Assembly: GCF_000732625.1 (NCBI RefSeq)
Contig: NZ_JPJI01000032.1
Location: 992,001-1,056,000, forward strand
Source of the DNA: Nonlabens ulvanivorans
GTDB lineage: Bacteria; Bacteroidota; Bacteroidia; Flavobacteriales; Flavobacteriaceae
DNA: 64,000 nt
Direction of reading: 5' to 3'
Shown: piece after piece, positions 1 through 64,000 of the stretch
How the letters are laid out: each line of letters opens with the position of its first letter
Position numbering within the stretch: position 1 is the first letter of the stretch
Program-made: the position numbers and the translations under genes
The notes under the pieces: model-generated
What the model was told of the DNA's origin: nothing
Seen by the model: only the letters and a program-made list of their open reading frames with translations
Database searches by the model: none

Positions 1-1
1 C

Positions 2-487
2 AGTCATCCCTTGCAGATAGGTGCTTTTGGTAGATTAACTGCTCGCGTAGAGGCTGGTAAGACGTTTGGAGAAGTGCCACTAGCATTACTAAATGTAGTT
101 CCTGGTAACCAGACTTACTTCAATATTACAGGAGCATTTAATACCATGAATTTTTATGAATTTGTGACTGATGAATATGTGACACTTCACTTAAATCATA
201 ATTTTAATGGTAGACTCTTTTCACGTGTTCCATATTTACGTGATTTGAATCTTAGAGAGCTTGTAGGAGTACGCGCTGTTTATGGAAAGATTAGTGATGA
301 AAATGTAGCTTTAAATGCAAGCGGTTTAACTTATCTCGCTCCCGAAGATATTTACTGGGAATACAGCGCTGGAATAGGTAATATCTTCAAAGTATTCAGA
401 CTAGACGTAAGTTTTAGAGGTGGATACAACTATTTACCTGACGCTCGATCTATGGCGATAACGGGTAGTTTTGGGTTTAGTTTCTAG
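2..487 (+). CDS. DUF5686-type outer-membrane protein, C-terminal part only
   Basis: This is the 3' end of a gene that begins before the window; the frame is open from base 2 to the TAG at 485-487. The visible 161 or so residues read as alternating outer-membrane beta-strands and end in the aromatic SFGFSF, a usual barrel C-terminus ending in Phe. Motifs such as PLALLNVVPGNQTYF and MNFYEFVTDEYV resemble the conserved C-terminal barrel of DUF5686/carboxypeptidase-like regulatory-domain proteins of Bacteroidota, as I recall that family. The N-terminal carboxypeptidase-regulatory-like domain expected in full-length members would lie outside the window. The role is unknown beyond outer-membrane location. 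Confidence 0.7.
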   Translation, partial: SHPLQIGAFGRLTARVEAGKTFGEVPLALLNVVPGNQTYFNITGAFNTMNFYEFVTDEYVTLHLNHNFNGRLFSRVPYLRDLNLRELVGVRAVYGKISDENVALNASGLTYLAPEDIYWEYSAGIGNIFKVFRLDVSFRGGYNYLPDARSMAITGSFGFSF

Positions 488-620
488 AATGTCATACCGC
501 TGGATAGCGGAATTGGTTAGTATTACTTGAATATCTCTTAATACTTCCTTCTAAAGATTTTCCTTACAATTAACTATTAATCGTATTTTGTGGGCGGTTT
601 TTAAATACTATAGATAATAT

Positions 621-2924
621 ATGAGAATTTTTACGATTGTTTTTTTGTTTTTTGGAATCATTGCGAGTTCTCAAACCATCGATGATTTTGTCTTCGATGT
701 AGATGTAACTAATTCATATAGGTTTAGAATCACTTCAAATGCTAACATTACCATAGATTGGGGCGATGGGATGACTAATTCCTATGGATCACCTTATGAT
801 ATGCAAGTGTCACATACTTATCCAACGGCTGGAATGTATACGGTTGTAGTGACAGGTCCATTAGAGTCTGTAAATTTTTATCTTAACAATAATATAACCG
901 TTACTCAATGGGGTAATTCACAGTTTCAAACGATGGAAGAGTCATTTAAATACTGTCAAAACCTATCCATAAACGCTACAGATGTACCAGACTTAAGTAG
1001 TGTGACAAACATGTCTGAAATGTTCTCCTATGCCATAAATTTTAATTCGGACATATCAAACTGGGATGTTTCAAACGTTACGGACATGGAAAATATGTTT
1101 AAAGGAGCATATGCTTTTAATTCACCATTGTCCAGTTGGAACGTCTCTAATGTCACTGAGTTTAATGGAATGTTTCATCTCGCTAGAAGTTTTAACCAAC
1201 CTTTAAATACATGGGATATAACTAACGCAAGAATATTGACATCAATGTTTACTGGTGCGGAAGATTTTAATCAAACATTAAAATCTTGGGATGTGAGTAA
1301 TGTCACTTTAATGAGTGGGATGTTCTTCGGTGCTTTAGAGTTTAATCAAGATTTAAGTTCTTGGGCATTTAACTCTGGAGTAAACCTAACTAACCTTGTT
1401 CAAAATACTAATCTTGATACCTACAATTATGATGCGTTATTAAGCCGGTTTGTAGATTTACAGTATCAAAATAAAAACCTTGGTATTACAAATTTAGAAT
1501 ATTGTGATGCTTTTTCTAGAGCTGTATTAACTAATAGAGGTTGGACCATAACTAATGATACTTTAGCTCAGAATTGTGCTGTTCAAACCTTGAATGGTTT
1601 ATTTTCTTATGATATAGATATGAGTGGATGTGATGTCAACGATCCTAAAGCATTAAATATACCTTTGAATATTAGTAATACTGAAACTTCAATAGATGTG
1701 GTTGCTATAAATGGAGAGTATAGTGCAAACTTGCGACCTGGAACTTATAATATCACGCCTATAATCGATAATCAGCGTTTTAATATTTCTCCTAGTAACC
1801 CTAGCGTAACAATCAATCAGTCAGGCATAATCACTCAAGATTTTTGCATTACTGATTTAGGTTTGTTTAATGATTTAGAGATTGTTCTTTTTCCTATCAG
1901 TGACAGTAGACCTGGATTTGAAGCTAATTACAAGTTAGTTTATAAAAATAAAGGAACGAGTGTATTGTCAGGCACAATTAATATGCAGTTTGAAAACGAT
2001 TACATGACCTTTTTGAACGCAACACCTGCTGTAGCCTCAACTAGTCCAGGAGTTTTAAATTGGAATTATTCAAATATTCAACCATTTGAGACAAGAGAAG
2101 TTTTAATTAATTTTAATCTCAATACGCCTACAGATCCTAATTTTCCTTTACAATTAGATGATTTATTAGTTTTCAGATCTGCTATTAATTATTCTGGTAC
2201 AGACGCGACACCTCAGGATAATACTTTTATTACTAGGCAAAAAGTTGTTAACTCTTATGATCCTAATGATAAGACTTGCTTACAAGGTGATATTATTTTA
2301 CCTAGTGAAGTAGGTGAATATGTTCATTATAGAATCCGTTTTGAGAATGAAGGAACAGCGAGTGCCATTAATGTGCGTATTGTAGATTATATCGATACGG
2401 CAAAGTATGATGTCTCGACATTAGTTCCTTTAAGCTCTAGTCACGATTATACTACCACAATATCTAGTGGTAATAAGATAGAATTTCAATTCGATAATAT
2501 TAACTTACCCTTTACCGCTCCTGCGAGTCAAGGTTATGTACTGTTTAAAATTAAAACCATAGATACACTGGTTTTAGGAGATGATTTTTCTAATCAAGCT
2601 GAGATTTACTTTGATTTTAATGCGCCTATTATTACAAATCTCGAGACAACAGCTGTTGCCGTTCCTGCAAGTGTAACAGATAGTGATTTGTTTCAATTAC
2701 AGCTAGTTCCTAACCCAGCAAACAGTCTGGTTACTATCTCTAGTAACATAAGTTTTCAGCATATTACTATTTATAACACTTCTGGTCAGGTAGTGTTTAA
2801 TAGCTCTTTTTCATCGTTTACTTTAAGTCACACGCTTGAATTAGAAAATTTGTCATCAGGACTTTATTTTGTGGAAATTTCAAACGCAGATCATAAAGCT
2901 ATAAAAAAGTTGTTGAAGCAATAA
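621..2924 (+). CDS. Secreted BspA/DUF285-repeat protein with T9SS sorting domain
   Basis: A 767-residue secreted protein. A signal peptide (MRIFTIVFLFFGIIASSQ) is followed by a PKD-like segment around residues 25-75 (TIDWGDG). Residues about 110-265 carry tandem repeats of about 38 residues of the form FN..L..WDVSNVT.M..MF, the BspA/DUF285 leucine-rich-like repeat. Residues about 410-690 look like a DUF11/DUF7619-type beta domain (SYDPNDK, EIYFDFNAPIITN). The last 80 or so residues (LVPNPANSLVTI to SSGLYFVEI and a Lys-rich end) form a type A T9SS C-terminal sorting domain, so the protein is probably exported by type IX secretion and attached to the surface. BspA repeats often mediate binding to proteins or cells; the ligand here is unknown. 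It stands alone as a transcription unit. Confidence 0.85.
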   Translation: MRIFTIVFLFFGIIASSQTIDDFVFDVDVTNSYRFRITSNANITIDWGDGMTNSYGSPYDMQVSHTYPTAGMYTVVVTGPLESVNFYLNNNITVTQWGNSQFQTMEESFKYCQNLSINATDVPDLSSVTNMSEMFSYAINFNSDISNWDVSNVTDMENMFKGAYAFNSPLSSWNVSNVTEFNGMFHLARSFNQPLNTWDITNARILTSMFTGAEDFNQTLKSWDVSNVTLMSGMFFGALEFNQDLSSWAFNSGVNLTNLVQNTNLDTYNYDALLSRFVDLQYQNKNLGITNLEYCDAFSRAVLTNRGWTITNDTLAQNCAVQTLNGLFSYDIDMSGCDVNDPKALNIPLNISNTETSIDVVAINGEYSANLRPGTYNITPIIDNQRFNISPSNPSVTINQSGIITQDFCITDLGLFNDLEIVLFPISDSRPGFEANYKLVYKNKGTSVLSGTINMQFENDYMTFLNATPAVASTSPGVLNWNYSNIQPFETREVLINFNLNTPTDPNFPLQLDDLLVFRSAINYSGTDATPQDNTFITRQKVVNSYDPNDKTCLQGDIILPSEVGEYVHYRIRFENEGTASAINVRIVDYIDTAKYDVSTLVPLSSSHDYTTTISSGNKIEFQFDNINLPFTAPASQGYVLFKIKTIDTLVLGDDFSNQAEIYFDFNAPIITNLETTAVAVPASVTDSDLFQLQLVPNPANSLVTISSNISFQHITIYNTSGQVVFNSSFSSFTLSHTLELENLSSGLYFVEISNADHKAIKKLLKQ

Positions 2925-2956
2925 AGTATATGCCATTGTAAATTTTGTTTGTATTC

Positions 2957-2970
2957 GCTTTCGCGAAAGC
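2957..2970. repeat. GCTTTCGCGAAAGC palindrome, copy 1 (intergenic)
   Basis: Perfect 14-base palindrome that extends outward to a 22-base perfect dyad (2953-2974). It lies between the BspA-like gene and hppA. Confidence 0.95.
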
Positions 2971-2990
2971 GAATCCCTAATAATCTTAGT

Positions 2991-3006
2991 ACTATAACGT
3001 TATAGT
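2991..3006. promoter_or_regulatory. 16-bp palindrome ACTATAACGTTATAGT upstream of hppA
   Basis: A perfect 16-base palindrome about 60 bases before the hppA start. Its right end overlaps TAGTTTTG (3003-3010), which fits the Bacteroidota -7 consensus TAnnTTTG, although I see no -33 TTG at the right distance. It could be an operator for hppA; no regulator is recognisable nearby. Confidence 0.4.
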
Positions 3007-3065
3007 TTTGTTAACATAATTTTATTACATTAGCTAGATTTATAAAACCAAACAAAACAAAACAT

Positions 3066-5531
3066 ATGGAATCATACATGATTTACATGCCATTATTAAT
3101 GGCAGCTCTAGGATTACTTTACATGTTTATTAAGAAATCTTGGGTCTTGAAACAAGATGCAGGAGATGGGAAAATGAAAGAGATTTCAGATCACATCTAT
3201 GAAGGTGCGCTCGCCTTTCTAAAAGCAGAATATAAATTATTAGCATTTTTTGTTATCATAGTAAGTGTTCTACTTGCTATTGTGTCTTTTGTAGTTCCTT
3301 CTACGCACTGGATGATTGTCATCGCTTTTATCTGTGGCGCCATATTTTCGGCATATGCAGGTAATATAGGGATGAAAATTGCAACAAAGACTAATGTAAG
3401 AACAACTCAAGCTGCTCGTACTAGTTTGCCCAAAGCGTTAGGTGTATCCTTTGGTGGTGGATCTGTAATGGGACTTGGTGTTGCAGGACTTGCAGTTCTA
3501 GGTCTTACTGGATTCTTTATCATTTTCTTTCATGTATTTATGAATGGAGAATGGGCAGCAACAGAATTTATGGGAGAAATGAGAACACCAGGTGATTTAA
3601 TGACTATCGTGCTCGAAACACTCGCTGGATTCTCACTAGGTGCTGAGTCTATTGCGCTTTTTGCCCGTGTAGGTGGTGGAATTTATACTAAAGCGGCAGA
3701 CGTAGGTGCCGACCTAGTAGGTAAGGTAGAAGCTGGAATTCCTGAGGATGATCCTCGTAACCCAGCCACTATTGCAGATAACGTAGGTGATAATGTAGGT
3801 GATGTAGCCGGAATGGGTGCTGACCTTTTTGGATCTTATGTAGCAACAGTTCTTGCAGCAATGGTCTTAGGTAACTATGTGATAAGAGATATGCAGGGCG
3901 ATATTGTGAGTGAAGGTTTCGGTGGGATAGGTCCTATCTTATTACCTATGGCTATTGCTGGTGTAGGTATTATAATTTCAGTTATAGGAATGATACTGGT
4001 TAAAATCACCAGTAATGATGCAAAAGAATCTCAAGTAATGAAAGCCTTAAATGTAGGTAACTGGACTTCTATCGTACTAGTTGCCGCAGCATGTTATGGT
4101 CTATGTGTATGGATGTTGCCAGACACGATGCAAATGAATTTTTATGGCGAAGGAGTAATGAATATTTCTTCTATGAACGTATTCTATGCAACTCTAGTAG
4201 GTCTTGTGGTAGGTGCAGTCATCTCATCTGTAACAGAATACTACACAGGATTAGGTAAAAAACCTATTCTTAAAATTGTACAGCAATCTTCTACAGGTGC
4301 AGGAACAAACATCATTGCTGGTCTAGCGACAGGTATGATATCAACATTTCCTTCAGTAATATTATTTGCTGGCGCGATATGGGCTTCTTACGCATTTGCA
4401 GGATTCTATGGTGTGGCTCTTGCAGCTAGTGCTATGATGGCCACTACGGCTATGCAATTAGCCATCGACGCATTTGGTCCTATAGCAGATAATGCTGGTG
4501 GTATTGCAGAGATGAGCGAACAAGAACCTATTGTACGCGAGCGAACTGATATTCTAGATGCGGTAGGTAACACTACAGCGGCTACTGGAAAAGGATTTGC
4601 TATTGCGAGTGCAGCTTTAACATCACTAGCTCTATTTGCAGCATATGTGACTTTTACGGGAATTGATGGAATAAATATTTATAAAGCTCCAGTGCTTGCG
4701 ATGCTATTTGTAGGTGGAATGGTACCAGTTGTATTTAGCGCACTTGCGATGAACGCAGTTGGTAAAGCAGCCATGGAAATGGTAGAAGAAGTACGTCGCC
4801 AGTTCAGAGATATTCCTGGAATCATGGAAGGAACTGGGAAACCAGAGTATGACAAATGTGTAGATATTTCTACACGAGCTTCTCTTAAAGAGATGATGTT
4901 GCCCGGTTTGTTAACCATTGGCTTCCCACTGGTAATTGCATTCGTGCCTATGATATTTGGAATGGATCCGCTTGCGATTGCTGAGATGTTAGGTGGTTAC
5001 ATGGCTGGTGTAACAGTAAGTGGTGTGCTATGGGCTATTTTCCAAAATAATGCTGGTGGAGCATGGGATAACGCAAAGAAATCTTTTGAAGCTGGTGTTG
5101 AAATCAATGGTGAGATGACTTTTAAAGGTTCTGATGCGCATAAAGCTGCCGTAACTGGTGATACAGTAGGTGACCCTTTTAAAGATACTTCTGGTCCTTC
5201 TATGAATATTTTGATTAAACTTACGTGTTTAATTGGTCTAGTTATAGCACCTATCTTGGGTGGTCATGCAACAGATGGACAGGCAAGTGTTATCACGCAA
5301 CAGATTGAGCAAGAAGTCGTGCAGAACAATGAAGAGACGAGCTCACTTTATAAAAACATGGATATTCAAAAATCTGTAGATGCAGAAACAGGTATAGTCA
5401 CTGCAAATGTTACTTATAAATCGTCTGCAAATGGTGCGACGATAACTAAGTCTCATAAGTATGTAGGAACAGAAGCGCAAGTTGAGGCTAAAATACAGGC
5501 TCTCAATCAAGAGGTAATTAACTTTAAATAG
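3066..5531 (+). CDS. hppA: Membrane-bound ion-pumping pyrophosphatase
   Basis: An 821-residue, many-helix inner-membrane pump that hydrolyses pyrophosphate and moves H+ and/or Na+. The diagnostic substrate-binding block is present around residues 212-250 ([20 protein letters not shown], then [10 protein letters not shown]), as is the second acidic block near residues 675-710 ([27 protein letters not shown]). In [10 protein letters not shown] (about 500-509) an Ala occupies the site that is Lys in K+-independent enzymes, so a K+-dependent type is expected; the pumped ion cannot be read with confidence. A C-terminal tail of about 80 residues after the last helix (Lys/Glu-rich, starting near GGHATDG) goes beyond the usual core. 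A strong terminator follows. Confidence 0.95.
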
Positions 5532-5550
5532 TTTTAGGGTGCAAGTAACT

Positions 5551-5586
5551 AAGTCCCATTCTGGCATTGCTAGAATGGGACTTTTT
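5551..5586 (+). terminator. Terminator after hppA
   Basis: Perfect 12-bp stem (AAGTCCCATTCT / AGAATGGGACTT) with a 9-base loop and a T run, 20 bases after the hppA stop. Confidence 0.9.
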
Positions 5587-5617
5587 ATATCAACCATTTA
5601 TTACTTATTTTCACGTC

Positions 5618-6646
5618 ATGGCACTGTTTAAAAGAGATCCTTGGATTCTAGATATTTACCGCACTTATAGCGGTAAAAACCACCTGTATATACGTGGTCG
5701 TGCACTAGAAGATCAACCTCTTAAACATTATGAGCAGCAAACCTTTTACCAGACACTGCGCAACACCTGGCGTACATTTAAGACTGATGAGATACGTAAT
5801 GCATCAGTAGGATTAACGCTGCCTAACGGCACACAGTTTGAGACCAAGGCTGATCATGAAGGTTATTTTTTGTTTGATATTACAGTAGACATAGATCTGG
5901 AAGATCTATCTGATGATGAAGGCTACTTAAGTCTGGCTGTAAAGTTTGATGAGGATAATGCCGCTTTCGCGAAAGCAAAAAAGCAAAAACGACTTGCCAA
6001 GAATAGTTTCAATGGTGAAACATTAATACCGCCGCAAAGTGCTGTTTATGGAGTGATAAGCGATATAGACGACACCATTATGCATACTGGCGTTACTAGT
6101 TTTTTAAAAATACGTGTTGCATTCAATACCTTTTTTAAAAACTATGATCGTAGGTTACCATTAAAAGGCGCTGCAAGTTTATATCAATTGTTACATCGAG
6201 GACCATCCGGTAACGATCAGAACCCGATGTTTTATTTAAGCAATAGTCCGTGGAATTTATATAAGTACCTCGAGAAGTTCTTAGATTTTCATGGTTTTCC
6301 TAAAGGACCTATTCTTCTCAGAGATTTTCCCACACCTTGGGATAGAACGCCTAAATTAAAAAGGCCTCATAAAGTACATGAGTTGCTCAATATTTTAAAG
6401 CACTATCCAGACATGAATTTCATTCTCATAGGCGATAGTGGCGAGCATGATGTTGATTATTATAAAGATGTTGCACAGCAATATCCTGACCGTATCATGG
6501 CCATCTATTTAAGATCTGTCAATCATGATAAGAAAATGGCTCGAGTAAAATCCATTGCAGACTCTTTTACCATATGTCCAATGCTACTCGTTCAAGAATC
6601 TAAAGAGGCCGTAATTCACGCCCGTGAAATGGGATGGATTATCTAA
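5618..6646 (+). CDS. App1-type phosphatase-domain protein (DUF2183)
   Basis: A 342-residue protein without a signal peptide. Around residues 147-155 it has SDIDDTIMHTG, the DxDxT nucleophile motif of the HAD-like App1/DUF2183 family, followed by a conserved YLSNSPWNLY block and FILIGDSGEHDVDYY (third HAD motif). The yeast namesake is a phosphatidate phosphatase; the substrate in bacteria is not established, so a lipid phosphate is an inference from family. The ATG at 5618 (MALFKRDPW) is chosen because longer in-frame starts fall inside the hppA terminator. It contains palindrome copy 2, read as AFAKA. Confidence 0.8.
   Translation: MALFKRDPWILDIYRTYSGKNHLYIRGRALEDQPLKHYEQQTFYQTLRNTWRTFKTDEIRNASVGLTLPNGTQFETKADHEGYFLFDITVDIDLEDLSDDEGYLSLAVKFDEDNAAFAKAKKQKRLAKNSFNGETLIPPQSAVYGVISDIDDTIMHTGVTSFLKIRVAFNTFFKNYDRRLPLKGAASLYQLLHRGPSGNDQNPMFYLSNSPWNLYKYLEKFLDFHGFPKGPILLRDFPTPWDRTPKLKRPHKVHELLNILKHYPDMNFILIGDSGEHDVDYYKDVAQQYPDRIMAIYLRSVNHDKKMARVKSIADSFTICPMLLVQESKEAVIHAREMGWII
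5963..5976. repeat. GCTTTCGCGAAAGC palindrome, copy 2 (in App1-like gene)
   Basis: Perfect 14-mer inside the coding sequence, in frame as Ala-Phe-Ala-Lys-Ala. Confidence 0.95.
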
Positions 6647-6672
6647 ATGAATCGTCTGCTAATCGATAGATG

Positions 6673-7290
6673 CTAAGCAAAAAGCCCAGTAAGTTCTGCG
6701 TCAATTTTATTGATGATATCACCTAAATCTTCAGGATTATTTACAAAATCAATATTGTCTACATCTATGATTAAAAGGTTTCCTTTATCATAGCCGTGGA
6801 TCCAAGCTTCATAACGCTCATTAAGACGACTTAAATAATCAATCGAGATGGTGTTTTCATAATCACGACCACGCTTGTGAATCTGGCTTACTAGATTAGG
6901 GATAGAGCTGCGTAAATAGATTAATAAATCTGGAGCGGCAACTAGTTTCTCCATTAAATCAAATAGTGATGAGTAGTTGTCAAAATCACGTTGAGATAAT
7001 AGACCCATCGCATGCAAATTAGGCGCAAATATGCTTGCGTCTTCATAAATCGTACGATCTTGAATGATTTTCTGACCGCTCTCACGTATTTCTAATACCT
7101 GACGGAAACGACTGTTTAAAAAATACACTTGCAAGTTAAATGACCATCGCTCCATGTCTGTATAGAAGTCTTCTAGATAAGGGTTTTCTAAAACATCCTC
7201 AAATTGAGGTGTCCATTTATAATGTTTTGCAAGTAGTTTAGTAAGAGTAGTTTTTCCAGCTCCTATATTTCCGGCGACAGCAATGTGCAT
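6673..7290 (-). CDS. Deoxynucleoside kinase
   Basis: A 205-residue cytosolic kinase that phosphorylates deoxynucleosides for nucleotide salvage. The P-loop GNIGAGKTT is at residues 7-15, an ERW and a QVYFLNSRF substrate-binding segment follow, then DRTIYEDASIFA (the DRS-like motif with the catalytic region) and a LID-like arginine segment (HKRGRDYE). Length and motif order match the bacterial dNK/dGK-dCK family; the preferred base is not predictable. It is the last gene of a leftward operon: its ATG begins one base after the stop of the upstream gene. Confidence 0.92.
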   Translation of the reverse strand: MHIAVAGNIGAGKTTLTKLLAKHYKWTPQFEDVLENPYLEDFYTDMERWSFNLQVYFLNSRFRQVLEIRESGQKIIQDRTIYEDASIFAPNLHAMGLLSQRDFDNYSSLFDLMEKLVAAPDLLIYLRSSIPNLVSQIHKRGRDYENTISIDYLSRLNERYEAWIHGYDKGNLLIIDVDNIDFVNNPEDLGDIINKIDAELTGLFA

Positions 7291-7291
7291 A

Positions 7292-8083
7292 TTAAGGTTT
7301 CTTCAGGTTGATAGTTTGAACGTGCAAGCGTTTCTGGTGGTAAAGATAAAGTTTTCCACCCTTTAGATAAAGCGATTCTGGCGAGTATTCTTGAGAAAAA
7401 GATGTGGTGATTTCGCTTTCGCGAAAGCGAAATTCTTTATCGAATTGATACCATTTCCAACCGCTATCTGTTTGAAAGCCCAGTTGCTCAAAGTCAAAGG
7501 CCACAGGCAGTTTTAATTCTTCAATTATACGACTGGTTTCACTCGCATATGTATTGTATGTTATGATGCCTTTTTCAGTGATTAGATGACAGAAATTATA
7601 GTCACTTTGCATCTCTATAACGGGTTCTTTTACAGGTGTTGTACTATTCACTAATTTATGATTTGTATAATCATAGAGTTCTAACCTGGATAAGTCTAGA
7701 TTATATAACCACAAACGTCGCTCGCCAGCTAGTCGTACATGTTCTATAAATCGTTGAGGTTTAAGAGTATTAAAGTTGAGTCGTTGTTGCTCATTTAAAC
7801 GATTATCTAAAAAAACTAGAGTTTGTGTATCTCTATAGAATACTAATATCTTTAATGGATTAATGATGTCTACACTGGTAATATCACCTAGTTGTATGTC
7901 AAAAAACTCTAATCGCTTAGATTCTGATTTTTTATATAGAACGTTATCGGTACTGTAATATATACTCTCAAAATCATCCACACCATAAAAGGAATCGCAT
8001 GATAGCGATATGCTATTATCAGTAGAGATTTGTGCAATTAAATTATACGAGCTTATTAAGAAGAGCAGAAGCGTCCATTTCAT
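7292..8083 (-). CDS. Exported hypothetical protein, propeller-like
   Basis: A 263-residue protein that I cannot assign to a named family. It begins with a signal peptide (MKWTLLLFLISSYNLIAQ); the ATG at 8083 is preferred because a longer reading frame would place nine polar residues before the signal. The mature part alternates short beta-strand patterns (ILVFYRDTQTLVFLDN, RRLWLYNLDLSRLELYD, LYLKGGKLYLYHQKRL) that suggest a small beta-propeller in the periplasm or outer membrane. It is encoded between the two-component system genes and the deoxynucleoside kinase, in one operon. It carries palindrome copy 3, read as RFRES. Confidence 0.65.
   Translation of the reverse strand: MKWTLLLFLISSYNLIAQISTDNSISLSCDSFYGVDDFESIYYSTDNVLYKKSESKRLEFFDIQLGDITSVDIINPLKILVFYRDTQTLVFLDNRLNEQQRLNFNTLKPQRFIEHVRLAGERRLWLYNLDLSRLELYDYTNHKLVNSTTPVKEPVIEMQSDYNFCHLITEKGIITYNTYASETSRIIEELKLPVAFDFEQLGFQTDSGWKWYQFDKEFRFRESEITTSFSQEYSPESLYLKGGKLYLYHQKRLHVQTINLKKP
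7415..7428. repeat. GCTTTCGCGAAAGC palindrome, copy 3 (in propeller-like gene)
   Basis: Perfect 14-mer, read on the minus strand as Arg-Phe-Arg-Glu-Ser. Confidence 0.95.
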
Positions 8084-8141
8084 TATTGTAAAATACAAAC
8101 AATTATTCAATTGATGTCTTGATGCTTAAAAAAGTCTGTGT

Positions 8142-8831
8142 TTATGGAGCGATAAGTTTATAACCATAACCACGCACATTTACGATCTCTATTTGTGAGT
8201 CTTGCGCTAGTTTTTTACGCAATTTTGAAATAAACACATCCATACTACGGCCAGAGAAAAAGTCATCGTTGCCCCATAGTTTTTTAAGAATAAAAGTGCG
8301 ATCTAAAACGGTATTTTTCTTTTCTAAAAGGTGATATAATAAATGCGCTTCTCGATGTGTTAATTTAATAGGTTCATGAGATCGATACGCTAATCGTTGT
8401 TGTGGGAAGTTAAAGGTATAATCACCTACCTGATAATTAGCTGCAGTTTGCTGGGTCTGTTGTCGAGATAGTAAATTATTGATGCGCACGATAAGCTCTT
8501 CCATAGAAAAAGGCTTTTTAAGGTAATCATTACCACCTACATGAAAGCCTTCTAAAACATCTTCTGTCTGCGATTTTGCTGTTAAAAAGATGATAGGCAT
8601 TTCTTCATTCACCTGTCTTATTTTTTTTGCTAATGAGAAACCATCTAATTCGGGCATCATCACATCGAGTACCGCGATTTGTGGATGGTGACTCTCAAAA
8701 GACTCATAAGCCTGCACGCCATTCATAGAATGGGTAACGTTAAAGCCTCTGGTTTCTAGACTTTCCTTAATGATCATACCTAGTGCTGGCTCGTCCTCGG
8801 CTAGTAATATATGTGTCTTTTCTTTATTCAT
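8142..8831 (-). CDS. OmpR-family response regulator (RprY-like)
   Basis: A 229-residue DNA-binding regulator. The receiver domain (about 7-120) has the acidic pair at E12/D13, the phospho-acceptor D56 in VLDVMMPELDG, and K106 in DYLKKPFS or thereabouts. The C-terminal winged helix (about 135-229) has the REAHLLYHLLEKKNTV and SMDVFISKLRKKL blocks of OmpR/PhoB proteins. It resembles RprY of Bacteroides by family and by pairing with the kinase, whose stop overlaps this start by 8 bases. Its probable target, three 10-bp-spaced GTTAAC boxes, is upstream of the kinase gene. Confidence 0.9.
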   Translation of the reverse strand: MNKEKTHILLAEDEPALGMIIKESLETRGFNVTHSMNGVQAYESFESHHPQIAVLDVMMPELDGFSLAKKIRQVNEEMPIIFLTAKSQTEDVLEGFHVGGNDYLKKPFSMEELIVRINNLLSRQQTQQTAANYQVGDYTFNFPQQRLAYRSHEPIKLTHREAHLLYHLLEKKNTVLDRTFILKKLWGNDDFFSGRSMDVFISKLRKKLAQDSQIEIVNVRGYGYKLIAP

Positions 8832-10326
8832 GAGGTAAGACTATTTTAAATTGAGTGCTAGGTTTAGTGGTTACAGTTATAGAACCACCATGTTTTTCTA
8901 TAATAGATTTTGTGTAGTACAATCCTATCCCAAATCCTTTTACATCATGCACGTTTCCTTTAGGAACTCTATAAAATTGATTGAAAATTTGCTTGGATTC
9001 TTTGGCAGTTAATCCAGTTCCAGAATCAGTTACGAGAAGTTCGTACTGTTGTGCAGATTTATAAAGTTCTAATTGAATATTTGTGCCACCGTATTTAATA
9101 GCGTTATCTATAAGATTATTAAAAGCATTTTCTAAATGAAATCCATCACCTGCAAAATTTGAATCACTCGTATGATTTATGAATTTAATAGATTTAGAGG
9201 TCTGTGATTTAAACTTTGAAACCAAAACATCAATCATATCAGCGATGACTAGTTCTCCTTTTTGCAAGGCTAGTTCTTTACCATCTAGACTTGCGGTTTC
9301 CAATAGTTTTTCTACCATATTATTAAGCTTGTCCAGTTGCTCGCGACCCATATTGAGATAGCGGTCAGTTTTCTCTATATCACCTGTATTTGTGAAGTTT
9401 TGCACGCCTTCTAGAGCAGCACTGGTTGTTGCAATAGGCGTTTTAAATTCATGGGTGATATTTGAGATGAGGTCATTTTTCATCGCATTTAAGTTCTTTT
9501 GTCTCTTAATGATGTTTAAGAGGTAGAACAGACATAAAATAATGCTGGCAATTAATAAAGTAGATAGCAATATGCCAGTAAGATTACGTTTTAAAACGTT
9601 AGTATTTAAACCGCTGTAGATCAATTCTAGTTTGTTTTCGTCATCGATGAGTTCTGATAAACTAGTGATAGCATCACCAGGTAATGAATGAGTTGTAGTC
9701 TGGTAGGTAGAATCTAGTGTTTTATAGACTAGCTGGTGATTAATAGAAATATTTTTTGCCTCAAGTTGATTTTTAAAAAGGCTATCCACTTTTTCAACTC
9801 TTAATTTATTAGATTTTATAGAAAATACGATACGATTAGTAAGTTCTTCTATCTCTGTCTCAGACTCATCGTCAGTAAATCGAATATTTGATATTTTTAC
9901 AGATGTAGAATCACTTCCTTTTTTATCTGTAATATGGATATCTGGTAAATCATTATTTGCTTTTACTTTAAATCTAGGTAAGGTATCTGCATGTACGCCT
10001 TTTAAAATTGTAATTCCTTTAATATTAACGCTATCTGGAAATCTTAATTCATCATTTTCATCAAGGTCTTCAAAATCCAATTGCTCAAATACGTCTGTAA
10101 TGCCAAATTCATTTTCACCATTATTTATAAAGCTTATGGTGTTATTCTTTGCGCGTAGAGTAAAATAATCCTCTACACTTTGGTCAAGTGTAGTTTGTAA
10201 GTCAATTTTTAACTGGCGTTCACTTTCTTTATAATTTTTATAATTCCAGTACACCTGTATAGCTAGTGTTATCGCAATTACAGCACTAATTAAGTAAAGT
10301 AAATATCTATAAGATCTCTCATTCAT
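8824..10326 (-). CDS. Sensor histidine kinase (RprX-like)
   Basis: A 500-residue inner-membrane sensor kinase. One transmembrane helix lies near residues 8-25 and another near 249-272; the roughly 220 residues between them form the periplasmic sensor. The H-box ISNITHEFKTPIA places the phosphorylated His at about 292; N-box NAFNNLIDNAIKYG and G-boxes DSGTGLT and GFGIGLYYTKSIIEKHGG follow. The ATG at 10326 (MNERSYRYLL) is chosen because the longer frame would add 16 residues reaching into the regulatory gap. It is translationally coupled to the response regulator gene (8-base overlap). Confidence 0.9.
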   Translation of the reverse strand: MNERSYRYLLYLISAVIAITLAIQVYWNYKNYKESERQLKIDLQTTLDQSVEDYFTLRAKNNTISFINNGENEFGITDVFEQLDFEDLDENDELRFPDSVNIKGITILKGVHADTLPRFKVKANNDLPDIHITDKKGSDSTSVKISNIRFTDDESETEIEELTNRIVFSIKSNKLRVEKVDSLFKNQLEAKNISINHQLVYKTLDSTYQTTTHSLPGDAITSLSELIDDENKLELIYSGLNTNVLKRNLTGILLSTLLIASIILCLFYLLNIIKRQKNLNAMKNDLISNITHEFKTPIATTSAALEGVQNFTNTGDIEKTDRYLNMGREQLDKLNNMVEKLLETASLDGKELALQKGELVIADMIDVLVSKFKSQTSKSIKFINHTSDSNFAGDGFHLENAFNNLIDNAIKYGGTNIQLELYKSAQQYELLVTDSGTGLTAKESKQIFNQFYRVPKGNVHDVKGFGIGLYYTKSIIEKHGGSITVTTKPSTQFKIVLPHE

Positions 10327-10366
10327 AATATCAAAGGTGCAATAATAAAGGCTTGTAAAAAAACCA

Positions 10367-10392
10367 GTTAACACTCGTTAACGTTGGTTAAC
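10367..10392. promoter_or_regulatory. Three GTTAAC boxes at 10-bp period, probable response-regulator operator
   Basis: GTTAAC occurs at 10367, 10377 and 10387, separated by four bases each time, so all three face the same side of the helix. Such direct repeats are typical of OmpR-type regulators. The site lies in the 116-bp gap between the divergent kinase gene (start 10326) and the first GLPGLI gene (start 10443). On the plus strand a -7-like CATCTTTG (10415-10422) lies 22 bases downstream with no good -33, as expected for an activated promoter. Confidence 0.65.
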
Positions 10393-10442
10393 GCTGTATT
10401 TGAGTTAATTGCTACATCTTTGAGTCATCAAAACACAACATT

Positions 10443-11315
10443 ATGAAAACTATACAAATTACTCTGATCAGTTTTTTTATTCTCGCTTTCGCGAAAGCGT
10501 ATACCGCACAGGCGCAGCAAGAATTTAAAGCAAAAGCAACCTACATCGCTTTTACAAAGTTTGATCTACCAGAGGATTCAACAATGACTAAAAAAGCCGA
10601 AAGTGATCCAATTGTAAAAGCCATGATGGAACAGTTAAAAAAAGGTAGTAAACAGGAATATACGCTTGAATTTACAAGAACAGAATCATCATATGATAAA
10701 GTAAAACAACTTGCTACACCTAGTAAACCTACTAATGGGATTTCTATTTCCTTTTCTGCCAGTGGTGGAGTAGGTAGCACTATTTATAAAAACATTGAAG
10801 AAAATAGTTATATCAAACAAGGTAACATCATGGGGAAAGATTTTGTCATAATAGATGAATTGCCAACTTATGAATGGAAACTTTTGAGCGAAACAAAAAA
10901 GATAGGTCAGTATACCTGTTTTAAAGCTATTTATGTGCCGATTGAAGAAGAAGTTGAAGAGGAAATAGAGGATGATACCGATGATGAAGTTAATGCTAGC
11001 ATTACTTCTATGGTTGTCGAGGCAGATCCAACTATTACTGCATGGTACACGCCAGACATACCAGTAAGCAATGGTCCAGGAGAATATCATGGCCTGCCTG
11101 GTCTTATTGTCGAGGTACAGCAACAGGAAACCACCATATTATTAAAAGAGATTGTTCTAAATCCTGATGAAAAACTAGATCTAAAAAAGCCGAGAAGTGG
11201 TAAAAAAATCAATCAAGAGGACTTTGACTCATTACAAAAAAAGAAATCTGATGAGATGATGAAAAATAGAGGTTCTGGAAATGGTAGTTTCAGAGTAATA
11301 TCTATTGGAGGATAA
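10443..11315 (+). CDS. GLPGLI family protein 1
   Basis: A 290-residue exported protein with the family-defining HGLPGLIVEV near residue 220, preceded by TAWYTPDIPVSNGPGEY. The signal peptide (MKTIQITLISFFILAFAKAYTAQAQ) itself contains palindrome copy 4, read as AFAKA in the hydrophobic core. An acidic stretch (EEEVEEEIEDDTDDE) at about 165-180 is specific to this paralogue. GLPGLI proteins (TIGR01200) occur in paralogous sets in Bacteroidota and have no established biochemical role; envelope location is inferred. It heads a set with a second GLPGLI gene and an outer-membrane barrel gene, divergent from the two-component system. Confidence 0.88.
   Translation: MKTIQITLISFFILAFAKAYTAQAQQEFKAKATYIAFTKFDLPEDSTMTKKAESDPIVKAMMEQLKKGSKQEYTLEFTRTESSYDKVKQLATPSKPTNGISISFSASGGVGSTIYKNIEENSYIKQGNIMGKDFVIIDELPTYEWKLLSETKKIGQYTCFKAIYVPIEEEVEEEIEDDTDDEVNASITSMVVEADPTITAWYTPDIPVSNGPGEYHGLPGLIVEVQQQETTILLKEIVLNPDEKLDLKKPRSGKKINQEDFDSLQKKKSDEMMKNRGSGNGSFRVISIGG
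10485..10498. repeat. GCTTTCGCGAAAGC palindrome, copy 4 (in GLPGLI signal peptide)
   Basis: Perfect 14-mer coding AFAKA within the hydrophobic stretch of the signal peptide. Confidence 0.95.
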
Positions 11316-11397
11316 TTAAACCTTTATACTTTTTGATAGTCTTAACTTTTAAAAGAAAGCGTCTGGCTAATTTTAACCAGATTATATTGACAAGACT

Positions 11398-12276
11398 ATG
11401 AAAAAAATATTACTTCTTATTGCATTAGTACTAGGTGCTACAACAATTAACGCTCAGGAAATGTATGGTGAGGCGACCTACATGTCTAAAGTTAAAATGG
11501 ACAATAGCTGGATGGAAGGAGATCGCGAGATGACTCCAGAACGTCGCAAGCGTATTGAAGAAAACATGAAGAAAATGACTGAAAAGACATTTGTCCTCAA
11601 ATTTAATCGTACAGAGTCTACTTATAAAGAAGAGGTAGCTCTTGAAGCGCCTGGTCAAGGTAGAGGTTGGGGCGGCATGATGGGAACGATGATGGCTGGT
11701 GAAAAGTATAAAAATATCAATGAAGGTATGTATACAGAACAGCGCGATATGATGGGTAAAACTTTTCTAATTCAAGATTCTTTACCACAATTAGAATGGA
11801 AAATAACCGGAGAGTCTAGAAAAATAGGGAACTATACTGCAATGAAAGCTACAGCGACCATGCCTAGCGGAGAATTTGACTGGGCTAATTTCAGAAGAAG
11901 ACGTGGCGGTAATGCTGAAGAAGAGGCTGCTCAAAAGAAAAAGGACAGTATTGCACAGGCAACTGGTGACTTAACTGAAATGTTTGAAAAGCCAGATGAA
12001 ATAGTGGTTACGGCATGGTTTACACCAGAAATACCAGTGCAACATGGTCCAGATGTTTATGGTGGCTTACCTGGTTTAATTCTAGAGGTTAATGCTGGTA
12101 ATACTACCTTGTTATGTTCTCAAATCACGATTAATCCAGAAGAACGTGAAGAGATCAAGCCTGCAAAGAAAGGTGATGTGGTAACGCAAGAAGAATATGA
12201 CGCTACACTCAAGCAAAAAATGGAAGAGATGAGACAACGATGGAGCGGTGGTCGCGGTCGTGGTCGCGGTCGTTAG
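11398..12276 (+). CDS. GLPGLI family protein 2
   Basis: A 292-residue paralogue of the preceding protein, with signal peptide MKKILLLIALVLGATTINAQ and the motif GGLPGLILEVNAGNTT near residue 222, preceded by TAWFTPEIPVQHGPD. It differs by a Met/Gly-rich segment (GWGGMMGTMMAGEKY) at about residues 90-105 and a basic Gly-Arg tail (GGRGRGRGR). The 82-base gap from the first GLPGLI gene has a weak imperfect hairpin (11362-11381) but no terminator, so the two are probably cotranscribed. Function unknown; a partnership with the barrel protein encoded next is inferred from gene order. Confidence 0.88.
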   Translation: MKKILLLIALVLGATTINAQEMYGEATYMSKVKMDNSWMEGDREMTPERRKRIEENMKKMTEKTFVLKFNRTESTYKEEVALEAPGQGRGWGGMMGTMMAGEKYKNINEGMYTEQRDMMGKTFLIQDSLPQLEWKITGESRKIGNYTAMKATATMPSGEFDWANFRRRRGGNAEEEAAQKKKDSIAQATGDLTEMFEKPDEIVVTAWFTPEIPVQHGPDVYGGLPGLILEVNAGNTTLLCSQITINPEEREEIKPAKKGDVVTQEEYDATLKQKMEEMRQRWSGGRGRGRGR

Positions 12277-12306
12277 TAAAATTCTCTTTTTTAAAATATG
12301 TATGAG

Positions 12307-12335
12307 ATGCGAGATTAACCTTCTCGCATTTCTTT
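12307..12335 (+). terminator. Hairpin between GLPGLI 2 and the barrel gene (attenuator-like)
   Basis: An 8-bp stem (ATGCGAGA / TCTCGCAT) with a 7-base loop followed by TTCTTT. It is a modest intrinsic terminator that would lower, rather than stop, transcription into the downstream gene. Confidence 0.5.
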
Positions 12336-12372
12336 AACCAAAAAACAGAATGCCATTGAGCATTGAATTCAT

Positions 12373-15078
12373 ATGAAAAAAAATATACTCTTACTGTGTG
12401 TAGCATTGCTTTGTTTAAGCACTTCAATCGCACAAAATTATAAAATCACCGGTACTGTTGTTGATAGCCTAGGTGTCCCATTACAAATGGCAAATGTAAT
12501 AGCTTATCAACAAGACAAAAATCTTGGCGCTTTCGGTATTACAAATCAAGAAGGTAAATATAAATTAGAAGGTCTTAAGCAAGATAGTACCTATACAATT
12601 AAAGTATCTTTTCTAGGTCTAAAACAAATTGAGGAAAAGGTAGAAAAGTTACAAGGTGATCTTGTGAAAAACTTTATGATGATGGCTGGTGCAGATGAGT
12701 TGGATGCTATTAATCTTACCTATCAAATGCCCGTTTCTATTAAAGGAGATACAATCGTGTATGACGCAGACAGTTTTACAAATGGTACTGAGGATAAACT
12801 AGGCGATGTTCTTCAAAAGCTACCAGGTGTTGAAGTAAACGATGACGGAGATATTACTGTAGAAGGTCAGGTTGTTGAAAAAGTCCAAGTTGAAGGGAAA
12901 GATTTTTTTGAAGGTGACTCTAGACTAGCTACAAAGAATATTCCAGCAGATGCAGTAAGTAAAGTTCAAGTACTTAAAAATTATAATAACCAGTCACAGT
13001 TGAAAGGACTAGGGAACGATCAAGATCGATACGTGATTAATATTAAACTGAAAGAGGGAAAGAAGAAATTCTGGTTTGGAGAAGCTACAGTAGGAGCAGG
13101 ATATGGTGGACAGGCTGAGCGTTATCTTATACAGCCCAAAGCTTTTTATTACAGTGAAGATTTCTCTGTAAATATCCTGACAGATTTTAATAATTTAGGT
13201 ACACCTGCTTTTACGGGTAGAGATTATTTTAGATTCATAGGTTTTAATCGTCGCGATACAAGACAAAACAATGCGTCAATAAATGTAAACGCTGCTAGTA
13301 CTTTTAACGCTTTTGCAACTAATAGAGCGCTCTCTATAGATAGTAAGTTTCTTGCAGGTAATGCGTCCTGGAAAGTAAGTGATAAGTTAGATATGAGCGC
13401 ATTTGCTATTCTTTCTAGTACAGATACGAGAACAAAGGTTTTAAATAGTAATACTTTTATTGATAGTGGATTAGTAGAGGAAACTGATGATAGAGCTTTA
13501 GAACGCAATCAGGTAGGTTTATTTAAATTAGGTGCAAACTATAATCCTAATTCTGATTTATCCATTAATTATGATGGTCGTTTTAATATTTCTGATCAAA
13601 GTCAAGTCACAGATTTTACGTCTAGTCGATCCGGAGATATAGAGGATATTGATCAATTAAACAGCCAAAAGCCTATTTCGTTTAACCAGTCCTTAAATGC
13701 ATATTACACAGCAGGAGAACGACACATATTTGCTTTTGAATCTCAATATTTAAACCAAGAAGAAGACCCATTTTATAATGCTATACGTAATATAAGAGAT
13801 GAACAAGATCCAGAACCTTTTAATGGTGCACTAGGGTTAGAGTCCGCAGATCCTTATAATATCAATCAAGAGCGCTTTGTGAACACAAACAAAATCGATG
13901 CAAAATTAGATTACTTCTATGTTTTAAATAAAACTAGTAATATCAATTTTACTTTAGGATCTACAGTTTCTCAACAAAACTTCAGTTCTGATATTTTTCA
14001 AATTACAGATTCTGATGAAAGAAACGAGTTGCAAGACCCTTCATTACGTAATGATAATGTGCAATACAATTTTACTGATTTATTTGCAGCCGTACATTAT
14101 AAATTTATCACTGGAAAATTCACATTTACACCAGGTGTAACAGCGCATAGCTTCAGAACACTAGATTTCCAAAATGATATAGAGAATGTTATTGAATCAC
14201 AACGTTTAGTTCCCGATCTTGAAGTTCGTTATGACATTAAGAGTTCTCAATCTTTGAGATTATCTTATGATCAAACAGTAACATTTACAGATATTGATAA
14301 CTATGCAGAAGGTATCATATTTACAAACTATAACAGTTTGCGTAGTGGTAATAATCAATTAGAAGGATCATTAAATGATCGCGTATCGTTAAGATATAAC
14401 AACTTCAACATGTTTAATTACACAACAATATTTGGAAATATTACTTACACCAAGCAACGTGATGCTATACAGTCGCAAACACAGTTGGATGGTATTAACC
14501 AGATAAGTGCTCCTATAAACTTTGGATTGCCTAATGAATCTTTAAACGGTAGTTTATCTTATGGTAAGGAGATAAGAAAAATCCAATTTGGAGTTTCAGC
14601 TAGTGGTAGCTGGTCCAGTCGTAATAATATTATAAACAATGTTGAGCAAGAATCGATTAACATTAATCAAACTTATGGAGCGACTGCTAGGTCTAATTTC
14701 CAAAAGGGAATTAACTTTGATTTAGGTTATAGACTTAACTTTAATGATAGTGATAATGGTGGATTTGAGAATAACTCAACTACTAATGTATATAGTGCTG
14801 GTATCGATTGGCAACTAGGTAAAAGATGGTTGTTGAGAGGTAGTTATGATTTAAATGATTTCTCATCAGATAATGGTCAAGAAAACACATTTGAATTTTT
14901 AGATGCGTCCATACGTTACCAAAAACCTTCTTCTAGATGGCAATATTCATTGATTGCAACTAACCTGCTTAATGCTGAGGTGAATGTTAATAACAACTTT
15001 GGTCAGATAGCCACGTCTACTACACAAACATTTGTATTACCACGTTACGTTTATTTCCAGATGCGATTTGATTTGTAA
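12373..15078 (+). CDS. Outer-membrane beta-barrel receptor-like protein (TonB-dependent receptor superfamily)
   Basis: A 901-residue outer-membrane protein. After the signal peptide (MKKNILLLCVALLCLSTSIAQ) comes a carboxypeptidase-regulatory-like domain (about 24-105: ITGTVVDSLGVPLQMANV), then a plug-like domain (about 110-230: LGDVLQKLPGVEVNDDGDI, DAVSKVQVLKNYNNQ), and a long barrel ending in YVYFQMRFDL with an aromatic C-terminal region. This matches the outer-membrane beta-barrel family related to TonB-dependent receptors; no clear TonB box is visible, so energy coupling is uncertain. Adjacent GLPGLI proteins are commonly found with such barrels. The gene is closed by a strong terminator. 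Confidence 0.88.
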   Translation: MKKNILLLCVALLCLSTSIAQNYKITGTVVDSLGVPLQMANVIAYQQDKNLGAFGITNQEGKYKLEGLKQDSTYTIKVSFLGLKQIEEKVEKLQGDLVKNFMMMAGADELDAINLTYQMPVSIKGDTIVYDADSFTNGTEDKLGDVLQKLPGVEVNDDGDITVEGQVVEKVQVEGKDFFEGDSRLATKNIPADAVSKVQVLKNYNNQSQLKGLGNDQDRYVINIKLKEGKKKFWFGEATVGAGYGGQAERYLIQPKAFYYSEDFSVNILTDFNNLGTPAFTGRDYFRFIGFNRRDTRQNNASINVNAASTFNAFATNRALSIDSKFLAGNASWKVSDKLDMSAFAILSSTDTRTKVLNSNTFIDSGLVEETDDRALERNQVGLFKLGANYNPNSDLSINYDGRFNISDQSQVTDFTSSRSGDIEDIDQLNSQKPISFNQSLNAYYTAGERHIFAFESQYLNQEEDPFYNAIRNIRDEQDPEPFNGALGLESADPYNINQERFVNTNKIDAKLDYFYVLNKTSNINFTLGSTVSQQNFSSDIFQITDSDERNELQDPSLRNDNVQYNFTDLFAAVHYKFITGKFTFTPGVTAHSFRTLDFQNDIENVIESQRLVPDLEVRYDIKSSQSLRLSYDQTVTFTDIDNYAEGIIFTNYNSLRSGNNQLEGSLNDRVSLRYNNFNMFNYTTIFGNITYTKQRDAIQSQTQLDGINQISAPINFGLPNESLNGSLSYGKEIRKIQFGVSASGSWSSRNNIINNVEQESININQTYGATARSNFQKGINFDLGYRLNFNDSDNGGFENNSTTNVYSAGIDWQLGKRWLLRGSYDLNDFSSDNGQENTFEFLDASIRYQKPSSRWQYSLIATNLLNAEVNVNNNFGQIATSTTQTFVLPRYVYFQMRFDL

Positions 15079-15097
15079 TATTAGAATGATTTCATTT

Positions 15098-15129
15098 AAA
15101 AAAGCAGCTCATATCGAGCTGCTTTTTTT
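15098..15129 (+). terminator. Terminator after the barrel gene
   Basis: Stem AAAAAAGCAGCTC / GAGCTGCTTTTTTT with a 5-base loop, 20 bases after the stop; its A/T ends make it potentially bidirectional. Confidence 0.92.
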
Positions 15130-15164
15130 ATGTCTTTATATTAATTGAACTTACCTTTACAAAC

Positions 15165-16298
15165 ATGAGCGGCATTTATATCCACATTCCATTTTGTAAG
15201 CAAGCCTGTCATTACTGCGATTTTCACTTCAGTACAAATATGAAGTATAAAGAAGATATGGTTGCTGCGCTATGTGAAGAAATTCGCTTACGCAAAAACG
15301 AGTATATTAAAACCACTGTAGAGACCATATACTTCGGTGGTGGAACGCCTAGTGTGCTTGAGCTATCTCAAATCAATCAAATCATTGATGCTGTTGATCA
15401 GCATTATCAAGTTGCTGAAAACCCAGAAATTACTCTAGAGGCAAATCCAGACGATCTTACCACAGAGAAATTAGCACAACTTAATGACTCACCAGTAAAC
15501 CGTTTGAGTATAGGAATTCAATCATTTTTTGAAGAAGATTTAAAGTTGATGAATCGGGCTCACAATGCTCAAGAAGCACTAGCTTGTATCGTTCAAGCAC
15601 AAACTTATTTTGACAATATTTCTATAGACTTGATTTATGGAATTCCTGATATGACTGCAGACCGCTGGAGAGAAAATATCTATAAAGCCATAGAATTAAA
15701 AATACCACATATATCCAGTTATGCTTTAACCGTAGAAGATAATACGGCTCTTAAATCATTTATAGAAAAAGGACTTATTCCTAAAGTAGATGATGAACTC
15801 GCCCAAGAGCATTTCCATATACTTCTTGATGCGATGCAACTGCACGGTTATAGCAATTATGAGTTTTCAAACTTTGGTAAAGAAGGCTATTTCTCAAAAA
15901 ATAATACCGCATACTGGACCGGTAAAAGTTATATAGGTATAGGACCTAGTGCACACAGTTTTGATGGGAAAAGACGCGGCTGGAATATTAATAATAATGT
16001 AAAGTATCTTAAATCTATTCAAGCTAGTGAATTACCTATCGAGATAGAAGAACTGACAATAGTAGATCGTTATAATGAATATGTCATGACTGGTTTGCGC
16101 ACAATTTATGGGATTTCTTTAAATAAAATAGAACAGGAATATGGCGTTAATTTTAAAGATTATTTACTAATTCAAGCTTCTGAATATTTAAAAGACCATT
16201 TACTATATTTAGATGGCGATACATTAATGGTGACTCGCAAAGGGAAATTTCTAAGTGATGGTATCGCTAGTGATTTATTCATGCTCAATTTGAATTAA
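15165..16298 (+). CDS. hemW: Radical SAM heme chaperone HemW
   Basis: A 377-residue radical SAM protein. CKQACHYC gives the CxxxCxxC cluster ligands at C11, C15 and C18, and the next residue is Phe-rich as in HemW. Also visible are YFGGGTPS, EANPDDLT, RLSIGIQSF and the C-terminal HemN-like domain (YWTGKSYIGIGPSAHSF). HemW is related to coproporphyrinogen III dehydrogenase HemN but inserts heme into client proteins; the short N-terminus before the first Cys favours HemW over HemN. It heads a tightly packed rightward run of genes. Confidence 0.92.
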   Translation: MSGIYIHIPFCKQACHYCDFHFSTNMKYKEDMVAALCEEIRLRKNEYIKTTVETIYFGGGTPSVLELSQINQIIDAVDQHYQVAENPEITLEANPDDLTTEKLAQLNDSPVNRLSIGIQSFFEEDLKLMNRAHNAQEALACIVQAQTYFDNISIDLIYGIPDMTADRWRENIYKAIELKIPHISSYALTVEDNTALKSFIEKGLIPKVDDELAQEHFHILLDAMQLHGYSNYEFSNFGKEGYFSKNNTAYWTGKSYIGIGPSAHSFDGKRRGWNINNNVKYLKSIQASELPIEIEELTIVDRYNEYVMTGLRTIYGISLNKIEQEYGVNFKDYLLIQASEYLKDHLLYLDGDTLMVTRKGKFLSDGIASDLFMLNLN

Positions 16299-16308
16299 AA
16301 CATAAACT

Positions 16309-17130
16309 ATGAAATATAATCAACTCGTTATATTATTATTTATATCTATAAGTATGATAAGCTGTGAGCAAGACCCTAAGCTTACGGCAATTACTTATGA
16401 TCAAATGATGGAAATGGTCGAGAAGAACCAAATTACTATTCCTAATGATGTGATTTATTATAGTCTCGATGGAAAAGAATTATCTAAGGAACAAAGAAAA
16501 TCACTCTCAAATGATTTACCATTTGCAGACTGGATGATTGATTCTGATAGTGTTCTAGTTAAAGTACAATTACAGGATTCTGATAAAGTCCGTATCGCAC
16601 AAAAATCTACTCCATTATTAAGAAATGGTGCAAGAGATATCAACTGTGATAATTTAGGTGGACTACTACAAAATATTTATTTAAGAGATCAAGACTCTCG
16701 TGCAGACAACCTTAACGTAGCCTCAATTGATGAGGCTAATCTAACCGCGGTAGAGCAAATCCTGGGTAAATGTGGCATGCCAGCTCCAGAAAGTGTCGGT
16801 AAGTTAGGCTATTCCGCTATATGGCTAGTCATACAACACGCCAGTGCAGATAAACGTAAGAAATATTTTCCTATGATTAAAAAAGGACTGGAAGATGGGC
16901 TTTTTGAAAAACAAGATGTCGCCCTTATGGAAGATCGTATGCTCATGGATGATGGACAACCACAATTATATGGCTCGCAAGTAATGATGAATACAGACGG
17001 TACTTATGAATTATATGAGCTGCAAGATCCAGAAAACGTAGATGCACGTCGCAAAGAAATGGGTATGGGAACTCTAGCTGGATATCTTAGTTTTTTCAAT
17101 ATCGATTTCAACGTTCCGCAAAAAGAATAA
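16309..17130 (+). CDS. DUF6624 lipoprotein
   Basis: A 273-residue protein with a lipobox (SISMISC) near residue 19. The C-terminal half has the DUF6624 pattern: AIWLVIQHASADKRKKYFPMIKK-like block split over about 170-192, then ALMEDRMLM and QPQLYGSQ. Members of this group are found in many Bacteroidota with no established function. It starts 10 bases after hemW and ends one base before the next gene, so it belongs to the hemW-led run. Confidence 0.75.
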   Translation: MKYNQLVILLFISISMISCEQDPKLTAITYDQMMEMVEKNQITIPNDVIYYSLDGKELSKEQRKSLSNDLPFADWMIDSDSVLVKVQLQDSDKVRIAQKSTPLLRNGARDINCDNLGGLLQNIYLRDQDSRADNLNVASIDEANLTAVEQILGKCGMPAPESVGKLGYSAIWLVIQHASADKRKKYFPMIKKGLEDGLFEKQDVALMEDRMLMDDGQPQLYGSQVMMNTDGTYELYELQDPENVDARRKEMGMGTLAGYLSFFNIDFNVPQKE

Positions 17131-17131
17131 C

Positions 17132-17932
17132 ATGAGATATCAACTGATTCTATTTTTATTCCTACTTAACTCTTGCCATACAAAGACGACTACTATGCAA
17201 ACCACTATACAGTTAGAACACGAAAAAGTCACCATAGATTTATCACAACCTATAGACATCAGTCTAGCGGTACAAGATAATGCTGGTGTAGGTGCATGGT
17301 ATATCGATCAACCAGATATTACCCATGTTGAGGTCGATGGTTATGTGGGCAAGGTATCATTAGGTGGCTCGACAAATTTTAATAATGTTCATTTTAATCC
17401 TCATAGCCATGGTACACATACCGAGTGTATAGGTCATATTACAGAGGAATTTCATAGTGTCAATGACGCACTAGTAAGAACGTTTTTTAAAGCACAAATC
17501 TTTTCTATAGAGCCAGATAAGCAAGGAGAAGATCAAGTCATCACTCCTCAACATTTTCAAGACTTAAAATCTGGAGTAGAAGCTGTCATCATCCGTACGT
17601 TGCCTAATGGAGAGCAAAAGAACTCAAAGAACTATTCTAATACAAATCCACCTTATATCCTTGAGGAGACTATGATACGCTTTCGCGAAAGCGGAATCAA
17701 GCACATCCTTATAGACCTACCTAGCGTAGATAAAGAGAAAGATGATGGTGCGTTGCTGGCGCACAAAGCATTTTGGGATTTTAATGGTGACCAAAGATTA
17801 GATGCTACAATCACGGAATTAATATATGTACCAGACACTGTAAAGGACGGGTTTTATATGATGGATTTACAAGTAGCTCCATTAGAAAATGATGCTGCGC
17901 CATCTCGTCCGATATTGTATTCTATTCTATGA
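17132..17932 (+). CDS. Cyclase family lipoprotein (kynurenine formamidase-like)
   Basis: A 266-residue putative metal-dependent hydrolase. The N-terminus (LFLFLLNSC) is a lipobox. HSHGTHTECIGH at about 90-101 is the HxGTHxD/E metal-binding motif of the cyclase/arylformamidase family, and later residues (HILIDLPSVD, then HKAFWDF) match the family core. The substrate is unknown; being a lipoprotein argues against a role in cytosolic tryptophan degradation. It overlaps the next gene by 4 bases (ATGA). Palindrome copy 5 sits inside and is read as RFRES. Confidence 0.82.
   Translation: MRYQLILFLFLLNSCHTKTTTMQTTIQLEHEKVTIDLSQPIDISLAVQDNAGVGAWYIDQPDITHVEVDGYVGKVSLGGSTNFNNVHFNPHSHGTHTECIGHITEEFHSVNDALVRTFFKAQIFSIEPDKQGEDQVITPQHFQDLKSGVEAVIIRTLPNGEQKNSKNYSNTNPPYILEETMIRFRESGIKHILIDLPSVDKEKDDGALLAHKAFWDFNGDQRLDATITELIYVPDTVKDGFYMMDLQVAPLENDAAPSRPILYSIL
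17679..17692. repeat. GCTTTCGCGAAAGC palindrome, copy 5 (in cyclase gene)
   Basis: Perfect 14-mer, plus-strand reading RFRES. Confidence 0.95.
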
Positions 17933-18273
17933 AATGGTTATTAAAGTTAGAAGGCTTAGCTGTTTTAATGGTAGGCCTTTATGGTTTTTACTACACTGAC
18001 TATAGCTGGTGGATTTTTGCAGCATTATTGCTTACGCCAGATATAGGTGCTTTGGGATACTTAATTAATAATCGATTAGGAGCAATGACATACAATATTT
18101 TTCATCATTTACTTGTCGCTATTGCAGTTCTAGCGATAGGGAAGTTTTTGAAAAATGATATTACTTTTATGTATGGATGGATTATGATAGCACATATAGG
18201 TATGGATAGAATATTTGGATATGGACTCAAATATCCTGATGCTTTTAAAAGCACTCATCTCGATAAATTGTAA
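17929..18273 (+). CDS. DUF4260 small membrane protein
   Basis: A 114-residue integral membrane protein with three or four hydrophobic helices (LEGLAVLMVGLYGFYY, WWIFAALLLTPDIGALGYL, HHLLVAIAVLAIGKFL) and the conserved endings GYLINNRLGAMTYN and HIGMDRIFGYGLKYPDAF of DUF4260. Function unknown. The start overlaps the cyclase stop (ATGA), indicating translational coupling. Confidence 0.85.
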   Translation: MKWLLKLEGLAVLMVGLYGFYYTDYSWWIFAALLLTPDIGALGYLINNRLGAMTYNIFHHLLVAIAVLAIGKFLKNDITFMYGWIMIAHIGMDRIFGYGLKYPDAFKSTHLDKL

Positions 18274-18281
18274 ATTTGAAT

Positions 18282-18902
18282 ATGGAATTACTATTTATAG
18301 GACTTGCTGTAGGAGCTGTGATAGCTTTTTTTGTGTTTAAGATGCTGATGGGCAAGATGGGCAAAAAAGAAAACACTAGAGAGCAAAGTGTAGTGCTTAT
18401 GGAAAAAATACGCTCTGTTTGTAAATTCATTACCGTAGAAGGAGATTTTGCAGAAATCTATCATTATGAGAATGTAAAGGAGAAATTAATGAGTCTTTTG
18501 TTAGGAAAGAAAAAGGCTATTATTCTTATTAATGCAAAGGCTCACATAGGTTTTGACCTTACTAAAATAGAGATGAATAGTGACCCTAACTCAAAGACGA
18601 TACGACTCACCAACTTCCCACAACCTCAAGTATTGAGTATTGAAACAGACTTTAATTACTATGATAAAAAAGAAGGTTGGGCAAATTATTTTACAAGTGA
18701 GGACCTAACGGAGATATCGCGCAATGCAAAGCAGCATATCATAGATAAAATTCCAGAAAGTGGATTATTAGATCAGGCTAGAAAAGAAGCGTTACAGACC
18801 ATTCAACTTATGGAAGGACTTGCGGCAACAATAGGATGGAAACTAGATTATAGTACACTTATTCTTAATGAAGTTGAGCCTCAAAAGAAAATTGAATCCT
18901 AA
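18282..18902 (+). CDS. DUF4230 membrane-anchored protein
   Basis: A 206-residue protein with one N-terminal transmembrane helix (LLFIGLAVGAVIAFFVFKML) and a soluble domain (VEGDFAEIYHYEN, LILINAKAHIGFDLTKI-like, then DQARKEALQTIQLMEGLAATIGW) typical of DUF4230. Function unknown; members are often encoded near general metabolism genes. The ATG at 18282 is preferred over a TTG two codons upstream. Its stop TAA shares the A of the next gene's ATG. Confidence 0.8.
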   Translation: MELLFIGLAVGAVIAFFVFKMLMGKMGKKENTREQSVVLMEKIRSVCKFITVEGDFAEIYHYENVKEKLMSLLLGKKKAIILINAKAHIGFDLTKIEMNSDPNSKTIRLTNFPQPQVLSIETDFNYYDKKEGWANYFTSEDLTEISRNAKQHIIDKIPESGLLDQARKEALQTIQLMEGLAATIGWKLDYSTLILNEVEPQKKIES

Positions 18903-19270
18903 TGCATATTGATGAGTTGCGTGATTATTGCATGTCTAAAAAAGCGGTAACTGAAGAGTTTCCCTTTGATGAATCTACATTAGTGTTCAAAGTTATGGGC
19001 AAAATGTTTTGTCTCACAGGTCTAGATCGATGGGAACGTGGCGAGCCAGCCATTAATTTGAAATGCAATCCGGAAAAAGCAATTGAATTAAGAGAAGAAT
19101 ATGATGGCACTGTCATAGGAGGTTATCATAGTAATAAAAAACACTGGAACACTATTTTTATAGATAAAGCCATGGAAGCTTCAGAGCTTAAAAAATGGAT
19201 CGATCATAGTTATGAGTTAGTCATAGGAAAATTAACACGAGCTCAAAAAGAAGACCTTAAAAATTTATAA
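18902..19270 (+). CDS. MmcQ/YjbR family protein
   Basis: A 122-residue small protein with the MmcQ/YjbR layout: CMSKKAVTEEFPFDES near the N-terminus, VFKVMGKMFCL, then YHSNKKHWNTIFID and a C-terminal helix ending at SYELVIGKLTRAQKEDL. The fold is related to a DNA-binding double-wing but the cellular role is unknown. It is coupled to both neighbours: the start overlaps the previous stop by one base, and the next gene begins directly after its TAA. Confidence 0.88.
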   Translation: MHIDELRDYCMSKKAVTEEFPFDESTLVFKVMGKMFCLTGLDRWERGEPAINLKCNPEKAIELREEYDGTVIGGYHSNKKHWNTIFIDKAMEASELKKWIDHSYELVIGKLTRAQKEDLKNL

Positions 19271-21049
19271 TTGAAAGAGACCTTACAATCATTCTATACA
19301 GAGCGTATTACTCAATTTAAGAATCATAGAGATTCAATTAAGAATCAACTACGCCTATCTAGTACCATAAGACTATTGTTATTTGTTGCTGGTGCTGCTG
19401 GCGTATATTTTTTATGGTCACAATGGCAGGTAGCTGTTGTAATTGCTGTCGCAACTTTTATTTTATTCTTATTTCTAGTATCGAGGCATGAAAATCTTAA
19501 AAGAAAGCGAGACTTTCAACAAGCTTTACTAGATCGCAATGAGCTGGAGTTGAAAATGCTAGACCGTAAATACTATGATAGAATAGATGGTTCTCAATTT
19601 TTAAAAGATGATCATGAGTTTAGTCGCGACATAGATTTATTAGGTCCAGGTTCATTTTTTCAGTATTTAAATAGAAGTGTTACTAAAGATGGTGTTGCGA
19701 CACTAGCTGCTCAGTTTTTATCTAATGATTTAACAGGGATTTCTCAAAAACAAGAAGCTATTAAGGAATTGTCTGAGAAGATAGATTTCAGACATAACTA
19801 TGGGGCAACAGCAACATTGCTTAATAATGAAAAAGACCCTAAAGGGATGCTTACCTGGATTAAAAGCTATGAGGCCTTTGTACCTTCATTATTTTCTTGG
19901 TTACCTTGGGTTTGGTTTTCGGTTTCTATCGTATTAGGAGTTGCATATTTTAATGATTGGGTGAATGGCTATATTTTCTCAGCTGCTTTCTTTGGTGGAC
20001 TGGCTGTAACTGGTAAATACATAAAGCGCATTACCGCTTTCAGTGCAAATATTAGTTCTTTAGAATTATTTTTTCAGCAGTACAGTCAGTTAATTCTCGC
20101 TGTAGAAAAAGAAAGTTTTAAAAGTGATTTGCTTATAGGATTAAAATCTAGAATAATGGTAGGTGATACACCAGCCTCTATCAGATTTAAAGAGCTTGCA
20201 GCAGCTATAGGACGATTAGATCAACGTAATAATATGTTGTTTGGAGTGCTTGCAAACGGTTTTGGATTATGGGATTTAAAGCAAGTACACACTATTGAAA
20301 AGTGGTTGCATGAAAATGCAGACCATATTGCAAATTGGTTAGATACGGTCGCACAAATAGATGCGATGAACTCGCTAGGGAATTTTGCTTACAACCATAA
20401 AGATTATGTCTATCCGATCATTGAGACTGGAGACTTTAAAATGCAAGTTAGTAATGCAAGACATCCTTTACTGGATCCTGCAAAAGCAATCGGAAATGAT
20501 ATTCAAATATCAAGCGGTGAATTCTTTATCATTACGGGTGCAAATATGGCTGGTAAAAGTACTTTCTTAAGAACGGTCTCTATGAAGATTGTAATGGCAA
20601 ATGCTGGACTACCGGTATGTGCACAATCTATGATTTATAGTCCAATTAAACTCATTACCAGTATGAGAACTAGCGATTCTTTAACTGATGATGAGAGTTA
20701 CTTCTTTAGTGAATTAAAACGTTTAAAATACATCGTCGATAAAATAGAAACCGAACGGTATTTTATCGTCCTAGATGAAATCCTTAAAGGAACAAACAGC
20801 CAAGATAAAGCAAATGGGTCTAGAAAACTGATCGAGAAGCTTTCTAGAAAACACGCCACTGGAATTATCGCTACACACGATTTAAGCCTTACTGAAGTTG
20901 CAAATGAATACGATAGTATCTCTAACTACTTTTTTGATGCAGACATCACTAACGATGAGCTTACCTTTGACTATACCTTTAAAGACGGAATTGCTACAAA
21001 TATGAATGCTAGTTTCTTGTTAAGGAAAATGGGTATTGTTGATGACTAA
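19271..21049 (+). CDS. Membrane-anchored MutS-family ATPase
   Basis: A 592-residue protein with the MutS ATPase domain at its C-terminus: Walker A GANMAGKSTFLR near residue 422, Walker B FIVLDEILKGTNSQDK near 500, and a final IATHDLSL switch. The mismatch-recognition and connector domains of MutS are missing. Instead two helices near residues 33-70 (LLLFVAGAAGVYFLW, VAVVIAVATFILFLFLV) and further hydrophobic segments near 215-245 suggest inner-membrane anchoring. A TTG start directly after the previous stop keeps the conserved N-terminal helix; the next ATG would remove the membrane helices. The role is unknown and is probably not classical mismatch repair. Confidence 0.8.
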   Translation: MKETLQSFYTERITQFKNHRDSIKNQLRLSSTIRLLLFVAGAAGVYFLWSQWQVAVVIAVATFILFLFLVSRHENLKRKRDFQQALLDRNELELKMLDRKYYDRIDGSQFLKDDHEFSRDIDLLGPGSFFQYLNRSVTKDGVATLAAQFLSNDLTGISQKQEAIKELSEKIDFRHNYGATATLLNNEKDPKGMLTWIKSYEAFVPSLFSWLPWVWFSVSIVLGVAYFNDWVNGYIFSAAFFGGLAVTGKYIKRITAFSANISSLELFFQQYSQLILAVEKESFKSDLLIGLKSRIMVGDTPASIRFKELAAAIGRLDQRNNMLFGVLANGFGLWDLKQVHTIEKWLHENADHIANWLDTVAQIDAMNSLGNFAYNHKDYVYPIIETGDFKMQVSNARHPLLDPAKAIGNDIQISSGEFFIITGANMAGKSTFLRTVSMKIVMANAGLPVCAQSMIYSPIKLITSMRTSDSLTDDESYFFSELKRLKYIVDKIETERYFIVLDEILKGTNSQDKANGSRKLIEKLSRKHATGIIATHDLSLTEVANEYDSISNYFFDADITNDELTFDYTFKDGIATNMNASFLLRKMGIVDD

Positions 21050-21078
21050 GAAATTGAGTTTTTCAGTCAATAGCTAGC

Positions 21079-22179
21079 TTACCCCAATATCCCTTTCTGC
21101 TTTTTATAAAATGCATCAGCTTGTTGTTGCATGAGCTCTCGAGCCATTTTCTTCTTGTAGGCATAAAGTGCTTCTTCTTCAGCAATATCGGCATAGACTC
21201 TGTTGTTGAGTTCTTTGTCAGTTTTAACAAGGATTTCTTGTTGTGCTTTCTGCTGCGTGACCCATGACTTGACGAGGTCTTCGCGCTCTGCAAGTTTAAA
21301 ATCGTACTCGCCACGAGGTGCTAGAACTTTTGCAATAATAGGAGAGGTTTCTACAGCAAGAAATAACAAGAATATAAAGAATGAGGTAAGGAATGGTAAT
21401 TTGTTTAAAGCCTCTATACGTGCCATTAGTCCATCAAAGTTGTCAATGATAGGTTGTGAAGAGGCTAATTGAGTCGCTTCATTTTCCTGTAGCGTTGCTA
21501 TTTGTAATTCTATGGCAGCTATTTTTTCAGCATTCGTAATTTTTAAGGTGTTGAGGTCGGCTAGTGCTGCGTCATGTTTTTCGCGTTTCTCTTTATATAC
21601 AGGACCTTTTCCTAATTTATTTGTGCCAGATGTTCCCTCGGCTTCGGTGATGTAAATGTTGTAAAGCGCATTGACTTCGGCTTCTTTATTTTGAACCTCA
21701 GTTTTTAGTTCTTGTATCGCTTTCGCGAAAGCGTTTTCCTCCACCGCATACAACTGAGCCACTTGTTCCTGATTTTCAAGAGTTAACTGGTTCTTTTCCT
21801 CTAGCAAAACCTGATCAATTTCCTTCTCAAAAATCTTTAATTCAAGTGGTTTAGAAATGACCACAGCGATTATGACAGCTAAGATAATACGTGGCGTAGC
21901 TTGCCAGATTTCATTTATTTTTTTATCACTCTTTTTAAGTGTAGAAACAATGTAGCGGTCTAGATTAAATATTAATAGACCCCAAACAAACCCAAAGGCA
22001 GTAGCGATTAAATAACTATCAAAAACCGTGTACAACGCATAACTAGCCGCAAAAAACGCCATTAGTGCCGTAAAGAACACCGTGGCGCCTATACCGGCAT
22101 ATTTCGTACGCTCACCAGCACTACAATTATCAAGTATATCTGTGTCTGCACCGCTGCAGGTGATGAAGAAGGATTGCAT
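21079..22179 (-). CDS. DUF4407 membrane protein
   Basis: A 366-residue protein. It has four hydrophobic segments (about 28-50, 53-77, 95-113 and 255-275) and a long central coiled coil (about 120-245, Glu/Gln/Lys/Ala-rich). The N-terminal CSGADTDILDNCSAGERTKYAGIGATVFFTALMA, split over about 8-42, is the DUF4407 signature. Function unknown. It converges on the MutS-like gene with a 29-base gap and has palindrome copy 6 in the coiled coil, read as AFAKA. Confidence 0.85.
   Translation of the reverse strand: MQSFFITCSGADTDILDNCSAGERTKYAGIGATVFFTALMAFFAASYALYTVFDSYLIATAFGFVWGLLIFNLDRYIVSTLKKSDKKINEIWQATPRIILAVIIAVVISKPLELKIFEKEIDQVLLEEKNQLTLENQEQVAQLYAVEENAFAKAIQELKTEVQNKEAEVNALYNIYITEAEGTSGTNKLGKGPVYKEKREKHDAALADLNTLKITNAEKIAAIELQIATLQENEATQLASSQPIIDNFDGLMARIEALNKLPFLTSFFIFLLFLAVETSPIIAKVLAPRGEYDFKLAEREDLVKSWVTQQKAQQEILVKTDKELNNRVYADIAEEEALYAYKKKMARELMQQQADAFYKKQKGILG
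21719..21732. repeat. GCTTTCGCGAAAGC palindrome, copy 6 (in DUF4407 gene)
   Basis: Perfect 14-mer, minus-strand reading AFAKA inside the coiled-coil region. Confidence 0.95.
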
Positions 22180-22452
22180 AATAGATTGATTAAGGTTCTA
22201 TCTAATAACGCAATAATTTACAGATTGTTACGGTATGATGTGTAATTATAGTACCGTCTGTGATTTCAATCAAATCCTATTGCTGATTTATAAAACGAAA
22301 TATGAATTGTATTCAGCTATTCTAAGACCATCAATGTTCTTAATTTTTTGATCGTTGTTTCCTGTTTCAAGAAATTGAACTGATCGATCAAGTTCTTAAT
22401 TTAATATAGTTGTGAATATGATTGATCAATCATTCTTTTTAATACTTACTTA

Positions 22453-24303
22453 TTAAGTTGTTAGCGGAGGTAAAATTTCTTCGGCTTTTGCTTTGTTTTC
22501 CTTATATAAGTAATGCCACGCCTGATTTTTTGATTGCTGTTCTACACTCATTGATGCATATAGTTGAATCATTCTATTAGTATCTTCTTTAAAAACGACT
22601 ATTCTTTTTTCATTTTTTAAGAACTCTCTGTGTCTGTTTAATAGCCAATTGTATTCCTCTACTTCTTTATTTGATATCTGTTTTATGTCTTTTGCAGGTG
22701 GCGGTGGTGGTGGTAAAGTAGGTAATGGTTGTGCTTCACTTTTTTGAGATGTACTCATTCTATCGTATATAGATTTGTACTTTTCAAAGTCTTTCTGTTT
22801 AATAATCGCATAGCCATTGTTATAATTTTGCTTTGCTGCTCTATTTTGTTCATTATTTTTTTTTGCCCAGTCATTATATTCAGCAAATTCTTTTTCACTC
22901 ACAGTTTTAGATTTTACCGGTGGTGGTGGCGGTGGTGGCAAGGTTCCTTTGTTGCTCTCAGTTTCCAGAATTTTAATAGACATTACACCTTTATCATCTG
23001 GGCTTATTTCTACGCCTGCCTGTCCTACATCATTAATGATTTTTATGGCAACGTCAGCTGGGATTTGATCTTCTCTGAGATAATAATTTAATTCGTTCTT
23101 GTGTTCATTTATATATTCAATGGCACTTGGTGCAGGTGGTGGCGGTGGCGGAATTTGTCCTGCTTTTAAATCATTATCTCTTCCTAGATATGGCCATGGT
23201 TCATTAGAAGATTGTTGTTCTTCACTCATAGAATGAAATATGGTTTGCATGTGTTGAGTTTCATCTTTAAATACTATTAAATTATTATTTGCATCCATGT
23301 AGTTTTTGTGTTTAATGGCCAGACGATTGTATTCTTCAATATGTTCTGGTGTTAAATTTTCTAAAACTTCATAGACCTCAATAATTTCTGTTTTATGATT
23401 ATCATCTACTACTTCTTCAATTTCTAAAATCTCTTCAATTTCTTGAAATTCTGTTTCTTCTTTTCCACAACTAATTATAAGTAATGCAAGAATTGGGATT
23501 AATGCTAGGCTTCTAGATATTAAACTAGCTTGTGATGTTTGAGTTTTCATAATGTAAAATCGTTTTTTAATAATTGGAAAATTAAATGTGTTTGCCAGTG
23601 CAGCACTATGGCTGTTTTGTGTGTAATTTAGTAGAGTCTCTTGATAAGTTGCGGTGTCTATTCCATGCTGAATTACTGCTTGATCAGCAAGAAACTCGTG
23701 ATTTAATTTTATGGAATACCTCATGATATAGAAAAGTGGATTGAACCAGAATAGAATTAATAATATTTCTATAAATAAAATATCGAGTGAATGTCGCTGG
23801 TCCAGGTGTGCTTTTTCATGTTCTAATACAGCGGTAGGAATAAGGTTTTCTTCATATTGATTCTTAGATACAAAAATTCGTTTTAGAAAAGAATGTGGTA
23901 CTATAAGCGCATTTCTTAATACTAGTTGATAATGGCTGTATATTTTCAACTCATCTTCATCACCTATACGGAATGCTTTCAGGTTTTTAATAAACCTCCA
24001 TAACATGATAATTACACCTAAACCATAAGTAGTCCAAAGAATGAAGCTCCAGTTGAATTCAAAATTTTGTTGTCTAGCTATTTCATTGACTACAGATGAT
24101 GAAGTAAAATTCATTACTGAATTAGTCTCAATAGGGATTACAATTGTTTTCACTACTATAAAAGGTATAACAATGGATATCCCTATGGATGCAAGTAAAA
24201 AGTATCTTTTCAAATGATGCCATGAGGTGTTCTCAAAGGCTAGTTTATAAAACAACCAAAGTGCAAATAAACAGATAGAGCTATTGATTAGATAATGTTC
24301 CAT
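22453..24303 (-). CDS. BlaR1/M56-type membrane metallopeptidase sensor
   Basis: A 616-residue sensor-protease. Helices near residues 7-20, 34-55 and 88-105 precede the zinc site HEKAH (HExxH, about 165-169), followed by helix ILFIEILLILFWF and the downstream acidic ligand region NHEFLADQAV. A fourth helix lies near 268-280 (ALIPILALLIISC). The remaining 330 or so extracytoplasmic residues are not a penicillin-binding domain; they contain three related modules (EYN..., then Y.SMS.EQ or similar) separated by runs of six or seven prolines. In such pairs the protease cleaves the BlaI repressor on signal; the signal here is unknown. It begins 2 bases after blaI ends. Confidence 0.88.
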   Translation of the reverse strand: MEHYLINSSICLFALWLFYKLAFENTSWHHLKRYFLLASIGISIVIPFIVVKTIVIPIETNSVMNFTSSSVVNEIARQQNFEFNWSFILWTTYGLGVIIMLWRFIKNLKAFRIGDEDELKIYSHYQLVLRNALIVPHSFLKRIFVSKNQYEENLIPTAVLEHEKAHLDQRHSLDILFIEILLILFWFNPLFYIMRYSIKLNHEFLADQAVIQHGIDTATYQETLLNYTQNSHSAALANTFNFPIIKKRFYIMKTQTSQASLISRSLALIPILALLIISCGKEETEFQEIEEILEIEEVVDDNHKTEIIEVYEVLENLTPEHIEEYNRLAIKHKNYMDANNNLIVFKDETQHMQTIFHSMSEEQQSSNEPWPYLGRDNDLKAGQIPPPPPPAPSAIEYINEHKNELNYYLREDQIPADVAIKIINDVGQAGVEISPDDKGVMSIKILETESNKGTLPPPPPPPVKSKTVSEKEFAEYNDWAKKNNEQNRAAKQNYNNGYAIIKQKDFEKYKSIYDRMSTSQKSEAQPLPTLPPPPPPAKDIKQISNKEVEEYNWLLNRHREFLKNEKRIVVFKEDTNRMIQLYASMSVEQQSKNQAWHYLYKENKAKAEEILPPLTT

Positions 24304-24305
24304 AA

Positions 24306-24671
24306 CTACTTCTTTTTAATCTGTTGATCGATGATAGACCGTAATTCTTCTAACTCTTTTTTGCTTAGATCAGTTTCTTTAGTGAAAAAGGAAGCAAATT
24401 GAGAGGAGCTATCATTAAAGAAATTTTTGATCAAGCCATTAACGTGTTTTGAGAAGTAGGCTGTTTTTTCAACTAATGGGAAGTATCGACGACTTTTACC
24501 AAATAGCTCATAACCCACAAAACCTTTGTCAGTCATCCTTTTTAATAATGTAGCCACTGTGGTAGTGGCAGGTTTAGGTTCAGGATATTCTTCTAATAAG
24601 TCTTTCATAAAAGCTTTTTCAAGCTTCCATAAATGGCTCATTAATTCTTCTTCAGTTTTAGACAGTTTCAT
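24306..24671 (-). CDS. BlaI/MecI-type transcriptional repressor
   Basis: A 121-residue winged-helix repressor (LSKTEEELMSHLWKLEKAF, then TTTVATLLKRMTDKGFVGYE recognition region) with a C-terminal dimerisation helix pair (DLSKKELEELRSIIDQQIKKK or so, split). Length and pattern match BlaI/MecI/CopY. Together with the M56 protease gene immediately downstream it forms a signal-relieved repression module. Two TACAnnTGTA operators lie directly upstream, so autorepression is expected. Confidence 0.92.
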   Translation of the reverse strand: MKLSKTEEELMSHLWKLEKAFMKDLLEEYPEPKPATTTVATLLKRMTDKGFVGYELFGKSRRYFPLVEKTAYFSKHVNGLIKNFFNDSSSQFASFFTKETDLSKKELEELRSIIDQQIKKK

Positions 24672-24692
24672 GCTCTACAATATTAGAATTAA

Positions 24693-24735
24693 CTCTACAA
24701 ATGTAGAGTAATTTTATTATTCTACAAATGTAGAG
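24693..24735 (-). promoter_or_regulatory. blaI promoter with two BlaI operators covering -33 and -7
   Basis: Two copies of TACAAATGTA (24696-24705 and 24723-24732), each within a longer dyad, match the BlaI/CopY operator TACAnnTGTA. Read on the minus strand, the distal copy supplies TTTG (24728-24725) and the proximal copy supplies TACATTTG (24705-24698), a perfect TAnnTTTG, with exactly 19 bases between. Thus both core promoter elements lie inside operators. A degenerate third copy (TACAATATTA, 24676-24685) adjoins the start codon. Confidence 0.8.
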
Positions 24736-24740
24736 GTAAA

Positions 24741-25065
24741 ATATTTTAACAGAATTGCTTTTTACTGTATGGGTTTATGATGTTTTAAATCAGTTGAATA
24801 AAACCTGATAATGCTGCTGGTTATACTGGTTGCAATTGTTGAGTTACCTATAAAACTTATTTTTTAATACGTTCTTTACTTTCAATAAGTACATAATTCA
24901 GGATTTAACATTTGTTAGTTTTGTCGTTAAAAGGCTGTTGTAATTCACTATTAAATGTTAAAAAATGTAATGTTTTATTAAATATATGCTATTAGTTAAC
25001 TAAGGATAAGCAGTTCCGATTTTAGTCTATTCGATATTGGTATTTTTAGGTTTCAAACTGATATT
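24741..25065. other. Intergenic stretch upstream of the fibre-like gene
   Basis: About 325 AT-rich bases between the blaI promoter and the next gene. One -7-like TAGTTTTG (24916-24923, plus strand) lacks a partner -33 and is 142 bases from the ATG. I see no RNA gene, repeat or open frame that looks coding. Confidence 0.5.
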
Positions 25066-26547
25066 ATGAAAGCTATATTTACATCTTTATTGCTGTTAAG
25101 TGTATATTTCGCCGGCTCCCAGGTTGGAATTAATACAGACTTACCAGATCCAAGTTCCATTTTGCATGTTTTTTCTGAATCTGAAGGTTTACTGATGCCC
25201 AGAATGAACACTACACAAAAAATGGCAATCGCCAGTCCTGCTACTGGGCTAATTATTTTTGATACTACTCTTAATGCCTTCCAGTTTTATGATGGAACGG
25301 AATGGGTTTACATTGCCAATAGTAAGCGTAGGGATAATTATAAATTAGTTAAAGATATTTCAGATCTCGCTGATGAGCTTGTTGCTGGTAGTGGATCAAA
25401 ATATTTATTAAACACAAATTATCTCTATGAAATTAATGGAACGATAGTATTCGATTTTCCTATTGATTTAAATGGTGCCTATATAGAAGGTGTAGATTCA
25501 TCTGAAGATATCTTGGTTAATAATTCTACGGGTAGTCTTTTTGAAGGTTCTAAAGGTGGTGGTTTACGTAACTTAACTTTGTCTGGTAGCATTCCTTTGG
25601 GGACAAAAACACAATTGTTTGATATCAACGCTACAGCAAGTGGAGAATTGTTACTTATCAATAATACAATTGTGGCAAACGCTAGTAAGGTAGGAACTTT
25701 AGACGGCCTAAGTACCGTTTTTTTGAGTGTCACTCAATATGTAAATAATGATGATGGTTTTACTATAAATGATATTCATAGTTTTTTTGTCAGTAATATT
25801 TTTTGGACTTCCTCAAATACGGGAACTTTTATGGAACTGTTAGGTTCCTTTACAAATCTTCAAATGAACGGTGGCCGTATCGAGGCAGATAATATGGAAA
25901 CAGGTATTAATGTAAGTACAAATCCTGCGATTGTAAATGATGCCACGCTATCTCAACTTAGTTTTGTAGGTGCTGGAACATTAATTGATCCTTATACTAC
26001 TGGTACATATTCTGGATTTAATTTTACTAAGAATTGGAATGTAAATTGTTCTGGTATTCCATTAGAAACAGACGCGCAAGCGGTAGGTGATATCAATTTT
26101 AATTTTACTGCCGGTGGCGGTGCGTCAACTACTTTTTCTTCTAATGGTGTCCCTAAAAAATTAGCAGGAGTTACCACATCAAATAATTTGTTCCGTTTTT
26201 CAAGTTCGAGTGATAATAGAGTTGTATATGAAGGTAAGAAAAAACGATTTTTTAATGTTTCGGCTAGTGTGTCTTTTGAAGGTAATACACCAGGAGATAG
26301 ATATATATTTTATATAGCGAGAGGTAGATCTGGAGCTGCTACGCCGACTGTGATAGACCAAACAGGTGTGTGGAAAGTTGTGCCTGACGGAGCGACCGTT
26401 GGAGCTACGACTATTAGGGATATCAGTGCAGTGCCTATTGTAGGCGTTTTTGATTTAGAACCTAATGATTATATAGAGGTTTGGGTAGAACGTTTCAGTG
26501 GTACAGGACAGATATTTACTGTAGCTTTAAATTTAGCTTTAAATTAA
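25066..26547 (+). CDS. Fibre-like surface protein (tail-fibre type N-terminus, beta-helix, jelly-roll-like end)
   Basis: A 493-residue secreted protein. After the signal peptide (MKAIFTSLLLLSVYFAGSQ) comes VGINTDLPDPSSILHV and GLLMPRMNTTQKMAI, then GLIIFDTTLNAFQFYDGTEW, the short segment that begins many Bacteroidota tail-fibre-like proteins. Residues about 120-330 are rich in short Asn/Gly/Ser-turn strands, consistent with a right-handed beta-helix. The last 130 residues look like a beta-sandwich (C1q/TNF or fibre-head-like). There is no evident T9SS tail. Adhesion or display is inferred; no close family is recognised. Confidence 0.6.
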   Translation: MKAIFTSLLLLSVYFAGSQVGINTDLPDPSSILHVFSESEGLLMPRMNTTQKMAIASPATGLIIFDTTLNAFQFYDGTEWVYIANSKRRDNYKLVKDISDLADELVAGSGSKYLLNTNYLYEINGTIVFDFPIDLNGAYIEGVDSSEDILVNNSTGSLFEGSKGGGLRNLTLSGSIPLGTKTQLFDINATASGELLLINNTIVANASKVGTLDGLSTVFLSVTQYVNNDDGFTINDIHSFFVSNIFWTSSNTGTFMELLGSFTNLQMNGGRIEADNMETGINVSTNPAIVNDATLSQLSFVGAGTLIDPYTTGTYSGFNFTKNWNVNCSGIPLETDAQAVGDINFNFTAGGGASTTFSSNGVPKKLAGVTTSNNLFRFSSSSDNRVVYEGKKKRFFNVSASVSFEGNTPGDRYIFYIARGRSGAATPTVIDQTGVWKVVPDGATVGATTIRDISAVPIVGVFDLEPNDYIEVWVERFSGTGQIFTVALNLALN

Positions 26548-26556
26548 TCATAGTAC

Positions 26557-26570
26557 GCTTTCGCGAAAGC
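26557..26570. repeat. GCTTTCGCGAAAGC palindrome, copy 7 (intergenic)
   Basis: Perfect 14-mer, a 16-base dyad with flanking C/G, between the stop of the fibre-like gene and the following terminator. Confidence 0.95.
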
Positions 26571-26578
26571 GAGTTAAA

Positions 26579-26611
26579 AAAAATCCCATTCAATAATTGA
26601 ATGGGATTTTT
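26579..26611. terminator. Bidirectional terminator between convergent genes
   Basis: A 15-bp stem (AAAAATCCCATTCAA / TTGAATGGGATTTTT) with a 3-base loop and A/T runs on both sides; it serves the fibre-like gene and the M20 peptidase gene. Confidence 0.92.
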
Positions 26612-26629
26612 AATTCAATAACTCTTTAT

Positions 26630-28015
26630 CTATTTACTCATTGCAGTAAAATGTTTGTAAAAATGCGGTATGGTCTCAATACCTTTAAGGTAGTTCCATA
26701 TACCAAAATGCTCATTAGGTGAATGGATAGCATCACTGTCCAGCCCAAAGCCCATAAGTATAGATTTGGAGTTTAATTCTTTCTCAAAAAGAGCAACAAT
26801 AGGAATAGAGCCACCACTGCGTTGCGGTATAGGCGTTTTCCCAAATGTATCTTCGTATGCTGCACTTGCAGCGCGATAACCTAATGAATCGATAGGTGTT
26901 ACATAAGCAGTACCACCGTGATGCGGATTTACTTTAACCTTTACACTTGCCGGAGCAATACTTTCAAAGTGCTTCTGAAATAATTCTGTTATCTCGTGCC
27001 AGTTCTGGTCTGGTACTAGTCGCATTGATATTTTTGCAAATGCTTTACTAGCAATTACTGTTTTTGCTCCTTCACCAGTATATCCACCCCAAATTCCATT
27101 AACATCCAGTGTAGGTCTTATACTGTTACGTTCATTAGTGGTATATCCTTTCTCACCATGCTCTGCTGTAATGTCTAAAGCTTTGTTGTAAGCCTCTTGA
27201 GAGAATGGCGCTTTAGCCATTTCGGCACGCTCTTCTTTGCTTAATTCTTCTACCTTATCATAAAATCCAGGAATAGTGATGTGATTATTTTCATCATGTA
27301 ACTGAGCAATCATATCACATAAAATATTGATAGGGTTTGCAACAGCACCACCATAAAGACCTGAGTGTAAGTCACGATTAGGACCAGTAACTTCTACCTC
27401 TACATAGCTTAAGCCACGCAAGCCAGTTGTAATACTAGGGACATCTTTTGCTATCATTCCTGTATCAGAAATTAGAATCACGTCGTTAGCTAGCTTTTCA
27501 CGATTACGTTCTAAAAACCAACCTAAAGACTCGCTACCAACTTCTTCTTCACCTTCGATCATAAATTTCACGTTACATGGTAGCTCATTATTGGCTGTCA
27601 TGTATTCCATGGCCTTGACATGCATGTACATTTGACCTTTATCATCACAGGCACCACGCGCAAAGATGGCACCATCTGGATGTAGTTCTGTATTTTTAAT
27701 AACTGGTTCAAATGGAGGACTGTCCCAAAGCTCTACTGGATCTGGCGGTTGAACGTCGTAATGACCGTAAACTAGAACGGTAGGTAAGTTTTTATCTATT
27801 ATTTTTTCTCCATAAACTATAGGATATCCAGGAGTTTCACAAATTTCAACATGATCGCAGCCAGCTTTTACTAAAGAGGTTTTAATAGCCTCACTGGTTT
27901 TAATAACATCCTTCTTATAAGCCGGATCAGCACTGATAGAAGGGATTTTAAGTAAATCTATCAGTTCATTTATGAATCGATCTTTGTGTTGATCAACATA
28001 AGTTTTAGTATTCAT
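26630..28015 (-). CDS. M20 family dipeptidase
   Basis: A 461-residue cytosolic zinc dipeptidase (CNDP/PepV-like group of M20). Metal-binding motifs are visible: YGHYDVQP near residue 83, ARGACDDKGQM near 113, EGEEEVGSESL near 145, SDTGMI near 170 and a final HSPNEHFG near 430. The central dimerisation domain includes LRGLSYVEVEVTGPNRDLHSG. The ATG at 28015 (MNTKTYV) is preferred to one three codons upstream. It is encoded alone, opposite a tRNA gene. Confidence 0.9.
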   Translation of the reverse strand: MNTKTYVDQHKDRFINELIDLLKIPSISADPAYKKDVIKTSEAIKTSLVKAGCDHVEICETPGYPIVYGEKIIDKNLPTVLVYGHYDVQPPDPVELWDSPPFEPVIKNTELHPDGAIFARGACDDKGQMYMHVKAMEYMTANNELPCNVKFMIEGEEEVGSESLGWFLERNREKLANDVILISDTGMIAKDVPSITTGLRGLSYVEVEVTGPNRDLHSGLYGGAVANPINILCDMIAQLHDENNHITIPGFYDKVEELSKEERAEMAKAPFSQEAYNKALDITAEHGEKGYTTNERNSIRPTLDVNGIWGGYTGEGAKTVIASKAFAKISMRLVPDQNWHEITELFQKHFESIAPASVKVKVNPHHGGTAYVTPIDSLGYRAASAAYEDTFGKTPIPQRSGGSIPIVALFEKELNSKSILMGFGLDSDAIHSPNEHFGIWNYLKGIETIPHFYKHFTAMSK

Positions 28016-28070
28016 GTGTTGCAAATTTTAGGTAAAGATAAGAAAGGTGTAATTTTTATTTCAGAAAGAA

Positions 28071-28100
28071 TTTGTAATATCTGAAAAGTGTGTATATTTG
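28071..28100 (+). promoter_or_regulatory. Promoter of tRNA-Leu
   Basis: TTTG (28071-28074), 18 bases, TATATTTG (28093-28100): both core elements match the Bacteroidota consensus. The tRNA begins 27 bases downstream. Confidence 0.8.
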
Positions 28101-28126
28101 CCGTCCCAAATAGGGATTACCAGAAT

Positions 28127-28208
28127 GCGGATGTGATGGAACTGGTAGACATGCTAGACTTAGGATCTAGTGCTTCACGGCGTGCAGGTTCGATTCCTGT
28201 CATCCGCA
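28127..28208 (+). tRNA. tRNA-Leu (UAG)
   Basis: An 82-base class II tRNA. The acceptor stem GCGGATG pairs with CATCCGC, discriminator A, and CCA is not encoded. The anticodon stem CTAGA/TCTAG encloses the loop CTTAGGA, giving anticodon TAG. A long variable arm (around TGCTTCACGGCGT) and GGTTCGATTCC T-loop confirm leucine. A terminator follows directly. Confidence 0.95.
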
Positions 28209-28211
28209 CAT

Positions 28212-28243
28212 AAAAAGCTCTTCAGAAATGAAGAGCTTTTTTT
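28212..28243 (+). terminator. Terminator after tRNA-Leu
   Basis: Stem AAAAAGCTCTTCA / TGAAGAGCTTTTT with a GAAA tetraloop and T run. Confidence 0.92.
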
Positions 28244-28250
28244 ATGGCTT

Positions 28251-29327
28251 TTACTTTATGAATCCTCTCAGCTTTTTATAGATAAAAGCATTGGTTTTAA
28301 TACCGTATAAAGAGATCAGACATACTATTATTATAAAAAGTATGGCGCCCATGGCTGCTTGATATGGGTTAAGTGTTTTACCTATAATTTGCGACAGTCC
28401 AATTCCGGTAAGGCTTCCATAGATTATTACAAAGTGTACGACATATATAGATAAGGTTTTTTGACCGATCTTAAATATCATTTGGTTTTTCACAAATCGT
28501 TCTAGTGCATAAAAAATACCTAGTAAGATAAGCACATTGCCTAAACGTGTAAATAGGTAGTTATAATAAGCTACTTCTTTTAGAATTTTTATATCGCTCC
28601 ATCGATACATCCACATTAAAAATTGAGATGAATTATAAATCAATAATGCGCCTATAATGATGAGGCCAGATACTAAAATGGGTTTGAACTTCTCATTTCC
28701 TACATATCTATAAAATAAAGACGCAATAAAGGCTCCTATCGACATGTATCCAAGCCATGGTAAAATGGTAAAGATAGATCCATTAGACTTGCTTAAATAG
28801 TTTGCAAACACTAATGGTATGCCTGTAGTGTCTAATTCCCTATACCACGGTTCCATAATAAATATGGAAATCCCTAAAATAAGCATGAGAATAGAGAAGA
28901 TTAAAGATTTTTTAAACGTTAGATAGTAAATACCGACGGTTATAATAATCGAGAGACCTATACATTGTAAGACATCAATTACTAAAAAATAAGTTCTAAA
29001 AGAGCCAGTAATCCATTCAAAAATCGGAGCCCTTAAACCATAACCTATGGCTATAAGTAATAATCCACGTAGTAATCCCTTGCGTATACGTTCTGGTGCC
29101 TGGCCTTTTTTCTTGGATTTCATTAACAGATAAGTGAAAATTATTCCAGATATAGTAAAAAAAGTGGGAGCTGTAATTCCTCTAAAATAACTCCATATTT
29201 GAAATATAGTGCTGTCGGTATCACGGTATTCTGGCGCAAGTAGTGTGTCTATAAAATGACCTTGCAACATCATTATTATAGCAAATGCACGCACAGCATC
29301 TATAAAAAAAAGGCGATTTGTTTTCAA
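28251..29327 (-). CDS. DUF1624/heparan-alpha-glucosaminide acetyltransferase-like membrane protein
   Basis: A 358-residue protein with about ten hydrophobic helices. The N-terminal RLFFIDAVRAFAIIMMLQGH and ITAPTFFTISGIIFTYLL are the conserved opening of the DUF1624/HGSNAT-like transmembrane acyltransferases. The His at about residue 23 would be in the expected active region. It probably moves acyl groups onto a cell-surface sugar or lipid; the substrate is unknown. It is a single gene with no clear operon partner. Confidence 0.75.
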   Translation of the reverse strand: MKTNRLFFIDAVRAFAIIMMLQGHFIDTLLAPEYRDTDSTIFQIWSYFRGITAPTFFTISGIIFTYLLMKSKKKGQAPERIRKGLLRGLLLIAIGYGLRAPIFEWITGSFRTYFLVIDVLQCIGLSIIITVGIYYLTFKKSLIFSILMLILGISIFIMEPWYRELDTTGIPLVFANYLSKSNGSIFTILPWLGYMSIGAFIASLFYRYVGNEKFKPILVSGLIIIGALLIYNSSQFLMWMYRWSDIKILKEVAYYNYLFTRLGNVLILLGIFYALERFVKNQMIFKIGQKTLSIYVVHFVIIYGSLTGIGLSQIIGKTLNPYQAAMGAILFIIIVCLISLYGIKTNAFIYKKLRGFIK

Positions 29328-29363
29328 TCTAGTTAGTTGGTCATGTAAAACTAGGTTTTATTT

Positions 29364-29396
29364 CATAAAAAAAAAGCAGCTGTGATAACTGCTTTT
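29364..29396 (-). terminator. Terminator of the small lipoprotein gene
   Basis: On the minus strand AAAAGCAG, a 9-base loop and CTGCTTTT, running into a long T stretch, 23 bases after the stop of the lipoprotein gene. Confidence 0.75.
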
Positions 29397-29418
29397 CAAA
29401 ATGGTGTGATAAGAATTA

Positions 29419-29649
29419 CTAGTTGTCGGTTTTGACTTTTTCTACATCACCGTTTTCATCATATTTTATTTTGGCCTCACTGCCATCTTCATTTTCTATT
29501 TTGATTTTGTCCTCTTTCACTTTCATGTCATCAGCATTCTCGATAAGATCTTCTGCTTTTTCTTCAGCAGTTTCGGCTTCATTTCTACAAGCTATTAAAG
29601 AAATAGAAAATAATAATATCAGTAAGGTTTTTTGAATAGGATTCTTCAT
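29419..29649 (-). CDS. Small acidic lipoprotein
   Basis: A 76-residue lipoprotein with a lipobox (SISLIAC, Cys about 21) followed by a highly charged Glu/Lys/Asp region (ETAEEKAEDLIENADDMKVK). It resembles short, charged envelope lipoproteins found widely in Flavobacteriaceae; no function known. The coding call rests on the signal, lipobox and a matching terminator. Confidence 0.7.
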   Translation of the reverse strand: MKNPIQKTLLILLFSISLIACRNEAETAEEKAEDLIENADDMKVKEDKIKIENEDGSEAKIKYDENGDVEKVKTDN

Positions 29650-29922
29650 AACAGTTTAGTTTTAATGGTTATTGTGAATAATCTAATTGTTTTAATCTGT
29701 AAAACGCAAAAAATTAAGTTAATAAATAAGAATCATTATGATGCTTACATCTGAATAAGAAAAATAGTAGGGATAATGTAGATAAAACCTTTGTAAAACA
29801 AAAAAGCCTCTCCTATTCGGAAAAGCTTCTCAAAAAGTGTCTGTTGACACCTTCTCAAGTCCTCAATTATTTTAGAGGACACACAACTTGAATTGTTATT
29901 CTCAACAATTGTTGAAAAAAAG
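29650..29922 (-). other. tRNA-Asp trailer region with three hairpins
   Basis: This 273-base gap has no convincing gene. Downstream of tRNA-Asp on the minus strand there are hairpins at 29859-29880 (GTCCTC/GAGGAC), 29837-29850 (GTGTC/GACAC) and an imperfect 10-bp stem at 29804-29828 followed by TTTTTTG, which could be the terminator of the tRNA transcript. A 12-base palindrome CAACAATTGTTG (29903-29914) adjoins the tRNA 3' end. Confidence 0.5.
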
Positions 29923-29996
29923 CGGTCTGGACGGGATTCGAACCCGCGACCCCATGCGTGACAGGCATGTATTCTAACCAGCTGAACTACCAGACC
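29923..29996 (-). tRNA. tRNA-Asp (GUC)
   Basis: A 74-base tRNA on the minus strand. The acceptor stem GGTCTGG pairs with CCAGACC, discriminator G, CCA not encoded. The anticodon stem CATGC/GCATG encloses CTGTCAC, giving anticodon GTC. The D-arm GTTCAGCTGGTTAGAAT and the T-arm GGGTTCGAATCCC are canonical. Confidence 0.95.
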
Positions 29997-30042
29997 GTGT
30001 TCCTTGTTGAACGTCGCTTCCACATTTCTGCGTTAGCGGATG

Positions 30043-30072
30043 CAAATATACTTTTACTTTTAACAAACACAA
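30043..30072 (-). promoter_or_regulatory. Promoter of tRNA-Asp
   Basis: On the minus strand TTG (30072-30070), 19 bases, TATATTTG (30050-30043), about 47 bases before the tRNA. Confidence 0.75.
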
Positions 30073-30101
30073 GTACTTTTTGAAAAATATTTCAATTTTT
30101 T

Positions 30102-30136
30102 TTTGACCATGTTTAAAATAGAACGATTTACCTTTG
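30102..30136 (+). promoter_or_regulatory. Promoter of the HAD phosphatase gene
   Basis: TTTG (30102-30105), 23 bases, TACCTTTG (30129-30136). The spacing is at the upper limit of the usual range. Its position excludes the upstream ATG at 30103 and supports the start at 30154. Confidence 0.6.
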
Positions 30137-30153
30137 TTTTTCAACTACATACG

Positions 30154-30957
30154 ATGATACAACTTCTTGCCTCAGATATAGACGGAACCTTACTAGATAG
30201 CGATCGATTTCTATCAGCACGTACTTTACAGGCTTTTAATAAGGCAAATCAATTGCCAGTCATTCTTATTTCTGCTCGCATGCCGCAAGCTATGTACTAT
30301 TTACAAGATGCTTTAAAAAGAAGGGAAATGCCTATTGTTTGTTACAATGGTGCACTCGTCCTTGATCAACAAAAACAGCTTTATAGTACCACAATACCTT
30401 ATATCGATATTGAGAACATAGCTCGTATCGCTATGGAACATGACCTTCATTGTAGTTTGTATAGAAATGATGAGTGGTTTGTACCTCAAATGGATTACTG
30501 GGCAGATCGCGAGGTAAATAATACTCGTGTCACTCCTCAAGTACAAAATATAGAAACGACTTTAGCATACTTTAAAGAAACCCAGCAATTGGGCGGTGCT
30601 CATAAAATAATGTTGATGGGCGATAGTGATGCTATGGATTCCGCTTTCGCGAAAGCGGGAAATTTACCATCACAGTTACATCTTTACCGATCTAAGGATA
30701 CCTACACAGAAATCTCACCACTTGAAATTTCTAAAAAATCTGCATTGGAATTACTAATTAAAGAATGTTTCCCGGAAGTAAAAGTAGAGAATGTTGCTGC
30801 CTTTGGCGATAATTACAATGATGTAGAAATGATTGCTGGAGTAGGGCACGGAGTTGCTGTAGACAATGCAAGAGATGAAGTAAAAGCTGTTGCAAACTAT
30901 CATACCGGCCATCATAAAAAAGATGGTGTGGCACAATGGATTGAGAAATTTATATAA
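30154..30957 (+). CDS. Cof-type HAD-family phosphatase
   Basis: A 267-residue cytosolic phosphatase of the Cof/YidA type. Motif I is SDIDGTLLD at about residues 6-14, motif II ILISARMP near 40, motif III lysine in the KKSALELL segment, and motif IV VAAFGDNYNDVEMI near 218-231. A C2 cap lies between motifs II and III. Likely substrates are sugar phosphates or flavin/pyridoxal phosphates; specificity cannot be predicted. Palindrome copy 8 lies in the cap and is read as AFAKA. Confidence 0.9.
   Translation: MIQLLASDIDGTLLDSDRFLSARTLQAFNKANQLPVILISARMPQAMYYLQDALKRREMPIVCYNGALVLDQQKQLYSTTIPYIDIENIARIAMEHDLHCSLYRNDEWFVPQMDYWADREVNNTRVTPQVQNIETTLAYFKETQQLGGAHKIMLMGDSDAMDSAFAKAGNLPSQLHLYRSKDTYTEISPLEISKKSALELLIKECFPEVKVENVAAFGDNYNDVEMIAGVGHGVAVDNARDEVKAVANYHTGHHKKDGVAQWIEKFI
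30643..30656. repeat. GCTTTCGCGAAAGC palindrome, copy 8 (in HAD gene)
   Basis: Perfect 14-mer flanked by CC and GG, read as AFAKA. Confidence 0.95.
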
Positions 30958-30963
30958 AAAAGA

Positions 30964-30996
30964 AAAGGCGAAACTCTTTAAAAGAGTAACGCCTTC
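30964..30996 (-). terminator. Hairpin terminator between HAD gene and collagen-like gene
   Basis: A two-part stem (AAGGCG/CGCCTT and ACTCTTT/AAAGAGT). On the minus strand it is followed by TTTTCTTTTTT, so it mainly serves the collagen-like gene but may work both ways. Confidence 0.7.
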
Positions 30997-31039
30997 TCCA
31001 CCTCAAATGATGACATTTGAATCCCTGAGCAGGATAATT

Positions 31040-31570
31040 TTATTCTATAGTAATAATGTCTTGAGTTGTCAAACCTGCAAGATTCATTACCGAGTCGTAA
31101 TCTGTGATGTCCAGTAATGAACTAGAAGCAAGGTCAACTGGTAGAATTACAATTCTAAAAGTTTGATTGTCCAAATCTCCAGGAGCTAAGTCGTTAAAAT
31201 CAAATGTGCTAGGAGCATCCAAAAAGATGGTTGCATCTCCATTAGTGGCGTCATAATTATATTGAAATTCACCAAAATCTGTATAAACCGTTTGTGGTAA
31301 TAGTCTCCACACGTCTACGGTACCGCCGTTATTACCTGGAACTTCATCCCACAGGATATAAATTAATGTCATATCTGTATCAAAGACCTCGATATTATTC
31401 GGATACACGACAAATTCTTCATAATCCGGTGCTGTAAAGTTTGTTGTAATCTCAAATGATTGGGCAACAATATTTGTTCCATCTAGTCCATCAAATCCTG
31501 GAGGACCTTGTGGACCTTCACAAGAAATAAATACTACGGCTAGTGTAAAAAGTAAAGCTAGTTTTTTCAT
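31040..31570 (-). CDS. Lipoprotein with short collagen-like segment
   Basis: A 176-residue lipoprotein. The lipobox (AVVFISC, Cys 17) is followed at once by GPQGPPGFDGLDG, four Gly-X-Y triplets. The rest is a Thr/Asp-rich beta-structured domain (DMTLIYILWDEVPG, VDVWRLLPQTVYT, FRIVILPVDL). Similar flavobacterial proteins are often mislabelled in databases as a dehydrogenase; nothing here supports an enzyme. An outer-membrane or surface role is inferred. Confidence 0.7.
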   Translation of the reverse strand: MKKLALLFTLAVVFISCEGPQGPPGFDGLDGTNIVAQSFEITTNFTAPDYEEFVVYPNNIEVFDTDMTLIYILWDEVPGNNGGTVDVWRLLPQTVYTDFGEFQYNYDATNGDATIFLDAPSTFDFNDLAPGDLDNQTFRIVILPVDLASSSLLDITDYDSVMNLAGLTTQDIITIE

Positions 31571-31620
31571 AATAAGGATATTTCTATGGTTCTTTCAATA
31601 ACCTTGCCTAATTTTAGAAA

Positions 31621-32760
31621 ATGAAGAATAATTTAATAATTATCGTCTCTTTATTGATTTCGGTAGTCGCTATAGCTCAGTTAGATAAAGGTGATGAGTT
31701 AGCACAAACAGGTAACTGGAAAGCAGCCATAACCGCATATCAAAATGCACCATTTGACGCGATTCAGCAATTTAAACTGGCGCAGGCTTACATTCAATTA
31801 GGGAATAATGCAAAGTCTATAACTTACTATAGGGCTGGTTTTGCCTTAGACAGCACCGCAATTAAACCTATGTATGAATATGGTAAGCTATTGGTTAATA
31901 GTCAGCAATCTGTTGATGCCATACCGGTATTTAATTTACTGATAGAACGAGATTCTACAAATGCCAGTTTCCATTACTACTTAGGTGAAGCTTGGTCTGG
32001 TTTAAATCAGGTTAATAATGCTATTATAGCCTATCAAAAAGCTTTGTCATTAAATGAAGATTATCGTGCAGCAAGACTAGATTTAATAAAGAATTTAATT
32101 CAAAAGCGTGAGTTTTCCAAGGCTATTAAATTTGCAAAGCAAAGCATCGCAGCAGACTCTACTGATGTGAAAATGAATAGTTATCTAGCTCAAGCTTACA
32201 TGAATTCAAAATGGTACGATAAAGCAATTCCTGTTTTTGAAAGGTTATTTGAACTTGGTAATGATACAGAGTATAATCGAAATGGGCTTGCTTTTTCTTA
32301 CTACAGCACGAGCCAATATGAAAAGTCTATTGAGAATTATAAAGTCTATGTTGAAGAGTATAATGATAAAGAAGCCTCTGTATTTTTCAATATGTCCGTA
32401 GCCTACATGAGAATTGAAAAATATACTGAATCTATTGAAGCTATAGAAAAAGCAATTGCTATTAGAAGACCTGTATTAGATAAAGAATATGTGCAACTTG
32501 CAGCGGTCCATGCACGTAATGAAGATATAAGGAATGCATTTTATGCCTTAAAAGCTGCGCAAAAAGAACGAGCAGATGACGCAATGATCAATTATCAACT
32601 CGCCATCGCCGCAGATCGATATTTTAAAGATAAAAACAGCATCATACCGTATTATGAAAACTACCTAGAAATACATGGTAAGAAAAGTCCATATGGAACT
32701 CTAGCCTCAGAGCGACTTGCAGATTTAAAGGAAGCTATTTTCATGAATGGCGACGATTAG
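31621..32760 (+). CDS. Exported tetratricopeptide-repeat protein
   Basis: A 379-residue protein with a signal peptide (MKNNLIIIVSLLISVVAIAQ) and eight or so TPR units from about residue 22 to 350 (for example AITAYQNAP, AIIAYQKALSLNEDYRAAR, SIENYKVYVEEYND, SIEAIEKAIAIRRP). TPR proteins act as scaffolds for protein complexes; in this phylum periplasmic TPR proteins often serve envelope assembly. The partner is unknown. The next gene follows after 21 bases and is probably cotranscribed. Confidence 0.82.
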   Translation: MKNNLIIIVSLLISVVAIAQLDKGDELAQTGNWKAAITAYQNAPFDAIQQFKLAQAYIQLGNNAKSITYYRAGFALDSTAIKPMYEYGKLLVNSQQSVDAIPVFNLLIERDSTNASFHYYLGEAWSGLNQVNNAIIAYQKALSLNEDYRAARLDLIKNLIQKREFSKAIKFAKQSIAADSTDVKMNSYLAQAYMNSKWYDKAIPVFERLFELGNDTEYNRNGLAFSYYSTSQYEKSIENYKVYVEEYNDKEASVFFNMSVAYMRIEKYTESIEAIEKAIAIRRPVLDKEYVQLAAVHARNEDIRNAFYALKAAQKERADDAMINYQLAIAADRYFKDKNSIIPYYENYLEIHGKKSPYGTLASERLADLKEAIFMNGDD

Positions 32761-32781
32761 AAAAATGGTACTTTTACAACC

Positions 32782-33282
32782 ATGATGCGATTAACTATCT
32801 TACTGGTAATCATGATAGGTGCTATTACAGCATCTTGTCGCACCGAAGTGCAAAAAAAGCAAGAAGCTTCTCAACTTGCCCAAAAAAGATTTCAAGAAAT
32901 AGACCTTTCTCAACCTGATAAATATCCGCTATTTGATGGTTGTGGAGAGTTAGATAATGCCGCAAATTGCTTTTTTGAAAAACTACAAGAACAAGTAGTG
33001 CTCAAATTAAACGACCATCACTTACAGTTTGAGATGAGTCAACGGGATAGTGTAATGGTTCAATTGCTAGTAGATAAGAAAGGTAATATTAGTTATCAAG
33101 GACTGCAATCTGACGCTGTTAATGATAGAGAAAGATCAATCGATTCTTTATTAAGGGTTAGGCTACAGCATATTTGCAAAATAGAACCTGCATATAAGCA
33201 AAACGTACCTGTTAATTCTTCATACTTACTTCCAGTAATTTTAAAACCAGCTACAGTTCAACCTGACGATCTTTCCAACTAG
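32782..33282 (+). CDS. Lipoprotein related to TonB-like C-terminal domains
   Basis: A 166-residue protein with a lipobox (IGAITASC). YPLFDGCGELDNAANCFFEKL, read in two parts, resembles the conserved Cys-containing start of flavobacterial energy-transducer/TonB-like C-terminal domains (P-x-gC ... CF), and VMVQLLVDKKGNI fits the following strand. The full TonB fold and a proline-rich linker are missing, so a partial or diverged TonB-like domain is a guess. Its 3' end overlaps the convergent glycosyltransferase gene by 32 bases. Confidence 0.6.
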   Translation: MMRLTILLVIMIGAITASCRTEVQKKQEASQLAQKRFQEIDLSQPDKYPLFDGCGELDNAANCFFEKLQEQVVLKLNDHHLQFEMSQRDSVMVQLLVDKKGNISYQGLQSDAVNDRERSIDSLLRVRLQHICKIEPAYKQNVPVNSSYLLPVILKPATVQPDDLSN

Positions 33283-34390
33283 GTTTACTGAGACTTTTAA
33301 GCGCAATCGAGATCACTACAATGGGATAGATGACTAGCTGCGGCAATAAGTAGATAGGCCACTTTGTATTACTGAAAAACCTATTTCCTGTAAATATGAC
33401 GATGACGTCCACAACTATTTTTATGATTAAAACGATGAAAAATTGAGCGTTATTTAGCCAGTTTAAAAACCATAAAAATGGTGCGAGTATAAAAAGTAAG
33501 TTCATCATCAAAACTTGAAAACTCACTAATTTATTTAAGGTGCTCTTTGTTGATTTTCCTTTTTGGGACCATCGTACCCGTTGATGGATCATTTCTTTCC
33601 AACTAGATTTAGGAAACGTTTTTACGACAGCGTCTTGTGATTTTAAATAAGAGCATTTTAATACATCTTCTGCAGCCAGTTTTTCTAGTAAAAAAATGTC
33701 ATCACCACTAGATATGTGATCATTACCTAAATAACCATTTACCTCTTGAAAAGCGGTTTTTGTAAACGACATGTTAGCACCATTACACATAAAAGGTTGT
33801 CTTATTGAAAAACCACCTATGGTTGTCATTTGTAAGGCAACCATCTCACTGTGTTGTAGTTGAGATAAAAGATTATTTGAATGAGTCATTTCTACAGGAC
33901 CAGCAATAAAGTGAAGATCCGGCAAGAGTTGATAATGTTTTTCATAAGCCATTAACCATCGTTGAGGTAGATTAACATCTGCATCGGTACAAATGATATG
34001 TTCATGCTTTGCAATTTCTAGAGCTTGGGTGATGCCATCTTTTTTAGCGCTTTTAGAAACAGGAATTCGTTCTAATAATTGAACAGTAATGTCATTATTG
34101 TCAGTAATGAATTTTTCTAAAATACTAAGGCTCGAATCGCTTGAATCATCGTTGATGAATAAAAACTCTACGCGATTGAAATCAAATTTTAATTGGGAAA
34201 TACTTAATAATAAAGCAGGCAAATTGTGATCCTCATTTCTATAATTGATAATGATACTGAAGCTAAAATCATTACTCACACTAGGTTTACTAGCTCGATG
34301 AGGTCTTGCTTTATAAGTAAAACCTTCTAGGACTAGTCCTAAAATCACAAATAAATAACCTAGCGATATGACTATGATGATAAACATCAT
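33251..34390 (-). CDS. Membrane-associated family 2 glycosyltransferase
   Basis: A 379-residue GT-A fold glycosyltransferase with an N-terminal helix (IIIVISLGYLFVILGLVL) and C-terminal helices (LLFILAPFLWFLNWL, FIVLIIKIVVDVIVIF). The catalytic features are IIINYRNEDHNLPALL, FINDDSSD, CTDADVNLP, SSGDDIFLLEKL and HQRVRWSQKGK (the QxxRW motif of processive-type enzymes). The sugar and acceptor are unknown. Its start overlaps the flippase-like gene's stop by 4 bases, so the two form a glycolipid-type pair. Confidence 0.85.
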   Translation of the reverse strand: MMFIIIVISLGYLFVILGLVLEGFTYKARPHRASKPSVSNDFSFSIIINYRNEDHNLPALLLSISQLKFDFNRVEFLFINDDSSDSSLSILEKFITDNNDITVQLLERIPVSKSAKKDGITQALEIAKHEHIICTDADVNLPQRWLMAYEKHYQLLPDLHFIAGPVEMTHSNNLLSQLQHSEMVALQMTTIGGFSIRQPFMCNGANMSFTKTAFQEVNGYLGNDHISSGDDIFLLEKLAAEDVLKCSYLKSQDAVVKTFPKSSWKEMIHQRVRWSQKGKSTKSTLNKLVSFQVLMMNLLFILAPFLWFLNWLNNAQFFIVLIIKIVVDVIVIFTGNRFFSNTKWPIYLLPQLVIYPIVVISIALKSLSKPSWKDRQVEL

Positions 34391-35286
34391 AAGGTTTTTA
34401 ATTTTTTAAAAGGTATCAATATACAACCCAATAATGTAGGGAATAGTGTGTTTGTCAACCATATTAACGTGGTCGCAATAACGATAGGTGATTGTAAAAT
34501 ACCACCGTTAAAAATCATATCAGCTACGGCCCATTTTACAGGTATATCAAATATTTGAAACATGGGAATTATTGAAACTGCGAGATAATTTAGTGCGATA
34601 TTATCTAACCATGTCAGTAATGCAATGTCAGATTTAATGAGTTGCAACATGATTAACCAATTACTTGCAAAAAACAAATATCTTAATAACGACAAGGCGA
34701 TGGTTTGTTTCCATAATTTAAATGTCACATCCTTGAGGTGCCAGTGATCACTCAAATATTGATAGAAAGCATAAATAACAGCTAAACAGACTATGCCTGT
34801 TATGGCTAAAATTAATGTACCATAAAATTCTTTTTTAATATAAAAAAGCAATCCTATAAGCCCCAAAAATACCGTAACTATCATCTGACATAGATTACCT
34901 AGAAACACTCTACTCAAAATAGATTTCCGATCATCTCGCTCATAAAACAACGCTTTATAAGCAAATTCGCCTGCTCTTAATGGTGTGATAAAACTTGCCG
35001 CTTGAGCAGTGAGACTTTGTATTATGCTTTCGCGAAAGCGTATTTCTTCAATATCCTTAACTAATACTTGCCATTTTTTACTTTCCACTAGCCAGCTTGT
35101 CAAGCTTAATAATAACATCAATCCAATAGAGTAAAATGGAATTTCTTTTAAATAAAAAAGTATGCTATCCATTCTTACTGGTCTATCAGTCCACTGAAAA
35201 TAGAGCAGTGTTATACAGCCAATGAACACCAGAATCTTAATAGATGGAGCGAGGAATTGCTTAGCTTTGTGCCAGGTGCTAGTCAT
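34387..35286 (-). CDS. Flippase-like integral membrane protein (lysylphosphatidylglycerol synthase TM type)
   Basis: A 299-residue protein with about eight helices. SLTAQAASFITPLRAGEFAYKALFY is the conserved loop (QAASFITPLRAGE) of the LPG-synthase-transmembrane/flippase-like family. It lacks the aminoacyl transferase domain. It may move or bind a lipid-linked sugar made by the coupled glycosyltransferase; this is inference from gene order. The ATG at 35286 (MTSTWHKAK) is chosen; longer starts would run into ruvC. Palindrome copy 9 is read as RFRES just before the conserved loop. Confidence 0.75.
   Translation of the reverse strand: MTSTWHKAKQFLAPSIKILVFIGCITLLYFQWTDRPVRMDSILFYLKEIPFYSIGLMLLLSLTSWLVESKKWQVLVKDIEEIRFRESIIQSLTAQAASFITPLRAGEFAYKALFYERDDRKSILSRVFLGNLCQMIVTVFLGLIGLLFYIKKEFYGTLILAITGIVCLAVIYAFYQYLSDHWHLKDVTFKLWKQTIALSLLRYLFFASNWLIMLQLIKSDIALLTWLDNIALNYLAVSIIPMFQIFDIPVKWAVADMIFNGGILQSPIVIATTLIWLTNTLFPTLLGCILIPFKKLKTL
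35026..35039. repeat. GCTTTCGCGAAAGC palindrome, copy 9 (in flippase-like gene)
   Basis: Perfect 14-mer, minus-strand reading RFRES. Confidence 0.95.
35262..35269 (+). promoter_or_regulatory. Candidate -7 box of ruvC
   Basis: TAGCTTTG matches TAnnTTTG and lies inside the 5' end of the divergent flippase-like gene, 37 bases before the ruvC TTG. No good -33 is seen. Confidence 0.4.
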
Positions 35287-35305
35287 AGCCCGAAAAATAC
35301 AACAA

Positions 35306-35860
35306 TTGGCAACAGAAAAAATCATTCTCGGTATAGATCCTGGAACCGCATTAATGGGTTTTGGAGTTATAAAAGTAGTAGGCAATAAGATGAGTTTCCT
35401 GCAAATGAACGAGTTGGATTTACGCAAATACACAGATCATTATGTGAAATTGCGTAAGATTTTTGAACGTACTATTGAACTGATCGACACTCATCATCCT
35501 GATGAGATTGCGCTAGAAGCACCGTTTTTTGGTAAGAATGTGCAATCCATGCTCAAATTAGGTCGTGCACAAGGTGTTGCGATGGCTGCAGGATTATCTA
35601 GAGATATACCTGTAACAGAGTATGCACCACGTAAGATCAAACAATCTATTACTGGTAAAGGAACTGCTAGTAAAGAACAGGTTGCAAAAATGTTGCAAAG
35701 TCTGCTAGGCTTTAAAGAAATGCCTAAAAATCTTGATATGACTGATGGGCTCGCAGCGGCAGTATGCCATTTTTACAATAGCGGTAGGATAGAAGTAGGT
35801 AAAAGCTATACTGGTTGGGCTGCTTTTGTAAAGCAAAACGAGAAGCGCATTAAGAAATAA
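35306..35860 (+). CDS. ruvC: Holliday junction endonuclease RuvC
   Basis: A 184-residue endonuclease that resolves Holliday junctions with RuvAB. The catalytic acidic residues are visible: D11 in GIDPGTALMGFG, E71 in ALEAPFFGKN, and D144 and D147 in DMTDGLAAAVCH. The TTG at 35306, reading (M)ATEKIILGIDPG, gives the normal family length; longer in-frame starts would enter the divergent gene's coding sequence. Only 19 bases separate the two divergent start codons. Confidence 0.93.
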   Translation: MATEKIILGIDPGTALMGFGVIKVVGNKMSFLQMNELDLRKYTDHYVKLRKIFERTIELIDTHHPDEIALEAPFFGKNVQSMLKLGRAQGVAMAAGLSRDIPVTEYAPRKIKQSITGKGTASKEQVAKMLQSLLGFKEMPKNLDMTDGLAAAVCHFYNSGRIEVGKSYTGWAAFVKQNEKRIKK

Positions 35861-35928
35861 TACAAAATTGCCATTTCTGTAACATAATTGTGAGATAGGA
35901 ATCGCATTTTTGATATATAATTAATCCT

Positions 35929-36546
35929 ATGTCCAATACAAACGCTTTAATCATATTTACTCGTAATCCAGAATTAGGAAAAGGGAAACGTCGTCTAGCG
36001 GCTACCGTAGGTGATGAAGCAGCTTTTGAGATTTATAAATTTCTTTTAAGTCATACCCGTGAGATTACAAAATCTGTAAATGCGCAACCGCAAGTATGGT
36101 ATTCTGAAAAGCTCCATCAAAATGATGATTGGGATAATGAGATTTACCAAAAACATGTCCAGCAAGGTGAAGATCTAGGTGTGCGCATGCAGCATGCTTT
36201 TAACACAGCATTTAAGACACATGATAAGGTTGTTATAATAGGCAGTGACATGTATGACCTTACAACTCAAGACCTAGATAAAGCGTTTGAATTGTTAGAT
36301 AGTCATGATGCGGTCATGGGACCTGCTATAGATGGTGGTTATTATTTGTTAGGATTTAATAAACAGGTGCCTGCAAATGTCTTTTCAAATAAAGAATGGG
36401 GAACAGAAACAGTACAGGCGCAAACTTTAAAAGATTTAAAAAACTTAAATTACACATTGCTCGAGCCACGTAATGATGTCGATTTTTATGAAGATATCAA
36501 AGACGTTCCAGCATTTCAACACTTTTTAAAACATATCAATGCTTAG
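35929..36546 (+). CDS. TIGR04282-type glycosyltransferase (arsenosugar-associated family)
   Basis: A 205-residue nucleotidyl/glycosyltransferase-fold protein (DUF2064). ALIIFTRNPELGKGKRRLA is the N-terminal nucleotide site, VVIIGSDMYDLT the DxD-like metal site, and AIDGGYYLLGFNKQVP the conserved substrate block. TIGR04282 is named for its link to arsenosugar biosynthesis, but family members also occur elsewhere. It overlaps the purine nucleoside phosphorylase gene by 8 bases. Confidence 0.85.
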   Translation: MSNTNALIIFTRNPELGKGKRRLAATVGDEAAFEIYKFLLSHTREITKSVNAQPQVWYSEKLHQNDDWDNEIYQKHVQQGEDLGVRMQHAFNTAFKTHDKVVIIGSDMYDLTTQDLDKAFELLDSHDAVMGPAIDGGYYLLGFNKQVPANVFSNKEWGTETVQAQTLKDLKNLNYTLLEPRNDVDFYEDIKDVPAFQHFLKHINA

Positions 36547-37357
36547 TAAAAAACAACTTTCAGACTCCATAGAATATTTATCATCACAAGGTTTTGATGC
36601 TCCAGAAGTAGGTATCGTATTAGGTACCGGACTAGGTCAACTGGTCGATAGCATAGAAAATCAAAAGGTTGCTCATTATAATAATATTCCATGGTTTCCA
36701 CTGGCAACGGTAGAATTTCATACCGGTAAATTGATTTATGGTGATTTAGGTGGTAAAAAAGTGGTCGTAATGCAAGGTCGTTTCCATTTATATGAAGGAT
36801 ATGATTTTTTAGATATTACATACCCGATAAGAGTAATGCATGGTTTAGGTGTTAAAAATCTACTGGTTTCAAATGCTGCTGGTGCGGTTAATCTAGATAT
36901 GAAAAAAGGTGATATGATGGTTATCGATGATCATATCAATCTGCAAGGTGGTAGTCCTCTGGCGTTTAAGAACGTGAGCGAATTTGGAGAACGTTTTACG
37001 GACATGAGTGCACCATATGATGCAAATATGAATAACATATTGCTAGAACTAGCACAAGAACATGGCACCAATATGCATAAAGGAGTTTATGCCAGTGTAG
37101 TAGGTCCACAGTTAGAAACTAGAGCAGAGTATAGAATGTTGAAACTTATGGGTGCAGACGCTGTAGGGATGAGCACCGTACCAGAAATTATAGTTGCAAA
37201 TCATTTGAACTTACCAGTTTGTGCCGTGTCAGTACTGACTGATGAGTGTGATCCAGATGATTTAAAAGCAGTAGATATTGCAGAAATCATTGCTATAGCT
37301 GGTGAGGCAGAACCTAAAATGGTACGTCTTTTTAAAAGTCTTATCGAGAGATTATAG
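36539..37357 (+). CDS. Purine-nucleoside phosphorylase
   Basis: A 272-residue type I (trimeric) PNP that splits purine nucleosides with phosphate. Visible motifs are GIVLGTGLGQL (phosphate loop), VMQGRFHLYEGYD, LLVSNAAGAVN, VVGPQLETRAEYRML (with the purine-site Glu) and MSTVPEIIVANH. C-terminal Asp in LTDECDP replaces the usual Asn region and may affect base preference. It lies between two arsenosugar-type glycosyltransferase genes, where a PNP could release adenine from an arsenic-bearing adenosyl intermediate; this is inferred from the known gene set, not shown. Confidence 0.92.
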   Translation: MLSKKQLSDSIEYLSSQGFDAPEVGIVLGTGLGQLVDSIENQKVAHYNNIPWFPLATVEFHTGKLIYGDLGGKKVVVMQGRFHLYEGYDFLDITYPIRVMHGLGVKNLLVSNAAGAVNLDMKKGDMMVIDDHINLQGGSPLAFKNVSEFGERFTDMSAPYDANMNNILLELAQEHGTNMHKGVYASVVGPQLETRAEYRMLKLMGADAVGMSTVPEIIVANHLNLPVCAVSVLTDECDPDDLKAVDIAEIIAIAGEAEPKMVRLFKSLIERL

Positions 37358-37534
37358 AACTTTCCTGATGGTTGGTATATAGTTCACGTTATTCTAGTAT
37401 TGTGATGTTCTTGTGATGTAATCTGGTTATTTTTGATAGAATCTAGAGTTGTTCTGTATCTTTTGTGCATACTTATCAAAACTCCATTCCAGTTTTTATC
37501 GTACATATTACAATCATCTAAAGAGTAAAACATC

Positions 37535-38311
37535 ATGAAATTTATATACAGTATCATATCATTATTTATCCTTTCTTCCTGTGTAGGCGGAAAGGATTTA
37601 AATTATACCAGCTTAAATAGTGGCGAGCAAATTACAGATGCTACTAGTACAGTTTTAGATCACCAGCCGTGGGATGATTTATTAAAAAAACATGTGGACG
37701 ATAAAGGGTTTGTAGATTACAAAGCTTTTAAAAAAGATCACAATGCACTTAATGAATACTTGCAATATCTTAATAACAACGCACCTACTAAGGCGACTAG
37801 TATCAATGAACAGTTTGCTTACTATATCAATTTATATAACGCAGCAACGGTAGATTTAATTTTAGAAAATGATATGCCAGCAAGTATTAAAGACATTAGC
37901 GGACCGCTAGGTCAGGTATGGTTAGTAGAGCATGTAATGATTAATGATAAAGCTTATTCTCTTGCTGCAGTAGAAAAAAATGTATTGCAAAAAATGGGTG
38001 ATCCTCGCATTCACTTTGCAATCAATTGTGCTAGTTTCTCCTGTCCTAAACTTCAAAACACTGCTTTTACAGCTGCAAATTTGAACTCCTTAATGGATAA
38101 AGCCGCTGCAGAATTTATTAACTCAGATAAAAATGATTTGTCTGATCTGGCAAATCCACGTTTGAGTAAAATATTTGACTGGTATAAAAGTGATTTTACA
38201 GACACAGGTGTTACCATTATCGAATACATCAATAAATATGCAAATAGTGCGATATTAAAAGATGCTTCCATATCTTACAAGGATTATGATTGGTCTTTAA
38301 ATAAACAATAA
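37535..38311 (+). CDS. DUF547 lipoprotein 1
   Basis: A 258-residue lipoprotein (lipobox LFILSSC, Cys 16) with the DUF547 signature: FVDYKAFKKDHNALNEYL, AYYINLYNAATVDLIL, DPRIHFAINCASFSCPKL and KIFDWYKSDF, ending in YKDYDWSLNKQ. DUF547 proteins often accompany arsenosugar-type gene sets in Flavobacteriia, but their activity is unknown. A second, more distant copy is at 45851-46570. Two 9-base direct repeats (TTGTGATGT at 37400 and 37411) lie in the 177-base gap upstream. Confidence 0.88.
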   Translation: MKFIYSIISLFILSSCVGGKDLNYTSLNSGEQITDATSTVLDHQPWDDLLKKHVDDKGFVDYKAFKKDHNALNEYLQYLNNNAPTKATSINEQFAYYINLYNAATVDLILENDMPASIKDISGPLGQVWLVEHVMINDKAYSLAAVEKNVLQKMGDPRIHFAINCASFSCPKLQNTAFTAANLNSLMDKAAAEFINSDKNDLSDLANPRLSKIFDWYKSDFTDTGVTIIEYINKYANSAILKDASISYKDYDWSLNKQ

Positions 38312-38349
38312 GATAAAAACCACTTTTACTTCCTTATCGTAGCTATAGT

Positions 38350-39087
38350 ATGATTAGCATTATTATACCTGTTCTTAATGAAGAGCATTCTATTTATCAG
38401 TTATTGACGCATTTGGTTGAGAAATCAAGTAATATCAATACAATAGAAATCATTGTCATAGATGGTCATAGTATAGACAATACAGATGGTCAGGTTTCCG
38501 CTTTCGCGAAAGCGTATCCATCACTATCACTACAGTTTCATACAGCCTCAAAAGGTCGTGGTTCACAAATGCATGCAGGATCGCAAATCGCAAATGGTGA
38601 AATCCTTTATTTTCTTCATGCAGATTCTTTTCCGCCTCAAGATTATGATAAGTACATAATTCAAGCCGTTTCTCAGGGAAATCCAGCAGGCTGTTTCCGT
38701 ATGCGATTTATGAGTTGGAATTGGTGGTTAATCATTATAGGGTGGTTTACTAGATTCTCATGGCGTGCCAGTCGTGGTGGTGATCAATCACAGTATATTA
38801 CTAAAGAGTTATATGAAAAGATAGGTGGCTATAATACAGAGATTCCTATCTATGAAGACTATGATTTAATCCATAGATTATACGATCACGGAACCTATTA
38901 TGTGATTCCTAAATGGTTAAAAACCAGTGCTAGACGTTATGAAGAAATAGGCGTTTATAAACTACAATGGTTTTATATCACTATTTATTGGAAGAAGCGT
39001 AATGGCGCTACTATAGATGAGATCTATGAGTATTATTTAAAATGGTGCCAGACCAGCCAGTTACAAAAGTCTAGTAGTCAGAACTAG
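38350..39087 (+). CDS. TIGR04283-type family 2 glycosyltransferase
   Basis: A 245-residue GT2 enzyme. ISIIIPVLNEEHSI, EIIVIDGHSIDNT, ASKGRGSQMHAGSQIANGEIL (read in two parts) and FLHADSFPP show the nucleotide-sugar site, and RGGDQSQYI and PIYEDYDLIHRL the acceptor region. This pattern is the TIGR04283 arsenosugar-associated family. Palindrome copy 10 encodes AFAKA between the first strand pair. The gene ends 2 bases from the convergent HD-hydrolase gene, leaving no room for a separate terminator. Confidence 0.87.
   Translation: MISIIIPVLNEEHSIYQLLTHLVEKSSNINTIEIIVIDGHSIDNTDGQVSAFAKAYPSLSLQFHTASKGRGSQMHAGSQIANGEILYFLHADSFPPQDYDKYIIQAVSQGNPAGCFRMRFMSWNWWLIIIGWFTRFSWRASRGGDQSQYITKELYEKIGGYNTEIPIYEDYDLIHRLYDHGTYYVIPKWLKTSARRYEEIGVYKLQWFYITIYWKKRNGATIDEIYEYYLKWCQTSQLQKSSSQN
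38500..38513. repeat. GCTTTCGCGAAAGC palindrome, copy 10 (in TIGR04283 gene)
   Basis: Perfect 14-mer read as AFAKA. Confidence 0.95.
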
Positions 39088-39089
39088 GT

Positions 39090-39746
39090 CTAGGCCCCGC
39101 CATTCCACTCTGCATAAAACTGATTGAGGAAACCTTCCATATAATCATGACGCTCATGTGCCAGTTGTTTACCAGTTGAGGTATTCATGCGGTCTTTTAA
39201 AAGCAATAATTTTTCATAGAAATGGTTGAGTGTAGGAGCAGTACTTTTTTTGTATTGCTCTACAGTCATGTTCAAATCTGGTTTGATGTCTGGATTATAG
39301 ATTGTTCTATTTTTAAAACCACCATAATTAAAGGTGCGTGCAATTCCTATTGCGCCCAGCGCATCAAGTCTATCAGCATCTTGAATAATATCCAGCTCTT
39401 TGCTTTTAAATTTTTGTTCTTGATGTCCACCTTTAAAAGAAATGTATTTAATAATATTCTCTACATGTAGAATGATATCTTCAGATAGGTTTTGTTCTTC
39501 TAGAAATTTACGAGCTACTTGAGGTCCTATCGTATCATCTCCATCATGGAATTTAGAATCTGCTATGTCGTGGAGTAGTGCACCTAGCTCGATGATTAAT
39601 AGATCTACGTTTTCTTCTTGCGCTGCGATGAGCTTAGCATTTTTCCATACACGTTCTATATGAAACCAGTCGTGACCACCTTCAGCATTGTGGAGTTGTT
39701 CTTTTACAAAATTGATGGTGTTGAGGATGGTTTGCTGCTTATTCAT
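39090..39746 (-). CDS. HD-domain phosphohydrolase
   Basis: A 218-residue metal-dependent phosphohydrolase. The HD-type ligands are H24-like in GGHDWFHIERVW, HD in LGALLHDIADSKF (about 56-57) and the distant Asp in IIQDADRLDALGAIGIAR (about 128). It resembles the YedJ-type uncharacterised HD hydrolases that act on nucleotides. The physiological substrate is unknown. Confidence 0.87.
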   Translation of the reverse strand: MNKQQTILNTINFVKEQLHNAEGGHDWFHIERVWKNAKLIAAQEENVDLLIIELGALLHDIADSKFHDGDDTIGPQVARKFLEEQNLSEDIILHVENIIKYISFKGGHQEQKFKSKELDIIQDADRLDALGAIGIARTFNYGGFKNRTIYNPDIKPDLNMTVEQYKKSTAPTLNHFYEKLLLLKDRMNTSTGKQLAHERHDYMEGFLNQFYAEWNGGA

Positions 39747-39758
39747 ACGGTAAAGATA

Positions 39759-40397
39759 CTACTCAGCTATAATCTTTCCGGCTCTTTTAAAAGCATTGTA
39801 AAACGCGGTGTCTTGTTTGAGGTCTGGGATGTTGTTTACCCAATCGTTATCTCGAAAAGGGCCATGTCGTAATTTAATGAAGTGTTTATAAGTGGGATTA
39901 TCTTCTTCTAGAAATATGTCATTTGTTTGAAAGAAGAAAGGTGCATTACCAACTTCATCTGAAGAAATTAATCTGAATTTATAAAAGTTCAATATAATAT
40001 TTTTATTATAGGTTAATACTAGTTGTTTAGCTCGTCTATATTTGAAGTCAGTATTTAGTTTGGTTGTCGCTGTTGAATCTAATACAATTGAGTTAGATGA
40101 GAAGTCATAACCTCTAATTTGTTTATTTGTAATTAATGGTTTTTCTTTTAAATCCTTAACTGAAGCCTTAAAAGCTCCATTAATTAATAACCCATATCTT
40201 TCACTATACCGATAATCTGTGGTGTCTGTTTGATTCGCTTCGAAAGCTTGAACCATTGCACTATCCAAAGGTACAGATTCGTAACTCTCAACCCATTTAT
40301 TCAACTCATATATCTCAATCAATGGTTTAGGTTCTTTTACCTTTTCAGTACATGATATACCTAGGATGAAAACAAAAAGAAAGGAAAGTATACGCAT
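39759..40397 (-). CDS. Hypothetical lipoprotein
   Basis: A 212-residue protein of unknown family, with lipobox VFILGISC. The ATG at 40397 (MRILSFLFVFIL) is chosen because the longer frame adds charged residues before the signal. The mature part is rich in Lys, Asp and aromatic residues (DTTDYRYSERYGLLING, KRAKQLVLTYNKN-like) with no motif I recognise. Its 5' end faces the GbsR regulator gene across 93 bases that contain a long palindrome, so it may be under the same control. Confidence 0.6.
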   Translation of the reverse strand: MRILSFLFVFILGISCTEKVKEPKPLIEIYELNKWVESYESVPLDSAMVQAFEANQTDTTDYRYSERYGLLINGAFKASVKDLKEKPLITNKQIRGYDFSSNSIVLDSTATTKLNTDFKYRRAKQLVLTYNKNIILNFYKFRLISSDEVGNAPFFFQTNDIFLEEDNPTYKHFIKLRHGPFRDNDWVNNIPDLKQDTAFYNAFKRAGKIIAE

Positions 40398-40439
40398 TAT
40401 ATAAAAGTAACGAAAACTCATTAAATAAATTATCTAAAC

Positions 40440-40486
40440 TAAACTTTCAATAATTATTGAAAGTTTAAAATATAAATGTATATTTG
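40440..40486 (+). promoter_or_regulatory. GbsR promoter with 28-bp palindromic operator
   Basis: A perfect 28-base palindrome (40440-40467) has half-sites AAACTTTCA and TGAAAGTTT eight bases apart. Its right half contains TTG (40457-40459), followed after 19 bases by TATATTTG (40479-40486): a full consensus promoter whose -33 lies inside the operator. Autorepression by the encoded regulator is likely. Confidence 0.8.
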
Positions 40487-40490
40487 TCGT

Positions 40491-40997
40491 ATGAAATTAG
40501 AAGAAGGGAAATATAAATTTATACAGGCTTGGGGTTCTTTAGGTAGTTCTTGGGGAATCTCAAAGTCTATGGCGCAAATACATGCCTTGTTACTTTCTTC
40601 TCAAGATGGATTGAGTACTGACGAGATTATGGAGCAAGTACAACTCTCTAGAGGTAATGTGAACACCAACGTACGTGAACTTATCAATTGGAGACTGGTG
40701 CGCAAAGAAACAGTGCTAGGGGAACGCAAAGAGTTTTTTGTTGCGATACACGATGTGCATACCATCGCACAAAATATTATGGAAGAACGTAAAAGACGCG
40801 AGCTAGAACCTGTACGTCGATTACTCAACGAGCTCATCAACACTAAAATTGAAGGTGATGAAAAAGAAGTCGCTCACTTCCAAACACTACTTGCAGATCT
40901 TGCAGATTTTGTACACCAAATGGAAAACCTAACCAACTTAATGACTAAAATCAATAACAATAATTACATGAAAAAATTAATCAAGGCGATTTCCTAG
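40491..40997 (+). CDS. GbsR/MarR-family transcriptional regulator
   Basis: A 168-residue winged-helix regulator. KFIQAWGSLGSSWGISKSMAQIHALL (in parts) is the characteristic GbsR-type N-terminus; the helix-turn-helix spans about 40-75 (LSTDEIMEQVQLSRGNVNTNVREL), and the C-terminal half is a charged helical dimerisation region. The ATG at 40491 matches the family start. It lies only 5 bases after the -7 box, so the mRNA may be leaderless. It heads an operon with a membrane protein, a DCC-type protein and a TIGR01777 oxidoreductase. Confidence 0.88.
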   Translation: MKLEEGKYKFIQAWGSLGSSWGISKSMAQIHALLLSSQDGLSTDEIMEQVQLSRGNVNTNVRELINWRLVRKETVLGERKEFFVAIHDVHTIAQNIMEERKRRELEPVRRLLNELINTKIEGDEKEVAHFQTLLADLADFVHQMENLTNLMTKINNNNYMKKLIKAIS

Positions 40998-41014
40998 CCT
41001 TTTTTATTTCAATA

Positions 41015-41040
41015 AAACTTTCAATTATTTCTGAAAGTTT
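41015..41040. promoter_or_regulatory. Second copy of the GbsR-type palindrome
   Basis: AAACTTTCA, eight bases, TGAAAGTTT: the same half-sites and spacing as upstream of the regulator, but with an asymmetric centre. It lies between the regulator and the next gene; no consensus -7 follows it. Confidence 0.7.
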
Positions 41041-41055
41041 AAAAACTATACTATT

Positions 41056-41433
41056 ATGAAAACAATGTATCGAGTAAATCTGGTCTTAATAATCCTCAAT
41101 TTATTTTTATTTCTCATTCCTTTTTTCGGACTGTTATTTATGATACCACTTGGAGCGGTTCAGGTGGTATGTAGTCTGTGGTTGCTCAGTCAATATAAAA
41201 GAACATCTAGTTCTATACAATGGATGAATAAATCACACTTATTGCTTACCGCATTAACACTAGGTACTATGTTCTTAGTAGGTAAAGACTATGTGCACTT
41301 CAGTTCTAATATGGAAGAAATGGTATTTATTCTAGGGATGATAATTTCTGGTCTTTTAGGTATCTACTTTATGTACATCTCTTACAGATGTTATATAGAG
41401 AATGAAGAACAATTATCACTAATCACTAAATAG
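41056..41433 (+). CDS. Four-helix small membrane protein
   Basis: A 125-residue membrane protein with four hydrophobic helices (VNLVLIILNLFLFLIPFFGL, LGAVQVVCSLWLLSQY, LLLTALTLGTMFLVG, MVFILGMIISGLLGIYFMYI). No family recognised. It follows the second GbsR-type palindrome and is 7 bases from the DCC-type gene, so it is likely part of the same regulated operon. Confidence 0.7.
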   Translation: MKTMYRVNLVLIILNLFLFLIPFFGLLFMIPLGAVQVVCSLWLLSQYKRTSSSIQWMNKSHLLLTALTLGTMFLVGKDYVHFSSNMEEMVFILGMIISGLLGIYFMYISYRCYIENEEQLSLITK

Positions 41434-41440
41434 CTATATC

Positions 41441-42271
41441 ATGATCAAAAATCACAAACTTCTCATAGATCAACATTGTCCCATGTGCGCGGCTTATGGC
41501 AGCATCTTTACTAAACTTGACATGGTAGATGGAAATACGATTGATCCTTATCAAATCATTAATGAAGAACACACAAAGCATATAGATATGGACAGAGCAA
41601 CCAACGAAATCGCACTGCATAACACACAAACTAAAGAAACTAAATATGGTCTGGACGCTATGTTTCATATAGTGTCTCAAGGACAACATTGGATTAAGGA
41701 TATTTTATACTTTCCACTGTTTTTTATACCATTAAAATATCTCTATAAACTCATTACTTATAATCGCAAGGTCATTGTAGGTGGTACTTCTCTTCATCAA
41801 GGAGAACGCGCTTGTAATCCAGATAGAAATTTATTTTATAGAAGTCTTTTCATAGGATTGAGCGCTTGGTTTACCGCTGTGGTTCTCAATAGCTATTTCG
41901 GTTTGGTAGGACAGTATTTTGGTTTTGAATCGCCGTGGTATATAGAGTATTTTATCTGTTTTGGACAGATCGCTTGGCAAGGAATCATGATTCAGTTCAT
42001 CGCTCCTAAAAACGGTTGGGATTATTTAGGAAACATGAGTGCGGTATCTGCTTTAGGTGGTGTATTATTATTGCCTGTGTTATTGCTCACTTCTTTTGTA
42101 ACCTTGAGCGGTTATGCGCTTCTAGGTATATTTGGACTGGTAGTAGGTGTGATGTTAATGGAACACGTGCGTCGCTGTAAATCCATGCAACTCGGCTGGT
42201 GGCCTACTATTTCTTGGGTCTTGTATCGCAATTTAGTACTCATCCTTTTTACTTTAATGATCTTATCATGA
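41441..42271 (+). CDS. DCC/thioredoxin-like N-terminus fused to membrane domain
   Basis: A 276-residue protein. The first part has DQHCPMCAAYGSIF with a CxxC pair at C13 and C16, like the DxxCPxC of the DCC thiol-disulfide family. From about residue 85 the protein is membrane-embedded with six or so helices (ILYFPLFFIPLKYLYKL, ALGGVLLLPVLLLTSFVTL, YALLGIFGLVVGVML). The DCC region is short. A membrane thiol-redox function is possible but not shown. Its stop overlaps the next ATG (ATGA). Confidence 0.65.
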   Translation: MIKNHKLLIDQHCPMCAAYGSIFTKLDMVDGNTIDPYQIINEEHTKHIDMDRATNEIALHNTQTKETKYGLDAMFHIVSQGQHWIKDILYFPLFFIPLKYLYKLITYNRKVIVGGTSLHQGERACNPDRNLFYRSLFIGLSAWFTAVVLNSYFGLVGQYFGFESPWYIEYFICFGQIAWQGIMIQFIAPKNGWDYLGNMSAVSALGGVLLLPVLLLTSFVTLSGYALLGIFGLVVGVMLMEHVRRCKSMQLGWWPTISWVLYRNLVLILFTLMILS

Positions 42272-43155
42272 AAATAATTATCGCAGGTGGCACGGGATTT
42301 CTAGGTATTTCACTGTCGCAATATTTTGAGAATAGAGGAGATGAGGTGATTACGCTTTCGCGAAAGTGTGATCCTCAAACCACTTACTGGAATGGTAAAG
42401 ATCTAGGAGAGTGGACTGCCCATTTAGAAAATGCAGATGTACTCATCAACCTCGCAGGTAAGTCAGTAGATTGCAGATATACTAATGCTAATAAAAAAGT
42501 AATATTAAGTTCGCGCATCGATAGCACTAGAGTTCTGAATTTAGCGATGACCAATGCTATCAACAAGCCAAAGGTGTTTTTAAACGCAAGTACCGCAACC
42601 ATCTACATCCATTCTGAAACGCAAATGAATACTGAAGAAAATGGTATTATAGGTGACGACTTCTCTATGGGAATAGGCAAGGCATGGGAAAAGGAATTCT
42701 TTTCAACCACTATTGAAGGTGTGCGCAAAGTAGCTTTGAGAACTTCAATCATGTTAGGAAATGATGGTGGTGCATTGCCTAAAATGAAAGCTATTACTAG
42801 AGTAGGAATGGGCGGTAAAAATGGTCGTGGTAATCAGTTTGTAAGCTGGATTCATATCAATGATTTTTGTAGGTCTATTGAATTCTTAATTCAATCTGAT
42901 TTGGAAGGTGTAGTAAACATCACGGCACCTAAGCCAGAAACAAATGCAGATTTTATGAGGCAATTGCGTAAATCTATGAATATACCATTCGGTATCTCGC
43001 AACCTATTTGGTTACTAGAATTAGGGACATCCATTATAGGAACAGAAACAGAGCTGCTTTTAAAAAGTCGTAATGTGTATCCGCAACGCTTGATCGATGC
43101 TGGGTTTCAGTTTAACTATGATAATATAGGTCTTTGTTTAAAGGATCTTAGTTAA
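42268..43155 (+). CDS. TIGR01777 family NAD(P)-dependent epimerase-like oxidoreductase
   Basis: A 295-residue short-chain-type protein with N-terminal MKIIIAGGTGFLGISLSQYF (GGxGFLG Rossmann motif), DVLINLAGKSVDCRY, SRIDSTRVL, and FVSWIHINDFCRSIEFL, the TIGR01777/YfcH/SDR39U1 pattern. The C-terminal DUF1731-like domain is present. The substrate is unknown. The start at 42268 overlaps the previous stop by 4 bases. It contains the one-mismatch palindrome, read as LSRK. It overlaps the convergent M1 peptidase gene by 8 bases. Confidence 0.87.
   Translation: MKIIIAGGTGFLGISLSQYFENRGDEVITLSRKCDPQTTYWNGKDLGEWTAHLENADVLINLAGKSVDCRYTNANKKVILSSRIDSTRVLNLAMTNAINKPKVFLNASTATIYIHSETQMNTEENGIIGDDFSMGIGKAWEKEFFSTTIEGVRKVALRTSIMLGNDGGALPKMKAITRVGMGGKNGRGNQFVSWIHINDFCRSIEFLIQSDLEGVVNITAPKPETNADFMRQLRKSMNIPFGISQPIWLLELGTSIIGTETELLLKSRNVYPQRLIDAGFQFNYDNIGLCLKDLS
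42354..42367. repeat. GCTTTCGCGAAAGT, palindrome copy 11 with one mismatch (in TIGR01777 gene)
   Basis: Thirteen of 14 bases match; the last base is T in place of C. Read as LSRK with the preceding Thr. Confidence 0.85.
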
Positions 43156-44797
43156 GCTTGTATTCTACATAGTAGGCAGGATCTGTTTGAATCACAGATT
43201 TATCTGAAGGTAGTTTTAAAACTTGTTTTGACGCTGTTGGATTTATAAGTACTATTTCATCATCGATTACAATGCGTATGGGTAACTTAAAGTTGTCTAC
43301 TATATTTTCCCAGTGATAACTTAATTTGTTTTTTTTCTTTTTGAGAACCAGTTTTGGTATTTTGGTATTTCTTAAATACTGATTAAAAAAGCCTTCTAAA
43401 TCTTGACCTATAGATTGAGATAAAAAATCTTCAATATCTTGAGTGGAGACAGTACTGTGATAGAAAACTTTATTCATGTCTCGCAATATTTTGCGCCATT
43501 GATCTTTATCATTCACCAGCATTCTTAAGGTATGTATCATGTTTGCACCTTTGTAATACATGTCGCCAGATCCTTCGTGGTTCACGTCATATTCACCTAT
43601 CAATGGTCTATCATTTCTAATGCTGCGTCTGGTACCTATCACATATTCATTTGCTGCTGTAGTACCATAATGAAAATCTAGGAATAAACTTTCGCTATAA
43701 GCGGTAAAGCTCTCATGAATCCACATGTCTGCGATATCTTTATTGGTAATATTATTTGCAAACCATTCATGTCCAGATTCATGTATGATGATAAAGTCAA
43801 ATTTCATTCCCCAACCTGTACCAGATAAATCTCTGCCTAGATAACCGTTTCTAAATTGATTCCCGTACGTCACAGAACTTTGATGTTCCATGCCCAGATA
43901 TGGAACTTCAACCAGTTTAAAACTATCTTCATAGAATGGATAAGGCCCGAACCAGTGTTCAAACGCTTCCATCATTCTTGTGGCATCTTTAAATTGTTCT
44001 TGAGCTTTCTCTAGATTGTCACGCAGTACATAGTAATTCATATCTAGATCACCTTTTTCTCCTTGATATACTTCATTAAAATTAACATAGTCACCTATGT
44101 TAATATTGACCCCATAATTATTAATAGGATTTTTTACAAACCAGTGATAGGTTGTGGTATTGTCATCTTTAGGTTCTGTTTTAATCAATCGACCATTAGA
44201 AACATTCATGAGTGGATTAGGTACATTAACATGTATAGCCATGCTATCAACCTCTTGATACATATGATCTTTATTAGGCCACCATGCACTAGCGCCCAAC
44301 CCTTGACAAGAAGAAGCCACAAAGTCATTACCATTTCTGTCTTTTTTCCATGATATTCCTCCATCCCAAGGAGCATTTCTAGCCTCGCGAGGATTACCTT
44401 CATAAAAAACTTGAACTTGGTTAATCATACCAGGCAATTGTTCTCTAGTCAGTTTTATAAAGTGAGCATTTCCCTCGTGTCTTATTTCAAGATCGCGCCC
44501 ATCTTGAACAGCCCTAGTCATATTTAATGGTGATTGTAAATCGACCTGTAAGACATTATTAGGTTGCAGTACTTTATAATGTATCGTATTAGATCCAGCT
44601 ATATATTTATTTGCTGGTGTAACTTTTATATCGAGATCATAATAGGTGATATCCCACCAGGCGCGTTCAGGCGTGATCGAGCCACGTAAACTGTCTTGAT
44701 GTGTGAATCCTTTTTTATTCTGACCTAGTTGAGCATGGTTTAATTGAGCCATGGCAACAATAAAAAATACCGTAAATATCGATTTTAAATGAGCCAT
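43148..44797 (-). CDS. M1 family metallopeptidase
   Basis: A 549-residue exported zinc aminopeptidase-like protein with signal peptide MAHLKSIFTVFFIVAMAQLNHAQ. The N-terminal beta domain covers about 35-235; the catalytic domain shows LGMEHQSS (a variant of GAMEN, with His in place of Asn), HESGHEWFANN (HExxH) near 336 and the distal Glu in WIHESFTAYSESLF. The GAMEN change may alter recognition of the substrate N-terminus. It is 4 bases downstream of the glycosidase-like gene, in one leftward operon. Confidence 0.9.
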   Translation of the reverse strand: MAHLKSIFTVFFIVAMAQLNHAQLGQNKKGFTHQDSLRGSITPERAWWDITYYDLDIKVTPANKYIAGSNTIHYKVLQPNNVLQVDLQSPLNMTRAVQDGRDLEIRHEGNAHFIKLTREQLPGMINQVQVFYEGNPREARNAPWDGGISWKKDRNGNDFVASSCQGLGASAWWPNKDHMYQEVDSMAIHVNVPNPLMNVSNGRLIKTEPKDDNTTTYHWFVKNPINNYGVNINIGDYVNFNEVYQGEKGDLDMNYYVLRDNLEKAQEQFKDATRMMEAFEHWFGPYPFYEDSFKLVEVPYLGMEHQSSVTYGNQFRNGYLGRDLSGTGWGMKFDFIIIHESGHEWFANNITNKDIADMWIHESFTAYSESLFLDFHYGTTAANEYVIGTRRSIRNDRPLIGEYDVNHEGSGDMYYKGANMIHTLRMLVNDKDQWRKILRDMNKVFYHSTVSTQDIEDFLSQSIGQDLEGFFNQYLRNTKIPKLVLKKKKNKLSYHWENIVDNFKLPIRIVIDDEIVLINPTASKQVLKLPSDKSVIQTDPAYYVEYKLN

Positions 44798-44801
44798 ATT
44801 T

Positions 44802-45815
44802 TTAATTTCTAATCTGTAAATAATTTTTTGCTACAACCTTTTCACCTTCTTTCCCTTGTGTTGTAAAGCGTTTTGAGAAGTCGCGATGTCTACTATCTTC
44901 TGCATGGTGTTTCCATAAAAAACCACCTGCAAACCATTCTTCTTTCCAGACGGCATCATATAAACCTTGTAAAAGAATTGCTTGTGCTTTTTGATTTTCT
45001 AATCGGTCTTCACCAGCATTTTTCCATGGTTCAAGGCCAGCATAGTCTGCACTTATATATCCATACTCAGCAAAAAGAATTTTTTTATTCAGCTTTCGCG
45101 AAAGCGTGCTTAACTCATCCACCCATTTTTTCCATGACTCTTGAATGGTAAGTGGATGAGGAGTTTTTTCTTTACTTACGGGAAAATAAGCATCAACGCC
45201 TATGTAGTCTAGTTGCTCCCAAAAGTGAACGTTTTTATAGCTATCCCAATTTCCTGCATAGGTCAGTTTTCCTTTGTAGATACTACGAATCTTATGAATC
45301 AGTTGATCCCAATATTGGGGTCTTAGTTCAACAAAAGAATCTAATTCGGTACCTATACAAAACATTGCGACATTTTCACTAGCTGCTATATTTACAAATT
45401 TCATGATATAATCTGTGTAGCTGTCTTCTAGGACTTTCCAATCATCTTCTGTTTTTAAATTAATTTCACCGGTGTATGATCCACGACCTATCCATATTTG
45501 TGGTTTAAGTAATACGTCTAGATTTTGATCATTCATATGTTTTATGGTGGCTTTTACACCAGTAGGTTTCTCGCCCCACCAACCACGTTCTTCTTCATAG
45601 TTCACTTGTGGCTCTTCTAAACTGCGCATCCATGCATATGGTACAATAACCGCATAATTTGCATTATAATTTTTAATAGGTGTAATGCCAGTAGAGTCTA
45701 TAGGATTGCGAGTTGCTACTAACGTAATCCCATTAATTTTTTCTTCTTTCTGTAAATCTTGACCATTGCAAGAAGTAATGGTGACTAATAATAAAAGATA
45801 AAAGAGTGATCTCAT
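44802..45815 (-). CDS. GH113-like glycoside hydrolase lipoprotein
   Basis: A 337-residue lipoprotein (lipobox LVTITSC) with a TIM-barrel layout. VLLKPQIWIG, FCIGTELDSF (likely acid/base Glu), LDYIGVDAYFPVS and ILFAEYGYIS (likely nucleophile Glu) recall GH113 beta-mannanase-like enzymes, and WEQLDYIGVDAY fits well. The true substrate is uncertain. It sits between a DUF547 gene and the M1 peptidase gene in a leftward operon. Palindrome copy 12 is read as LSRK. Confidence 0.72.
   Translation of the reverse strand: MRSLFYLLLLVTITSCNGQDLQKEEKINGITLVATRNPIDSTGITPIKNYNANYAVIVPYAWMRSLEEPQVNYEEERGWWGEKPTGVKATIKHMNDQNLDVLLKPQIWIGRGSYTGEINLKTEDDWKVLEDSYTDYIMKFVNIAASENVAMFCIGTELDSFVELRPQYWDQLIHKIRSIYKGKLTYAGNWDSYKNVHFWEQLDYIGVDAYFPVSKEKTPHPLTIQESWKKWVDELSTLSRKLNKKILFAEYGYISADYAGLEPWKNAGEDRLENQKAQAILLQGLYDAVWKEEWFAGGFLWKHHAEDSRHRDFSKRFTTQGKEGEKVVAKNYLQIRN
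45092..45105. repeat. GCTTTCGCGAAAGC palindrome, copy 12 (in GH113-like gene)
   Basis: Perfect 14-mer, minus-strand reading LSRK. Confidence 0.95.
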
Positions 45816-45850
45816 AAATGATGTTCTATGTGGAGCTGTAAATATAGAGC

Positions 45851-46570
45851 CTAACTTTGATTCAAGCTCCAGTCGTATTTCTTAAATTCTAGACTAAAGC
45901 CCGCTGGAATCGTTTTATCCGTATACTTATTGATAAAATTTAAGACTGTCTTATACTTCTTAAAATCGGACTGATACCAGTCAAATATTTTAGAAACAGA
46001 CGCTGTTTTCTCATGCATGTCAATGGTTATGAACTTAGAGTTATTGAGTGTTGTTTTAGTTATTTTGTCTAGTCTAGACTCGATATTCTGACCGTTAAAA
46101 ATAGTATCTTTAAGTGGTGGGCAAGAAATAGCACCACACACTAAAGCAAAATGTAATCTTGCATCTGGAAATTTTTTAAAAAGCCAATTTTTTTCCAAAT
46201 CATTGAGCGTTAAAGACTTTCCAGCTATCTGATGTTTAATTTTATCAAAAAAGCCATTGATATCCATAACTGATGATGTAGGGTAGTTTTCTACAATAGA
46301 AATAATGACAGTCATGTTATAAGCATTAATTAAAAAGGCTTTAAGTTCTTGTGGGCTTAGCTCATCGAGCTTAGTTTTTGAGAGACTTTCTTTTAAAATA
46401 TCAATAGTTTTCGTGTCCTCTTTAAGATTTTTATAATCTACTAGACCACCACGCACATATGAATTGAGAACATATTGAGAACGTTGCTGAAACACATCTA
46501 GTTGTGCACTCATCATTAATGATGTCAGTAAAATGAGAAATGTGATGTTTATGTGAACTCTTTTATGCAT
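45851..46570 (-). CDS. DUF547 protein 2, exported
   Basis: A 239-residue DUF547 protein with a conventional signal peptide (INITFLILLTSLMMSAQ) in place of a lipobox. Family motifs are present: VDYKNLKEDTKTIDILKESL, AFLINAYNMTVIISIVENYP, DARLHFALVCGAISCPPL and KIFDWYQSDF, ending in KYDWSLNQS. It diverges clearly from the copy at 37535 but keeps the Cys-containing C.(A/S)ISCP block. A -7 box TACATTTG (46605-46598, minus strand) lies just upstream. It heads the operon with the glycosidase-like and M1 genes. Confidence 0.88.
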   Translation of the reverse strand: MHKRVHINITFLILLTSLMMSAQLDVFQQRSQYVLNSYVRGGLVDYKNLKEDTKTIDILKESLSKTKLDELSPQELKAFLINAYNMTVIISIVENYPTSSVMDINGFFDKIKHQIAGKSLTLNDLEKNWLFKKFPDARLHFALVCGAISCPPLKDTIFNGQNIESRLDKITKTTLNNSKFITIDMHEKTASVSKIFDWYQSDFKKYKTVLNFINKYTDKTIPAGFSLEFKKYDWSLNQS

Positions 46571-46787
46571 TATTGTTTAAATTGAGATTCTATTTATCAA
46601 ATGTACATGTAGGCAAAAATCAATAATTGAGCCAACTAGTTAAAGTTACACTTTAAGAGGTTTATAATCCTAAAAAGTATGCAAAGACTCTTAAAAGGGA
46701 ATTATGTACTACTATCTAGGGTAAATGCATAAAGCAACAACTGATAACAAATCTTTAATTTGTCGTCACCAACTAAAATCACCACTT

Positions 46788-48086
46788 ATGGAACATATCG
46801 TCATTATAGGAAATGGTATCGCTGGAGTTACTGCAGCTAGACATATCCGTAAATTGTCTGATAAAAGAATAACAATCATCAGTGCCGAGTCTGAGTTTTT
46901 CTTTTCTCGTACAGCATTGATGTATGTCTACATGGGGCATATGAAATTTGAGCATACTCAACCTTATGAGAATGATTTTTGGGCAAAAAATCGTATCGAA
47001 TTAGTGCATGACTATGTACACACGGTAGAAACAGATGCAAAAAAAGTTCATCTCAACTCTGGTAGAGATATTATGTATGATAAGCTTATTCTTGCCACAG
47101 GTTCTATTTCTAATAAATTTGGATGGCCAGGTCAGGACTTAGAAGGTGTGCAAGGGCTGGTGTCTAGACAAGATCTAGAACAACTAGAAATAAGTGCTCC
47201 TAACAATAAAGTATGTAAAAGAGCTGTGATTATAGGTGGTGGATTAATAGGAGTAGAGCTCGCAGAGATGATGGCATCTAGACAAATACCTGTCACTTTT
47301 TTAATAAGAGAAAAAGGCTTTTGGAGCGGTGTCTTACCTATGTCTAATGCCGAAATGATTTCGCGTCACGTAAGATCACACCACATTGATTTGAGAGAAG
47401 AAGAGGAAATGGCAGAGATCATAGCCGATGATGCTGGTAAAGTAAAGGCTGTTATTACTAAAAAAGGAGAAACTATTCCCTGCGGTTTCGTAGGACTGTG
47501 CGCTGGTGTAAGGCCACGTATAAGTTTCTTAGAAAACTCGGGTATTGAGTTGCAACGTGGTATCATGGTTGATCGTCATTTAGAAACTAGTGTAAAAGAC
47601 GTTTATGCGATAGGTGATTGTGCGCAGCAAAGAGATCCAGTAGGTGAGCGTAAGCCTATTGAAGCTGTTTGGTATACTGGTAGAATGATGGGAGAAGCAC
47701 TTGCACAAACCTTATGTGGTAACCCAACAGAATGGAATCCAGGACACTGGTTTAATAGTGCAAAGTTTTTTGATATTGAATATCAGACCTATGGTTGGGT
47801 ATGGAGTAAGCCTAAAGAAGGACATGATCATTTTCACTGGCAGCATGCTGATAATAAAAGAGCAGTTACTATCGAATATGACCTCGGTACGAGAAAATTT
47901 ATAGGTATTAACACCTTTGGTATACGTATGAAACACCAAGTTTTTGATCAATGGTTAACTGAATCTAAAACAGTAGATGAGGTAGTAGCAAATCTTAATA
48001 AAGCTTGTTTTAATCCAGAGTTTTTTAAGAGACCTTTCCAAGAAATAAAACAGGCTTTCTCATCTAGTCAACACGTTAAAGCCTAA
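46788..48086 (+). CDS. NAD(P)/FAD-dependent oxidoreductase
   Basis: A 432-residue flavoprotein of the NirB/rubredoxin-reductase type. FAD site IVIIGNGIAGVTAARHIR at the N-terminus, NAD site AVIIGGGLIGVELAEMMASR near 145-165, and the second FAD motif VKDVYAIGDCAQ near 270. A C-terminal extension of about 130 residues (WNPGHWFNSAKFFDIEYQ, HFHWQHADNKR) is not part of the core fold. The ATG at 46788 (MEHIVIIGNG) is preferred to an upstream one. It is 62 bases before the polyferredoxin gene and is probably its electron partner. Confidence 0.85.
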   Translation: MEHIVIIGNGIAGVTAARHIRKLSDKRITIISAESEFFFSRTALMYVYMGHMKFEHTQPYENDFWAKNRIELVHDYVHTVETDAKKVHLNSGRDIMYDKLILATGSISNKFGWPGQDLEGVQGLVSRQDLEQLEISAPNNKVCKRAVIIGGGLIGVELAEMMASRQIPVTFLIREKGFWSGVLPMSNAEMISRHVRSHHIDLREEEEMAEIIADDAGKVKAVITKKGETIPCGFVGLCAGVRPRISFLENSGIELQRGIMVDRHLETSVKDVYAIGDCAQQRDPVGERKPIEAVWYTGRMMGEALAQTLCGNPTEWNPGHWFNSAKFFDIEYQTYGWVWSKPKEGHDHFHWQHADNKRAVTIEYDLGTRKFIGINTFGIRMKHQVFDQWLTESKTVDEVVANLNKACFNPEFFKRPFQEIKQAFSSSQHVKA

Positions 48087-48148
48087 TTTAATTAATAATA
48101 TCACAATCTTAAATTCATTTGTTTTTAAGTATTGAAAACTATATAACT

Positions 48149-49786
48149 ATGAGTGTATATCAAAGAAATATGTCTTTAACTGGTGAGCCGCCTAAAGCAT
48201 TAAATACTACAGAAAAGATAGCTAGTGCTATAGGTATGGTAGGTCTATTTATTCTAATACTTGCCTTCTTTAATGTTAACCTACCATGGAAAGGTGCCTG
48301 GTTAACTGCTGCGCTAGTACTTATCTCTGGTGGTATTATCGCTTTTGCCAGAGCTCAGTATGCTCATAAACAGGCTGGTATAAAAAATGATGGTGTGTGG
48401 TTTAAAGACTTGTCTAGTCGTGGTTTTTGGGGTTGGGTACTCGCTATCTTCCTCACCTCTTTTTATATCGTTTTATATTTCTTTCCTGCAACTCTAGGTC
48501 AAGGGACCGATGGAGCGGCAAATACTGGTCTTATAGGCTTATTTGATCCATTATCGTATTTGCTAAAAGGACAAGCAGCGAGTCAGTGGTTTGTTTATGG
48601 AACCTTGTATACGGTCGCTATTTTATCATTTGGTATCAAGTTTATTTTAAAATATCGTCATAATAGTTACGAGGTGATTCGTACTGGTAGTGTGATGTTT
48701 TTTCAAACCACATTTGCATTTCTAATTCCAGAGATTATGGCTGGATTAAATAGCACCAAAGATTTACCATACTACGATTTGAAAAATGTCTGGCCTCTTA
48801 ATTATTATTTATTTGAACAGTGGAATGTAAATGCATTATTAGTAAATGGCAGTCTTGGGATGACGATGTTATTATTTGGTGTTGCTTCTATACTAGTAAT
48901 AACTCCTATACTAACCTACAAATTTGGTAAAAGATGGTATTGTAGCTGGGTTTGTGGTTGTGGTGGTCTGGCAGAAACTGCCGGAGATTCTTTCCGTCAA
49001 CTGTCTGATAAATCTACCAGTGCTTGGAAAATTGAACGTTGGTTAGTGCATAGCGTTTTAGTCTTTGCAGTGATCTCTACTGTTGGGATTGTTCACTCCT
49101 ATTTGCCTAAAAACAATATCTATAAAATATGGGAAGATGGTACAGTCGTTAAACAATACGAGACCTTTTTTACTCAATCTAATTTTTTGATATTGGTAGG
49201 TGTAGGGCTTACTGTAATATTTGCTTTGATATGGATATTCAGAAGAAACGAGTTAAAACAAGATGCTCGTTATGGTGCTATAGGGTTTCTATTTACCATT
49301 CTAGCCTTTATAGGGATTCACTTTATGGCTGGGACAGAAAATCTGTTTTTCTTTAATCATGGAGCAGTAAAATCTGCATATGGATTTTTAATAGGTGCAG
49401 TGTTCTCAGGTGTTATAGGGACTGGTTTTTATCCTATTTTAGGTAATAGAGCTTGGTGTCGTTTCGGTTGTCCTATGGCGGCGATATTAGGGCTGCAACA
49501 GCGTTTGTTTTCTAAATTTAGAATTACTACTAATGGTGGTCAGTGTATCTCATGCGGTAACTGTTCTACTTATTGTGAAATGGGAATTGACGTGCGCAGT
49601 TATGCCCAAAAAGGTGAAAACATCGTTCGTGCTAGTTGTGTAGGATGTGGAATTTGTAGTGCCGTGTGTCCACGTGGTGTATTAAAACTAGAGAATGGGC
49701 CGTTAGAAGGTCGTATTAATAGTGAAGCAGTTCTTCTAGGGCAAGAGCCAGATTTGATGGAGTTATTAAGTAATAATAAGAAATAA
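48149..49786 (+). CDS. Membrane 4Fe-4S polyferredoxin (NapH/NosR-like)
   Basis: A 545-residue inner-membrane protein with about ten helices. Cysteine motifs are CSWVCGCGG and CRFGCPMAA in membrane loops (the CxxxCP type of NapH/NosR/CcoG proteins), and a C-terminal pair of ferredoxin sites CISCGNCSTYC and CVGCGICSAVCPRG for two [4Fe-4S] clusters. The ATG at 48149 (MSVYQRNMSL) is used; a TTG ten codons upstream is less likely. Together with the FAD oxidoreductase it could form a quinol- or NAD(P)H-linked electron route; the acceptor is not encoded nearby. Confidence 0.85.
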   Translation: MSVYQRNMSLTGEPPKALNTTEKIASAIGMVGLFILILAFFNVNLPWKGAWLTAALVLISGGIIAFARAQYAHKQAGIKNDGVWFKDLSSRGFWGWVLAIFLTSFYIVLYFFPATLGQGTDGAANTGLIGLFDPLSYLLKGQAASQWFVYGTLYTVAILSFGIKFILKYRHNSYEVIRTGSVMFFQTTFAFLIPEIMAGLNSTKDLPYYDLKNVWPLNYYLFEQWNVNALLVNGSLGMTMLLFGVASILVITPILTYKFGKRWYCSWVCGCGGLAETAGDSFRQLSDKSTSAWKIERWLVHSVLVFAVISTVGIVHSYLPKNNIYKIWEDGTVVKQYETFFTQSNFLILVGVGLTVIFALIWIFRRNELKQDARYGAIGFLFTILAFIGIHFMAGTENLFFFNHGAVKSAYGFLIGAVFSGVIGTGFYPILGNRAWCRFGCPMAAILGLQQRLFSKFRITTNGGQCISCGNCSTYCEMGIDVRSYAQKGENIVRASCVGCGICSAVCPRGVLKLENGPLEGRINSEAVLLGQEPDLMELLSNNKK

Positions 49787-49801
49787 GATTGACAGTTTTA
49801 C

Positions 49802-49815
49802 GCTTTCGCGAAAGC
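49802..49815. repeat. GCTTTCGCGAAAGC palindrome, copy 13 (intergenic)
   Basis: Perfect 14-mer extending to a 22-base perfect dyad (49798-49819), in the 41-base gap between two convergent genes. Confidence 0.95.
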
Positions 49816-49827
49816 GTAATAACCTAA

Positions 49828-50796
49828 CTATCTTTCTGATACAATAGCTTTTATAATCATCGGTGCATGCACGCGACTGTTCTCTATAAACCATTTATGA
49901 GTCTCCAGTCCACCGCATATAACACCAGCTAGATAAATACCTTTTACATTAGTTTCCATAGTATGGGAATCATATACTGGAATTTTATGAGGTCCAGAAA
50001 GTTGTATGCCTATTGATTTTAAAAACTCAAAGTTAGGTTGATAACCGGTAAGGGCTAGTACTTGATCATTTGCAATAGTGTGAGTTTTACCATCTTTTGT
50101 AAACGTTACAGTGGTTTCATCAATACGTGTAAGTGTGGCATTAAAATGTGCTTTAATACTGCCTTCCTCAATACGGTTAATAATATCTGGGCGTACCCAA
50201 TATTTAACTCGATCACCTATCTGTTCTCCACGTACAATCATGGTGACTTTTCCACCTTTTCTGTAAATTTCTAACGCCGCATCTACTGCACTATTACTAG
50301 CACCTATAACTACTGTTTCTAAAAACGCATATGCGTGTGGATCGTGGTAATAATGGTTTAATTTATCTAGATCTTCTCCTGGTATATTTAATTTTACCGG
50401 AATGTCATAGAACCCAGTGGCGATGATGATATGCTTACTAAAATATTCATCTTTTGAGGTTGTAATCGTAAACTCTACGTCTTTAGAAACAGCCATTACT
50501 TTTTCATAAAGGCGTATCTCTAGCTTTTTAGATGTTGCTATACGACGATAATATTCTAACGATTCTTGTTTACTAGGTTTAGACTCTTTAGATATAAATG
50601 GGACTTCATCAATTTCAAGCTTTTCACTAGTGGAGAAGAAATTCATGTTTACTGGATAATGATATAGCGAGTTTACCAGTGCACCTTTTTCTATAATAAG
50701 ATAGCGTAAACCAGCTTTTTGTGCCTCTAGTCCACAGGCTAAACCTATAGGACCAGCACCTATAATTATAACATCATAAATGATTTTGCTATCCAT
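49828..50796 (-). CDS. ypdA: YpdA-type putative bacillithiol disulfide reductase
   Basis: A 322-residue flavoprotein. The FAD site VIIIGAGPIGLACGLEA is at the N-terminus, NSLYHYPVNMNFFSTSEKLEI (in parts) is the YpdA/Bdr-specific block, the NADPH site is TVVIGASNSAVDAALE near 155, and the C-terminus has GIYLAGVICGGLETHKWFIENSR in parts. The family reduces bacillithiol disulfide; no bacillithiol synthesis gene is in the window. Confidence 0.9.
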   Translation of the reverse strand: MDSKIIYDVIIIGAGPIGLACGLEAQKAGLRYLIIEKGALVNSLYHYPVNMNFFSTSEKLEIDEVPFISKESKPSKQESLEYYRRIATSKKLEIRLYEKVMAVSKDVEFTITTSKDEYFSKHIIIATGFYDIPVKLNIPGEDLDKLNHYYHDPHAYAFLETVVIGASNSAVDAALEIYRKGGKVTMIVRGEQIGDRVKYWVRPDIINRIEEGSIKAHFNATLTRIDETTVTFTKDGKTHTIANDQVLALTGYQPNFEFLKSIGIQLSGPHKIPVYDSHTMETNVKGIYLAGVICGGLETHKWFIENSRVHAPMIIKAIVSER

Positions 50797-50831
50797 TAAT
50801 ATATAAGTCGATGTTAGTCGATATCATTACT

Positions 50832-51497
50832 CTAGATGGCAGGATTAACCATGCTTTTAAGTCCAGCTATGGTAGCGACTTGATCACTTGATTTAAATAC
50901 ATAACTACCTGCTACTAGCACATCTGCACCAGCATCTACAAGTTGTTTTGCATTTTTATCCGTAACACCACCATCTATTTCTATAAGAGTATCGGCACCT
51001 TTTTCAGTAATCATGTTTTTAAGCTCCTTTACTTTATCATAAGTATTTTCAATAAAGCTTTGACCACCGAAACCTGGATTCACACTCATGATACATACCA
51101 TGTCTATATCTTTGATAGTGTCTTTCAATAAACCCACAGAAGTATGAGGATTCAACGCTACACCAGCCTTCATTCCATGAGATTTAATCAATTGTAGTGT
51201 TCTATGTAAATGTGTACACGCTTCATAATGTACTGTAAGAATATCACAACCTAAATCTGCAAAGGTCTTTACATAACGATCAGGATCAACGATCATTAAA
51301 TGACAATCTATAGTTTTGGTCGCGTGCTTTGCGATATCTCTTAAAACCGGCATCCCAAAAGAAATATTAGGAACAAAAACACCGTCCATAATATCAATGT
51401 GAAACCAGTCAGCCTCAGAACGATTGATCATTTCTACATCACGTTGTAGGTTAGCAAAATCTGCGGCAAGTACTGATGGTGCGATAAGTTTAGACAT
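50832..51497 (-). CDS. rpe: Ribulose-phosphate 3-epimerase
   Basis: A 221-residue TIM-barrel enzyme that interconverts ribulose 5-phosphate and xylulose 5-phosphate in the pentose phosphate pathway. Motifs: IAPSVLAADFANL, DWFHIDIMDGVFVPNISFG (metal His and catalytic Asp), DCHLMIVDPDRY, MSVNPGFGGQSFI and EIDGGVTDKNA. The ATG at 51497 (MSKLIAPS) matches family length; a -7 box TAAATTTG (51526-51519, minus strand) lies just upstream and rules out the longer frame. Confidence 0.95.
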   Translation of the reverse strand: MSKLIAPSVLAADFANLQRDVEMINRSEADWFHIDIMDGVFVPNISFGMPVLRDIAKHATKTIDCHLMIVDPDRYVKTFADLGCDILTVHYEACTHLHRTLQLIKSHGMKAGVALNPHTSVGLLKDTIKDIDMVCIMSVNPGFGGQSFIENTYDKVKELKNMITEKGADTLIEIDGGVTDKNAKQLVDAGADVLVAGSYVFKSSDQVATIAGLKSMVNPAI

Positions 51498-51825
51498 CTT
51501 GTGTGTTTTAAGGTTTTGCAAATTTAGGTTTTTGTGATGAGTTTTTCAGATTAATTGCTTGTTGAATAGTAAGCAAAATCAGGCTGATTATAAAGAAAGT
51601 TCAATACGTTTAATTGTAAGAATAAAGTATTTGAATCTTTATTAAATATAATATTTACAACGAGTTAAAAATATGCAAAAAGCCTATTAATGAGTTCTTA
51701 ACAGCTTGACTACGAATGTTTTTTTTTTGATTTGTACAAGATTTGCAAATCTCAATGAAAATCCCCTAAAAACGAGGTAAGCCGAAAAACGTTAAGAGTA
51801 GGCGTTACATATTAAATTTATAAAA
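51498..51825. other. Intergenic region before the Cys-rich lipoprotein gene
   Basis: A 328-base AT-rich gap. It holds the rpe -7 box, a perfect palindrome AGATTTGCAAATCT (51739-51752) next to TTGTACAA (51732-51739), and near the downstream ATG an imperfect hairpin of GTAAGCC (51777-51783) with GGCGTTAC (51801-51808). No coding frame or known RNA is recognised. Confidence 0.5.
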
Positions 51826-52452
51826 ATGAAAAAGTATTTTAAATTTTTACCATTTCTATTTTTAGGATTTTGTTCAATATTAAATTCTTGCAGTAAGGAA
51901 GATGTAAATAATGAAAGAGTATCGCTTAATTCTGAATTAAAAATCACAACTGGAAATCTCACTTTCACCAATAATAATAGATTATATGTTTTTAATGAGA
52001 ATTATTCAAATCCTAATTTTATCATTGAAGAGGGAACGGGAATATTTCTTTCCGAATCAATTGGCTTAATAAACGTGATTAATCAGCCGGATGGATCGAT
52101 TTCTCTTTCTAGTGAAAACCTCCCGTATGATATTACTATTGAAGAAAATTCAAGTTTAGATTCTTTCAATGCAACATTTAATAACGTGACTAAAGAGCAT
52201 TTCGTTTTCAATTCAGGTTATAGTAATATAAGTAATTACTTGGATGATATAAGAGCAATAGGTTCTTTTAATAGTGCTGGATCTTATCAAACTATGGCAT
52301 GTCCTCCATGTGTTGTTCTGGTAGTGTATCTCGTTGTAGACTCTTTAGCTGATCATTGTGATAGTATAATTGTGACAGGAACTAATGCATGTAGAGGTGA
52401 GGATAAATGTTTTGATGTTGGTGTATGTTCGGTAGAATGTAAAAAATGTTAA
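51826..52452 (+). CDS. Orphan lipoprotein with cysteine-rich C-terminus
   Basis: A 208-residue protein that matches no family I know. A signal with lipobox (FCSILNSC) is followed by an Asn/Ser/Glu-rich central domain. The last 50 residues are distinct: ACPPC, a hydrophobic run (VVLVVYLVVDSL), then five to six further Cys ending in CSVECKKC. Eight Cys occur after residue 155. The tail could be a disulfide-rich knot, a metal-binding patch or a hydrophobic anchor. The next gene overlaps its stop. The AT-rich composition and lack of relatives suggest accessory origin. Confidence 0.6.
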   Translation: MKKYFKFLPFLFLGFCSILNSCSKEDVNNERVSLNSELKITTGNLTFTNNNRLYVFNENYSNPNFIIEEGTGIFLSESIGLINVINQPDGSISLSSENLPYDITIEENSSLDSFNATFNNVTKEHFVFNSGYSNISNYLDDIRAIGSFNSAGSYQTMACPPCVVLVVYLVVDSLADHCDSIIVTGTNACRGEDKCFDVGVCSVECKKC

Positions 52453-52718
52453 AAGATTTAGCGATGGACAAAAAAACAAGAAATCAAGCGTTATTAACAA
52501 TTACATTGCCTCTTTATATTTCCTTAATTATCTGGATTGTTTTAAGGTTTTCTTACGGTGATTCGATACCAATGTTTGTTGCAACGATAGGTGTTGGTAT
52601 TTGTTATTATTTTTGGATGGTAAAGAAGTTCAAAAAGAAATTACAAAATCGTTTTCCTGAAACTAAAGATTATATAAAAGCGATAAAATATTATAGAAAA
52701 TGGCATATTCTTTGTTAA
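52446..52718 (+). CDS. Small two-helix membrane protein
   Basis: A 90-residue protein with two hydrophobic segments (LLTITLPLYISLIIWIVLRF and FVATIGVGICYYFWMV) and a basic C-terminus (KKFKKKLQNRF). Two starts are possible: ATG 52446, overlapping the previous stop, or ATG 52464 (MDKKTRNQ). It is coupled to the Cys-rich lipoprotein gene and may be its partner. No family recognised. Confidence 0.55.
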   Translation: MLKDLAMDKKTRNQALLTITLPLYISLIIWIVLRFSYGDSIPMFVATIGVGICYYFWMVKKFKKKLQNRFPETKDYIKAIKYYRKWHILC

Positions 52719-52736
52719 TATTACTATTTTTTAAAA

Positions 52737-52768
52737 AAAATGCCTCTTGAAATTTCAAGAGGCATTTT
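52737..52768. terminator. Bidirectional terminator (perfect 32-base palindrome)
   Basis: AAAATGCCTCTTGAAA followed directly by its complement, with A and T runs outside; it closes the small membrane gene and the leftward pnp gene. Confidence 0.92.
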
Positions 52769-52807
52769 AAATTTATTTTTTTTCGCAAAAGCAAAACAAA
52801 AATCTAA

Positions 52808-55039
52808 TTACTCAGATTTAGAGTCATTATCACGACGTGGTCTATCATCTCTACGACGGTCGTCACGTCTTCCTCCACGGCGATCGTTAGAACGACTGTC
52901 ATCACGCTTGCGTGGTGGACGCTCTACCCAACCTTCTGGTTTTGGCATACATTCTTTACGAGATACTTTTTGCTTTTTAGTACGTGGATCTACACCCATG
53001 TATTTTACATCAAGAACATCTCCTACTTTAAGAACTGTAGATGGATCTTCAATACGCTTGTAATCAAATTCACTTACGTGAAGTAAAGTTTCTTTACCAG
53101 GACGTAATTCTACTACAGCACCAAAGTCTAGCATTTTCACAACTTTAACACTGTATACTTCACCAACTGTTGGCTCAAAAATAATATTTCTGATTTTTTC
53201 TAGAGCAGCGTCAATCTTAGCACGATCTGTACCAGCAATCTCGATAACACCCATATCACCATCTTCCTTGATGTTGATGACAGTTTCTGTTTCTTTTTGC
53301 ATCTCTTGAATAACTTTTCCACCAGGTCCTATTACAGCACCGATGAATTTACCTTCGATCTCTAAAGATTCCATTTTAGGAGCATGTGGTTTCACATCTG
53401 CAGCAGGTGCAGGGATAGTGTCCGTTAGTTTTCCTAATATGTGCATACGACCATCTCTAGCCTGCATTAAAGCATTAGTAAGGATTTCATAAGAAAGACC
53501 TTTTACTTTAATATCCATTTGACAAGCTGTGATACCATCTTCAGTACCTGTAACTTTAAAGTCCATGTCTCCTAAGTGATCTTCATCACCTAAAATATCG
53601 GAAAGTACGGCATAGTTACTACCATCAGTAATCAATCCCATAGCGATTCCAGAAACTGGCTTTTTCATAGGTAAACCAGCATCCATAAGAGCCATTGTAC
53701 CAGCACAAACTGTTGCCATAGAAGAGGAACCGTTAGATTCTAGTACTTCAGATACTACTCTTACTGTATAAGGAAGGTCTTCTGGTAACATTTTCTTTAA
53801 CGCACGTTGTGCAAGGTTACCGTGACCTATCTCTCTTCTAGAAGTACCTCTTAATGGGCGAGCTTCTCCAGTTGAAAATGGTGGGAAGTTGTAGTGTAAG
53901 TAGAAGCGCTCTTCTCCTTCTTGTGACGCCATGTCTATAACATTTGCATCTCTAGAAGTTCCTAAAGTTACTGTAGCAAGCGCTTGAGTTTCTCCACGAG
54001 AGAAAATTGCACTACCGTGTGTAGATGGAAGGTAATCTACCTCACACCATATATCACGTATGTCTGTAGTCTTACGACCATCTAAACGTATACCTTCATT
54101 AAGTAGTACATCACGTACTGCCTTTTTGTGTGTTTTGTTGAAATATTTAGAGATTAGATCTCCATTTTCAGCTTGATCCTCTTCTGAGAAAGTTGCTTTG
54201 ATTTCTTCTTTAATTTCAGAGAATGCTGCGCTACGTTCGTGCTTTGCACTTCCTTTTTTAGCAACATCGTACACTTTTTGGTAAGCTAATTCTGCAACCT
54301 TAGCCTCGATATCCGCATCTTCTTTTTCTCCTTCGTACTCACGTACTTCTTTTTTACCTACTTGCTCTGCAAGGGCAACTTGAGCAGCACATTGATCCTT
54401 GATAGCTTCGTGAGCGGCTTTAATGGCAGCGATCATTTCTTCTTCAGAGATCTCTTCCATTTCACCTTCTACCATCATTACAGAGTCTGCACTAGCACCT
54501 ATCATCATCTCTAGGTCTGCAGCTTCTAATTCAGCATAACTAGGGTTGATTACAAATTCACCATCTACACGTGCAACGCGTACTTCAGAAATAGGACATT
54601 CAAATGGTAAATCAGATAATTGTATGGCAGCACTCGCCGCAAGACCAGCCATAGCGTCTGGCATTACTTCTGGGTCATGAGACATCAACTGAATCATTAC
54701 CTGAACCTCTGCATGGTAATCTTTAGGAAATAATGGACGTAATACACGGTCCACTAGACGCATAGTAAGTACTTCTCCATCATTAGGACGTGCCTCACGC
54801 TTGAAGAATCCACCAGGATATTTACCGGCAGCGGCAAATTTCTCACGGTAATCTACAGTAAGTGGAAGAAAATCTAGTCCAGTAGATTTGTAGCTGGACA
54901 CTACAGTTCCTAGAAGCATTGCTTTACCACATGTGATCACAACAGATCCATGTGCTTGTTTTGCAAGCGCTCCAGTTTCGATAGTGATATCTGGCCCATT
55001 AGCCATTTTAATCACTTGTTTAAAAACTTGTGGTTTCAT
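52808..55039 (-). CDS. pnp: Polyribonucleotide nucleotidyltransferase (PNPase)
   Basis: A 743-residue 3'-5' exoribonuclease. Two RNase PH domains (about 10-225 and 310-545, the second with [17 protein letters not shown] and the catalytic [22 protein letters not shown]-type blocks), a KH domain ([19 protein letters not shown] near 560) and an S1 domain ([20 protein letters not shown] near 625). The C-terminal 50 residues are an Arg/Asp-rich tail, longer than usual, which may aid RNA binding. It follows rpsO, the conserved order, but with a terminator between them. Confidence 0.96.
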
Positions 55040-55137
55040 AATTATAGTTAAACGTTAATCTCAAGTTGTGAGTAGAGAAGGCGTTTACTTTGTGAGAAAC
55101 CAGCTTTTGTAATGTCGCGATGATTTGTTTTAATTCT

Positions 55138-55151
55138 GCTTTCGCGAAAGC
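55138..55151. repeat. GCTTTCGCGAAAGC palindrome, copy 14 (intergenic)
   Basis: Perfect 14-mer between rpsO and pnp; four further flanking pairs are broken by one mismatch. Confidence 0.95.
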
Positions 55152-55179
55152 GGAATAGAGATAAGCTCTCCTACTTATA

Positions 55180-55208
55180 TAAAATAAAAAAGGGGACACA
55201 AGGTCCCC
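55180..55208 (-). terminator. Terminator after rpsO
   Basis: On the minus strand GGGGAC, a 5-base loop and GTCCCC followed by TTTTTTATTTT. Confidence 0.88.
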
Positions 55209-55214
55209 AATTCT

Positions 55215-55484
55215 TTACTTTCTAATACCTAAGTCCTTAATCAACTCACGATAAGCAACGATATCTTTCTTCATTTTGTAATCAAGAAGAGAACGTCTTT
55301 TACCTACCAGTTTCACTAGACTACGCTCTGTATTGTAGTCATGACGGTTGTTTTTAAGGTGTCCTGTTAAATAGTTAATACGGTAAGTGAATAATGCGAT
55401 TTGCGCATCAGTGTTACCTGTGTCGTTTGCGTCTTTTCCGTACTTTGCGAAAATCTCTGCTTTTTTTTCTGGAGCTAAATACAT
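55215..55484 (-). CDS. rpsO: 30S ribosomal protein S15
   Basis: An 89-residue ribosomal protein of normal length. TGNTDAQIALFTYRINYLTGHLK and LVKLVGKRRSLLDYKMKKD (in parts) are the conserved 16S rRNA-binding helices. It has a roughly 75-base leader with a small hairpin (55517-55531). Confidence 0.97.
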   Translation of the reverse strand: MYLAPEKKAEIFAKYGKDANDTGNTDAQIALFTYRINYLTGHLKNNRHDYNTERSLVKLVGKRRSLLDYKMKKDIVAYRELIKDLGIRK

Positions 55485-55562
55485 GCCAAAATTATTTTAT
55501 AATGAATATTATGTACGTCAGATGATCTGACTTCACGATAAGACTTGTTCTTAAAGTGGCTG

Positions 55563-55589
55563 CAAAGATACACTTTTAATTAAATCCAA
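55563..55589 (-). promoter_or_regulatory. Promoter of rpsO
   Basis: On the minus strand TATCTTTG (55570-55563) with TTG (55589-55587) 16 bases upstream, slightly short of the usual spacing. Confidence 0.6.
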
Positions 55590-55614
55590 TTACTCTATAA
55601 ATATCTTTAAATTA

Positions 55615-55646
55615 AAAACGCCTGTGATTTAAAATTACAGGCGTTT
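55615..55646. terminator. Terminator after accD
   Basis: A stem of 11 perfect pairs (AAAACGCCTGT / ACAGGCGTTTT) that continues inward through weaker pairs; T-rich on both sides. Confidence 0.88.
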
Positions 55647-55667
55647 TATAAATTTAAATTTTCAGTG

Positions 55668-56528
55668 CTAAACGATTGGTACCTCTCTATTAAGTATCAA
55701 GTTCAAGTAAAGATTCACTTTCTCTTTCAACTCATGTCTAGGTACGATAAAGTCTAGGAACCCTTTTTCTAGTAAGAACTCTGCAGTTTGAAAACCTTCT
55801 GGTAATTCCTTACCGGTAGTGTCTCTTACTACACGTGGTCCTGCAAATGCGATTAGTGCACCAGGTTCTCCTATATTGATATCACCTAACATAGCAAATG
55901 ATGCTGTGGTACCACCAGTAGTAGGGTCTGTACAAAGTGATACATAAGGTATTCCTGCATCTGCCAGTTGTGCGAGTTTGGAACTAGTTTTTGCTAATTG
56001 CATTAATGATAATGCGGCTTCCATCATACGAGCACCACCAGACTTTGATATGATCATAAATGGAATGTTGTTTTTTAAAGAATAGTCTGCTGCACGAGCG
56101 ATTTTTTCTCCTACAACACTACCCATTGATCCACCTATGAATCCAAAATCCATACAGGCAACAACTAGGTCATGTCCACCAGATTTACCTACAGCAGTTC
56201 TTACTGCATCTTTTAATCCTGATTTTTTCTTTGCGTCTTCTAGACGATCCACATATTTTTTTGAGTCCTCAAATTTTAATGGGTCCTTTGAAGTCATTTT
56301 TGCATTAAGTTCTTTGAACTTATTATCGTCAAAAAGGATTTCAAAATATTCATTACTACCTATGCGCACGTGGTATCCATCTTCTGGACTTACGTAGTAA
56401 TTATTCTTTAATTGCTCTGCGTCTACAATTTTACCAGTCGGTGATTTATACCACAGACCTTTAGGAGTATCTTTCTTTGCCTCAGTAGGCGTAGTGATTC
56501 CTTTTTTATCTCTTTTAAACCAAGCCAT
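55668..56528 (-). CDS. accD: Acetyl-CoA carboxylase carboxyltransferase, beta subunit (zinc-finger-less)
   Basis: A 286-residue subunit of acetyl-CoA carboxylase, first step of fatty-acid synthesis. The crotonase-like core is intact: [27 protein letters not shown] (in parts), [38 protein letters not shown] and [18 protein letters not shown]. The N-terminal zinc ribbon of E. coli AccD (four Cys) is not conserved: WYKSPTGK and YVSPEDGYH occupy those places without Cys. From memory this is general in Flavobacteriaceae. The ATG at 56528 ([10 protein letters not shown]) is chosen; it lies just after the fbaA terminator. Confidence 0.95.
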
Positions 56529-56546
56529 ATCTTTTTCCATAAAAAA

Positions 56547-56576
56547 AGCATTTAAATCATTAATGATTTAAATGCT
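56547..56576 (-). terminator. Terminator after fbaA (perfect 30-base palindrome)
   Basis: AGCATTTAAATCATT followed by its complement and, on the minus strand, seven T. It ends about 18 bases before the accD start. Confidence 0.88.
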
Positions 56577-56585
56577 CGGGTTGTT

Positions 56586-57653
56586 CTATAATGTATTGAT
56601 GTTGTTTAAGTCTTCAAAGGCAGCTTTTAAGCGTGCTTTAAAACTTTCTTCACCTACGCGTAACCATTTGCGTGGATCATAGTATTTTTTATTTGGAGCA
56701 TCTGCTCCAGTCGGATTTCCTATTTGTGATAGTAAAAAATCATTGTTTGTATCCATATAACCTTTTACACCTGTAGCAAAAGCCCATTGTAAATCGGTAT
56801 CGATGTTCATTTTTACAACACCATAACCTATTGCTTCTCTAATTTCTTCTAGTGTTGAACCTGATCCGCCATGAAATACAAAGTCGATATGATTGTGCTC
56901 AACGCCATACTTTTGGGTGATATATTCTTGTGAATTCTTTAAAATCTTAGGAGTTAATTTTACATTCCCAGGTTTATATACACCGTGTACGTTACCAAAT
57001 GCTGCTGCGATGGTAAAACGGTCACTTACTTTTTTTAGCTCTTCATAAGCATATGCTACCTCTTCTGGTTGAGTGTATAATTTTGATTCATCAACATCAC
57101 TATTGTCTACACCATCTTCCTCACCACCGGTAATACCTAACTCTATTTCTAGAGTCATGTCCATTTTAGACATGCGTTCTAGATATCTTTTACATATTTC
57201 GATATTCTCTTCAAGTGGTTCTTCACTAAGGTCAATCATGTGAGAAGAGTATAGTGATTTACCGCTTTCGCGAAAGCGAGTTTCACTAGCATCTAGTAAT
57301 CCATCGATCCAAGGAAGTAATTTTTTTGCACAGTGGTCTGTGTGAAGTATTACAGTAGCTCCATATGCTTCTGCTAGTCTGTGAACATGTTCTGCTCCAG
57401 CGATTCCTCCAAGAATAGCAGCACGATGACCATCATTGTTAAGTCCTTTACCAGCGTTGAATACACTTCCTCCATTTGAGTACTGTATAATCACTGGTGA
57501 GTTCAACTCTGCAGCGGTTTCCATCACAGCGTTAACAGTATTTGATCCTACTACGTTAACGGCTGGTAGGGCATAACCATTTGCCTTTGCATGGTTGAAT
57601 ATTTCTTGAACTTGGTTACCTGTGGCAACACCTGGTTTGATATTATGACTCAT
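56586..57653 (-). CDS. fbaA: Class II fructose-bisphosphate aldolase
   Basis: A 355-residue zinc aldolase of glycolysis/gluconeogenesis, of class IIA (E. coli FbaA) type. Metal and active-site motifs are VILHTDHCAKK near 100-110, MTLEIELGITGGEEDGVDNS near 170-190, FGNVHGVYKPGNVKL near 223 and VFHGGSGST near 263. It keeps the family length; palindrome copy 15 replaces residues near 130 (RFRES) without changing length. A -7 box TACTTTTG (57683-57676, minus strand) lies 23 bases before the ATG. Confidence 0.96.
   Translation of the reverse strand: MSHNIKPGVATGNQVQEIFNHAKANGYALPAVNVVGSNTVNAVMETAAELNSPVIIQYSNGGSVFNAGKGLNNDGHRAAILGGIAGAEHVHRLAEAYGATVILHTDHCAKKLLPWIDGLLDASETRFRESGKSLYSSHMIDLSEEPLEENIEICKRYLERMSKMDMTLEIELGITGGEEDGVDNSDVDESKLYTQPEEVAYAYEELKKVSDRFTIAAAFGNVHGVYKPGNVKLTPKILKNSQEYITQKYGVEHNHIDFVFHGGSGSTLEEIREAIGYGVVKMNIDTDLQWAFATGVKGYMDTNNDFLLSQIGNPTGADAPNKKYYDPRKWLRVGEESFKARLKAAFEDLNNINTL
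57264..57277. repeat. GCTTTCGCGAAAGC palindrome, copy 15 (in fbaA)
   Basis: Perfect 14-mer, minus-strand reading RFRES. Confidence 0.95.
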
Positions 57654-57712
57654 GATATTTCTTAAAGTTGGATTACAAAAGTAAGGAAAATATAGGCTCG
57701 ATAAACCTGATA

Positions 57713-60265
57713 CTAGAATGGATAATTGATACCTACATTAAATACTGCTTTAGGTATTTTTATCTCTTTAAACCACCTGCGACCTTCTTCTAGTGCTGGG
57801 TTGAAAGTTTTAAAACCTGTATCTAATCTCAAAACAAAAAATCCAAAGTCATATCTAATACCGAATCCTGATCCTACGGATATAGTAGATAGGTCTGCAA
57901 TTCCTTTAAACTGTGCGTCTGGGTTATCTTCATTATCTAACACGTTCCAGATATTTCCTGCGTCTACAAATAGGGCTCCTTTAAAGCTACCATTAATAGT
58001 AAAGCGATACTCACCGTTAAAAGCAAGTTTCATATTTGCTTCATTAAAGTCATTAATTCCACCAGTACTACCAGGTCCTAGTTCATATGCCTGCCATGCT
58101 CTGTTGTCGTTAGGGCCACCACCAAAGAAAGATCGAGTAAAAGGTATGTTGTCAGAATTGCCATATGGAATCGCTATTCCACCGAAGGCTCTTATAGCAA
58201 ATACGTTATTACTAAAAAGCTGCCAGTGTTTTATATAGTCGATTTCTGTTTTTGCATATTGAGAGTATTCTACTCCAAATGCAGTTCTGTTTCCATCACT
58301 ATTAGTAGGTTCTCCGACTAAAGAAGTGATTCCTGCTAATACGTTTCCTGCAGACTCTACTCTTATACTGAACAAGGAGTAGTCATCGTCATAGATTCCT
58401 TTTTGTGTGTTTCTAATCCAGTTATAACTAGTTGATACAATAAGGTTGTTTTGTGTTAATCGATCCCTGCGCTCTTCTATATTACGCACTGTTTCTCTTT
58501 GGTCACTAGTAGTAGCGATACTGCCATTCAAGACATCTCTAGTAAATAAGGATGTCCCTTGTGGAATACTTAAATCATTATCATCATTCAAGTATATAGG
58601 GTTGTTGATGTTCAAATCTTCAGCAACGGCATTGAGACTATTATAAGTACTGTTGTATACATTAAAGAAATCTCCAGGATCAAGATTGCGCACATATTGA
58701 GCGTTAATTAAATCAAATCTACTAGTGTTAGTAGGTTTGGGTTTCCATCGATAACTCAAAATACTATTAAAACTAGTCTTATCTAATCCTATATTGGTCT
58801 GGCTTACAAAACCTATAGATAGGTTAGTGCTAGGTGACATGTATTTAGGAATTAATTTTTCTGTTTTAATAGGAAAGAAGAGTCTAGGGAAGCTTAAACG
58901 TGCATCTGCTCCATATTCTTGTAAATCAAAAAATCGAGAATCACCTGAAGCACCATCTGCACTAGCGCCTATACTTCCTCTAAAATTGATGTCTAATAAT
59001 TCACTGCCTTGGAAAAGGTTTCTAATGACTAATGAGCTGTTTAGTCCTATTCCTAAAGCTTGAATATTACTATGTGTAGTTTCTGCACTATTTTTTAAGA
59101 AGAATTTCTTTTTTGATGTTAGAAGAATGTTTGCGATTAAGCTAACGCCGGTAGAATCTGCTGGGTCCGGTTCTAATCTTATGGAAGGAGTATAAAAACT
59201 TTTTAATTCTGTAATTCTATTAAAAGTTCTGTCTCTGTCAATATCTCTATAGATATCACCTTCATGAAAGAAAATAGCGTCTGCAAGGACAAAATTGCGA
59301 TACTTCTTTTCCCCATATCTTATAATGTTAATGTTTTTATATCTAGTAGTGTCTGGTATACTGCTGGCTAATGCTTCTTCATAATCTGGGTAGACATTGA
59401 TTTTACTTATTTTATGAATAAGAAAAGGTTTTTTAATAATAGAATCACCATCCTTAATTTCTCTGTCATCTATAATTACAGCAATGTTTGCTTTATGCTT
59501 TGTGTTTACAGTGTCTCCTTCAAATTTGATGAATTCTTTTTCCATGTAAAAAATCCCGTTGTTGCGGAATAAGGTCATTAATCGATCTCGTTCTGCATTA
59601 AAATCTGGAGTGTAATATTGCTCGCCGGCAGTGATAAGTTGTCCTCCAGTATTTGCTTGATACAAAGAATCTACTAGTGGAGATGATATGCGAGTTTTAA
59701 TACTATCAACCTTATAGGACTGGTGTTTTTTAATGGTGTAAACAACTTCAGCACGTTGTTTTTTATCACTATCAATTATTTCATGGGTTACCTCGGTATT
59801 GAACCATCCTTGATTCCAGTACCAGGCTCTAAGTCTTTCTTTAGATTTCGTGATGTCATCTAATTCCAGTATTGCTGGTTCTTCTCCGGTACGTTTTATC
59901 CAGCTATTAAAGTCCACTAAACTTTGACCTAACTGAATCGTTTGTTTTTCTGATAAGATTTTATTGCGGCGTTTGAGACCGTTTGGGTTTTCTTGCATCC
60001 ATTTTAAATAGATAGAATCTCTGTGTGGTCTTGCTAAATTGTAAAAGTGAAGTCCAACAGGAACGGTAAGAATTCGGTTATTAGGCTGCTGGACCAGTAA
60101 AGTTTTAACTCTAGGGTCTTTAGGGGCAACACTATCAACAAGAATAGTATTGTCTACCAATAGTTTTTTACCTTCAGGCACACGTTTTATAGCATTACAA
60201 GAAGTTAGGACTATGATAACCGTGATAATTAAACCTATTTTTGCAAGTAGACTCGATTTCTTCAT
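57713..60265 (-). CDS. tamL: Omp85-family lipoprotein TamL
   Basis: An 850-residue outer-membrane protein of the BamA/TamA superfamily. The signal ends in a lipobox (VIIVLTSCNAIKRVPEG), the hallmark of TamL, the Bacteroidota lipoprotein form of TamA. POTRA-like repeats cover about 30-370; the barrel follows, with FFGGGPNDNRAWQAYELGPGS and GALFVDAGNIWNV, ending in VGINYPF with a terminal Phe. It would work with TamB to insert outer-membrane proteins or move lipids; no tamB is adjacent here. The ATG at 60265 (MKKSSLLAK) fits a -7 box TATTTTTG (60282-60275, minus strand) just upstream. Confidence 0.87.
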   Translation of the reverse strand: MKKSSLLAKIGLIITVIIVLTSCNAIKRVPEGKKLLVDNTILVDSVAPKDPRVKTLLVQQPNNRILTVPVGLHFYNLARPHRDSIYLKWMQENPNGLKRRNKILSEKQTIQLGQSLVDFNSWIKRTGEEPAILELDDITKSKERLRAWYWNQGWFNTEVTHEIIDSDKKQRAEVVYTIKKHQSYKVDSIKTRISSPLVDSLYQANTGGQLITAGEQYYTPDFNAERDRLMTLFRNNGIFYMEKEFIKFEGDTVNTKHKANIAVIIDDREIKDGDSIIKKPFLIHKISKINVYPDYEEALASSIPDTTRYKNINIIRYGEKKYRNFVLADAIFFHEGDIYRDIDRDRTFNRITELKSFYTPSIRLEPDPADSTGVSLIANILLTSKKKFFLKNSAETTHSNIQALGIGLNSSLVIRNLFQGSELLDINFRGSIGASADGASGDSRFFDLQEYGADARLSFPRLFFPIKTEKLIPKYMSPSTNLSIGFVSQTNIGLDKTSFNSILSYRWKPKPTNTSRFDLINAQYVRNLDPGDFFNVYNSTYNSLNAVAEDLNINNPIYLNDDNDLSIPQGTSLFTRDVLNGSIATTSDQRETVRNIEERRDRLTQNNLIVSTSYNWIRNTQKGIYDDDYSLFSIRVESAGNVLAGITSLVGEPTNSDGNRTAFGVEYSQYAKTEIDYIKHWQLFSNNVFAIRAFGGIAIPYGNSDNIPFTRSFFGGGPNDNRAWQAYELGPGSTGGINDFNEANMKLAFNGEYRFTINGSFKGALFVDAGNIWNVLDNEDNPDAQFKGIADLSTISVGSGFGIRYDFGFFVLRLDTGFKTFNPALEEGRRWFKEIKIPKAVFNVGINYPF

Positions 60266-60291
60266 ATGGATAGTCAAAAATACAATTATAA

Positions 60292-61020
60292 ATGGTTACA
60301 AAAAGCAGATTAAAGCTTCTCAAAAGTCTCTCACGTAAAAAGAATCGTGATGATCATCAGCTTTTTCTAGTAGAAGGTTATAAGTCTATTCTAGAATTAT
60401 CTCAAACAGATTTAGTACGTCAACAAGTTCTCGTGACTGAAGGTCATCATGCATTAGATTCTTTACCTACTGATATTATCTCAAAAAAAGATATGTCAGG
60501 TGTCTCTACATTGAAAACGCCTCCAGGTTACCTCGCAGTATTTGAGATGCCTGTAAAAAAAGAAATTAATGTGGATGGGCTAGTTGTAGCGCTTGATGAT
60601 GTTAAAGATCCAGGTAACCTAGGGACTATCATAAGGTTGTGCGATTGGTTTGATATCAAACAAATAATTTGTTCTGAAGAAACTGTGGATGTTTTTAATC
60701 CTAAATGTGTTCAGGCCTCGATGGCTTCATTAGGTAGAGTGCAAGTGGATTATGTAAACTTAGAAGAGTTTCTTAAAGACGCACAGCTTGATATCTATAC
60801 AACAGCTATGGACGGCACGTCTATTTACAATATGAGCCTGCCTGAAAATGGTATTCTTGTAATGGGAAATGAATCTGCTGGTATTTCTGAAGAAATTATG
60901 AGCTTGGGTAGTAAAATAAGTATTCCACAATACGGCTCTCAACCTAGTACTGAAAGTCTTAATGTAGCAATGGCTACAGCCGTAGTTTTAGGAGAATGGA
61001 GACGCTCTACTGAAAAGTAA
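60292..61020 (+). CDS. TrmH/SpoU-family RNA 2'-O-methyltransferase
   Basis: A 242-residue methyltransferase with a deep-trefoil-knot fold. N-terminal substrate-binding region HQLFLVEGYKSILEL; SPOUT motifs are VALDDVKDPGNLGTIIRLCDWF near 98-120, ILVMGNESAGISEE near 188 and ISIPQYGSQPSTESLNVAMATAVVL in parts near 210 (Ser/Glu/Asn of motif 3, with Gln-Pro-Ser-Thr-Glu-Ser-Leu-Asn). It methylates a ribose in rRNA or tRNA; target unknown. Divergent from tamL by 26 bases and overlapping the convergent porT gene by 14. Confidence 0.9.
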   Translation: MVTKSRLKLLKSLSRKKNRDDHQLFLVEGYKSILELSQTDLVRQQVLVTEGHHALDSLPTDIISKKDMSGVSTLKTPPGYLAVFEMPVKKEINVDGLVVALDDVKDPGNLGTIIRLCDWFDIKQIICSEETVDVFNPKCVQASMASLGRVQVDYVNLEEFLKDAQLDIYTTAMDGTSIYNMSLPENGILVMGNESAGISEEIMSLGSKISIPQYGSQPSTESLNVAMATAVVLGEWRRSTEK

Positions 61021-61720
61021 AGTTTAAGAAAATCCCTCTAGATTGCATACTAGAAATGTTTCCAGTATACGGACTGTTAGGATCCACGTCTCTTACTAAC
61101 TCGTCATTAATAGCAAACACTCCTCTTATTGAAGGAGTGAATTTAAAATAATACAAGTAAAAGTCAATCCCGAAACCTAATTCATAATTAAACACATTAG
61201 TCACCTGACGGAACTGATTTGCACTATTATCATTAGGATTCTCTTCATTACTGGATAGATTACGTGACCACGAGGCGCCACCTACAATAAAAGGTTTCCA
61301 GTTATTTAATCTTTTAGTTGAAAACTTGACTAGTAAAGGGACGTTGATGTAAGTAGAGGTTACTTCTCTTTCAAAATCACCAGGCATTGTAAATGAAGGG
61401 TCTTCAAAGTTCAAAGTTCTAGTAACAAAACTTATTCCTGGTTCTAATCTTAGGTTTATATAATTGTTGATTTTTAAATCACCAATTAGCCCTACATTAA
61501 AACCCATCGATGTTTCTACAAAGATATCATCTGTAACTTCATTATAATCAAATTTATAATCATAAGAATTAAGCCCTAAAAAATATCCCCAGGTATATCT
61601 TTTCTCATCAATCTGACCTTGTCCACCAGTAGCATCATTAGATATTTTTTCCTTTACAGATTGCGCACTAGCGACTTGAAAGCCTATCATCAGGCTAATA
61701 AGGATAAGAATTGACCTCAT
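61007..61720 (-). CDS. porT: PorT/SprT-type outer-membrane beta-barrel protein
   Basis: A 237-residue eight-strand-type barrel with signal peptide MRSILILISLMIGFQVASAQ. The segments YTWGYFLGLNSYDYKFDY, INNYINLRLEPGISFVTRTL, YINVPLLVKFST and YYFKFTPSIRGVFAINDELV match PorT family proteins, and the next gene upstream is ubiE, the order I recall for SprT in Flavobacterium. PorT/SprT is needed for type IX secretion. The ATG at 61720 is used because longer frames lie inside ubiE. Confidence 0.78.
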   Translation of the reverse strand: MRSILILISLMIGFQVASAQSVKEKISNDATGGQGQIDEKRYTWGYFLGLNSYDYKFDYNEVTDDIFVETSMGFNVGLIGDLKINNYINLRLEPGISFVTRTLNFEDPSFTMPGDFEREVTSTYINVPLLVKFSTKRLNNWKPFIVGGASWSRNLSSNEENPNDNSANQFRQVTNVFNYELGFGIDFYLYYFKFTPSIRGVFAINDELVRDVDPNSPYTGNISSMQSRGIFLNFTFQ

Positions 61721-61724
61721 ATGA

Positions 61725-62456
61725 TTATTTAATTGCTTTGTAAATAGTTGATGCACCATGGAATTGTAAAAAATGTTCCACATTATTAAACCCAACTTTC
61801 TTTAAAATATTGTTGAAACGTTCACCATAAGGAAAAGTCGAGGCGCTTTTTTGAAGATATCCATAGGCTATCTTATCCTTGGAAAATAATTTACCTATAG
61901 TGGGAACGACTAATTTAGAAAATACATAGTAACCTTGCTTAAATGGGAATTTAGTAGGGACACTAGTCTCAAGTATCACAAGTATACCTTGAGGTTTAAG
62001 AACACGTCTTATTTCTGATAACCCTTTTTCTAAATCCTCAAAGTTGCGTACACCGTAGGAAACAGTGACAGCATCAATAGAATCATTTTCAAAAGGTAAA
62101 TCTTCAGAATCTCCTAAAACCATCTCGATACGATTGTCTAGATCTTCCTTTTTAACTTTTATCTTGCCAACTTCAAGCATACCACTAGATATATCTAACC
62201 CTATAAGTTTAGAAGCATTCGTCTTTTGCGCCATTTGTATTACTAGATCACCAGTCCCAGTCGCGATATCCATGATCGTATCTGGGTTAGTCGCAGCAAT
62301 CATGTCTACCACGTTAGCACGCCATTTTTGGTCTAGACCTAATGATATCATACGATTAAGGCCATCATATTCTCCACTTATAGTGTCAAACATTTTAGTC
62401 ACCTGTTCCTTTTTACTGCTATCTTCTTCGTTATATGGTTTAACCTCTTGAGCCAC
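61725..62456 (-). CDS. ubiE: Demethylmenaquinone methyltransferase
   Basis: A 243-residue SAM-dependent methyltransferase (UbiE/MenG) for the last step of menaquinone synthesis. SAM motif I MDIATGTGDLVIQMA, motif II VSYGVRNFEDLEKGLSEI, and YDGLNRMISLGLDQKWR are diagnostic. It ends 4 bases before porT, so both are likely cotranscribed. A -7 box TATCTTTG (62482-62475, minus strand) is 19 bases before the ATG; the -33 is weak. Confidence 0.95.
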   Translation of the reverse strand: MAQEVKPYNEEDSSKKEQVTKMFDTISGEYDGLNRMISLGLDQKWRANVVDMIAATNPDTIMDIATGTGDLVIQMAQKTNASKLIGLDISSGMLEVGKIKVKKEDLDNRIEMVLGDSEDLPFENDSIDAVTVSYGVRNFEDLEKGLSEIRRVLKPQGILVILETSVPTKFPFKQGYYVFSKLVVPTIGKLFSKDKIAYGYLQKSASTFPYGERFNNILKKVGFNNVEHFLQFHGASTIYKAIK

Positions 62457-62511
62457 GATTCTAGTAATTTGTTACAAAGATAAGGTAGAGCAGTGAGGTT
62501 TGAGTAATTAC

Positions 62512-62525
62512 GCTTTCGCGAAAGC
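62512..62525. repeat. GCTTTCGCGAAAGC palindrome, copy 16 (intergenic)
   Basis: Perfect 14-mer between the divergent ubiE and trkA promoters. Confidence 0.95.
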
Positions 62526-62565
62526 AAAATATTAACAACACCTTACTAAAAATCAGCTTATCTCA

Positions 62566-62594
62566 TTGGATTTTATAGCTTTCCAGTATCTTTG
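62566..62594 (+). promoter_or_regulatory. Promoter of trkA
   Basis: TTG (62566-62568), 18 bases, TATCTTTG (62587-62594), a full consensus. It supports the trkA start at 62613 over an upstream ATG at 62592. Confidence 0.78.
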
Positions 62595-62612
62595 AATTAT
62601 AGATTAGATTTT

Positions 62613-63962
62613 ATGAAGATCATTATCGCCGGAGCTGGAGAGGTAGGTTTCCACCTTGCAAAACTCCTTTCTTATGAGTCGCAAAATATTACCTTAATAG
62701 ATCCAGTTAAAGAAAATCTGCATTATGCAGATACGCATTTGGATATTAGAGCGTTGAGAGGTGATGCTACTTCTATTAAAATATTACAAGAGGCTAATAT
62801 TCACGACGCAGACCTTGTTATTTCCGTAACCAGTAGCGAGACTACCAATATTACCGTATGTGTACTGGCAAAACAGTTAGGTGCAAAACGTACCATTGCA
62901 CGTATTACCAATACTGAGTTTTTAGATTTTCAGGATGAAATAGGTTTTCAGCAATTTGGTATTGATGAATTAATCTCTCCTGAATCTTTAGCTAGTAAAG
63001 AGATTGAATTATTGCTTAATCAAAGCGCCTTCAATGATAGTTACGAATTTGAAAATGGTGCGCTTACTATGGTTGGTGTTAGTTTGCAACGTACAGCACA
63101 ATTTGTAGGTAAGACAGTTCAGGAAGCTGGTGAGATATTCCCAGAAGTACATTTTATGCCTATTGCAATACAACGATTTGGCACTCAATATACTTTAATA
63201 CCTCGTGGTGATACGCAGTTTAAAGAAGGTGATCAAGTATATTTTATCACTACAACTGATGGCGTTGCAGAATTATACAAGCTAACAGGAAAGACGAAGC
63301 ATGTGATGAAAAACGTCATGATCTTAGGTGGTAGTAATATAGGGAAGCAAACGGCAAAGCATTTATCTGCAAATGGAGTCAATGTTAAACTTATTGAACA
63401 AAACGCAGAAAAGGCTTTTGATCTTGCAGATGAATTATCAGAAACTCTAGTTATTAATGGAGATGGACGTAATGTTGAATTGTTACAAGAAGAAAGTATC
63501 CACGAGATGGATGCTTTTATTGCTGTAACAGGGAATAGTGAAACTAATATTTTATCGTGTCTTATGGCTCGATCTAAAAGTGTCAATAAAACGATATCTT
63601 TAGTGGAGAATATGGATTACTTCCAGCTTTCACATAGTATAGGAATCGATACTTTAATTAATAAAAAACTGCTCGCAGCAAATAATATTTTCAGATTTAT
63701 AAGAAAAGGTGATGTTGTTGCGATGACCAAACTCAATAACATGAATGCAGAACTGCTGGAGTTTATTGTTAAAGCCGGAAGTCCTATGTGTGATAAGTTT
63801 ATTAAAGATGTTAATATACCACGTAGTGCTATTATAGGTGGTGTAATAAGAGATGGAATAGGTAATATTGTCTTAGGTAGTTTTAAAGTTAGAGAAGGAG
63901 ATCGAGTTGTAGTTTGTTCATTACCGCGCTCTATTAGTAAGGTAGAAAAGTTATTTTTATAA
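62613..63962 (+). CDS. trkA: Trk potassium uptake regulatory protein TrkA
   Basis: A 449-residue cytosolic subunit with two NAD-binding RCK domains: MKIIIAGAGEVGFHLAKLL at the start and VMILGGSNIGKQTAKHL near residue 234, each followed by a TrkA-C domain (VQEAGEIFPEVHFMPIAIQR; then the C-terminal NIPRSAIIGGVIRDG). It gates the TrkH potassium channel according to nucleotide binding. The TrkH gene begins at the next base after its stop. Confidence 0.95.
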   Translation: MKIIIAGAGEVGFHLAKLLSYESQNITLIDPVKENLHYADTHLDIRALRGDATSIKILQEANIHDADLVISVTSSETTNITVCVLAKQLGAKRTIARITNTEFLDFQDEIGFQQFGIDELISPESLASKEIELLLNQSAFNDSYEFENGALTMVGVSLQRTAQFVGKTVQEAGEIFPEVHFMPIAIQRFGTQYTLIPRGDTQFKEGDQVYFITTTDGVAELYKLTGKTKHVMKNVMILGGSNIGKQTAKHLSANGVNVKLIEQNAEKAFDLADELSETLVINGDGRNVELLQEESIHEMDAFIAVTGNSETNILSCLMARSKSVNKTISLVENMDYFQLSHSIGIDTLINKKLLAANNIFRFIRKGDVVAMTKLNNMNAELLEFIVKAGSPMCDKFIKDVNIPRSAIIGGVIRDGIGNIVLGSFKVREGDRVVVCSLPRSISKVEKLFL

Positions 63963-64000
63963 ATGACAATGACTAAACTCAATTATCAGATCATCGCCTA
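63963..64000 (+). CDS. trkH: Start of probable TrkH-type potassium transporter gene
   Basis: An ATG follows directly after the trkA TAA and opens a frame to the window end (MTMTKLNYQIIA). Twelve residues are too few for identification; the call rests on the usual trkA-trkH order. Confidence 0.45.
   Translation, partial: MTMTKLNYQIIA

What the first reader, a model, noticed from the sequence alone, without database searches (positions are those of the whole stretch)
2953..62525. Highly iterated palindrome GCTTTCGCGAAAGC throughout the window
The perfect 14-mer occurs 15 times, plus one copy with a single mismatch, at 2957, 5963, 7415, 10485, 17679, 21719, 26557, 30643, 35026, 38500, 42354 (mismatch), 45092, 49802, 55138, 57264 and 62512. 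By a simple base-composition estimate at roughly 35% GC the expectation is far below one copy. It is neither a mobile element nor tied to any gene family. Comparable phenomena are HIP1 of cyanobacteria, DNA uptake sequences, and sites for nucleoid, segregation or methylation systems. I know of no described function for this sequence in Flavobacteriaceae.
Basis: seen in the sequence. Interest (0 to 1): 0.78.

Follow-up and report, generated by a model that had tools for sequence, protein, structure and literature searches.

The report
Genome-wide evenly spaced 14-letter palindrome
Two groups of sea bacteria (and at least one other genome) carry the same 14-letter mirror-image DNA word hundreds of times, kept by evolution and, in this genome, spaced like mileposts along the chromosome, most likely so that a still unknown protein can recognise the cell's own DNA.

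Summary
The genome holds 566, the reversed control none. All 23 held congeners (probably Nonlabens) and all 18 held Dokdonia are dense (288-905), as is one unnamed third genus; the rest of a 397-genome family sample have 0-19. Codon shuffles give 0.2 against 58 in ORFs. Copies are centres of ~50-bp symmetric sites whose halves do not co-vary, suggesting a protein dimer, not a hairpin. In 464 kb of this genome copies avoid each other (CV 0.40, no gap under 1 kb); evenness is weaker elsewhere. Coding copies are conserved in 25 of 28 within-genus comparisons, random 14-mers in ~3%. Four phage-gene-bearing contigs carry 2-3 copies each; two Nonlabens phages carry none. The profile best matches DNA uptake sequences, with chromosome architecture the main rival.

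The parts
2957..2970 (.). perfect copy, intergenic (between ORFs 621-2924 and 3066-5531); no counterpart in the matching stretch of G394
5963..5976 (.). perfect copy inside ORF 5567-6646 (+), reads AFAKA; perfect in G010, 1 mismatch in G242, 2 in G394
7415..7428 (.). perfect copy inside ORF 7292-8110 (-)
10485..10498 (.). perfect copy near the start of ORF 10443-11315 (+), reads AFAKA; perfect at the same place in G394, G242 and Dokdonia G206
17679..17692 (.). perfect copy inside putative cyclase ORF 17132-17932 (+), reads RFRES; perfect in three congeners
21719..21732 (.). perfect copy inside ORF 21079-22179 (-)
26557..26570 (.). perfect copy, intergenic, convergent genes; perfect in the same intergenic place of G242, 1 mismatch in G010
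30643..30656 (.). perfect copy inside ORF 30103-30957 (+); perfect in G010
35026..35039 (.). perfect copy inside ORF 34387-35433 (-)
38500..38513 (.). perfect copy inside ORF 38350-39087 (+)
42354..42367 (.). single-mismatch copy (last base T) inside ORF 42199-43155 (+); it lies in the 6.6-kb gap between perfect copies
45092..45105 (.). perfect copy inside ORF 44802-45815 (-)
49802..49815 (.). perfect copy, intergenic, convergent genes
55138..55151 (.). perfect copy, intergenic, on the 5' side of the PNPase gene (52808-55039, -)
57264..57277 (.). perfect copy inside ORF 56586-57653 (-)
62512..62525 (.). perfect copy, intergenic, divergent genes

Best explanation
The palindrome is the invariant centre of a ~50-bp symmetric recognition site for a sequence-specific, probably dimeric, DNA-binding protein. 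It works like a DNA uptake sequence: a self label spread over the backbone chromosome so that nearly every DNA fragment of a few kilobases carries one. A new copy far from existing copies makes its fragment recognisable and is favoured by drive or selection; a copy near another adds little and is lost, which yields spacing near the length of the exchanged fragments (about 5 kb here). SHOWN: abundance, conservation within the genus, change by substitution rather than insertion, symmetric but independent flanks, avoidance of close neighbours in this genome, presence in some phage contigs, absence from two Nonlabens phages. NOT SHOWN: the protein, or competence in these genera.
For: Spacing: 94 perfect copies in 464 kb, gap 4926 +/- 1971, CV 0.40 against ~0.98 for random placement (lowest of 2000 simulations 0.70), 0 gaps <1000 against 17 expected. 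The 15 one-mismatch copies sit in the gaps (median 2472 from a perfect copy, random 1264); with them CV 0.39. A toy neighbour-saturation model with 5-kb fragments gives mean gap ~4.3 kb, CV 0.16-0.24; without drive CV 1.08. Conservation 9 of 10, 8 of 9, 8 of 9 coding copies in three congeners at 66-72% nt identity, random 14-mers 2.4-3.4%, in slightly more divergent surroundings (0.689 vs 0.721, 0.649 vs 0.658, 0.657 vs 0.677, 9-10 sites each), as reported for Neisseria DUS (PMC2397512, abstract and passages). H. influenzae USS are relatively even and under-represented in new segments and rRNA genes (PMC7811141, passages). Phage contigs with portal and capsid (L121), prohead protease (L087), primase (L148) or integrase (L070) genes carry 2-3 perfect copies 0.8-6.5 kb apart; Nonlabens phages P12024S and P12024L carry none. 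Pasteurellaceae prophages accumulate USS while phages over 150 kb, likely lytic, are USS-poor (PMC6776037, passages). Riemerella columbina, same family, prefers its own DNA in transformation (PMC7965970, passages).
Against: The uptake sequences known to me (DUS, USS) are not palindromic (recalled). The T2SSE family (type IV pilus / type II secretion ATPase) is over its cut-off in only 2 of 8 dense and 2 of 14 non-dense genomes tested, so a standard pilus is not the common machine. ComEC, DprA and other competence genes were not tested, and no competence report for these genera was seen. Intergenic copies turn over faster: 3 perfect and 1 one-mismatch of 7 comparisons, and two more own intergenic copies have no counterpart among the G394 sites (read by eye). 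Evenness is weaker elsewhere: CV 0.73 (G206), 0.76 (G190), 0.92 (G578). Even spacing and conservation also fit an architectural protein. The P12024 phages are two related isolates of ~36 kb, and 'virulent' rests on no annotated integrase; the hosts of the motif-bearing contigs are unknown.
Confidence: 0.45

Rival explanations
1. Chromosome-architecture site: a dimeric nucleoid or segregation protein binds the palindrome every ~5 kb over the whole chromosome and folds, anchors or insulates it.
For: Perfect dyad with independent halves; ~50-bp footprint; even spacing and purifying selection; dense in 23 of 23 and 18 of 18 held genomes of two genera.
Against: No ori/ter gradient in 79 sampled sites of the one-contig G190 genome (counts per eighth 6-13, largest gap 261 kb, P 0.09). 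Many times denser than Noc, SlmA or matS sites (recalled). Does not by itself predict phage contigs with copies beside host phages without any.
Confidence: 0.27
2. HIP-type site created or kept through DNA methylation and mismatch repair, as proposed for HIP1 of cyanobacteria (Elhai 2015, PMC4390886).
For: Iterated GC-rich palindrome in an AT-rich genome, mostly in genes; sites conserved; that model too predicts a preferred spacing (passages).
Against: C5 methyltransferase family PF00145 has no match in dense G242 and G190. A 14-bp core with ~18 further graded positions per side is far longer than a methyltransferase site. Of 15 one-mismatch copies 13 differ at inner positions 5, 9 or 10, whereas HIP1 deviations favour the first and last base (abstract). 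Adenine and N4 methyltransferases were not tested.
Confidence: 0.1
3. Self marker that protects DNA from the cell's own nucleases (Chi-like, or against a defence system) rather than promoting uptake.
For: Maximum gap 11.6 kb in 464 kb; copies in some phage contigs.
Against: Chi is orientation-dependent (recalled), this site is symmetric; phages P12024S and P12024L, recorded from a Persicivirga (now Nonlabens) host, carry none.
Confidence: 0.08
4. Hairpin, RNA or mobile element (terminator, REP, MITE).
For: The core alone is a perfect inverted repeat.
Against: Flanks pair across the dyad about as often as independence predicts; 58 of 94 copies are in ORFs, in all three frames, and the 36 intergenic ones occur in all gene orientations; within the genus 0 of 28 compared coding places are gapped, so not insertion; no conserved body beyond the graded flank.
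Confidence: 0.03

Closest known systems
DNA uptake sequences: DUS (Neisseriaceae), USS (Pasteurellaceae)
   Same: hundreds of copies or more, core plus weaker flank, high conservation in slightly permissive surroundings, relatively even spacing, presence in some phages
   Different: palindromic; in Bacteroidota; no shared type IV pilus; uptake untested; ~1 per 4-6 kb instead of ~1 per kb (USS spacing from PMC7811141)
HIP1 and alternate HIPs of cyanobacteria
   Same: highly iterated palindrome, mostly in genes, function unproven
   Different: 14 bp plus flanks instead of 8; copies avoid each other here; C5 methyltransferase not required; different phylum
parS / Noc-binding site (recalled: TGTTTCACGTGAAACA, ATTTCCCGGGAAAT)
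   Same: 14-16-bp palindrome with TTTC/GAAA arms, read by a dimer
   Different: half-sites one base nearer the dyad; hundreds of copies over the chromosome; parS itself present separately, two copies in each of 22 genomes
matS and SlmA sites (recalled)
   Same: chromosomal palindromes read by dimers
   Different: those are tens of copies with regional bias; here no gradient was found in a sample

Membership tests
DNA uptake sequence | strong genome-wide over-representation of one exact word | tested here: met
   (566 vs 0)
DNA uptake sequence | relatively even spacing | tested here: met
   own genome CV 0.40; much weaker in G206, G190, G578
DNA uptake sequence | more conserved than its surroundings | tested here: met
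   25 of 28 within-genus coding comparisons perfect; surroundings slightly below average; intergenic 3 perfect of 7
DNA uptake sequence | rare in recently acquired DNA | tested here: inconclusive
   G578 20-kb stretches, picked after seeing the density: four of GC 0.363-0.401 hold 7 copies, four of GC 0.410-0.427 hold 23; gap-GC correlation -0.29 in own genome; no island was dated
DNA uptake sequence | present in temperate, scarce in lytic phages | tested here: inconclusive
   hosts of the contigs unknown, only two related phages without integrase
DNA uptake sequence | type IV pilus uptake machine | tested here: not met
   T2SSE over cut-off in 2 of 8 dense genomes
DNA uptake sequence | promotes DNA uptake | not testable with these tools
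   needs transformation assays
HIP | highly iterated palindrome | tested here: met
HIP | cognate methyltransferase in every rich genome | tested here: inconclusive
   C5 family absent in 2 of 8 dense genomes; other classes not tested
parS / ParB | ParB reads the site | tested here: not met
   one ParB match and two canonical parS in each dense genome tested
Noc/SlmA/MatP-type site | dedicated dimeric binder | not tested
   binder unknown
Noc/SlmA/MatP-type site | regional bias on the chromosome | tested here: not met
   79-site sample of G190 shows no gradient
REP/MITE | intergenic inserted element with conserved body | tested here: not met
   58 of 94 in ORFs, no gapped losses within the genus

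The most novel reading that the evidence does not exclude
A palindromic, pilus-independent self-recognition system of Bacteroidota: a dimeric receptor reads a ~50-bp symmetric label, drives it to hundreds of spaced copies, has done so in at least three non-sister genera with the identical core, and lets phages and genomic islands be traced to their donors by the copies they carry.
Probability: 0.35. Interest if true: 0.88.

Novelty: new variant of a known kind. Interest (0 to 1): 0.76.

Why it matters
If it is an uptake label, it would be, as far as I know, the first such code outside the Neisseriaceae and Pasteurellaceae, in a major marine phylum whose uptake machinery is poorly known, and the palindrome would point to a new kind of receptor. 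If architectural, it would be the densest strict-sequence chromosome site I know of.

Tried and rejected
ParB/Noc-like reader: rejected, parS is canonical and unchanged. C5 methylation: not required. Type IV pilus link: none. Hairpin/RNA: no co-variation. Ori/ter gradient: none in a 79-site sample. Other iterated palindromes in other genera: 20 stretches from 19 genomes were asked for; three genomes gave under 5 kb and were dropped, 16 were scanned; G242, a dense congener, rang; of the other 15 none showed a comparable motif, at a sensitivity of words seen about four times in 20 kb. TCCGCGAGGA in G287 and G044 is part of a longer repeat, GTTCCACGTGGAAC in G006 is parS, GTAAAACGTTTTAC in G144 (2 copies) was not followed. 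Single origin of the dense state: a 16-genome ParB tree puts the four dense rows in separate places (3 changes, at least 2 forced by well-supported branches, 0% of 200 bootstrap trees with one; 154 of 500 label shuffles were as low), and G206 and G190 are not in the cut list of genomes with PNPase closest to the window's. Single-gene evidence only. The first molecular-drive script stopped with an error after printing its other parts and was rewritten; it is a toy, and any neighbour-saturating benefit gives the same result. One search (880 papers with two of four terms, 10 listed) was swamped by general transformation papers, so I make no claim that competence of these genera is unpublished.
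Full report
OBSERVATION. GCTTTCGCGAAAGC occurs at the 16 places given, 15 perfect and one with a single mismatch, with no two-mismatch copy; dinucleotide shuffles give 0.11. The genome holds 566 perfect copies, one per 5.7 kb, and none of the reversed control. In 464 kb of contig C32 including the window there are 94; the next commonest 14-bp palindrome has two. With proteins and codon pool preserved, ORFs should hold 0.2 copies; they hold 58. Of 32 AFAKA peptides, 30 are spelled by the motif: the DNA word makes the peptide, not the reverse.

WHO HAS IT. In a family sample of 397 genomes, 80 have at least one copy: six are dense (408-857), 74 have 1-19, 317 none. All 23 held genomes of the own genus are dense (288-857), as are all 18 of G206's genus (369-905). 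G206 contig C1 has the length of Dokdonia sinensis SH27 Scaffold1, and a 26-letter extended pattern in the named genome collection hit only Dokdonia and Nonlabens (10 stretches; records close to the window may be left out, and the pattern would miss G190-like flanks), so the own genus is probably Nonlabens. The third dense genome, G190 (46% GC), is unnamed. Of 196 genomes drawn from the order only the own genome is dense. In several low-copy genomes the copies are clustered. Twenty such stretches from 12 genomes were fetched; the four that were read for genes (L020, L021, L028, L029) carry a heavy-metal island (copper-type, judged by eye, no family search) and in all four a pair of copies 933 bp apart in a 405-aa outer-membrane-efflux-like gene. 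Several of the 20 stretches also hold copies with one or two mismatches. I read this as DNA acquired from dense donors and decaying; that is inference.

ANATOMY. From 197 sites in five own-genus genomes (G000, G394, G242, G010, G578), reading outwards from the dyad: CGAAAGC (fixed by the search), then G 90%, A 72% at position 10, A 65% at 11, T 55% at 12, A 61% at 17, A 53-59% at 19-20, C 41% at 22, and near-continuous depletion of G (2-12%, background 18%) from position 11 to 25. The depletion holds in intergenic sites and on both sides of coding sites, so it is not a codon effect. Pairing of opposite flank positions is close to independence in three genomes: the two halves are read separately, which argues for a dimer on duplex DNA and against a selected hairpin. 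The 15 one-mismatch copies in own DNA change positions 5, 9, 10 (13 of them), 12 or 14.

SPACING. Own gaps: mean 4926, SD 1971, CV 0.40 (random 0.98, lowest of 2000 simulations 0.70), smallest 1107, 17 gaps under 1 kb expected and none seen. One-mismatch copies lie in the gaps. G206 has CV 0.73 and one gap under 1 kb (8.4 expected), G190 0.76 and none (5.2 expected, but zero also occurs in simulations), over 200 kb each. G578 has 0.92 over 94 copies read off the list, with 5 gaps under 1 kb against about 18 by an exponential of the same mean (the 18 is my arithmetic). So close pairs are rarer than chance in the four, weakly so in G190, but overall evenness is clear only in this genome. 36 of 94 own copies are intergenic although ORFs cover 93.6% of the sequence.

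EVOLUTION. Coding copies are perfect in 9 of 10 (G394), 8 of 9 (G242), 8 of 9 (G010) orthologue comparisons; these share sites and are not independent. Random 14-mers are identical in 2.4-3.4%. For unchanged amino acids outside motifs the codon GCG stays GCG in 27 of 127, 14 of 85, 18 of 58; inside motifs in 4 of 5, 5 of 5, 5 of 5; TTC inside motifs 4 of 5, 4 of 6, 5 of 6. Within the genus no compared place is gapped (0 of 28). Against Dokdonia 1 of 7, against G190 0 of 4 places are shared, one gapped in each. Intergenic places: 3 perfect and 1 one-mismatch of 7; by eye, own intergenic copies at C32 957691 and 994957 also lack a G394 counterpart, while own one-mismatch copies at 954550 and 968134 fall where G394 has perfect ones. 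Coding places are thus stable within the genus, intergenic ones less so, and places are largely turned over between genera. A ParB tree separates the dense genera (single gene).

MOBILE DNA. Four contigs with phage genes and GC 0.36-0.38 carry 2-3 perfect copies. Nonlabens phage P12024S (35,700 bases) and P12024L (35,000 of 35,652) have none up to two mismatches, where 6-7 each would be expected at host density (the 6-7 is my arithmetic); neither shows an annotated integrase. Cellulophaga phage Ingeline_1, a relative of L087 with an integrase and a host of another genus, has none.

MECHANISM. A site-by-site mutational process cannot make copies avoid each other; a benefit that saturates once a stretch has a copy can (toy model). 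That is the expected behaviour of uptake sequences, and papers on USS and DUS report relatively even spacing, high conservation in permissive core regions, scarcity in new DNA, and accumulation in prophages but not in very large, likely lytic phages (abstract or passages only: PMC7811141, PMC2397512, PMC6776037). I therefore judge an uptake-like self label most likely (0.45), an architectural protein next (0.27). Against uptake: palindromy, and no shared type IV pilus. Against ParB. Against required C5 methylation.

LITERATURE. No paper held the 14-mer string, or 'highly iterated palindrome' with Bacteroidetes; searches gave no description in Flavobacteriaceae among the rows listed (titles and abstract starts seen). 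The R. columbina paper listed over-represented words of 7-10 bp in three other species (passages).

Noticed in passing
G000:C32:561802 and 563694, and 21 other genomes: Canonical parS (GTTYCACGTGRAAC) occurs exactly twice, about 1.9-2.1 kb apart, in all 22 Flavobacteriaceae genomes tested; a very constant origin signature.
   Followed up: partly
L020, L021, L028, L029: Heavy-metal (copper-type) islands in non-dense genera carry a pair of copies 933 bp apart in the same gene, with decaying copies nearby; the motif may mark their donor.
   Followed up: partly
L207 (G287), L222 (G044): GAAAATCCGCGAGGATTTTC-like repeats 4-5 times in 20 kb in two genera, part of a longer dispersed repeat.
   Followed up: partly
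L209 (G144) positions 2 and 7992: Palindrome GTAAAACGTTTTAC twice in 20 kb; not counted genome-wide.
   Followed up: no
L087, L078: Two motif-bearing phage contigs share a ~720-aa protein family (phrog_21862); the L087 member has relatives in Cellulophaga Ingeline phages.
   Followed up: partly
window flanks of the copies: The outward strand of each flank is depleted of G for about 15 bases, independent of coding direction; no explanation.
   Followed up: partly
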